30,473 nucleotides of DNA from a virus: the IMG/VR virus record IMGVR_UViG_3300030060_006061, positions 44,171 through 74,643 of that record. The stretch is one strand, 5' to 3'. The notes under the pieces were generated by a model, which saw only the letters and a list, made by a program, of their open reading frames with translations, was not told the origin of the DNA and ran no database searches. This document shows, piece after piece, positions 1 to 30,473 of the stretch. Each line of letters begins with the position of its first letter. Position 1 is the stretch's first letter. A program made the position numbers and the translations under genes.

Positions 1-1548
1 ATATTATCACAAACATTTAAGCAAGAAGGTGGTGTTAACTACTTCACTGGTATGAATGATCGTGGTATCGCTTTCTCTGGAAACAAAAAAATAAGCACAA
101 TCACTGGTAAGGAAGAAATATTTGATTCACCGATCAGAAGTGTAACAGGTGAAGATATTTCAAATAGAACTGATATTAATCTTATTAATGCAACAGAGGG
201 AACATTTACACAATCAATTCGTGTTGATGGTGGAGATGAGGGCAAGTCAATATCTGAATTCACTGGCCCAGTTGTGTTTACTAATAAAGTAACATCGACT
301 GCATCTCGTGGTTTTGAAGTCAATAATTTATTCATTCAAGGTGATTCTACAGTTGCAAGAAAATATACAGTTGGAATAGCAACTCCAACTGATGCAGGAA
401 CACCCGGTGATGTTGTATTTGATGAAACACCCACACAAGGCGATTATGCGGCTTGGGTTTACACGAATGACAAGGATTGGAGAAGATTTGGCCCAATCAG
501 TCTTGAAAAAGATCAAAACAAATATGTATTTGATAAAGTAGGTATTGGCACAACCACTTTAAGTGGGTCAATGTTTAGAATAGGTGCTGGTTCTACCTTA
601 TTTGCAGTTGATGCTGGTATCGTTACAGCCGTCGGTGGTCTTCGTGTTGGCACTGCAGCAACCATATATCGTAATGGAAATGCGACATTCTCAGGAATTG
701 TTACGGCAACTGCATTTGTTGGTGATGGTGCTAACCTATCCAATTTAAACGTCACAGCAGCAGGTTGGGGACAAGTTGAAGCAACGTTTGCTGGAGCTGG
801 AAGCACAGGAATCTATGCATTTGGTAGTGGTGACGTTGACAATGCAAGAGTTGGTATCGGAACATCTGTCGCTCATTTCCCACTCGATCTTGGTAAAGAT
901 GATAAAGTCGGCACTGGATTGACAAATATGATTGTCCGCAATGAATCTAAATTTATTGAGACAGTTACCGCGCATTCCGGAGTTAATATAACGGGCATAC
1001 TGAGTGCAACCAATTATAAATTAAATGGATCTGCTGGTATTATAAGTGCGGGTATTGTAACCACCTCAACTCTATTAGTTGGTGCAAGTGGAACTGCGAT
1101 TCAAGTCACATCCGGATCACTAATTGGATTTGGAACTGCATCGCCGAGATCAAAAGTAGATATTGATGGTAGATTGAGGGTTAAGTCATTACATGAAAAC
1201 GTTGAAGAACTTGACATCTCATCTGGTAATGTAAACGTTGATTTATCAAAAGGACAATCATTCAACTTAAATATTGATGAGGCAGTTACAGGATTCACTG
1301 TTATAAATCCACCGGCAGAGGCAACAGCGTTTACGATCAAGATCACTCAAGGATCTACCGCCTTCTCAGTTGGTATAGACACGTTTACAAATAATGCGAC
1401 TGGTGCAGGTGCGACAGTTTACTGGCCCGGTGGAAACGTTCCTGTTGTAACACAAGTCGCTGGAAAGACTGACATCTTCTCATTCAAGAGTTTTGATTCA
1501 TGCATCGCACTCTTTGGTATAGTGGGTGGTCAGAACTTCTCTAACTAG
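1..1548 (+). CDS. Fibre-like virion structural protein, 5' end cut by window
   Basis: The reading frame is open from base 1 and gives 515 residues to the TAG at 1546-1548. The methionine at base 52 is internal, because coding sequence (ILSQTFKQEGGVNYFTG) runs straight into it. The middle holds a fibre repeat, VGTAATIYRNGNATFSGI, followed by VGDGANLSNL, and GIGT motifs of the kind that punctuate marine T4-like tail fibres. The C-terminal ~120 residues (from VKSLHENVEEL, through YWPGGNVPVVT, to FGIVGGQNF) look like a conserved C-terminal domain of cyanophage structural proteins. The sequence is Gly/Ser/Thr/Val-rich, as in extended beta structure, with no signal peptide or membrane segment. It lies just upstream of two glycine-rich structural genes. 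The call as a fibre/structural protein rests on repeats and context; the attachment site on the virion is unknown. Confidence 0.75.
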   Translation: MLSQTFKQEGGVNYFTGMNDRGIAFSGNKKISTITGKEEIFDSPIRSVTGEDISNRTDINLINATEGTFTQSIRVDGGDEGKSISEFTGPVVFTNKVTSTASRGFEVNNLFIQGDSTVARKYTVGIATPTDAGTPGDVVFDETPTQGDYAAWVYTNDKDWRRFGPISLEKDQNKYVFDKVGIGTTTLSGSMFRIGAGSTLFAVDAGIVTAVGGLRVGTAATIYRNGNATFSGIVTATAFVGDGANLSNLNVTAAGWGQVEATFAGAGSTGIYAFGSGDVDNARVGIGTSVAHFPLDLGKDDKVGTGLTNMIVRNESKFIETVTAHSGVNITGILSATNYKLNGSAGIISAGIVTTSTLLVGASGTAIQVTSGSLIGFGTASPRSKVDIDGRLRVKSLHENVEELDISSGNVNVDLSKGQSFNLNIDEAVTGFTVINPPAEATAFTIKITQGSTAFSVGIDTFTNNATGAGATVYWPGGNVPVVTQVAGKTDIFSFKSFDSCIALFGIVGGQNFSN

Positions 1549-1552
1549 GAGG
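1547..1552 (+). promoter_or_regulatory. Shine-Dalgarno AGGAGG overlapping the previous stop codon
   Basis: AGGAGG begins within the TAG stop of the upstream gene and ends four bases before the ATG at 1557. It fixes that start and suggests translational coupling. Confidence 0.8.
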
Positions 1553-1556
1553 ACAT

Positions 1557-3470
1557 ATGAGTAATAAAATATGGGATGATAAACCCACCGATCTGACATT
1601 AAACGGCCCTAGATTATCAATAACTTCTGACACAACTCGTAATATTTCCCTAATAGCACCTAATGGTCAAACTGGTGGTGGTGTCACGGATCAAACTTCA
1701 GTTACTTTTTCAGTGACTGGAGTTTCTACTTTTCCTGATGGAACGAGTGCTGATGGTGGTATATCATATGAGTGGTTTGAAATCAACGATGGTGCGATTG
1801 GAGTATCTACTAGGTTTACAGGAGCAGGGACAAGTTCACTTACATTAACTCATGCCCTTAGTCCAGAGGATAATGGAAAACAATATTTTAGCAGATTAAC
1901 ATTTACACCAGACAATGTTTCTTCGGGAGGAACATCCGGCATATCTTTGATTCCAACTCTTGATTCTTCACCCATAGGTGTTGACATTACACCAGAATTA
2001 TTCATATCGGCAGGTATAACAACAGCGACCGTATCCGTAGATCAAGAAGCATCATTTAGTTGTTTAGGTGGCATAAATCGTGATAAAGTTTCATCATATG
2101 ATACTGGACAGGAAAGTAGTATTGCATATCAATGGTATTTTGATGGAAACACACTTTCTGATGGAACACTTAAAGTTGAAACACCTGCAACCACAGTTAC
2201 AAAAACCTTTGGTATTGGAGATCATACTTTAATCATACCTGATGATGCACTTAACGTGACAGTGCGTGTTGTTGGTGGTGCAGGTGGATCAGGTGGAAAT
2301 GACGCAGGATCAAATGGTGGAAGTGGTGGACAAGGTAGAGTTGGTAAATTCTCACTACCAAATGGTGGTAGAAAATTAACTATAAATGTTGGTGGCCGTG
2401 GTAACAATGGTGGTGGAGGAGGAAATAGATCTGGAGGTTCTGGAGGTTCATCACCAGTTAGTAGAGGTGGAAATGGTGGTAACTCTGGTGATAGAGGATC
2501 ATCAGGATCTGGTGGTGGAGGTGCAGGAGGAGTATTTGTATTTGATAGCGTAAGTAATGGTTACATTATCGCTACTGGAGGTGGCGGTGGAGCCGCAGGA
2601 GGATCTCTTAACAGAGGTAATGCACCTAATGGGGGAAATGCTGGTGATTGGCAATCTGTAAGTTCAATTTCAGGAATAACAAACGGAAGTAATGGAAATA
2701 AACCCGGCGGTGACGGCGGCGGCGGCGGCGGTGGCGGTGGAGGCTACCGTGGTGGATCTGGTGGTGCTGCTGGATCCGATGGTGGTGGTGGTGGAGGAGG
2801 CCCATGCTTTAGTGCTGATACTCGCGTGTTAATGTGGCCTGCTCCAACTGTATCTTTCGGTGATTTAGTTGAGAGACCAATATCTGAAGTAAAGGTTGGT
2901 GATTATGTAATAAACAAAGACCGTACATCAAAGAACAAAGTCACATTCATTGAGGAGCATAATCCAAGTTCAAAAGATCCAGATCTTTATTCACCAAATG
3001 AAAATATACCTCCATTTGCAACAACTAATCATCCATTATTTGTTGATGGTGAGTGGGTTGCAGTTGATGTTGACCTATATCCATGGTTAGGTAAACAAAG
3101 ACCATTAAGAGATGCCAGTATAGAGGAGACTGGAAATAGAAAACTCTATAATCTTTGGTTATCGGGTGATGGAACTTATAATGTGAATGGTTTTGGAACA
3201 CACTCCATAATGTTTGATGGTGGATTTATGAAAAATTGTTTTGCTCAAGGATTGTTAACTCATGATGAAGTGATGAGTTTAATGAGGAATTATACATATG
3301 ATCAAACTGATCTCGTGACAGGGGCATTCTTACTCAATAAATTATTAGGGAAGATAAATTTAAAAATGTTAAATAAATTTATGATTTATTGTTTGAGAGG
3401 AAATGACACATCAAAAAGAAAGAAGATTGTTCATAAGGTAATGAAATACTTACAAAGAGGTTACAACTAA
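1557..3470 (+). CDS. Ig-like / glycine-rich structural protein with C-terminal Hint domain
   Basis: 637 residues. Two Ig-like beta-sandwich segments are suggested by YEWFE (W73) and FSC....YQWYF (W193), each in a Thr/Ser-rich strand context. Residues ~236-416 are a glycine-rich domain (IIPDDALNVTVRVVGGAGG, then TINVGGRGNNGGGGG, then YIIATGGGGGAAGG) ending in a near-pure Gly run. At Cys417 a Hint fold begins: CFSADTRVLM (block A), VKVGDYV, TTNHPLFV (block B, T489xxH492) and YNLWLSGDGTYNVNG followed by H549-S550 (blocks F/G). The canonical final His-Asn is His-Ser here. After the Hint domain comes a basic ~85-residue tail (TSKRKKIVHKVMKYLQRGYN). Glycine-rich domains of this style occur in phage adhesins; Hint domains cleave or splice peptide bonds. 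Role proposed: a virion protein that may self-process next to Cys417. Confidence 0.75.
   Translation: MSNKIWDDKPTDLTLNGPRLSITSDTTRNISLIAPNGQTGGGVTDQTSVTFSVTGVSTFPDGTSADGGISYEWFEINDGAIGVSTRFTGAGTSSLTLTHALSPEDNGKQYFSRLTFTPDNVSSGGTSGISLIPTLDSSPIGVDITPELFISAGITTATVSVDQEASFSCLGGINRDKVSSYDTGQESSIAYQWYFDGNTLSDGTLKVETPATTVTKTFGIGDHTLIIPDDALNVTVRVVGGAGGSGGNDAGSNGGSGGQGRVGKFSLPNGGRKLTINVGGRGNNGGGGGNRSGGSGGSSPVSRGGNGGNSGDRGSSGSGGGGAGGVFVFDSVSNGYIIATGGGGGAAGGSLNRGNAPNGGNAGDWQSVSSISGITNGSNGNKPGGDGGGGGGGGGGYRGGSGGAAGSDGGGGGGGPCFSADTRVLMWPAPTVSFGDLVERPISEVKVGDYVINKDRTSKNKVTFIEEHNPSSKDPDLYSPNENIPPFATTNHPLFVDGEWVAVDVDLYPWLGKQRPLRDASIEETGNRKLYNLWLSGDGTYNVNGFGTHSIMFDGGFMKNCFAQGLLTHDEVMSLMRNYTYDQTDLVTGAFLLNKLLGKINLKMLNKFMIYCLRGNDTSKRKKIVHKVMKYLQRGYN
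2705..2800 (+). repeat. Poly-glycine GGC/GGT/GGA trinucleotide tract
   Basis: A run of glycine codons, including five consecutive GGC, encodes an uninterrupted Gly10 stretch followed by a second Gly7 block just before the Hint cysteine. It is locally far more GC-rich than its surroundings. Slippage here would change linker length without breaking the frame. Confidence 0.8.
2805..3212 (+). other. Hint (hedgehog/intein-type) domain within the 637-residue protein
   Basis: Residues 417-552 carry the ordered Hint signatures: nucleophile Cys417 in CFSADTRV, the VGDYV turn, T489-T490-N491-H492-P (the TxxH block B), then YNLWLSGDGTYNVNGFGTHS. Block G normally ends in His-Asn before the C-terminal junction; this one ends in His549-Ser550. 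No homing endonuclease insert is present (~75 residues separate blocks A and B). N-terminal thioester chemistry looks intact, while Asn cyclisation at the usual place does not. A Lys-Asn-Cys sequence ten residues further on (559-561) is an alternative but off-register junction. Confidence 0.72.
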
Positions 3471-4762
3471 TGTCAAATGCAGGAAGAGGTGGAGGAGGTG
3501 AGAGTGCCTATAATACTAATATAGTCACATTAACAGGTCAAAACTCTGCGAACGGAATAGATCCCACGGTCGAAGTAACTTATACGTCAGCAGAGGAAGG
3601 TGCTGGTAATGAGGTTATTATAACAAACATAACTGTTTCAGGTGCGACAACTCCAAATTTAAAATTATCAGCTGACGGACTTACAACAAATGAAATAAAG
3701 TGTAAGATAAGTCAACCTAATTCTGTGTTAAACAAAGCTGATGCAGATGGAAGCACCGTGTTATCTGCAGGAACTATTGATAGTGGATCAAATATAGGTT
3801 TAGTAACGAAAACGGTTGATTTTGAGGTCATAAGTGCCACAAACAAATCCATATCTTTTGTTAATTCGGAAATTGTCGATGATAAAGACTCAAGTGTGCA
3901 TTCATCATCCTCAACAAATTTATTTCTTAATGACATTATTTTTGAAGGTCAACAGACAGATCCTGCATCATCAGGAAGGACATTTATCATATATCCACCT
4001 GATGAAAATATAAGTGTTAAAATTTCAATGGCTGGATCCCGTGGTTTTGATTTTAATGGTAACAAAGGTGGTAATGGTGGAGTCACTATTTTTACTTATA
4101 CTCTTCAAAAAAATACAGAGTATGTTTTTAAATTAGGATATACTGTTTCTCCTCCAACATCTTTAGGTAGAGGTGGATCGGGAGCTTTCTTTTATGAAAA
4201 GGGTAGGTTATTAGTAGCATGCGGTGGTGGTGGAGCGTCTGGATGGTACGGTGGAAACGGAGGCACTGGTGGAGGTGCAGGAGTTGCTGGTGGATCGGGT
4301 AGTGGATCATCAGGTGGTTCAGGTGGTGAATCTGTTTCAGCAGGACAATTAACTTCAGAGGGTGTTGTTCCAACATCAGGTTCCGCAGGAAAAGCTGAAT
4401 CTTGCACAACTGGTGATTATTGGTTAGGGCAAGGTGTTGATGCGTGTAGTGATGTTGGAAATGTTAAATTTAGAACATTTGATGGAACAGAAGTTTCAAG
4501 TTCTGCCACAATACAAAGAGGATATAAAGCAGATGGAGGCCCAGAAAATGGATTTAGATTTAATGGAGAGAGTAGTTTTAATGAAGTAAATGGCACATAT
4601 GTTGGTGGTGGTGGAGCAGGAGCATTTGGTGGTGGAGCAGCTGCGTCAACAAACTCTGGTGGTGGAGGAGGGAGTGGATATACAAACGGAAGTGTTAATA
4701 TAATACGAACTTCTTCTGAGAATGAATTGCAAACTGCCTTCGCACAGATTGAATTACTATAA
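3470..4762 (+). CDS. Glycine-rich virion structural protein
   Basis: 430 residues; its ATG shares one base with the upstream TAA, and AGAGG at 3456-3460 is the likely ribosome site. The N-terminal ~160 residues are Thr/Ser/Val-rich beta-type sequence of unknown fold, starting MSNAGRGGGGESAYNT. From ~165 it parallels the glycine-rich domain of its upstream neighbour: IIYPPDENISVKISMAGSRG, then YVFKLGYTV, then GRLLVACGGGGASGWYGG (Cys251) and a long Gly/Ser block; a second Gly-rich patch occurs near residues 377-415 (YVGGGGAGAFGGGAAA). Stacked glycine-rich motifs recall the polyglycine adhesin tips (gp38-type) of T-even phages, but sequence alone does not prove this. Likely a virion surface protein made together with the Hint protein. 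The last codons overlap a late promoter box. Confidence 0.7.
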   Translation: MSNAGRGGGGESAYNTNIVTLTGQNSANGIDPTVEVTYTSAEEGAGNEVIITNITVSGATTPNLKLSADGLTTNEIKCKISQPNSVLNKADADGSTVLSAGTIDSGSNIGLVTKTVDFEVISATNKSISFVNSEIVDDKDSSVHSSSSTNLFLNDIIFEGQQTDPASSGRTFIIYPPDENISVKISMAGSRGFDFNGNKGGNGGVTIFTYTLQKNTEYVFKLGYTVSPPTSLGRGGSGAFFYEKGRLLVACGGGGASGWYGGNGGTGGGAGVAGGSGSGSSGGSGGESVSAGQLTSEGVVPTSGSAGKAESCTTGDYWLGQGVDACSDVGNVKFRTFDGTEVSSSATIQRGYKADGGPENGFRFNGESSFNEVNGTYVGGGGAGAFGGGAAASTNSGGGGGSGYTNGSVNIIRTSSENELQTAFAQIELL

Positions 4763-4765
4763 ATA
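4758..4765 (+). promoter_or_regulatory. T4-type late promoter box TATAAATA
   Basis: An exact match to the T4 late promoter consensus TATAAATA. It spans the TAA stop of the glycine-rich gene and lies 34 bases before the ATG at 4800. It probably drives 4800 through at least 13942, since the genes in between have gaps of about 10 bases or less. Confidence 0.65.
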
Positions 4766-4780
4766 ATTAGAGCAAAAAAT

Positions 4781-4790
4781 AGGGGGAGAG
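4781..4790 (+). promoter_or_regulatory. Shine-Dalgarno AGGGGGAGAG for the long fibre
   Basis: A purine run AGGGGGAGAG lies nine bases before the ATG at 4800. No other start lies nearby in frame with such a site. Confidence 0.6.
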
Positions 4791-4799
4791 TGAACCCGA

Positions 4800-7700
4800 A
4801 TGGCCATTAATAAGAATTTTGTAATTAAGAATGGTGTTGAGGTAAATACTAATCTTCTTGTCGGTGATTCAACTTTAAGTAAAGTCGGTATTGCGACTAC
4901 AGTTCCGGGATATACCCTTCATATTGGTGTCGGAGCAGGGGATCGTGGTGGAATTGGAGCGACTGACTTAACAGTCACTGGTGTTGCAACTATTGGAACA
5001 CAAAATAGCACATCAGGTGCTTTGAATGTAGGTGGAATATCAACTTTCAGTGGGGACATATTTGTTGGTTCTGGTGCGACTATACAAGCAAATGGTAATG
5101 CGGCCTTTGCTGGTATAGGAACTTTTGGTGGTGATTTAAATGTAGGTGGAAACTTATCTGCTGGTGATTTCACAATTGATGAGATAACAGCGAGAAATAT
5201 AAACGTAACTGGATTTGCCACATTCTCTGAGATAGGTGGTAATCTCATTCCCGATACTGATGACACTCATAGTATCGGTGCTGCCACAAGTGAATGGAAA
5301 GATTTATTCATAGATGGAACTGCAAAGATTGACACTCTTACTGTTGATGAAAGTGCTACCGTTACTGTAGATGTAACAGTCGGATCTGGAGTCACACTTC
5401 AAAGACATGGTGGAGTTTCAATTGCTGGTATCACAACAGTTGGTGGTAATCTACTTGCTGGTGGAGATATTTTACCAGATGAGGATGGATCAAGAGATCT
5501 TGGATCAAGTTCAAAAGAGTTCCAAGACTTATTCATAGATGGAACAGCAAATATTGACTCCTTATCTGCTGACACAGCAATAATTGGTGACTTGACCGAT
5601 AACAGAGTTGTCATCGTTGGTTCTGGTGGAGAACTTGAAGATAGTGGTAATTTAACGTTTGATGGTACTAAATTAGCAACAACTGCCTTTAACGTAAGCA
5701 CTGGAGCAACCATAGCCAACAACGGTAATGCAGCATTCGCTGGTATAGTCACTGCAAATGGTGGTATTCGTATTGGTACTGTAGTAACGGTTGATTCTAA
5801 CACTGGTAATGCAACCTTTGCCGGTGTCACAACAACAGGTGAGAATCTTGGTGGATTTAAGAGATTAGTTGGAGCAGCGAGTTCAACTGTTGTATCAATC
5901 GCAGTTACAGTCGCAGCCAAGACAGCAGATCACAGATACTTTGGACAAGGATCAGGAAATGGATATTGGTTAGATGGAGTTCAATCACCATTCCTTACAT
6001 TAGTTCCCGGAAAATTATATTACTTTGATCAGTCTCATAGCACAAACAGTGGTCATCCACTTCGTTTCTATCTTGAACAGGATAAGGCAAATGCATATAC
6101 AACAGAGATAACAACTGGAGGATCACCCGGTAGTTCAGGTGCATATACACAAATCGGAATCGGAACTGCATCCAATGAGAACAATCATCCAGCAGTCCTT
6201 CATTATCAGTGTTCATCTCATGCTTTGATGGGTAATGCGGTTGCAACTCAATCAAATGCAGTTAATTTGCCAGATTCAGTAGTCACAACGGTTCGTGGTA
6301 ATTTATTACCGGGCACTGATAGTTCATATGACATTGGAGCTAGTGGAACAAGATTTACTAACATCTATGGTGATACTTTACATGGTGATGGTTCAAACTT
6401 AACTAATTTACCTACTCAAGTATCGATTGCAAACAATGCAGACAACCGAGTAATCACAGGTGGTAGTGGTGTCAACTTAAATGGTGAAGCAAACCTCACA
6501 TTTGATGGATCAACACTTGGAATCACTGGAAGTATTGATCTAAGTGCAGATATTGATGTTGATGGAACTGCAAACCTTGATACTGTAGATGTTGACGGAA
6601 CCGCAAACTTTGCTGATGATGTAACCCTTGTTGCTGCTGGTAGTAGCACAATATTATTTGATGCATCTGCATTCGATTTAACATTTCAAGATAATATTAG
6701 AGCAAAGTTCGGAACAGGAAAAGATTTAGCCATATATCATGATGGCAGCAATTCTTTCATCGATGATACTGGAACTGGGGATTTAAATATTTCTGGTAGT
6801 ATCGTAAGATTGCAGGATAGTAATCGACTTACTTTGGCGAGAGGTGTAGAGAGTGGTGCGTTTGAGCTCTATCATAATAATTTAAATAGACTTGAGACCA
6901 CAGCTGACGGAGTTGAAGTTGGTGTTTCATCCATTCACGTAAATGGAAACGCTGCATTCCCCGGAATCACTACATTAGGAAAACCCGGTGCTGGAAGTGA
7001 GGTTATAATAAACAACAGATTGACCGTCAATAGTGGTGCAAATATATCTGGTATTGCGACACTAGCGCAAGCGTATATTGCTAAACTAGCACAGAGTAAC
7101 GGAACATCTGGTAGTGTTAATGAAGTTCCAGTTGCAAACGGTTCAGGTGGTTGGAACTGGGCACCTGTAAACACCGCCGGTGCGAGTGACATTCAGGGTA
7201 TTACTGTTCAGGAAGAAGGTTCAAACGTTGGTACTGCAGGTAGTATTAACACGATAAACTTCACTGGCACCGACATCACTGCGTCTGCATCAGGACAAAC
7301 TGCAACGATAAACGTCAGTTCAACAATTCAGGGTATAAGCACAGCAAATCAGTCATATTTACATGACATCACTCAAACTGGTGTTACAACAATCACATCA
7401 GATCAAGAAGCAGCTATAAATGTTGGAACTTCAGCAACAATATACAAACTTGGTAACATCAGGACTGTTGGTGTTATTACTGCTCGTGGTGGACTTGTTA
7501 TCAGTGATTCTACAGATAGAAGTTCTAATGGTGGATTAATAGTTGGAACTGCTGGAACGATACAATCAAATGGTGCAGCTGCATTTGCTGGAATCGTAAC
7601 TGCTGGTGGTGGTTTCAATATTGGTATTCAATCTGCTGGTATTGTTATTGCGAAGAACGTTGGTATCAATACACTTAACTTTGTTGGATCTGGTAACTCA

Positions 7701-8084
7701 ATCACTTACTTCGCTGCAACAAACACTCTTGATGTTAGTATCGCAGGGTCAAGTGGAGGTGGAGGAGGAGGTGTCTCGGAAACAGAGACAGCAGTTTCAT
7801 CTACAAGTGCAACAAGCACTGGTAGCTTTGCGAAGGCAAGTTTCCGATCTGCATCTATCCTAGCACAGATAACGCAAGGATCTGCATTCCAAGTTGGTCG
7901 ATACTTGTTAATACATGATGGCACGACAGTTACAACGATTGAAGAATCGGCAGTCGCAACCGGATCAATGCTTGGAACATTTGAAGGTGTGATAAATGGT
8001 TCAAATGTTGAGTTCAGGGTGACGATGAGTAGCTCTTCTTCTGCAACAGTTACAACTAAGATTGATACAATCTCGATACCATAG
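4800..8084 (+). CDS. Long tail-fibre-like protein with embedded cupredoxin-like domain
   Basis: 1094 residues. It is built from short fibre repeats: about seven units like GATIQANGNAAFAGI; three like NLIPDTDDTHSIGAATSEW, two of which lead into DLFIDGTA; and two like DNRVVIVGSGGELEDSGNLT followed by FDGTKL. Residues ~352-480 are different: a compact domain with GHPLRF (His419) and YQCSSHALMG (Cys471, His474, Met477), matching the ligand pattern of type-1 copper cupredoxins of the amicyanin kind. Later comes KFGTGKDLAIYHDGSNSF, a module recurrent in marine phage fibres, then more NGNAAF repeats. The C-terminus (from ~980) has a Gly6 linker and a beta-rich tail ending VTTKIDTISIP. It is preceded by a late promoter and a strong ribosome site, and followed after 10 bases by the first propeller gene. 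Most likely a trimeric fibre; the copper site is inferred from motif only. Confidence 0.82.
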   Translation: MAINKNFVIKNGVEVNTNLLVGDSTLSKVGIATTVPGYTLHIGVGAGDRGGIGATDLTVTGVATIGTQNSTSGALNVGGISTFSGDIFVGSGATIQANGNAAFAGIGTFGGDLNVGGNLSAGDFTIDEITARNINVTGFATFSEIGGNLIPDTDDTHSIGAATSEWKDLFIDGTAKIDTLTVDESATVTVDVTVGSGVTLQRHGGVSIAGITTVGGNLLAGGDILPDEDGSRDLGSSSKEFQDLFIDGTANIDSLSADTAIIGDLTDNRVVIVGSGGELEDSGNLTFDGTKLATTAFNVSTGATIANNGNAAFAGIVTANGGIRIGTVVTVDSNTGNATFAGVTTTGENLGGFKRLVGAASSTVVSIAVTVAAKTADHRYFGQGSGNGYWLDGVQSPFLTLVPGKLYYFDQSHSTNSGHPLRFYLEQDKANAYTTEITTGGSPGSSGAYTQIGIGTASNENNHPAVLHYQCSSHALMGNAVATQSNAVNLPDSVVTTVRGNLLPGTDSSYDIGASGTRFTNIYGDTLHGDGSNLTNLPTQVSIANNADNRVITGGSGVNLNGEANLTFDGSTLGITGSIDLSADIDVDGTANLDTVDVDGTANFADDVTLVAAGSSTILFDASAFDLTFQDNIRAKFGTGKDLAIYHDGSNSFIDDTGTGDLNISGSIVRLQDSNRLTLARGVESGAFELYHNNLNRLETTADGVEVGVSSIHVNGNAAFPGITTLGKPGAGSEVIINNRLTVNSGANISGIATLAQAYIAKLAQSNGTSGSVNEVPVANGSGGWNWAPVNTAGASDIQGITVQEEGSNVGTAGSINTINFTGTDITASASGQTATINVSSTIQGISTANQSYLHDITQTGVTTITSDQEAAINVGTSATIYKLGNIRTVGVITARGGLVISDSTDRSSNGGLIVGTAGTIQSNGAAAFAGIVTAGGGFNIGIQSAGIVIAKNVGINTLNFVGSGNSITYFAATNTLDVSIAGSSGGGGGGVSETETAVSSTSATSTGSFAKASFRSASILAQITQGSAFQVGRYLLIHDGTTVTTIEESAVATGSMLGTFEGVINGSNVEFRVTMSSSSSATVTTKIDTISIP
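5853..6239 (+). other. Cupredoxin-like domain inside the fibre (residues ~352-480)
   Basis: The segment has few fibre repeats and reads as a compact domain: FLTLVPGKLYYFDQ is a core strand pair, SGHPLRF supplies a buried-type His (419), and LHYQCSSHALMG supplies Cys471-x2-His474-x2-Met477. The Cys-x2-His-x2-Met spacing is that of amicyanin (Cys92, His95, Met98), and the His before a P-x-x-F strand matches its first ligand. All four type-1 copper ligands are therefore present. Whether copper is bound is not shown. Confidence 0.65.
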
Positions 8085-8094
8085 GTGATATAAC

Positions 8095-9462
8095 ATGGCA
8101 ACCTTTCGCGTTGGTGTAGGATCTTTTAACATACAAGATGGAGCTGTCGGTTTTGGTACTGATATAGATGGTCTTGGAAATTTAAGAGTTAAAGGTGTAA
8201 CAAAAACAACGGGTTCGATAGTATCTGGTGCATCAACACTCACCAGATATTCTGGTTTTGCTGCGGATAATATTAATCAACTTGAAAATATTACACTTAC
8301 ATCAGAAGTTGGGACGATTGGAGATATTGTAGTTGGTGTTGGCACATCAGTCATTATATCAAGTGCATCAACAGTCACAGTTGGAACAGTTGAAAGTGTG
8401 AGTATCGGAACTCATTTCTCTCCTCCAACAGGTGGTATTGAAGAAAGGGGAGATAATTTTATTGAGGGTATGATGAGATTCAACACGGATCTCAATACGA
8501 TGGAGTTCTATAATGGCGATGAGTGGAGACAATTCACTTATCTTGCAGATATTCAAAATAGCCCGGGAAGTCGTGGTCGCGGTTTATTTGGTGGTGGACA
8601 ACCAGGCCCAAGTAGAAAAAAAATAGACTCAGTAGAAATAATGAGTCAAGGTAATGGAGTTGATTTTGGTGATCTTATTGCGGGTCACTCAAATAAAGGT
8701 GCTTACTCTAGTAATATAAGGGGTATATTTATTGGTGGAGCAACTACTGATAATATGGATTACGTAACCATCGCATCACGAGGAGATGGAATTGATTTTG
8801 GAAATTTAACATTAGCAAGAGGATATTCACCCGGCACTTCATCCTCAACAAGAGGTTTATGTCTTGGTGGATGGGCAGGATCAAACCCACCATCAAATAT
8901 AATTGATTATGTGGAGATAGTAACTCTTGGAGACGCACTTGATTTCGGTGATTTATTTACTGGAAGATATTCTCATAGTTGTTTCTCCTCTCCAACTCGT
9001 GCTTTTGCTTACACTGGATCTAATAATAACAATGGAACCATTGAAGGATCTATTGAAATGGTGACAATAGCAGCAAAGGGTAATGGAACAGATTTTGGTG
9101 AACCTGTCATAGCAAGTAACTATCATCAAAACGGATGTTCATCCTCTATTAGAGGTCTCTTGGCAGGTGGTGCAAATCCAGCATATACCACTAGCATACA
9201 ATCTATTACAATGGCATCATCAGGTTCTGCGGAGATTGGTGGTGATTTAACAGTAAGAAGACAGAGGCCTGGTGCATCATCAACTGAAACTCGAGCTATA
9301 TTTTATGGTGGAAGATCAGATGGAGGTGCAACACTTAGCACTATTGATTTTGTTTCAATAGCGTCATTAGGTAATGCACAAGATTTTGGCGATATAAATG
9401 ATAAAGATAATTACACTAAAGCTGGTTTATCAGATTCCCACGGTGGATTAGGAGGTTACTGA
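8095..9462 (+). CDS. Stem plus six-repeat propeller protein 1
   Basis: 455 residues; AGGTGA at 8083-8088 is the ribosome site. Residues 1-~105 are a fibre-like stem (GFGTDIDGLGNLRVKG, then LTRYSGF and a series of Thr/Ser/Val strands). Residues ~107-150 are the SPPTGG....MMRFNTDLNTMEFYNGDEW module shared with most paralogues here. From residue ~160 there are six ~48-residue repeats of the form RGlFgGG-loop-IDyVtIas-GNgvDFGdL-loop-SSsT. Repeat 5 is degenerate (SAEIGGDL replaces the NAxDFGDL core). The chain closes with LSDSHGGLGGY. Its closest relatives in the window are the next two genes. The repeat is kelch-like in pattern but lacks kelch hallmarks, so a beta-propeller fold is inference. First gene of the propeller series. 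Confidence 0.78.
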   Translation: MATFRVGVGSFNIQDGAVGFGTDIDGLGNLRVKGVTKTTGSIVSGASTLTRYSGFAADNINQLENITLTSEVGTIGDIVVGVGTSVIISSASTVTVGTVESVSIGTHFSPPTGGIEERGDNFIEGMMRFNTDLNTMEFYNGDEWRQFTYLADIQNSPGSRGRGLFGGGQPGPSRKKIDSVEIMSQGNGVDFGDLIAGHSNKGAYSSNIRGIFIGGATTDNMDYVTIASRGDGIDFGNLTLARGYSPGTSSSTRGLCLGGWAGSNPPSNIIDYVEIVTLGDALDFGDLFTGRYSHSCFSSPTRAFAYTGSNNNNGTIEGSIEMVTIAAKGNGTDFGEPVIASNYHQNGCSSSIRGLLAGGANPAYTTSIQSITMASSGSAEIGGDLTVRRQRPGASSTETRAIFYGGRSDGGATLSTIDFVSIASLGNAQDFGDINDKDNYTKAGLSDSHGGLGGY

Positions 9463-10832
9463 TGGCTGAAATACGTTTTAATTACGGCGATAAATTTACA
9501 CAAACATCAGATTCAAACACTGGTATTGGATCAACAAATCCTGCTGCAAAATTAGACATAGCAGGTGGAACAAGTGCAGGAAGTCTCCGAGTCTCAGGTA
9601 TTGCAACTCTTTCTTCATATCAGGGATTTGTAAATACTAAATTATCAACAACAGAGAATTTAATTGTTGAAGCAGGTCAAAGTGGATCTGTTTCTGGAGA
9701 GGTCGTTGTCAGCACAGGACAAACAATATCAGTATCAACAGGTGCGACCACAGGACAAGGTGGGATTCAGAGTCTGAAGGTAAGTCAAACATTCATGCCA
9801 CCTGTTGGAGGAACTGCTGATCGACCAACTGATGTCAAACCCGGAATGGTTTACTATAATAAAGACTTCAAGACAATTGAGTTCTGGGATGGTAATTTCT
9901 GGAAGCAGGTAGATAATACAATAAGATCTAGTCGTGCTGTATTTACAGGTGGTGCTTATTCTTCTTATGGGGATTTTATTGATTTTGTAAATATTTCAAC
10001 TCTTGGAAATGCACAAGAATTTGGAAGAACTATTACTTCTGCTAGATTTTTTGCTGCATGCTCCTCTGGAACTCGTGGTGTTTATGCTGTTGGATATAAA
10101 TCTCCGGGAGCTAGTGCAAATGAAATTGAATATATTACAATTGCCTCAGAGGGAAACGCGATTGATTTTGGTGATAGCACTGTATCAGGGTATGCTCAAT
10201 CATCTTTAAGTAGTTCAACTCGTGGTATTTGGGGAGGAAGACAAAGCCCCTCTGGATATTCAAATGTAATTGATTATGTAGAAATAGCAAGTATTGGTAA
10301 TGCGGTTGATTTTGGTGATACAACCACACCATTGGATGGTGCTGCTGGAGTTGCATCACCGACTAGAGGAGTCATATGTGGTGGAAGAAATCCAGATTCT
10401 GGATCAACTGGTGTAAGTAATAATCAATTTATCACGATAGCATCCAAAGGTAATGCAAATGATGATGGTGATTTAACTCACAGAAGAAAAGATCTAGGTG
10501 GATTGTCAAACTCCACGAGAGGAATTCTTAGTGGTGGTAGAGATGGTTCTGCTGGAATACAGTTTTCTGATATCGACTTCATTACAATTGCGTCTTTAGG
10601 AAATGCACAAGATTTTGGTAATCTTACTTTTTCCGGTGCATATCTAGCATCAGCATCAAATCAAATTCGTGGTGTTACAGCTGGTGGAAACAGTGCGCCA
10701 AATTATTGGAATATAATTAATTTTGTAACAATTGCAACTACAGGAAACGCACAAGATTTTGGCGATTTAACTGTTGGAAGATACGCACTTGGTGCTTTAT
10801 CAGATTCCCATGGCGGACTAGGAGGTTTCTAA
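9462..10832 (+). CDS. Stem plus six-repeat propeller protein 2
   Basis: 456 residues; TGATG overlap with the previous gene, whose last codons supply GGAGGT (9451-9456). The N-terminal stem has the fibre signature GIGSTNPAAKLDIAGG, then LSSYQGF and strands SGEVVVSTGQTISVSTGA, followed by the FMPPVGGTADRP....MVYYNKDFKTIEFWDGNFW module at ~120-150, where the usual RFNTD has drifted to YYNKD. Six repeats run from Arg158 to the end (first RAVFTGGAYSSYG, last RGVTAGGNSAPNYW). Repeat 4 carries NANDDGDL instead of DFGDL. It ends LSDSHGGLGGF. The stem is colinear with those of the genes on either side, so these three form one subfamily. Confidence 0.78.
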   Translation: MAEIRFNYGDKFTQTSDSNTGIGSTNPAAKLDIAGGTSAGSLRVSGIATLSSYQGFVNTKLSTTENLIVEAGQSGSVSGEVVVSTGQTISVSTGATTGQGGIQSLKVSQTFMPPVGGTADRPTDVKPGMVYYNKDFKTIEFWDGNFWKQVDNTIRSSRAVFTGGAYSSYGDFIDFVNISTLGNAQEFGRTITSARFFAACSSGTRGVYAVGYKSPGASANEIEYITIASEGNAIDFGDSTVSGYAQSSLSSSTRGIWGGRQSPSGYSNVIDYVEIASIGNAVDFGDTTTPLDGAAGVASPTRGVICGGRNPDSGSTGVSNNQFITIASKGNANDDGDLTHRRKDLGGLSNSTRGILSGGRDGSAGIQFSDIDFITIASLGNAQDFGNLTFSGAYLASASNQIRGVTAGGNSAPNYWNIINFVTIATTGNAQDFGDLTVGRYALGALSDSHGGLGGF

Positions 10833-10833
10833 G

Positions 10834-12249
10834 ATGGCAACAATACGTAGAGCTGGTTTTGGCACTGTATTTGAACTCGAAAACGATGTTGTCGGGATCG
10901 GAACTGATAATCCAACTCATAAGTTACAAGCACTCGGTAATATTCGATCAGAGGCAGCAACTGATATTGGTATCTCTTCTCTTACAACTTATCAAGGATT
11001 TACAGATAAGGAAGCAAGATTTACAACTGGACAGATTGATAATCAATCACAGTCAGGATCAACATCAGGTGAGATTGTAATTGATGGTGATGTCACAGTT
11101 TCATCTGCAACGACATTCACAAGTGGCCCACAGAATCTAACAGTCACTGATACATTTACTCTTCCATCAGGAGACACTAATAGTCGTGCATTGAAACCAA
11201 CTGCAGGAAGTTTGAGATTCAATCAAGATTTTGCAACACTTGAATTTTACACAGGTAATAACTGGGCAACGGTAAATACATTTACTGAAATGCAAAACAG
11301 CCCCGGAAATCGTGGTCGTGGTATAACTGCTGGATCATATCCCGGTGAAGTAGAACATATCGAATTTATAAACATTGCAACAAAGGGAAATTCACTTGAT
11401 TTTGGTGAAATGACAGAGCATCAAGGATTAATGGATGCAGCATCATCATCAACAAGAATGGTTATTTCGGGAGGATATAATTCTGGATTTGGAGGTGGTG
11501 CAGTTACGGATATACAGTATGTTACAATGGCATCGGAAGGAAATACAATAGATTTTGGTGATCAGACTCAAGTAACCTATGGAACGGGAGCGAGTTCAAG
11601 TTCAACTCGTGCTTTGATTATGGGTGGAAATAGAACTCCTGATGTTTCGCCATTTGATGATGGAAATGATGGTAACAATACGATTTGCACCATCGAAATG
11701 GCAACGATAGGAAATGCAATTGATTTTGGTGATTTAAGTGCACGAAGAGCATATCCAAGTGCTTGTGGAGATCCTGTTCGTATGGTATTATTTGGTGGAT
11801 ATAGTAATGATGTTGGATCACCTCTTGGTTTGAGGAGTTCAGATACTGTAATCTATGCTTCTCATGGAAATGGGGTTGATTTTGGTGAGGCATCACATGG
11901 TGGATCTAATAAAGCAGGATCAAACTCGACAAGAGGTATTTGGGCTGGAACAAGTGGGGGAAGTAATACTTATACTAACATCATATATACAGTTTCTATT
12001 CAAACTTTAGGTAATTCAACTGATTTTGGTGATAGAACTTATGGTTATGTTGGTTCTGCTATGTCATCACAAACTCGCATGGTGATGTCTGGTGGAAAAA
12101 ATGCTGCATCCCCATATGCAACAACTAATATAATGGATTTTATTGAGATTGCATCATCTGGAAATGCACAAGATTTTGGCGATATTGGTTTTGATCAAGC
12201 TGATGCTGCTGGAACATCAGACTCTCACGGTGGACTAGGAGGTTTCTAA
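10834..12249 (+). CDS. Stem plus six-repeat propeller protein 3
   Basis: 471 residues, one base after the previous stop, with GGAGGT at 10821-10826. The stem shows VGIGTDNPTHKLQALGNI, a motif common in fibres and endosialidase-type tail proteins, then LTTYQGF, SGEIVIDGDVTVSSA and FTLPSGDTNSR....SLRFNQDFATLEFYTGNNW. Six repeats follow from ~Arg162 (RGITAGSYPGEVEHIEF first; RMVMSGGKNAASPY last). Repeat 3 has a long Asp/Asn-rich loop (PFDDGNDGNNTI), the sort of insertion that could tune a binding face. It ends TSDSHGGLGGF. Function beyond a likely virion fibre or adhesin cannot be read from the sequence. Confidence 0.78.
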   Translation: MATIRRAGFGTVFELENDVVGIGTDNPTHKLQALGNIRSEAATDIGISSLTTYQGFTDKEARFTTGQIDNQSQSGSTSGEIVIDGDVTVSSATTFTSGPQNLTVTDTFTLPSGDTNSRALKPTAGSLRFNQDFATLEFYTGNNWATVNTFTEMQNSPGNRGRGITAGSYPGEVEHIEFINIATKGNSLDFGEMTEHQGLMDAASSSTRMVISGGYNSGFGGGAVTDIQYVTMASEGNTIDFGDQTQVTYGTGASSSSTRALIMGGNRTPDVSPFDDGNDGNNTICTIEMATIGNAIDFGDLSARRAYPSACGDPVRMVLFGGYSNDVGSPLGLRSSDTVIYASHGNGVDFGEASHGGSNKAGSNSTRGIWAGTSGGSNTYTNIIYTVSIQTLGNSTDFGDRTYGYVGSAMSSQTRMVMSGGKNAASPYATTNIMDFIEIASSGNAQDFGDIGFDQADAAGTSDSHGGLGGF

Positions 12250-12250
12250 C

Positions 12251-13942
12251 ATGGCAAATTTAAGAACGAACAATTTATCAGGAGAGCAAGGACAGAATGC
12301 CTATCGTGGGTCTGTTTTTTTCAATGACGATGGTGGTGGAAATGGGAGTGATAGTCTCACGGTTCCAGCTGGGTCAGATTTTGCATATGGCACGGGTGAT
12401 TTTACATTTGAAGCGTATGTATGGATATCGAGATATAGTGGTGGCACGAGGCTTATTTTTTCACAGACTGTAAGCGGAACTAATTATATTCTTTTTGGTG
12501 TCACCTCATCTGGTCAGGTGACAACGATTCTTGGACATTCAAACCAAGTTACGTCAACAGAGACTATCGCTGAAAATTCTTGGAATCATGTCGCAGTTAG
12601 CAGAGCATCAGGCACTGTGAAGGTATTTGTTAATGGTGATGCATCTTCTGGATCATCGATCACCACAGATTTAAATGATACAACAAGAATTCCAACAATC
12701 GGAAAATATACACACTCAACTCAACTTCAATGGAAGGGATACATTTCAAATTTCAGAATAACAAAAGGAGAGGCACTTTATACAGTAAGTTTCATTCCAC
12801 CAACAACTGAACTGACAGCAGATGCAAATACAGTTTTATTATGTTGTCAAAATTCTGATGATGTAACACAAGAGGCAACAGGAAAAACAATCACTGCAAG
12901 CGGAAATCTTGCAACTGTAGGTTACAATAAAACACAACCAAAAGTTATTCCACCATACGGAGTGGATGCAGGAAACGCATTCGGAGGGCCAATCCAACAA
13001 AACACTCAAGGATATATGTATTTCCAATCAGGAAGAACAGAGGAAAGAGGTGGAACTCGTGCTTTAATGATTGGAGGTTTCTCACCGGGTGGTTCTGATA
13101 CCATTAATTTTGTAAATGTTGCGACGGAGGGGACAGCTTTAGATTTTGGAAATTTGAGTAGAGCTGCTGGTTACTGTGGTGCAATGGGAGGTCGCACTAG
13201 AGGTGTCATACCTCTTCAATATCAAATGACTCCCTCTGAAGCCACAACCAATATTATTGAATTTTTAACAATTTTAACTGAGGGGAATACACAAGATTTT
13301 GGTGATATGGCAACTAGCACTTATGGTAGAGCATCCGCATCTAATGATGTTAGAGGAATCATATCAGGAGGAGAAGCAACGGAAGATGCCATGGAATTTA
13401 TTACATTAGCATCACTAGGAAATGGTAGCAGTTTTGGTGATTTAACTCAGGGAAGAAGAGAGCCTCAATCAACTGCTGATCCAACTCGCATGGTAACTGC
13501 TGGTGGTTATGCATCTCCTAGCACCGGCACTAGGTATAATATTATTGATTTTGTGACCATTGCGACAACTGGAAATGCACAAGATTTTGGTGACTTGACA
13601 GTAACACGTTGGAAACCCGCTGCTTGTGCTGATGCCACAAGGGGTGTATTTGCAGGTGGAGGTACACCATCTAATTTAAATGTAATTGATTTTATTACAA
13701 TTCAATCAACAGGAGATGCAACTGATTTTGGTGATTTGGTATTAACCAGTAGTCGTGGATCTGCAGGATCTGATTCTATAAGGGGTGTTATTTTCACTGG
13801 TTTTTCAGATACTGGATCACATACTGCCAACATTGATAGCATAATTATTCAAACCACGGGAAGTGCAAAAAGATTTGGTGAGACGACAACAGATACTCAT
13901 AGTACAGGTGGACTATCAAATGGTCATGGTGGTCTTTCATAA
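12251..13942 (+). CDS. LamG-like lectin domain plus six-repeat propeller protein 1
   Basis: 563 residues; ribosome site GGAGGT at 12238-12243. Residues ~15-205 form a LamG/concanavalin A-like domain: GSVFFNDDG, DFAYGTGDFTFEAYVWI, then NSWNHVAVSRASGTVKVFVNG (the typical W-x-H-V-A-x-x-R strand pair), WKGYISNFRITKGEALYT and VLLCCQNSDDV. Such domains bind glycans or proteins. After a short link (QGYMYFQSGRTEERG) six repeats start at Arg270. Repeat 2 is atypical (RGVIPLQYQMTPSEATTN replaces the GG turn). The C-terminus is LSNGHGGLS. Unlike the three genes before it, it lacks the RFNTD module, which instead opens the next gene. The terminal glycine codons are GGTGGT, not a ribosome site, and a late promoter box overlaps the stop. 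Confidence 0.78.
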   Translation: MANLRTNNLSGEQGQNAYRGSVFFNDDGGGNGSDSLTVPAGSDFAYGTGDFTFEAYVWISRYSGGTRLIFSQTVSGTNYILFGVTSSGQVTTILGHSNQVTSTETIAENSWNHVAVSRASGTVKVFVNGDASSGSSITTDLNDTTRIPTIGKYTHSTQLQWKGYISNFRITKGEALYTVSFIPPTTELTADANTVLLCCQNSDDVTQEATGKTITASGNLATVGYNKTQPKVIPPYGVDAGNAFGGPIQQNTQGYMYFQSGRTEERGGTRALMIGGFSPGGSDTINFVNVATEGTALDFGNLSRAAGYCGAMGGRTRGVIPLQYQMTPSEATTNIIEFLTILTEGNTQDFGDMATSTYGRASASNDVRGIISGGEATEDAMEFITLASLGNGSSFGDLTQGRREPQSTADPTRMVTAGGYASPSTGTRYNIIDFVTIATTGNAQDFGDLTVTRWKPAACADATRGVFAGGGTPSNLNVIDFITIQSTGDATDFGDLVLTSSRGSAGSDSIRGVIFTGFSDTGSHTANIDSIIIQTTGSAKRFGETTTDTHSTGGLSNGHGGLS

Positions 13943-13945
13943 ATA
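13938..13945 (+). promoter_or_regulatory. Late promoter box CATAAATA
   Basis: CATAAATA overlaps the TAA of the LamG-propeller gene, 20 bases before the ATG at 13965, which has its own AGGA ribosome site at 13951-13954. It fits the NATAAATA form reported for T4-like cyanophage late promoters. The same arrangement recurs after the second LamG gene. Confidence 0.55.
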
Positions 13946-13964
13946 TGAATAGGATAGTAGAACC

Positions 13965-14990
13965 ATGAGTTTTTCACCAAAAACTGTACCACTAGGAGCG
14001 ATAAGATTCAACTCTGACTCACAGAAGTTAGAGTATTGGAATGGTAATATTTGGATGCAAATTCATACTTTCTCTCCAAATCTTGATGGTGGTACTAGAG
14101 GTATTTTTACTGGTATGGGTGCGATACCTAATATGAGCCCATATGGAATTCAATTTATAACAATTCCAACTCAAGGAAATGCAACAGATTTTGGTGATAT
14201 GGTTGATGCGAGATCAAACGTAGGGTCTTTTGCATCAAATGTTCGTGGAGTGTTTGGTGGTGGTTACAGCCCCACTCCAGATAATGATATTGATTTTGTT
14301 ACCATACCATCAACAGGAAATGCAGTGGATTTTGGTGATATGAATTACAATGCATTTGATACGGTTGGAGCATCAAATCAAACTCGTGGGTTATTTTTAG
14401 GAGGATCACCAAATAGTAGTGAGAATGGTGGTGTTAATAGTGTAGATTATGTAACAATTACGACAACAGGAAATGCAAAAGATTTTGGAGATTTATTTTT
14501 AAAATGTATGACTGCGGGAGCTGGTGCAAATCCAGTAAGGGCAGTGGTTGCGAATGGAAAAGATGGCCCAGCACATTCAAATGTTATTTTTAGAGTTAAC
14601 ATAGCAACACTAGGTAATTCATCAGACTTTGGGGATCAGTCTACAAGCAGACAAACCATGGGTGCATGTTCAAATTCGGTTAGAATGGTATTTGGGGGTG
14701 GAGGCACTCCTACAAAAATATCTAGTATTGAAACTCTTTTGTTAGCGACTGAGGGTAACTCAGTATTATTTGGCGATCTTGGGGCTGCTAAATCTAGTCT
14801 TGGTGCTTGTTGTGATGCGACTCGTGCTGTATTTGGTGCTGGTATATTCCACCCTGAAACTCATACAAATAATTTGGAATATATTAACATCGCCACTGGT
14901 GGTGATACAGTTGATTTTGGTGATTTATTGGATAATAGTAAAACATCAGGTGGCACTGGATTCTCAAATGGTCACGGAGGTCTCGGATAA
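13965..14990 (+). CDS. Short RFNTD-type six-repeat propeller protein 1
   Basis: 341 residues. The N-terminus is only ~44 residues: MSFSPKTVPLGAIRFNSDSQ followed by KLEYWNGNIW, a module seen in many phage fibre proteins between stem and head. Six repeats run from Arg45 (RGIFTGMGAIPNMSPYG) to the end, GFSNGHGGLG. Repeat 3 has an Asn-rich loop (GGSPNSSENGGVNS) and repeat 4 reads RAVVANGKDGPAHS. It follows the LamG gene across a promoter gap, and its final glycine codons (GGAGGT, 14976-14981) act as ribosome site for the next gene, whose ATG overlaps its stop. It may be the partner subunit of the preceding LamG protein, since that protein lacks this module; this is inference. Confidence 0.76.
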   Translation: MSFSPKTVPLGAIRFNSDSQKLEYWNGNIWMQIHTFSPNLDGGTRGIFTGMGAIPNMSPYGIQFITIPTQGNATDFGDMVDARSNVGSFASNVRGVFGGGYSPTPDNDIDFVTIPSTGNAVDFGDMNYNAFDTVGASNQTRGLFLGGSPNSSENGGVNSVDYVTITTTGNAKDFGDLFLKCMTAGAGANPVRAVVANGKDGPAHSNVIFRVNIATLGNSSDFGDQSTSRQTMGACSNSVRMVFGGGGTPTKISSIETLLLATEGNSVLFGDLGAAKSSLGACCDATRAVFGAGIFHPETHTNNLEYINIATGGDTVDFGDLLDNSKTSGGTGFSNGHGGLG

Positions 14991-16723
14991 TGGGAATATT
15001 AAGAACTGATCGAGTATCTGGTTTAGGTGGTGCAAATGCCATCAAGGGATCTGTATTTTTTGGTAATTGTCTGAGTGCCGGAAGTGTCCTTGGATTTAAT
15101 TATTTAAGAACTGAGAGTAGTGATAATTTTACATTCGGCACAGGAGACATAACGATTGAGGGTTGGTTTTTCTTCCCAAGATTATCAAGTAGCACTGGTT
15201 ATCAAACTTTAGTTGGTGATACAATATACTCCAACACTGGTGGATTTACTTTTTATGTTCAGAACGGACAACTTAATTTTTGGAAAGGCACTAACGCAAG
15301 TAGTGTTGTTTCTGGTGGAACAATTGTGCAAAATGAGTGGACTCATCTTGCTTATACAAGAGAAAGTGGATCTAATAAAATTTTTGTTAATGGATCTTTA
15401 GTTGGAACAGCGAGTGATTCGACAGATTATACAGATACTACACTAACAATTGGAACTAACAAAGTAACCCAACAATCAGGCACTGATGCTGGTCTATATT
15501 CTTTTTCCGGATTTGCTTCTAATTTGAGGATTTTAAAAGGAAGAGCACTATACACCGCAGCATTTACCCCACCGGTTGGAGAACTTCAAGTTATTGATAA
15601 TACAGTTTTATTATGTTGTCAATCACCCGGAAATGTTTTACAAGAAGCCACTGGTGTTGTCTTAACCGCACCAAGGATTAACAATAGTGCTGGAGTTCAA
15701 GCATCACACTTCACACCAAACTCACCCGTTGGTTTCTCTACAACCACTGATGTTGGAACACAGTTTGGAACAACCTTTAATGGTGTGACAACCTTTGACT
15801 CACAAGCATATATGGTTCCACCCGGTGGAAATACAAGAGAAAGAAACCGAGGTCGTGGTGTTCTTAGTGGTGGAAGAAGTAACCATGCCATGCAATTCAT
15901 TAACATTCAATCTCAAGGAAATTCACAAATTTTTGGTGACAGCGTAACTGACGATGGAATAGAGGGATTTGCAGTTGGATCTTCAACAAGAGGTTTGTTT
16001 TCGGGTGGTTATCCTAGCGTAGGAAATGTAATTGAATTCATAACCTTTGCAACTACATCGAATGGTACAGATTTTGGTGACATGACCACAGGTAGAAGAA
16101 GTGGTGCGGGAGCAGGAAATGAAACAAGAGGTTTATTTGCTGGAGGATTAAATTCAAGTGGTACCTCATTAAATACCATAGAATTTTCGACCATCGCAAC
16201 ATTAGGAAATTCAACTGATTTTGGTGATATGACACAGGCGAGAGATCAACTTGCCGGAGTTTCAGATACAACAAGAGCTGTTTTTGCTGGTGGAGTTGAA
16301 CAAGGTGGTAGTCAACATAATATTATGGACTTCGTTACAATCGCAACAACAGGAAACGCACAAGATTTTGGTGATATGACCGGAGTAAACACTGGTAGTG
16401 CCGGATCATCAGATTCAACAAGGGGTGTAATAACGGTTGGATATACAGCCCCGAATATGCTTGACCGAATTGATTTTATAACAATACAGTCAGCAGGTAA
16501 TGCAACTGATTTTGGTGATTTAACATTGGCAAGATATTTAAGTGCAAGTATGTCAAATTCAATCCGTGCAGTTATTGCTGGAGGTGGATCACCCTCTTCT
16601 CAAAATACAATTGATTTTGTGACGATAAAAACAACAGGAAATGCAAATGATTTTGGTGATCTTATCGGAGGTGCTAATTTTGTTGTTGTTGGAACATCAG
16701 ACAGTCATGGTGGTCTTTCATAA
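14990..16723 (+). CDS. LamG-like lectin domain plus six-repeat propeller protein 2
   Basis: 577 residues; TAATG overlap with the gene before. The LamG-like domain (~15-210) is colinear with that of 12251-13942: GSVFFGNC, NFTFGTGDITIEGWFFF, NEWTHLAYTRESGSNKIFVNG, FSGFASNLRILKGRALYT and VLLCCQSPGNVLQEATG. A linker GVTTFDSQAYMVPPGGNTRE leads to six repeats from ~Arg289 (RGVLSGGRSNHAMQF). Repeat 1 has QIFGD instead of DFGD. It ends TSDSHGGLS with GGTGGT codons, then a late promoter box. The two LamG proteins clearly differ in loops around the conserved strands, so they may bind different ligands. Confidence 0.78.
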   Translation: MGILRTDRVSGLGGANAIKGSVFFGNCLSAGSVLGFNYLRTESSDNFTFGTGDITIEGWFFFPRLSSSTGYQTLVGDTIYSNTGGFTFYVQNGQLNFWKGTNASSVVSGGTIVQNEWTHLAYTRESGSNKIFVNGSLVGTASDSTDYTDTTLTIGTNKVTQQSGTDAGLYSFSGFASNLRILKGRALYTAAFTPPVGELQVIDNTVLLCCQSPGNVLQEATGVVLTAPRINNSAGVQASHFTPNSPVGFSTTTDVGTQFGTTFNGVTTFDSQAYMVPPGGNTRERNRGRGVLSGGRSNHAMQFINIQSQGNSQIFGDSVTDDGIEGFAVGSSTRGLFSGGYPSVGNVIEFITFATTSNGTDFGDMTTGRRSGAGAGNETRGLFAGGLNSSGTSLNTIEFSTIATLGNSTDFGDMTQARDQLAGVSDTTRAVFAGGVEQGGSQHNIMDFVTIATTGNAQDFGDMTGVNTGSAGSSDSTRGVITVGYTAPNMLDRIDFITIQSAGNATDFGDLTLARYLSASMSNSIRAVIAGGGSPSSQNTIDFVTIKTTGNANDFGDLIGGANFVVVGTSDSHGGLS

Positions 16724-16726
16724 ATA
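16719..16726 (+). promoter_or_regulatory. Late promoter box CATAAATA
   Basis: CATAAATA overlaps the TAA of the second LamG-propeller gene, 19 bases before the ATG at 16745. An AGGAG ribosome site at 16731-16735 sits between box and start. The sequence GGTCTTTCATAAATATG is shared with the site at 13938, which suggests that the gene end and promoter were duplicated together. Confidence 0.55.
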
Positions 16727-16744
16727 TGTTAGGAGTATAATTAT

Positions 16745-17755
16745 ATGTCAAATCAACCACCGATAGAAGTACCACAAGGTGCAATCAGACTGAATACAGA
16801 TTCTCAAAAGTTAGAGTTCTTTGCACAGGATCGGTGGTATGAGATGGCGACTGATACACAGGTGCTTGATGGTGGAGTTGGTCGTGGTATAGCAGCTGGT
16901 GGAAATACTCCAGGCCAAACAAACGTTATAGAATTTATCACAATACCAACAGCAGGTAATTCAACTGATTTTGGAGATTTAACCGCACCAAGACAAGCAG
17001 TTCCGGGTGCAACTGGTAGTTCAACTCGTGGTATAATTGGTGGTGGTCAAGAGTTTCCAGCATCAGTTAATAAAATTGATTTTATAACATTCTCATCAAC
17101 AAGTAATGCACAAGACTTTGGTGATTTAACAGTTGCAAGACGACAACCAGCAACTACTGGTAATCAAACTCGTGGAGTTTTTAGTGGTGGTGAAGCACCA
17201 AATGCTGTAAATACGATAGATTTTGTAACAATCGCAGCAACTGGAAATGCAGTTGATTATGGTGATTTAACTGTTGCGAGAAGAATAGCTGGAGCTGCAG
17301 CCTCACCAACTCGTGCATTGATTATGGGTGGATATGCTGCTCCTGCGAGTCTCAATTCAATTGAGTTTCTTACAATTTCAACAACTGGAAATTCACAAGA
17401 CTTTGGAGATTTAACTGTTGCTAGGTATAATAATGGAGGAACTTCGAGTAGCACTCGTGCAGTTATGATGGGTGGTTATGCAACATCACCGGGTGCAGCA
17501 GTTAAGACTATTGATTTTGTTACCATTGCAACGATAGGAAATGCAATGAACTTTGGAGATCTTACAGAGACAATTTATCATTCACAAACCGTATCAAATT
17601 CAATTCGTGCTGTTAGAATGGGTGGCGTTACTCCTTTGGATGATTCAATGGATTATATACAAATAGCAACTGAGGGAAATGCAGTTTTCTTTGGTGATTT
17701 ACTCTCAACTCATAAAGAGGGTGCAGGTTGTTCAAATGCACATGGAGGTTTATAA
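16745..17755 (+). CDS. Short RFNTD-type six-repeat propeller protein 2
   Basis: 336 residues. The N-terminal ~45 residues are MSNQPPIEVPQGAIRLNTDS then QKLEFFAQDRW, the RFNTD module with Leu for Phe. Six unusually regular repeats follow from Arg47; several carry the consensus DFGDLTVARR almost unchanged. The repeat-3 core is DYGDL, and repeat 6 reads FFGDL. It ends GCSNAHGGL, whose GGAGGT (17744-17749) serves the next gene through a TAATG overlap. These repeats are the closest to the family average in the window, so this gene is a good guide to the consensus. Confidence 0.76.
   Translation: MSNQPPIEVPQGAIRLNTDSQKLEFFAQDRWYEMATDTQVLDGGVGRGIAAGGNTPGQTNVIEFITIPTAGNSTDFGDLTAPRQAVPGATGSSTRGIIGGGQEFPASVNKIDFITFSSTSNAQDFGDLTVARRQPATTGNQTRGVFSGGEAPNAVNTIDFVTIAATGNAVDYGDLTVARRIAGAAASPTRALIMGGYAAPASLNSIEFLTISTTGNSQDFGDLTVARYNNGGTSSSTRAVMMGGYATSPGAAVKTIDFVTIATIGNAMNFGDLTETIYHSQTVSNSIRAVRMGGVTPLDDSMDYIQIATEGNAVFFGDLLSTHKEGAGCSNAHGGL
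17744..17749 (+). promoter_or_regulatory. Shine-Dalgarno GGAGGT inside coding sequence, fixes start at 17755
   Basis: GGAGGT is encoded by the Gly-Gly of the upstream HGGL terminus and lies five bases before the ATG at 17755. An in-frame ATG at 17728 has no such site and would only translate the upstream gene's conserved end in another frame, so 17755 is preferred. Confidence 0.85.
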
Positions 17756-18792
17756 TGGCAATACTTAAAGTCGATACAATCTCTGGAATTGGCACTGAAG
17801 GGCCAGTATTTGAAGGAGACATAGAATTTACAAGTCAAAACTTTTTAACACTTCCAAAGGGTGATACAACACAAAGAGGAAGAGGTCGTGCTGTGTTATT
17901 TGGTGGTAGTATAACTCCTGTTAGTCCTAATTTTTCATCCAATATCGATTACGTAGAGATGAGATCGTCGGGAGTTGGAGTGAGATTTGGCAATTTGAGT
18001 GCTGGTAATTCTTTTATGGGTTCATTTTCATCATCAACTCGTGGAATAAGTTTTGGTGGTCAACCCTCATCCCCTAATGGTCAAACAGATACTATAGAGT
18101 TTGTTACAATATCAACAGAAAGTAATGCAACAGATTTTGGTAATTTAGATAGAGGTAGAAGACAATTACAGGGTATGGGTCACTCTAACCAAACAAGAGG
18201 AATACTTGCTGGTGGTGGAGGAGATGCACCATTAGCACCAGATAATGTCATTCAGTTTGTTACAATCGCAACCACAGGTAATGCATCAGACTTTGGTGAT
18301 GTTTCTACATCAATCAGTAGAGCATCGGCAACAGGATCTTCAACAAGAATGTTAATAGCTGGTGGATCAACACCAACAGCTATAAATACCATACAATTTG
18401 TCACCATAGCAACCACTGGTAATCCTACAGACTTTGGTGATTTATCTGCAGTAAGAATGGGAATGGGAAGAGCTTCAAACGGTGTTCGTGGTGTTTTTGC
18501 TGGTGGATACACTCCATCCTTAGTTAACATCATTGAATTTGTCAATATAGCGACCACTGGTAACACCACAGACTTTGGTGATTTTTCAACTGCTAAAAGT
18601 AACATGGGGAGTGCTAATAATTCAATCATTGGAATTTTTCAAGGTGGTGGAACTCCTTCAAGAACCACAACAATACAATCCATAACAATAGCGACCACTG
18701 GTGATGCTGTTGAATATGGTGATTGTAATATTACTGATCCTTTATTTGGAAGAGAGGGTTGTTCTGACAGTCACGGAGGTTTAACAGAATGA
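17755..18792 (+). CDS. Short SGxxGP-type six-repeat propeller protein
   Basis: 345 residues from the ATG at 17755, chosen by ribosome site and by the family pattern (MAILKVDTISGIGTEGPVFE). The N-terminal ~44 residues continue FEGDIEFTSQNFLTLPKGDT then TQRGRGR, leading straight into the first repeat at Arg45 with no RFNTD module. Six repeats follow; repeat 1 is divergent (GVGVRFGNL) and repeat 6 begins Ile-Gly-Ile instead of Arg-Gly. The C-terminus is CSDSHGGLTE. Its stop overlaps the next start as ATGA. The next gene opens with the RFNTD module that this protein lacks. Confidence 0.77.
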   Translation: MAILKVDTISGIGTEGPVFEGDIEFTSQNFLTLPKGDTTQRGRGRAVLFGGSITPVSPNFSSNIDYVEMRSSGVGVRFGNLSAGNSFMGSFSSSTRGISFGGQPSSPNGQTDTIEFVTISTESNATDFGNLDRGRRQLQGMGHSNQTRGILAGGGGDAPLAPDNVIQFVTIATTGNASDFGDVSTSISRASATGSSTRMLIAGGSTPTAINTIQFVTIATTGNPTDFGDLSAVRMGMGRASNGVRGVFAGGYTPSLVNIIEFVNIATTGNTTDFGDFSTAKSNMGSANNSIIGIFQGGGTPSRTTTIQSITIATTGDAVEYGDCNITDPLFGREGCSDSHGGLTE

Positions 18793-19820
18793 GTATCAAT
18801 CCAGTCGAAATTCCAACAGGAGCAGTCAGATATAATACTGACAGTAATAAGATGGAGGTATATATTGGTGACACATGGATGGAAGTCGCTGTAAGTTCAC
18901 CAAATCTTGATGGTGGTGCTCGTGGAATCGTTATGGGTGGAAATCCGGGTGTAAATACTATTGATTTCTTTACAATTTCAACTGCAGGAAATGCATCAGA
19001 TTTTGGTGATTTACTTACCACATCATATTTAGGTGCATCAGGAGGAAGTCGCACTCGTGGAATATGTGTTATAGGAACACCAAGTCATAGTGATAAATTG
19101 GAATTTATTACAATCTCATCCACAGGAAATGCACAAGATTTTGGTGATCAATCTCATAGTAATCATAAAAGAAACATATCTAATGGTGGAAGTGAAACAA
19201 GGATGATAATCGCTGGAGGGATATATGGAAATAACCCATATACTTATTATAATTCAATGGAATTTGTCACTATTGCATCAACAGGAAATACAGTAGATTT
19301 TGGTGACATGACCGCGGCAAGAACTCAACCCTTTACTGCATCCAGCCCAACAAGATTTCTTACTCTTGGTGGTTATCAATCATCTTCACCAAATGCAAGT
19401 GATGTTATTGAATTTGTGACGACTGCATCCACGGGTAATTCTCAAGACTTTGGTGATTTAATGGAAGGTAATAGTGGAACTCCTGCGAGTTGCTCTAATT
19501 CAACAAGGGCAATAACATTTGGTGGTAGAATTGACGGAACATCAACAACAATAAGTAAAATTCAAACTGTACAAATAGCGACTGGGGGAAATGCAAGAAA
19601 ATTTGGAGATTTGACTGAATCTGTAAGATTTGCTTCGGGTACATCTAGTAAAACAAGAGGAGTTAGAATCGCTGGTTATAAAGTTCCAGCTAACGCTGAT
19701 GTGGATACAATGGATTACATCAATATATCCACAGAGGGGGATGCAGTTGATTTTGGAAACCTAACAAGATCAACTCGTTCAAGTGGAACTGCAACCTCAA
19801 GTGATCATGGTGGGTTGTAA
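18789..19820 (+). CDS. Short RFNTD-type six-repeat propeller protein 3
   Basis: 343 residues; ATGA overlap upstream and GGAGGT at 18775-18780. The N-terminus is MSINPVEIPTGAVRYNTDSN then KMEVYIGDTW, followed by SSPNLDGGARG at residues ~36-46, also seen near the propeller start of the 13965 gene. Six repeats run from Arg45. Loops are variable: repeat 2 is His/Lys-rich (QSHSNHKRNISNGG) and repeat 3 is Tyr-rich (YGNNPYTYYNSM). Repeat 5 reads RKFGDL. It ends SSDHGGL with GGTGGG codons, so no ribosome site is built in. A 54-base gap with promoter-like sequence follows. Last gene of the first propeller block. Confidence 0.76.
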   Translation: MSINPVEIPTGAVRYNTDSNKMEVYIGDTWMEVAVSSPNLDGGARGIVMGGNPGVNTIDFFTISTAGNASDFGDLLTTSYLGASGGSRTRGICVIGTPSHSDKLEFITISSTGNAQDFGDQSHSNHKRNISNGGSETRMIIAGGIYGNNPYTYYNSMEFVTIASTGNTVDFGDMTAARTQPFTASSPTRFLTLGGYQSSSPNASDVIEFVTTASTGNSQDFGDLMEGNSGTPASCSNSTRAITFGGRIDGTSTTISKIQTVQIATGGNARKFGDLTESVRFASGTSSKTRGVRIAGYKVPANADVDTMDYINISTEGDAVDFGNLTRSTRSSGTATSSDHGGL

Positions 19821-19848
19821 AAATACATAGATTCTGCTATACTAAATA
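19815..19848 (+). promoter_or_regulatory. Composite promoter: sigma70-like -35/-10 overlapping a late-type box
   Basis: TTGTAA (19815-19820), a 17-base spacer and TATACT (19838-19843) form a plausible sigma70-type promoter. ACTAAATA (19841-19848) overlaps the -10 and resembles the NATAAATA late box with one change. The site lies in the largest gap of the window, before the four-gene non-propeller cassette, so that cassette may be expressed earlier than, or independently of, the fibres. Confidence 0.45.
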
Positions 19849-19874
19849 CATCAGTCATAACTTATTGAATAATA

Positions 19875-20786
19875 ATGGATTCAGAAAAGTCAGCAGCAAT
19901 TACGGAAGTTGAACTCACTCCTGGCTCTGCGATATCAGTTAGTGATCTAAAACAAGATTTAACAAACCTTACTCCTGAGTATAAGGGAATGTTAAGTCAT
20001 ATAGAAGAGACACTACCTGCAACAAATGCAGCATGTGATAACTTTTATAAGTCACACTCACAGATGATGACGGTGACATTAGATATCACTGATCTTACAC
20101 CTATTCGTAGCATCAAGCATACTCTTGCATCAATCGAAAGAACAAAGAGTGCGATCATGGAAGCACAGATTAATATGAAAAAGAATGAGGTGAAGATTAA
20201 GAAGAAGCAAAGAGAGATAGATAACTGCGAAGATACTTTAGATCAAGAGGAACTACAGATTGAGCTGATCGAACTACTTAATAACAATCGTAGTATTGAG
20301 AACTCAATGAAAGGTGCGATTCGTAAGATGTCATTTTTGATGACGCAGTATCGTTCTGTTCTTGATCACATTGGTAAGGATTATATCACAGAGGAAGATT
20401 ATGAAAGGGAAGAGAAACGCTATCATGTCATGACTGCATTGAAGCAAGCACTTAACTCTGCAAGACCTCGTGGTGGTGTGATTGATGAAGGTAACTCAAT
20501 TTACTTATTTGACATCGGTGTCAACGTATCACATGCACAGGCAGAGATATTCAACTATCTCAAGATTGAGAATGAAATGATCTCAAAAGGTCAAGCACCA
20601 TCACATGAAATGACAGTTGAATGGCTTGAGAAGTGTGCAGATAAGTTCCAAGATTGTTCAGAAAGATTTGCAGCAAGTCGTGGATTCACAATACTTGATG
20701 AGAAATCATTGACAAGAGAAGATCAAGTGACTATGCTACCTTCAAGGGCAGACGCAGAGTATGCGAAACTAAAAGAAGCAGAGTAA
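19875..20786 (+). CDS. Conserved-type phage protein with central coiled coil, function unknown
   Basis: 303 residues, with no clear Shine-Dalgarno but a promoter candidate just upstream. The composition is unlike the fibres: Lys/Glu-rich and mostly helical. Residues ~80-155 look like a coiled coil (heptad-like TLASIERTKSAIMEAQINMK and KKNEVKIKKKQREIDN). A second helical part begins near TEEDYEREEKRYHVMTALKQ, and the centre of the C-terminal half reads GNSIYLFDIGVNVSHAQAEI. There is no signal peptide or membrane segment, and Cys residues are scattered. It lies between the last propeller gene and the glycosyltransferase. I do not recognise the family; a structural, scaffold or assembly role would fit but is not shown. 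Confidence 0.7.
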   Translation: MDSEKSAAITEVELTPGSAISVSDLKQDLTNLTPEYKGMLSHIEETLPATNAACDNFYKSHSQMMTVTLDITDLTPIRSIKHTLASIERTKSAIMEAQINMKKNEVKIKKKQREIDNCEDTLDQEELQIELIELLNNNRSIENSMKGAIRKMSFLMTQYRSVLDHIGKDYITEEDYEREEKRYHVMTALKQALNSARPRGGVIDEGNSIYLFDIGVNVSHAQAEIFNYLKIENEMISKGQAPSHEMTVEWLEKCADKFQDCSERFAASRGFTILDEKSLTREDQVTMLPSRADAEYAKLKEAE

Positions 20787-20788
20787 TT

Positions 20789-21511
20789 ATGATTCATCTT
20801 GTAATTGGTACACCCATGTATGGTGGGATGTGCACTAGCGAATATACACAATCGTTATTAAATTTAAGTGAGGCAGCAAATAAGTCTGAAGGTGTCAAAC
20901 TCACAACGATCTTTCTTGGTAATGAAAGTTTGATACAACGTGGGAGAAATACAATCGCACATCACTTTATGAACCTACCTGATGCGACTCACTTGTTATT
21001 CATTGATGCTGACATCAAATTTCGCACTGAAGATATTGTGAAGATGATACAGGCAGATAAGTCTCTTATCATAGGCCCTGTTGCATTGAAAGGTTACAAC
21101 TGGGATGAGATACGTCAAGCAGCGGTAAATGGTGAAGATGATATTGGTAGAACAGGTGGTGTTTTTAATATTAATAGGCTTCCCGGTGTGGATATGATGA
21201 ATGAGAATGAACCATTTGAAATCGAACATGGCGGTAATGCATTTATGATGATACGTCGCGATTGTTTTGAGACATTGAAACCCCACACTCCCATATATAC
21301 TAATGGAGGAAGATCTCTACCTGACGGTGTAGAAATAAAAGACTACTTTCGTGTAGAGATAAATAAAGATACGAATCATTTATTATCTGAAGATTATTTC
21401 TTCTGTCATTCATATCGACAAGTAGGTGGAAAGGTCTGGTGTGCTCCTTGGGTGGAGACCGGACATTTTGGTTCACATCTCTTTAATGGTAAATACACTA
21501 GGAACAATTAA
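20789..21511 (+). CDS. GT-A-type glycosyltransferase-like protein
   Basis: 240 residues, two bases after the previous stop. Domain signs are: MIHLVIGTPMYGGMCTSEY at the N-terminus (first Rossmann strand and loop), RGRNTIAHHFM, then THLLFIDADIKF with the metal/nucleotide-sugar Asp-Ala-Asp at residues 73-75, LIIGPVALKGYNWDEIRQA, an acceptor-side GGNAFMMIRRDCFE, and near the end LSEDYFFCHSYRQVGGKVW followed by TGHFG, whose His could be a metal ligand. This pattern fits short phage-encoded family-2-like transferases that move a sugar from a nucleotide sugar. Donor and acceptor cannot be told. Neighbours suggest that the target is a virion protein or a host surface glycan. Cytoplasmic; no membrane anchor seen. 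Confidence 0.75.
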   Translation: MIHLVIGTPMYGGMCTSEYTQSLLNLSEAANKSEGVKLTTIFLGNESLIQRGRNTIAHHFMNLPDATHLLFIDADIKFRTEDIVKMIQADKSLIIGPVALKGYNWDEIRQAAVNGEDDIGRTGGVFNINRLPGVDMMNENEPFEIEHGGNAFMMIRRDCFETLKPHTPIYTNGGRSLPDGVEIKDYFRVEINKDTNHLLSEDYFFCHSYRQVGGKVWCAPWVETGHFGSHLFNGKYTRNN

Positions 21512-21516
21512 CGAAA

Positions 21517-22323
21517 ATGGCACAACCAATCGTAAAATATACATTAAATAAGAAAGGGCAAGTGCCTGAGTGGATTAACACTGGCTCATCTTCATTTGCC
21601 GGTGAACATAGTATTTCTGGAAATAAAACAGGATATATACCAAAGTATGAATCTCCACAAGATACGATCTTTTTGGGAATTGCATCTGGTGATCCAGATC
21701 CAGATGGAACTCCTGATGATTACGTTGGAATCATTACAACAAAAGCATTACTACAAAGTTATATAACAGCAACAGGATCGACATTACAATATAAAACAAC
21801 AACTCCAACAGTCACAGGTATTCAAACATCTGTAACAACTGGATTATCCACTGCATGGAATCAAGAGGAATACTCTGGTGGATTATCAACAACAACATCT
21901 ACAAAATACACAGCTTCAGGTGTTGGAACAGTTGCAACTTTATCTGGATCAACGGTTACAAAAGTTGTAGTCGCAACAGATACAACAACAGGTAGTTCTG
22001 ACGCAACAACTGATACACCGATTGTAATTGATGCAGCATCTACATTAAGTGGAGTTTCAACATCATCATCTGTTGGAGTCGTAACAACCACAAACGATGC
22101 AGGTCTTGCAGTCACTACAACAACTACGACTTACACAACATCATATACTTACACTGATGTACAGACCACATCCTCAACATCAACATCTGAAACAACAACA
22201 GATGGAGTGACAACAAGAACTGACACAGTGACAACGACTGAATCTACAAATTATGATACCAGTTATGATTATGCAGCAGAAGCAACAAGACTCTGGAATA
22301 TATACACGGCACTTAATTCATAG
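21517..22323 (+). CDS. Thr/Ser-rich protein of unknown function
   Basis: 268 residues, with no clear ribosome site. The first ~75 residues form a compact-looking part: MAQPIVKYTLNKKGQVPEWI, SSFAGEHSISGNKTGYIPKY and an Asp/Pro-rich turn GDPDPDGTPDDY that could bind a cation. From ~85 to ~250 the chain is dominated by Thr and Ser in beta-like or extended repeats (TYTTSYTYTDVQTTSSTSTS). The end, YDYAAEATRLWNIYTALNS, is helical. It looks like a stalk or structural protein. It sits directly between the glycosyltransferase and the sulfotransferase, so it could be a substrate for O-linked modification; that is inference. Not recognised as a known family. Confidence 0.6.
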   Translation: MAQPIVKYTLNKKGQVPEWINTGSSSFAGEHSISGNKTGYIPKYESPQDTIFLGIASGDPDPDGTPDDYVGIITTKALLQSYITATGSTLQYKTTTPTVTGIQTSVTTGLSTAWNQEEYSGGLSTTTSTKYTASGVGTVATLSGSTVTKVVVATDTTTGSSDATTDTPIVIDAASTLSGVSTSSSVGVVTTTNDAGLAVTTTTTTYTTSYTYTDVQTTSSTSTSETTTDGVTTRTDTVTTTESTNYDTSYDYAAEATRLWNIYTALNS

Positions 22324-22329
22324 TAATAT

Positions 22330-23124
22330 ATGAAATTTTATTTTGATTGTGGACTCCCTCGTTCGGGATCCACTCTTTTGACTGCGATATTAAATCAAAA
22401 CCCTAATATTCATGCTGGAACATTATCTCCAGTGATGGAATTAATGTATTATACGAATGAGATACTACATAGGGAACAAGCACAGGCATTTCCAAAACCA
22501 AAAGTATTTCAAGAGATAGTAACAAATAATATTATTAATTATTATTCTGATGTAAAAAATGAAGTGGTTGTTGATAAGTGCAGAGCATGGCCTGCACACA
22601 TAGATTTGTTAAAAAGATATGTGACTAATAATCCAAAATTGATATGCACAGTGCGTCATCCATTAGACATACTTGCATCCTTTATTACTTTATTTCATAA
22701 AGACGGAACACCTAACTTTATTGATAGAGCAATGACAGAGAGGAAAATACCAATCACAGATGATAATCGTTGTCATTATATGATGAATCCGGGTGGTATT
22801 GTGTGGGAATCAATGAACGCACTCGCAACAGCATTTAGACAGAAACAGCAACATCACATACACCTTATACAATATGATGATCTTGTATCTAATCCATCAC
22901 AAGAGATTGCAAAACTACATGGATTTTTAGAGTTAGATCCGTATGTTTACAATTTTGATAATATTGTAGCTAAAGATAGAGAGAAAGATACTGAGGTATA
23001 TGGATTACCAACGATGCATGAAATAAGAAAGAAAGTTAATAAAATATCTAAACCATATCAAGAAGTGTTGAGTGTTGATGTGATAAATAAATATATTAAC
23101 TATGATTTTTGGAATCAGCAATAG
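22330..23124 (+). CDS. PAPS-dependent sulfotransferase-like protein
   Basis: 264 residues, close to the usual size of single-domain sulfotransferases. The 5'-phosphosulfate loop is GLPRSGSTLLTAILNQNP (Pro10-Arg-Ser-Gly-Ser-Thr15), immediately after the first strand. The 3'-phosphate site is TVRHPLDILASF (Arg109 ... Ser117). Further support comes from VVVDKCRAWPAHIDLLKRYV between them and from IQYDDLVSNPSQEIAKLHGF downstream, a standard helix in this fold. Such enzymes move sulfate from PAPS to sugars, lipids or tyrosine. The acceptor here is unknown; nearby candidates are the Thr/Ser-rich protein, glycans made by the upstream transferase, or host surface sugars. The stop TAG touches the ATG of the next propeller gene. 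Confidence 0.83.
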   Translation: MKFYFDCGLPRSGSTLLTAILNQNPNIHAGTLSPVMELMYYTNEILHREQAQAFPKPKVFQEIVTNNIINYYSDVKNEVVVDKCRAWPAHIDLLKRYVTNNPKLICTVRHPLDILASFITLFHKDGTPNFIDRAMTERKIPITDDNRCHYMMNPGGIVWESMNALATAFRQKQQHHIHLIQYDDLVSNPSQEIAKLHGFLELDPYVYNFDNIVAKDREKDTEVYGLPTMHEIRKKVNKISKPYQEVLSVDVINKYINYDFWNQQ

Positions 23125-24273
23125 ATGTCAGAAGTTAGGGTCAACAATTTATCAAACGAGAATAATACAGGTGGCCCTACTATATCAGGTATCACAACAT
23201 ATTCTGGCAGTCATTTCTTTGTGCCACCACAGGGAGATACTGCGAGTAGACCATCTGGTTGCAAGCCAGGATCATTAAGATTTAACACAGATAATGCAAA
23301 GTTAGAATATTTTAGAGGAGATACGATTGGTTGGACAGAAATAGAGGCAAGTAATGAAGAGTTAGGACAAGATCAGCATACCGTTACAGGACAAACTGGA
23401 ATGGCGATTAGGGGATTATACGCTGGAGGTGGAACCCCAACTCGTGTTGATACGATTGATTACATAATTCTATCAACACCCGGTAATGCAATCGATTTTG
23501 GTAATTTACCAGACACAAACTCAAACACACTCGGCACGGTTTCATCAAGATCAAGGGCATTATTTGGTGGTGGATATCCATATACAAATAGAATTGGTTT
23601 TGTTGTTTTTGCAACTCAGGGAAATACCACTGATTTTGGAAATCTTTCACAGTCAAGAAGTAATTTAAATGGTCTTGGTGATGGTATTCGTGGAGTTTTT
23701 GTTGGAGGATACACTGGGTCAAATCAAACCACAATGGATTATGTTACTGTCGCACAAACAGGAGATGCTGTTGACTTTGGAGATCTTTCAGGAGTAACAA
23801 ACTCTGGATTAATTGCTAATTCATCAACTCGTGGTTTGATAGGTGGTATCAGTAATGGAGCTAATACAATTGATTTTATTACAATTAGAACAACAGGAAA
23901 TGCAACAGACTTTGGTGATATGACAGTTGGAAGATCTGGAGGGGCGGTCGGGCCATTTTGTAATGCAACGAGAGGGATATTTGCTGCTGGATACTCTGGT
24001 GGTGATCTTAATGTTCTTGATTTTGTTACAATGGCAACCAAAGGAAATGCATTAGACTTTGGTGATTTGATACAAGCTGTATCTCAATCGGGTGCTGTAT
24101 CATCACCAACTCGTGGAATGCTTATGGGCGGTATTGGTGGATCTCCGAGAGTAGCATTAAATACTATTCAAGAAACACAATTAGCATCAGCAGGAAACGC
24201 ACAAGATTTTGGAGACATCTCACAGTCCAGAAACGGTGGTGGTGGTATATCTAATGGTCACGGAGGTTTATAA
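23125..24273 (+). CDS. Fused SGxxGP + RFNTD six-repeat propeller protein 1
   Basis: 382 residues. The N-terminal ~95 residues contain both short modules in series: MSEVRVNNLSNENNTGGPTI and SGITTYSGSHFFVPPQGDTA, then PGSLRFNTDNAKLEYFRGDT and IGW. A linker (NEELGQDQHTVTGQTGMAI) leads to six repeats from Arg96. Repeat 2 reads IGFVVFATQGNTTDFGNL, and repeat 4 has a Gly-rich loop VGRSGGAVGPF. It ends ISNGHGGL. The first gene of the second propeller block has no obvious ribosome site, unlike its paralogues, and directly abuts the sulfotransferase stop. Its end supplies GGAGGT (24262-24267) for the next gene. Confidence 0.77.
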   Translation: MSEVRVNNLSNENNTGGPTISGITTYSGSHFFVPPQGDTASRPSGCKPGSLRFNTDNAKLEYFRGDTIGWTEIEASNEELGQDQHTVTGQTGMAIRGLYAGGGTPTRVDTIDYIILSTPGNAIDFGNLPDTNSNTLGTVSSRSRALFGGGYPYTNRIGFVVFATQGNTTDFGNLSQSRSNLNGLGDGIRGVFVGGYTGSNQTTMDYVTVAQTGDAVDFGDLSGVTNSGLIANSSTRGLIGGISNGANTIDFITIRTTGNATDFGDMTVGRSGGAVGPFCNATRGIFAAGYSGGDLNVLDFVTMATKGNALDFGDLIQAVSQSGAVSSPTRGMLMGGIGGSPRVALNTIQETQLASAGNAQDFGDISQSRNGGGGISNGHGGL

Positions 24274-25457
24274 TGTCTGAAATCAATTCTTCTAATTTTA
24301 AAAAGGAACATGGTGATCTTGCACCGGATCTTGTTGGTGTTACAGAACTTACATCACCTTATTTCTTTGTGCCACCATCAGGAACAACAGGAGAGAGACC
24401 AGATGATTGTGAGCCCGGCACAATGAGATTTAATACTGATGTTGGAAGTCTTGAGATATTTCGTGGTAAGACAATTGGATGGGAACAGATACAAAGAAGA
24501 GAAAGTCAATATCTAGGAGGAGGAACAGGATCGAATACTGGAACTGGAACTCGTGTTTTACAAGCAGGAGGTAATTCACCGTCATTAAATAATAATGTCA
24601 TACAATTTGTTACTATCTCAACATTTGGAAATGCTCAAGATTTTGGTGACTTAAGTTACAATGGTGGAAACAGTAGAGGATCAGCATCATCAAACACTCG
24701 TGCTCTATTTGCTAATGATTCTCACTATAACACTATAGTTTTTTGTACCTTTGCATCTCTAGGAAACTCAACAAATTTCGGTGACACAACTTATACAGGA
24801 AGATATAAATGCGGATTATCCAACCAAATTCGTGGAATATTTGCTGGTGGAAATACCACACCAAGTTCACCTGCATCTAGTATTAATACAATAGATTCTG
24901 TCACGATTCCACAAACGGGAAATGCAGTAGATTTTGGTAATTTATCTGTAGCTCGTGCATATATAGCCACTTGTTCATCATCAACTCGTGGTGTGTTCGC
25001 TGCTGGTTATAGGTCATCACCAGTTAGTTCTGGTTCTAGCACCGTAGACTTTATCACAATCACATCAACAGGAAATGCAACAGACTTTGGTGATACTATT
25101 GGTACTCAATATGGTTGTGCTGGAGCATCAAACGCTACAAGAGGTATTATATCTGGTGGACACCTTGCCCCTTCAGGTAACACTAATACAATGCAATTCA
25201 TAACTATTGCGACAACAGGAAATAGTATAGATTTTGGTGATATGGTTCAAGCATATGCGGTTCGTGTTCATGGTGGTTCATCATCATCAACTCGTGCTCT
25301 TTTTATGGGTGGATACAGAACTTCTGGATCACCAAATGCAACAAATGAGATTAACTCGGTTGAAATCGCAACGACAGGAAATGCAACTGATTTCGGTGAT
25401 CTAACAAATGCACCAATGTATACAGCCGCAACATCTAATGGTCATGGAGGTTTATAA
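24273..25457 (+). CDS. Fused SGxxGP + RFNTD six-repeat propeller protein 2
   Basis: 394 residues; TAATG overlap. The N-terminus is MSEINSSNFKKEHGDLAPDL then TELTSPYFFVPPSGTTGERP, and the RFNTD part is PGTMRFNTDVGSLEIFRGKT. A linker GGGTGSNTGTGTR precedes the repeats, which begin at Arg94. Repeat 2 is short (RALFANDSHYNTIVF) and carries Cys; repeats 3 and 4 have long Ser/Pro loops (NTTPSSPASSINT, YRSSPVSSGSSTV). It ends ATSNGHGGL. Of the window it is most like the gene that follows, sharing the FRGKT..GW and GGGTGSNTG stretches, which points to recent duplication of the pair. Confidence 0.77.
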   Translation: MSEINSSNFKKEHGDLAPDLVGVTELTSPYFFVPPSGTTGERPDDCEPGTMRFNTDVGSLEIFRGKTIGWEQIQRRESQYLGGGTGSNTGTGTRVLQAGGNSPSLNNNVIQFVTISTFGNAQDFGDLSYNGGNSRGSASSNTRALFANDSHYNTIVFCTFASLGNSTNFGDTTYTGRYKCGLSNQIRGIFAGGNTTPSSPASSINTIDSVTIPQTGNAVDFGNLSVARAYIATCSSSTRGVFAAGYRSSPVSSGSSTVDFITITSTGNATDFGDTIGTQYGCAGASNATRGIISGGHLAPSGNTNTMQFITIATTGNSIDFGDMVQAYAVRVHGGSSSSTRALFMGGYRTSGSPNATNEINSVEIATTGNATDFGDLTNAPMYTAATSNGHGGL

Positions 25458-26614
25458 TGTCACAAATTAATATCAGAAACTTATCAAACGAAAATGATGA
25501 TGGATCACCAGAGATAGTTGGTGTATCTACATTTTCTGCAACATCATTCTTTGTGCCACCAAAAGGATCAACAGCAGACAGACCATCAGACTGTGAGCCC
25601 GGTTCAATCAGATTTAATACAGATACAGCAAACTTAGAATATTTTAGAGGAAAGACACTTGGTTGGAGTCAGTTTGAATTAGTCACTCCAAATCTTGGTG
25701 GAGGAACAGGATCAAACACTGGTCTTGGAACTCGTGCAGTCATATCTCCTGGCCAAAGATCACCTAGTGGTTACGTAACAGATATAGATTTCATGACCAT
25801 ATCCACTCTTGGAAATGCACAAGATTTTGGTAATGCTGGTCTAACAAGGGATAAATTAGGATCGGGAGGAGATAGAACTCGCGGTTTGTTTATAGGAGGA
25901 GAAGGAGCATCTGACCAAATTGAATTTATTACCTTCGCATCGACAGGAGATGCCACAGACTTTGGTAATATTGGTCATGGTTCTCAGATGAGATTTGTTG
26001 CTGGATGTTCTGATTCAACAAGAACAATTTTTGGTGGTGGATACAATGGGCCAGCATCATACAATACAATTGAATATGTCACAACTCAATCAACAGGAAA
26101 CGGTGTTGATTTTGGTGATCTTATTTCGACTGATAATAATGCAAAAGGTGCGTGTTCTTCATCAACAAGAGGAATATTTGCTGGTGGTGATGAGCATAAC
26201 TATAGTAATCGAACAGATCGAATTGAATTCGTTACAATTAGCACAACAGGAAACTCAACTGACTTTGGCAACTTAACGAGTTCACGAGCAATGATAGGTG
26301 GAGCTTCCAACTCAACAAGAGGATTATTTTTTGGAGGATTTACTCCAAGCGTTACAGATGTAATTGATTTTATCACTATTGCAACAACTGGAAATGCAAC
26401 TGATTTTGGTGATACGACAGTTGCAAGATCAAGAAATTTTGCTGCATCATCACCAACTCGTGCGATAAGTGGTGCTGGTTCCACTCCCAGTGGATCTATA
26501 AATACAGTTGATTTTGTTGAGATATTAACAACAGGAAATGCACTAGATTTTGGTGATTTAGTTGGAACTGGAACTGGTGCTGCGGCTTGTTCGAGTGGTC
26601 ATGGAGGACTCTAA
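25457..26614 (+). CDS. Fused SGxxGP + RFNTD six-repeat propeller protein 3
   Basis: 385 residues; TAATG overlap and GGAGGT at 25446-25451. The N-terminus is MSQINIRNLSNENDDGSPEI then FSATSFFVPPKGSTADRPSD and PGSIRFNTDTANLEYFRGKT. Six repeats run from Arg93; repeat 1 has PGQRSPSG in place of the usual GG turn, and repeat 6 reads RAISGAGSTPSGSIN. It ends CSSGHGGL, where the next-to-last Gly codons read GGAGGA. The stop TAA is embedded in CTCTAAATATT, a weak late-box resemblance. The next gene lacks the SGxxGP module. Confidence 0.77.
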   Translation: MSQINIRNLSNENDDGSPEIVGVSTFSATSFFVPPKGSTADRPSDCEPGSIRFNTDTANLEYFRGKTLGWSQFELVTPNLGGGTGSNTGLGTRAVISPGQRSPSGYVTDIDFMTISTLGNAQDFGNAGLTRDKLGSGGDRTRGLFIGGEGASDQIEFITFASTGDATDFGNIGHGSQMRFVAGCSDSTRTIFGGGYNGPASYNTIEYVTTQSTGNGVDFGDLISTDNNAKGACSSSTRGIFAGGDEHNYSNRTDRIEFVTISTTGNSTDFGNLTSSRAMIGGASNSTRGLFFGGFTPSVTDVIDFITIATTGNATDFGDTTVARSRNFAASSPTRAISGAGSTPSGSINTVDFVEILTTGNALDFGDLVGTGTGAAACSSGHGGL

Positions 26615-26617
26615 ATA
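26603..26617 (+). promoter_or_regulatory. GGAGG ribosome site and possible weak late box before 26623
   Basis: GGAGG at 26603-26607 comes from the upstream HGGL codons, but it lies 15 bases from the ATG at 26623, longer than at the other junctions. TCTAAATA (26610-26617) is one base from NATAAATA. An in-frame ATG at 26587 would sit inside the upstream gene without a ribosome site and outside the family pattern, so 26623 is preferred with moderate certainty. Confidence 0.4.
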
Positions 26618-26622
26618 TTAAT

Positions 26623-27615
26623 ATGGAAAAACCCTCACTCGATACGGCAAAAGCAGGTGCAATTCGTTTCAATACGGATAGTAGCCAATTGGAAATTTAT
26701 GATGGGAATCAGTGGACAGGAATATTAGCAACATCAGGGTCACAACAAACTGGTGGGGCTCGAGGAATTATTTTCACTGGATCTTCGGGATCAAATAGCA
26801 TTGATTTTATAACAATACCATCAACAGGTAACGCATTAGATTTTGGAAACCGCACTCAAAGTGTTGAACCAAGTCAAAATGCTTGTGCTTCTAGAACTCG
26901 TGCATTTTTTGGAGGAGGAGAGGGTAATACTGATAGAATAGAATTTGTAACCATAGCACAACTGGGAAATGGAACAGACTTTGGTAATTTAACGGTATCA
27001 AGAGGTGCAGGCCCAGCAGGTGCATCAAATCAAATTCGTGCCTTGTGGGCTGGAGGAAGAACACCTAGTAATCGAAACGAAATTGATTACATTACAATGT
27101 CTCATTCGGGAAATGCCATAGATTTTGGTGATTTAATAACTGCAAGACAATGGCCTGGTGCTTTTGAATCATCTGTTAAAGCTTTTGTATTTGGTGGTAA
27201 TTATCCGGGTATTAATAGTATTGAATATTTTACAATGGCACATAGTGGAAATGGTAAAGATTTTGGTGATATGACTCATGTTCGTCAGGTTGTAACGGGA
27301 ACATCAAGTAGCACGAGAGGGTTAATGGCAGGAGGGCAAACACCATCTGGTGACTCTCAGATTATCGATTTTGTTGAAATGTCTTCTATAGGAAATGCAG
27401 TTGAATTTGGTGATTTGACAGATTCAAGAAGAGCAGCAGGAGGGTGCAGTGATTGTATACGAAGTGTTGTAGTAGCGGGATACGGCCCAAATGAACGAAG
27501 CACCATGGATTATGTTCATTTTGCAACTAAGGGAAATGCTGTTGATTTTGGTGACAGTAATGACACTGGATTTTCTGCAGGAACATCTAATGCTCATGCA
27601 GGGTTAGGAGGTTAA
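26623..27615 (+). CDS. Short RFNTD-type six-repeat propeller protein 4
   Basis: 330 residues from the ATG at 26623, chosen because MEKPSLDTAKAGAIRFNTDS then QLEIYDGNQW matches the other short RFNTD-type paralogues. Six repeats run from Arg47. Repeat 1 has no Pro loop (RGIIFTGSSGSNSIDF), repeat 4 begins Lys-Ala-Phe instead of Arg-Gly, and repeats 3 and 4 share the variant strand TMSHSGNAIDFGD / TMAHSGNGKDFGD. The terminal motif is changed to HAGLGG, the only HGGL exception. The ribosome site GGAGGT (27607-27612) for the next gene is then supplied by the last two glycines instead. Confidence 0.74.
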   Translation: MEKPSLDTAKAGAIRFNTDSSQLEIYDGNQWTGILATSGSQQTGGARGIIFTGSSGSNSIDFITIPSTGNALDFGNRTQSVEPSQNACASRTRAFFGGGEGNTDRIEFVTIAQLGNGTDFGNLTVSRGAGPAGASNQIRALWAGGRTPSNRNEIDYITMSHSGNAIDFGDLITARQWPGAFESSVKAFVFGGNYPGINSIEYFTMAHSGNGKDFGDMTHVRQVVTGTSSSTRGLMAGGQTPSGDSQIIDFVEMSSIGNAVEFGDLTDSRRAAGGCSDCIRSVVVAGYGPNERSTMDYVHFATKGNAVDFGDSNDTGFSAGTSNAHAGLGG

Positions 27616-27616
27616 T

Positions 27617-28666
27617 ATGTCTGAATTTAGAGTCAACTCAATCACAAATCAAGACGGAAGTGCAGGGCCTCAAGTATGTGGTGTCTCAACATTTAGTGGT
27701 AAGTCTGGTGTTCAGATACCAAGTGGATCATCAGAGTTTCGTAGACAAGATGGTGGTGGAAGAGGAAGAGGAATTACAGGTGGTGGATTCGTACCTGCAT
27801 CTAGTCAAAATGTAATGGATTTAATTGAGATTGCAACTACAGGAAATGCAACTGATTTTGGTGATCTCACAGTAGTTTTAAGAAACATTGCAACATGTGC
27901 ATCATCAACTCGTGGAATTTTTGCGAGTGGTCAAACACCAAGTGTTAGTGATGTAATATGTTTTACGACTATATCATCATCTGGTGGTGCAAATGATTTT
28001 GGTAATTTAAGAGAAGCGATGACAAATAGTAATGATGGTGTTCTTTCTGATAATACTCGTGGCATTATATTATATGGAGGGCCCACATCATTACCCCAAC
28101 CTACTGTCCAAGGAACTTTAGATTTTATTACAATACCAACAACTGGTGACTCATCTAGATTTGGTGAATTAAGTGTGGCAAGAAGACATACTGCATCAAT
28201 GGCCTCACCAACAAGAGGTGTGTTTGCAACAGGAAAAAATGACTCTATTAGTACTTACCTTAAAGTAATAGATTTTGTAATAATTCAAACACAAGGAACT
28301 GCAGTAACTTTTGGGGAAATAATTACAAACGGTAGAGAACAGGCAGTTGGAGCAGGAAATAAAACAAGAGGTTTAATCGCTGGTGGTCTCAATCCGACTC
28401 CTTTTGATAGTATTGATTTTATTACACTCGCGACTACAGGAAATAGTCAGGATTTTGGTGATTTGTCTGGAAATCGATTTGGTATGTCAAGCATGAGTAG
28501 TTCAACTCGTGCTACTTTTGCTGGTGGTAGCGCACCGGGAAGTTCCGATATTATAGAATTTGTAACTATTGCAACCACAGGAAATGCAACAGACTTTGGT
28601 GATTTGACTGTTGCTCGAACAGTTCCACAAGGATTATCTGATGCTCATGGAGGATTAGCACAATGA
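27617..28666 (+). CDS. Short SGxxGP-type six-repeat propeller protein 2
   Basis: 349 residues; one base separates it from the previous stop. The N-terminal ~50 residues are MSEFRVNSITNQDGSAGPQV then STFSGKSGVQIPSGSSEFRR, going directly to GRGRGITGGG at ~Arg51 with no RFNTD module. Six repeats follow; repeat 2 carries SSGGANDFGNL, also seen in the 29694 gene, repeat 3 has a long Pro loop (YGGPTSLPQPTVQGT), and repeat 4 departs from the core (TAVTFGEI). It ends LSDAHGGLAQ, and its stop overlaps the next start as ATGA. Its partner module (RFNTD) opens the following gene. Confidence 0.77.
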   Translation: MSEFRVNSITNQDGSAGPQVCGVSTFSGKSGVQIPSGSSEFRRQDGGGRGRGITGGGFVPASSQNVMDLIEIATTGNATDFGDLTVVLRNIATCASSTRGIFASGQTPSVSDVICFTTISSSGGANDFGNLREAMTNSNDGVLSDNTRGIILYGGPTSLPQPTVQGTLDFITIPTTGDSSRFGELSVARRHTASMASPTRGVFATGKNDSISTYLKVIDFVIIQTQGTAVTFGEIITNGREQAVGAGNKTRGLIAGGLNPTPFDSIDFITLATTGNSQDFGDLSGNRFGMSSMSSSTRATFAGGSAPGSSDIIEFVTIATTGNATDFGDLTVARTVPQGLSDAHGGLAQ

Positions 28667-29694
28667 CGGAACAAAGACCAATACAACCAACTCCCGTAGG
28701 AGCATTAAGATTTAATACTGATAGCGCGAAGTTAGAATATTTTGATGGAAATCAATATGTAAACATCACAACTGATTCACCCGAACAAAATACTGGTGGA
28801 ACTCGTGGAGTAATGGCTGGTGGTGGATTCCCAAACACTGATGTAATTGATTTTGTAAACATAGATACAACTGGAAATGCAGTAGATTTTGGTGATCTAA
28901 CTCGTGGTCTTTACTTGGTGCAAGCAGTTGCATCAAGAACAAGGGGATTATTTCATGGTTCTCATCAATCACCCGATCCAACTAGAAATAATCAAATAGA
29001 ATTTGTAACCATAGCATCACAGGGAAATGCAGCAGATTTTGGTGATTTAACTGAGCAGGGTCATGGGTATAATTCGGGAAGTGGTAGTAGTACTAGAGGA
29101 ATATTTACTATACAAAATACATCTTCTAATACTGCTAATAATACAATAAATTATGTAACCATCGCACAAAATGGAAATGCAGTTGATTTTGGTGATCTTA
29201 CTTTTGCAAGATCTGCTGCGAAAGGCAATGTAAGTTCACCTGTTCGTTCATGTTGGGCTGGAGGTCAAAATCCCTCTATTTCATCTCCTAGTGCGACTGA
29301 TGTTATAGATTATATTATGATCGCAACAACTGGAAATGCAGCAGATTTTGGTGATTTAACACAAGCATCAAGAGAGGGAACAGGATGCTCGAATTGTATA
29401 AGGGGTTTTTACTTTTCTGGTTCGAGTGGAACTGATAATCAAATAGAATTTATAACCATTGCGACTCTAGGTAATGCCATTGATTTTGGAGACCTTTCTT
29501 ACAGTGCTGAAGCAGCAGGTGGTGGAGCATCACCAACTCGTGCAATATCTGCAGGAGGGACAGATAGTGGTGGTAAAGATACTATTGATTATTGGCAAAT
29601 AAGCACGTTAGGGAATGCAGTTGATTTTGGTGATCGCACCGTATCGAAATATGGTTGTGGTGTTGCTTCAAATGGACATGGAGGTTTAGGATAA
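28663..29694 (+). CDS. Short RFNTD-type six-repeat propeller protein 5
   Basis: 343 residues; ATGA overlap and GGAGGA at 28649-28654. The N-terminus is MTEQRPIQPTPVGALRFNTD then SAKLEYFDGNQYV and SPEQNTGGTRG. Six repeats run from Arg48. Repeat 2 has a charged loop (HQSPDPTRNNQ), repeat 3 an Asn-rich one (QNTSSNTANNT), and repeat 4 reads RSCWAGGQNPSISS. The sequence ends VASNGHGGLG, with GGAGGT (29680-29685) serving the next gene. It completes the third clear pair of a module-poor gene followed by an RFNTD-opening gene in which the two reading frames overlap or abut. Confidence 0.77.
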   Translation: MTEQRPIQPTPVGALRFNTDSAKLEYFDGNQYVNITTDSPEQNTGGTRGVMAGGGFPNTDVIDFVNIDTTGNAVDFGDLTRGLYLVQAVASRTRGLFHGSHQSPDPTRNNQIEFVTIASQGNAADFGDLTEQGHGYNSGSGSSTRGIFTIQNTSSNTANNTINYVTIAQNGNAVDFGDLTFARSAAKGNVSSPVRSCWAGGQNPSISSPSATDVIDYIMIATTGNAADFGDLTQASREGTGCSNCIRGFYFSGSSGTDNQIEFITIATLGNAIDFGDLSYSAEAAGGGASPTRAISAGGTDSGGKDTIDYWQISTLGNAVDFGDRTVSKYGCGVASNGHGGLG

Positions 29695-30473
29695 TGTCAG
29701 AACTCAGAATTAACAACATCACAGACACTGCAGGGTCAAGTGGGCCAATTATTGCTGGTGTATCAACAGTCACATCAACATCACACATGGTCATGCCAAG
29801 TGGCTCAACAGAAATGCGTGGTGGAAGAGGAAGAGGAGTTACAGGTGGTGGATATCCCTCTTATAGAAATTTTATGAATAAAATTGAAATAGCAACCACA
29901 GGAGATGCAATTGATTTTGGTGATATTACTAAAGAACTTAGAGGGCCATCGGATGGAGTATCCTCATCAACAAGAGGTCTTTTTGGGGGTGGTTTAGTAG
30001 CACCTAATAATGCCAGTCAAACTGTGATTTCATATGTCGTAATCTCCTCTGAAGGTGGTGCAAATGATTTTGGTGATTTGTCAAGAGACAGATTTATGAT
30101 AAAAGGTCATTCAAATAATACTCGTGGAATATTTACTGGTGGATACGCAGTATCTCCATCTGTTCATGTTAATAATATAGATTTTGTAAATATCGCATCA
30201 ACAGGAGATGCAAATGATTTTGGTGATATATCTGCTACACCCCCAAGAAGCACGTTTGGTTCGGGATCATCACCAACGAGAGGAGTATTTGGTGGAGGAT
30301 ATTATGGTGCACCGGGCACAGATGTAGCTGACATTGAGTTCATTACTTTTGCAACAAAAGGTAATTCTGAAACTTTTGGTAATTTGAGTGCTGCGAGAAG
30401 AAATCTTGGGGGTGTCTCATCATCAACAAGAGCACTATTTGCTGGTGGTAATAATGGGTCTGGAACAAGTAAT
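29694..30473 (+). CDS. Short SGxxGP-type propeller protein 3, 3' end cut by window
   Basis: The ATG at 29694 overlaps the previous TAA, and the frame stays open for 260 codons to the last base, so the gene is incomplete at its 3' end. The N-terminus, MSELRINNITDTAGSSGPII then STVTSTSHMVMPSGSTEMRG, matches the 27617 gene and likewise passes directly to GRGRGVTGGG (~Arg47) without an RFNTD module. Four complete repeats and the start of a fifth (RALFAGGNNGSGTSN) are present. The repeat-2 core SSEGGANDFGDL closely follows the repeat-2 core of the 27617 gene, which supports duplication of the whole unit. By the pattern of the window, the next gene outside should open with an RFNTD module. Confidence 0.75.
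   Translation, partial: MSELRINNITDTAGSSGPIIAGVSTVTSTSHMVMPSGSTEMRGGRGRGVTGGGYPSYRNFMNKIEIATTGDAIDFGDITKELRGPSDGVSSSTRGLFGGGLVAPNNASQTVISYVVISSEGGANDFGDLSRDRFMIKGHSNNTRGIFTGGYAVSPSVHVNNIDFVNIASTGDANDFGDISATPPRSTFGSGSSPTRGVFGGGYYGAPGTDVADIEFITFATKGNSETFGNLSAARRNLGGVSSSTRALFAGGNNGSGTSN

Follow-up and report, generated by a model that had tools for sequence, protein, structure and literature searches.

The last 221 residues of a 637-residue structural protein of an uncultured marine virus, probably a cyanophage, start from Cys417 and comprise a Hint domain and a tail; residues 417–637 are best explained as a C-terminal module that processes itself and belongs to a new subfamily of Hint domains. 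The subfamily has a fixed acid, no terminal Asn and a helical domain of its own, and it is carried by virion proteins. The module probably detaches or chemically tags the protein on which it sits. Databases already label some domains of uncultured phages as Hint, and phage terminases that contain inteins have been published (PMC3556154 and PMC5259590). No Hint domain that bears a conserved helical tail and belongs to phage virion proteins was found in searches of open papers or in passages of PMC2362128, PMC9163320, PMC7906309, PMC5259590, PMC3556154 and PMC7664689.

Architecture and predicted fold of the module

The window, i.e. the whole stretch of 30,473 nucleotides that was analysed, corresponds to positions 44171–74643 of a 74,643-base virus record. 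The open reading frame (ORF) at 1557..3470 (this ORF, its parts and the neighboring ORF are on the plus strand) has an AGGAGG sequence 5′ of its ATG and encodes 637 amino acids, arranged as an N-terminal virion part, a glycine-rich region, a Hint domain and a helical tail. The N-terminal partner, or N-extein (residues 1–416; 1557..2804), in which the glycine-rich stretch begins at approximately residue 221, is related to phrog_24848 (5e-17) and also matches phrog_29022 (4e-29), and its score against Pfam Gly_rich_2 (22.1 bits) is below the cut-off of 24.3. Named-phage relatives of this part come from three records of Synechococcus phages and from a single-cell marine virus. Two reaction-centre genes of the psbA/psbD family (PF00124) lie side by side in the window's record, so the host of the virus is likely cyanobacterial. 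The neighboring ORF (3470..4762, 430 amino acids) is related to the second half of phrog_24848, and in Synechococcus phage S-SM2 both halves form one protein without a Hint domain; Hint was also absent from the stretches around the related N-parts in S-SM2 and SynMITS9220M01. Because phrog_24848 spans both ORFs, a Hint inserted into a single gene was considered at first. A split or inserted intein was rejected because the relatives show a C-terminal module that is swapped between partners, and a C-terminal intein half was not found at the start of ORF 3470 when the ORF translations were read.

The first-pass annotation had placed a Hint domain at the end of a glycine-rich protein, and this assignment was borne out by the profile of the relatives and by the predicted fold. 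The domain spans residues 417–553 (Cys417 to about Phe553; 2805..3215). Taken singly, the window domain has no Hint match in Pfam, single-domain scans against Pfam, NCBIfam and PHROG gave no usable match, and NCBIfam intein_Nterm scored 14.3 bits (E-value of 0.06; cut-off of 24.5). Within the scope of the Hint families in the VIA table, Pfam PF01079 was not found in the window's record. The comparison of this region with Hint families, which had been suggested along with the original assignment, succeeded with a 50-row profile of the family (A3), which matches the BIL2 Hint structure at 3.7e-5. Several relatives match one of the Pfam families Hint, Hom_end_hint and Vint (E-values of 6e-5 to 2.4e-6), with scores that stay below the Pfam cut-offs. 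An AlphaFold2 model based on the 50 rows (pLDDT of 93.9, pTM of 0.89) comprises eleven strands, followed by five helices from model residue 140. Foldseek searches of solved structures with this model gave nine matches with E ≤ 1e-3, which include Vint, inteins and one bacterial intein-like domain, with BIL2 as the best (2.4e-6). A second structure aligner gave Z-scores of 14.5 for BIL2, 12.8 for the gp41-1 intein, 12.0 for hedgehog (1at0; 111 residues, 2.3 Å, model residues 1–135 on 258–401) and 11.9 for Vint (147 residues, reaching model residue 175). In terms of the whole fold, BIL2 and inteins are nearest, and hedgehog and Vint are tied behind them. The predicted Hint fold, combined with an N-terminal Cys and the block B TxxH motif, places the domain in the Hint superfamily; on the basis of this model, its identity is secure once the relatives are included, whereas the single sequence is nearly invisible.

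The tail (residues 554–637; 3216..3467) had been described as a basic extension of ~85 residues. It is indeed basic (14 K/R versus 6 D/E in the window) and is 84 residues long, but it is more than that. When predicted alone (residues 138–221 of the module), it forms five helices with a pLDDT of 92.7, Gly173 is kept in 75/75 rows, and the net charge is positive in 71 of 74 tails. Hint sequences share a median pairwise identity of 0.46 and the tails one of 0.25, and dN/dS between the window and its nearest relative is 0.10 for Hint, 0.21 for the tail and 0.26 for the N-part. As modelled, the tail is a conserved five-helix domain under purifying selection, and it is proposed to recognize an acceptor or ligand. 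At most a few of the 72 members match any given Pfam or PHROG family. Foldseek returned two matches for the tail (best E-value of 6.6), a short list that is not evidence of a new fold, and in the second structure aligner none of nine chains reached a Z-score of 2. Trp is absent from the tail sequence of the window. All rows long enough to include the tail retain it. In two rows (L060 and L068) the contig stops short of the full tail, one row lacks the start (L092), and L069 no longer follows the profile beyond position 179.

Predicted catalytic residues and comparison with known Hint proteins

The residues on which the first-pass annotation relied, namely Cys417, T489xxH492, the block F-like YNLWLSGDGTYNVNG and His549-Ser550, are all present at the places given there. 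In module numbering, Cys417 is Cys1, Glu466 is Glu50 and Ser550 is Ser134. Cys417 (2805..2807), the predicted nucleophile of an N–S acyl shift, is found in 75/75 rows, and the Thr and His of block B (Thr489-Thr-Asn-His492; 3021..3032) in 76/76 rows, so the conservation of Cys417 and His492, the loss of which had been named as evidence against the assignment, holds throughout the family. The block F-like stretch occupies residues 531–545 (3147..3191) and is followed by Thr548-His549-Ser550 (3198..3206), with Thr548 kept in 76/76 rows. An acid, Glu466 (2952..2954), is present in 76/76 rows. Because the patterns used for searching include His492 and other parts of block B, portions of block F and the residues that lead to Thr132, the conservation counts there are partly selected; none of the patterns in the viral-contig profile scans contains Cys1, Glu50, Ser134 or Gly173 of the tail, and those of the bacterial genome-contig scan reach Ser134.

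At position 134, where inteins have their terminal Asn, the 76 rows contain Ser (70), Thr (4), Cys (1) and Asp (1), and never Asn. In these rows, the absence of the Asn is therefore the rule of the Hint–tail family and not an oddity of the window protein. Of the His-Ser junction described originally, the Ser is nearly fixed, but the His is not: the preceding position is Thr in 45 rows, His in 20 and another residue in 11, although His is found in 10/10 members of the window's glycine-rich class. The residue after Ser550 is Ile551 in the window and Ile in 67/76 rows, with Leu, Gly, Met or Val in the remainder. The window protein thus has neither the terminal Asn (or Gln) of an intein, nor a C-extein that starts with Cys, Ser or Thr, nor the His-Asn end of the corresponding type of bacterial intein-like domain. 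Position −1 of the scissile bond, which is Pro416 in the window (2802..2804), is Gly in 42/75 rows and Pro in only two, the window and its closest relative (L015). A Pro at this position slows the N–S acyl shift and cleavage, so fast cleavage of the window protein is disfavored.

The likeness to hedgehog proteins proposed by the first-pass annotation was upheld, and it is strengthened by the invariant acid at the general-base position and by the dedicated C-terminal domain after Hint. With the fly hedgehog Hint as the query (identical to 1at0 over 145 residues), all six MAFFT runs and the hhalign runs placed Glu50 on Asp303 of hedgehog. Ser134 fell on Cys400 in hhalign and in five of the six MAFFT runs, with block B misplaced in three of the six MAFFT runs (two of three with the terminal-only set and one of three with the mixed set). 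The first hhalign comparison aligned only the first 31 columns. The A3 profile matched 1at0 with an E-value of 0.22, and hhalign pair probabilities were 90.9 to 92.2 in local modes; BIL2 scores better. In hedgehog, Asp303 acts as the general base in both steps, an SCYA motif contains Cys400, and the Hint domain is followed by a sterol recognition region (SRR) with an HWY motif (PMC9163320); Hog is defined as Hint plus an SRR or ARR (PMC2362128). Like Hog, the phage module pairs a C-terminal Hint domain with a helical tail that runs to the end of the protein, and it has Cys1, TxxH, Gly as the commonest residue at −1, an acid that aligns to Asp303 and, in place of a terminal Asn, a residue that aligns to Cys400. 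It differs in that the acid is Glu and not Asp, the partners are phage virion proteins, and the five-helix tail has no HWY motif and no detected relation to the SRR; an adduct is known for hedgehog only.

Vint (PF14623; 8r2c) also has Glu at the position of Glu50 in an alignment of Tetrahymena Vint, so hedgehog is not alone in having an acid there, and it shares a similar HP..V.GEW stretch after block B and a fold overlap that reaches the start of the tail. Vint domains sit in eukaryotic VWA proteins (PMC2362128), whereas no VWA domain was found upstream of the module among the carriers scanned with Pfam. The window is unmatched by PF14623; the best relative with a single Hint (L025) scores 23.3 bits against a cut-off of 27, and two others (L012 and L013) exceed it only when their tandem Hints are included. 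Bacterial intein-like domains and ciliate BIL2 (6tmm, 6y75 and 2lwy) give the best fold and profile matches, but BIL2 has a terminal Asn (an entry title names N143A), which never occurs in the phage family, it has no acid at position 50, and the five-helix tail lies outside the aligned part.

Carriers of the module and upstream Hint domains

Searches of viral contigs (mostly IMG/VR) in successive rounds yielded 3, 11 and 54 loci, and then the best 80 of 84. Scanning bacterial genomes contributed two metagenome-assembled contigs with the module. Together with the window, these 80 best viral loci and two bacterial contigs make up 83 places, 76 of them distinct in sequence. The module is present in all of them, at or near the end of an open frame. 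When five seeds were compared with the 83 carriers, the partner resembled a DUF4815/phrog_358 protein in 39 cases, the window type in 12 (L074 matches both of these types), a baseplate hub protein in seven (phrog_694, phrog_430 and phrog_1922 in L025), the small protein of L043 in seven and the L041 type in two; no seed matched in 17. By these matches, the module sits on at least five unrelated N-terminal partner types, which indicates that it has moved between virion proteins. One copy per record was found in 20/20 records, which were chosen from the carriers, are mostly the longer ones and may be fragments. Long poly-Pro and poly-Arg linkers precede the Cys in several loci (L017/L003, L018, L019, L021 and L024). 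In L004 (SynMITS9220M01_028), poly-Pro and then poly-Arg lead to an unrelated end. Two genes after the poly-Pro Hint gene of L003, ORF 6329–6904 reads like a 2-oxoglutarate-dependent prolyl hydroxylase; the 2OG-oxygenase family PF13640 was not found in the window's own record. Some other carriers (L043, L044, L079, L039 and L077) have a hydrophobic, membrane-like helix directly before the Cys.

Among 50,697 isolate phage records, tblastn gave two matches for the window (E-value limit of 1), none for L056 and L044 (1e-3 for both) and one for L025 (1e-2). The L025 match is one of the two window matches, a Vibrio phage gene that is labelled P-loop NTPase, which we read as an ordinary intein; the other, in Vibrio phage 367.14, has 16% coverage and an E-value of 0.4. 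A His-Asn Hint query found 21 isolate records, mostly labelled helicase, terminase or hypothetical protein, and in the two of these that were inspected the family-profile matches stop before the tail.

Seven of the 83 proteins (L034, L063–L065, L078, L085 and L090) contain one to six extra Hint domains in tandem just upstream of the module. These share Cys1 with it and are found in the same carriers, but they end in His-Asn-Lys, are variable at position 50 and have no tail. All 18 distinct upstream domains end in His-Asn, and only four of the 18 have an acid at position 50, so only the last domain combines a missing Asn with a fixed Glu and a tail. The arrays contain up to six Hints (L090 at 1150–6663, L034 at 1–6663, L078 and L063–L065), often with the next Cys directly after His-Asn-Lys. 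They may cut themselves into pieces, since the usual C-extein nucleophile is absent after the Asn. In the last Hint of L090, the first ~25 residues resemble the upstream His-Asn Hints and the junction is Thr-Tyr-Asp; from its sequence, this domain looks gene-converted.

Proposed mechanism, alternatives and surrounding genes

In the proposed mechanism, Cys417 would form a thioester with residue 416 by an N–S acyl shift, aided by the Thr-x-x-His motif. Because the Asn is absent (0/76 rows), splicing, which had been thought the less favored outcome from the window alone, could not follow, and neither could C-terminal cleavage. An acceptor, activated by Glu466 and held in position by the five-helix tail, would then attack the thioester, and the virion protein would be released from the module with a C-terminus that either bears the acceptor or is merely new; the acceptor recognized by the tail may be water. 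This mode of action would resemble that of Hint and the sterol recognition region in hedgehog proteins. We infer all of its chemistry, including the role of the tail and the acceptor, and we give such a hedgehog-like release or transfer of the virion protein by the Hint–tail module an even chance of being correct. A more specific version, put forward tentatively and as rather doubtful, is a hedgehog-like transferase of the phages themselves, in which the tail would bind a lipid or small molecule that belongs to the host or the virion, Glu466 would activate it, and Hint would attach it to the C-terminus of one virion protein per phage (a fibre, spike or DUF4815 protein).

Plain self-cleavage in the manner of Vint or BIL, with hydrolysis of the thioester and trimming of the virion protein at residue 416, is possible, although we consider it somewhat unlikely. 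In this case the tail could act as a lid or timing switch, or as a chaperone of assembly, and depart together with Hint, a role to which we assign the same limited probability. BIL2 being the closest fold, the extension of the Vint alignment into the tail and the Glu at the same place in Vint all agree with trimming, and the loss of Asn also fits cleavage at the N-terminal junction only. A five-helix domain with an invariant Gly and an invariant acid, on the other hand, exceed the needs of hydrolysis. A Vint structure study reportedly describes cleavage that is regulated by a ligand.

Pro416 could block the acyl shift and leave the window protein with an inactive cap or docking domain. This would be in line with the restriction of Pro at −1 to the window and L015 and with the Hint-free relatives of the N-part in S-SM2 and SynMITS9220M01, which also imply that processing is dispensable for the fibre; we regard it as unlikely, as Cys417, Thr489, His492 and Glu466 are all retained in this protein and Hint is its most constrained part in the dN/dS comparison given above. 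Transfer of the acyl group to Ser550, or to an amine or the N-terminus of a neighboring virion protein such as the product of ORF 3470–4762, would create a branched or joined protein. Such crosslinking could explain why position 134 is Ser, Thr or Cys in 75/76 rows, and both flanking ORFs are one protein in S-SM2. It is nevertheless highly improbable: the other partner types do not have that neighbor as far as seen, the N-terminal residues of the neighbor vary between relatives, and hedgehog keeps a Cys at the aligned place though its acceptor is cholesterol (PMC9163320).

If the module detaches or tags its partner as proposed, some phage structural proteins would differ chemically in the virion from what their genes predict, and if the transferase reading is true, viral particles would receive a covalent lipid or glycan tag without any other enzyme. 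To our knowledge, only eukaryotes are known to attach a molecule to a protein end in the hedgehog manner; if virion proteins carry a tail-bearing Hint of this kind, phages would have the hedgehog design as well. High-resolution work on the hedgehog tail is missing according to PMC9163320, and the phage module would serve as a short model for Hint domains that are joined to an acceptor domain, as well as a possible tool for tagging protein ends.

Elsewhere in the window, 16 ORFs that are alike and carry repeats of 'GNAxDFGDLT'-like motifs form a long row at positions 8095–19820 and 23125–30473; on reading their sequences, they resemble beta-propeller or fibre proteins. Within this fibre gene row lie ORFs 20789–21511 and 22330–23124, which we take, from their motifs, to be glycosyltransferase-like and sulfotransferase-like, respectively.

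Follow-up and report, generated by a model that had tools for sequence, protein, structure and literature searches.

Descriptions of most phages list a single receptor-binding protein or a few of them; the largest set that we met in a literature search numbers 11 (phage PhiK64-1). What, then, does a virus do with at least 16 paralogous genes of one architecture in a single locus? The window analysed here (30,473 nucleotides) comprises bases 44171-74643, the final 30 kb of the 74.6-kb IMG/VR virus record IMGVR_UViG_3300030060_006061. The likely answer is that the locus encodes a multi-slot adhesion apparatus of a T4-like cyanophage, with kelch heads exchanged by recombination. Head exchange on anchors that stay in order appears to be how these viruses renew their hold on hosts.

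On the record, genes for photosystem II D1, a T4-type single-strand binding protein, a baseplate tail tube cap, a hub/lysozyme and a large tail fibre lie 5' of the array. The psbA gene shares 88% identity with its homologue in Prochlorococcus phage P-HM2, and gp32 shares 76-79% with its counterparts in S-SM2 and single-cell marine viruses. By its gene content (psbA, gp32, gp5), the contig is therefore a T4-like cyanophage, uncultured and oceanic; we infer the host genus, probably Prochlorococcus or Synechococcus. The tail fibre gene (4800..8084, + strand; phrog_30742 tail fiber, 1e-48) adjoins the array on its 5' side and, in contrast to the heads described below, is mostly alignable to a related contig (G007). 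A T4-type late motif, TATAAATA, stands at 4758 just 5' of this gene, with an overall frequency no higher than chance, and scans for promoters and terminators gave nothing clearly above shuffled sequence. Farther upstream, two neighbouring glycine-rich genes (1557-3470 and 3470-4762) cover consecutive stretches of phrog_24848 (3-399 and 389-786). The former ends with ~220 additional residues resembling an intein/Hint-type domain (CFSADTRVLM...TTNHPLF), a likeness unconfirmed by Pfam and PDB sequence searches.

Gene content of the array and predicted fold of its heads

Sixteen plus-strand ORFs between 8095 and 30473 carry the repeat domain and span about 19.1 kb, with four genes at 19875-23124 as the sole interruption. 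The sequence-only reading, which had proposed a run of at least 16 six-repeat paralogues over about 19 kb broken by one four-gene cassette, thus holds. Its "at least" is also correct, since the window is the last 30 kb of the record and the sixteenth gene is cut; the true number is probably higher. Each of the 15 complete genes has six C-terminal repeats of ~48 residues (consensus RGVFGGG-(loop)-IDYVTI-ASTGNAT-DFGD-(loop)) and closes with S-x-x-HGGL or a near variant (D-HGGL in g09, HAGL in g13). With g07 as query, the other 15 genes were matched at E = 1e-43 to 8e-78, and a repeat profile found 0 matches below 1e-3 among 2,274 reversed ORFs; similarity of the 16 genes is far above chance, and their homology is unquestionable. 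Heads within the window are ~41% identical among themselves, about as alike as heads from different phages, and blades are ~40% identical whatever their position. A single recent gene duplication was dropped as an explanation on account of this low identity.

N-terminal to the heads lie anchors of several types. Long anchors open the array in g01 (8095..9462; 161 aa, with an RFNTD module), g02 (9462..10832; 157 aa) and g03 (10834..12249; 161 aa). Anchors designated A-type and B-type then alternate in parts of the array. A-type anchors belong to g04 (12251..13942), g06 (14990..16723), g08 (17755..18792), g14 (27617..28666) and g16 (29694..30473, cut by the contig end after about four blades). 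B-type anchors belong to g05 (13965..14990; short, GAIRFNSDSQKLEYWNG..W), g07 (16745..17755), g09 (18789..19820), g13 (26623..27615) and g15 (28663..29694). Both modules are combined in g10 (23125..24273; 95 aa), g11 (24273..25457; 93 aa) and g12 (25457..26614; 92 aa). The starts of g08 and g16 were corrected to 17755 and 29694, where each overlaps the preceding stop as TAATG. Two A-type genes also hold a LamG domain (PF13385) before the head, g04 (7.6e-19, followed by a linker) and g06 (2.5e-16).

The interrupting cassette, likewise on the plus strand, occupies the same array position in related contigs. Its first gene (19875..20786, 303 aa) matches phrog_1409 weakly; related arrays have it at the corresponding position. 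The second (20789..21511) is glycosyltransferase-like (phrog_1574; one relative is annotated as a putative glycosyltransferase), the third (21517..22323) is Thr/Ser-rich and belongs to no known family, and the fourth (22330..23124) encodes a sulfotransferase (PF13469, 1.9e-17). Across related contigs, the product of the Thr/Ser-rich gene (21517-22323) varies in length from ~189 to 276 aa with a similar N-terminus.

The proposal that the repeats close into a propeller is supported by structure prediction of two paralogues, g12 and g04. An AlphaFold2 model of g12 built on a 79-sequence alignment (mean pLDDT 88, most of the head >90) forms a closed ring of six four-stranded blades, and the model of the LamG-bearing g04 has the same head, with lower confidence elsewhere. 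Kelch domains fill the top Foldseek matches of g12 in the PDB (best KLHL12 kelch, E 5.8e-20), and the TM-score (target) for predicted heads reaches 0.90 among the top matches. These models support reading the heads as closed six-bladed kelch-type beta-propellers. For the window genes scanned, Pfam gave no match to a kelch family, and no convincing relative emerged when the PDB was searched by sequence with a profile; the GG after strand b is present in the blades.

The same earlier description, of constant strands and variable loops, also fits the 686 blades that were parsed: length hardly varies in the c strand, CD turn and d strand, whereas 662 of the BC loops and 671 of the DA segments are distinct. 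BC loops range from 3 to 26 residues and DA segments from 13 to 21. In Keap1-type kelch domains the ligand face is made up of the BC and DA loops; protein binding and enzymatic activity are also known for kelch domains. Head variability is concentrated in what would be that face.

Divergence of anchors and heads across related arrays

A scan of viral contigs returned 78 loci, most with one to three such genes and one group with long arrays. Both array ends are visible in two contigs, G003 and G004, with 14 kelch genes each, and G001 holds at least 18 in 28.4 kb. Anchors are assignable to slots whose order is co-linear over at least nine contigs. The comparison of the locus that the sequence-only reading had advised gave co-linear arrays, from 14 genes where both ends are visible up to at least 18. 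A second, more divergent array in G008 (L065:1-16391) comprises at least 11 kelch genes; its anchors are of another kind (LTVDDSGGKF...), and SGNAS-type tails take the place of HGGL at the C-termini. On the minus strand 3' of another array (L026:16385-18581), two 2OG-Fe(II) oxygenase genes and a radical SAM/SPASM gene might modify fibre proteins.

Anchors and heads in the same slot have different histories. Between g01-g03 and L038, anchors are 86-89% identical (87% at the amino acid level for g01), and heads only ~40%, the level of unrelated heads. Among 211 genes compared between contigs, anchors 60-98% identical go with head medians of 47-52%, and anchors below 60% with 42-47%; heads are alike throughout only where anchors are ≥98% identical, that is, in the same virus. 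For same-slot pairs (n = 118, which share contigs and are not independent), median dS was 0.47 for anchors and 1.10 for heads. Head dS exceeded anchor dS in 107 of these 118 non-independent pairs, and in 103 of the 105 with anchor dS <1. The change is localized: a three-segment fit (89 pairs, 54 contig pairs) placed the left border next to blade 1 (median -1 codon; within 10 codons in 67/89) and the right border shortly before the C-terminus (median -7 codons). DNA comparison with G007 gives the same picture, as blastn matches are long (72-82% identity) until position 8598 and consist only of short stripes beyond, falling mostly at anchors, gene ends and the linker after a LamG domain.

Heads also turn up on foreign anchors. 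The heads of L009:16326 (slot 9 of G001) and L029:10992 (slot 5 of G010) are 83% identical in amino acids on anchors from different slots, and like heads on different anchors recur in L026:13015/L014:3767 and L036:15151/L070:3353. Same-slot heads are sometimes common to two contigs (L030:5687 and L014:2733, 92%), which indicates that exchange is frequent but not total. The dS jump, the breakpoints at the junctions and the like heads on different anchors show that the recombination of heads, raised within one option of the first description, is real and strong. These sequence comparisons show anchors inherited vertically as fixed co-linear slots, and heads replaced as cassettes by recombination. 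With dN/dS of 0.11-0.32 against L038, the anchors of g01-g03 are under purifying selection; recently shared heads have 0.23-0.54, also <1.

Gene number may change as well. In gene 7 of G003/G004, which has one anchor, the A half matches g08 best and the B half g09 best, so that g08 and g09 together correspond to its fused A+B anchor; insertion of a head into a single anchor, or its loss from one, would leave this pattern. The sequences are suggestive of changes in gene number through such events at A+B anchors. Gene 6 of the same contigs, in which the B module of g07 sits fused behind an A module, is a less clear case: only its B half is plain, and its A half is closer to g08 than to g06. Some slots hold a LamG head in the propeller's place (L026:11026-11949, L011:10543-11439). 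Within the window, the LamG stretches of g04 (12321-12825) and g06 (15061-15688) find no match in L038 between flanks that do match; they may be a second exchangeable cassette.

The conserved C-terminal tail appears to have a dual use. The HGG glycines are coded GGAGG in 72 of 76 genes with the next ATG within 10 nt, as against 23/80 other genes and 321/1114 internal GG pairs (Fisher p about 8e-19 and 7e-32). An example is the GGAGGT at 29680..29685 (+ strand), which codes for the two glycines of the g15 HGGL and ends 8 nt before the ATG of g16. Within the window, 12 of 16 genes have an AGGAG-type site (GGAGG or AGGAG) at most 10 nt from the start; g05, g07 and g10, without a tail-encoded site, start after short gaps or after the cassette. 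That the HGG tail encodes the next gene's Shine-Dalgarno sequence is thus shown statistically, and position and codon bias suggest a functional role. A head would then be exchangeable without disturbing the next anchor or its translation.

Proposed mechanism and rival explanations

We hypothesize that each product combines an N-terminal anchor with a C-terminal six-bladed kelch propeller, which would bind host surface structures, probably glycans, through its hypervariable BC and DA loops. Anchors would dock at distinct tail positions or on one another, and all heads would be displayed together. Swaps have their borders at the anchor-head junction and just before the conserved S-x-x-HGGL, and exchange between co-infecting phages could retune adsorption. 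We infer virion location, co-display and ligands from the position behind the tail fibre genes and by analogy with Ackermannviridae and PhiK64-1. For the fuller model the chances seem about even: here a virion shows ~14-18 or more different heads at once at fixed anchor addresses, a population-wide head pool is reassorted by recombination across slots and phages, a swap spares translation of the next slot, and gene number shifts through A+B anchors.

Three roles had been put forward from the sequence, namely a multi-part fibre with distinct heads, a virion decoration set and a store of alternative heads. The fibre fits best, as the slot-specific anchors of the genes are kept in a conserved order and good ribosome sites precede most genes. 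A decoration set, in which the products would coat the tail sheath or the capsid and serve chiefly for diffusion or for loose attachment to glycans without acting as a receptor fibre, is unlikely, even if many distinct heads with LamG alternatives would suit it and the adjoining sulfotransferase and glycosyltransferase-like genes suggest surface chemistry. The array stands directly behind tail fibre genes, the products have no recognisable capsid-binding domain, and anchors of the g10 type resemble small proteins encoded next to tail fibre genes in cultured cyanophages, e.g. Syn33. At the matching position in Prochlorococcus phage Syn33 (L094:13995-21440), behind the tail fibre gene, lie eight uncharacterised genes, the first 32% identical to the anchor of g10; these genes may represent the same slots fitted with other heads. 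A passive store, with one or a few heads expressed and the rest donors for recombination into an expression site, did not stand up and seems improbable. It would account for recombination between slots and for the similar likeness of heads within and between phages, but none of the complete genes in the window lacks a start or a slot-specific anchor of its own, and no start-less cassettes as in a shufflon were seen there. Anchor conservation and purifying selection, co-linearity between phages, intact starts and the ribosome sites of 12/16 genes all argue against a silent store.

We give very little credence to the idea that heads diverge in place, through accelerated mutation or positive selection and without exchange. 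The loops are extremely variable and dN/dS is higher in shared heads than in the g01-g03 anchors; head values nevertheless stay below 1, and closely similar heads are joined to different anchors. Inside one gene, synonymous divergence rises abruptly where anchor meets head, for which in-place mutation is no explanation. A diversity-generating retroelement was rejected on the result that none of 12 array contigs, which may be incomplete, has a reverse transcriptase (PF00078). Ordinary tandem duplication in one phage lineage with no special role is scarcely credible: the heads are all homologous and their blades interchangeable, but divergent contigs share arrays of 14-18 genes in which the anchors follow one order and are conserved, and the exchange of heads respects defined borders. 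The arrays offer a natural library in which a single scaffold bears loop variants by the hundred. With 14 to at least 18 exchangeable heads each, they would show how a group of ocean viruses tracks changes in host surfaces, and the anchor/head border and Shine-Dalgarno-encoding tail suggest simple rules for modular adhesin evolution.

Comparison with known systems

In predicted fold and blade topology the heads resemble the six-bladed kelch domains of KLHL12 and Keap1, with variable loops on the ligand face. They differ in being viral and array-encoded, with ~10-15% sequence identity and no Pfam kelch match in the genes scanned. Synechococcus phage S-SKS1 is the sole cultured phage found with related repeats, having several kelch genes beside a sulfotransferase and 2OG-Fe(II) oxygenases; unlike the array, its set is smaller, 27-30% identical and of a different repeat consensus. 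In tblastn against cultured phages, one window head gave no match, and another, like a relative's gene, gave only distant S-SKS1 matches. Searches with the g11 anchor alone in viral contigs and with g12 in cellular genomes returned none. A literature search, with most subscription journals outside its reach, found no description of a kelch array in cyanophages. Tetart and colleagues reportedly described in 1998 the T-even distal tail fibre locus with its adhesin gp38, said to be one adhesin per phage and of a different fold, whereas the array here has many slots.

By analogy, the array may work like the systems of Ackermannviridae and PhiK64-1. In Ackermannviridae, as many as four tailspikes, which carry gp10-like XD domains, join into a branched complex; their N-terminal assembly domains are conserved, their C-terminal receptor-binding domains vary, and exchange goes by homologous recombination at the conserved 5' end (PMC11414711). 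The array shares, at the level of genes, several receptor-binding-type genes with conserved N-terminal modules and exchanged variable C-terminal heads; it differs in its at least 14-18 genes, kelch heads, other anchors and a tail encoding the next Shine-Dalgarno. T4gp10-like/XD domains gave no Pfam match in the window proteins scanned, at sequence level only, and g01 has just weak phrog matches, to families of unknown function. Klebsiella phages PhiK64-1 and RaK2 build many receptor-binding proteins from reused anchor units (11 putative depolymerases in PhiK64-1), but with depolymerase heads, T4gp10-like domains and conserved peptides and no homogeneous kelch array (PMC6872550). In metaviromic islands at host-recognition genes of marine phages, tail fibre C-termini are far more variable than N-termini; the passages on them concern single genes and describe no multi-slot array, kelch fold or cassette borders (PMC3909814). 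New here are positional-orthologue anchors with non-orthologous heads, the occurrence of a head on different anchors, the Shine-Dalgarno-encoding tail and the BC/DA variability.
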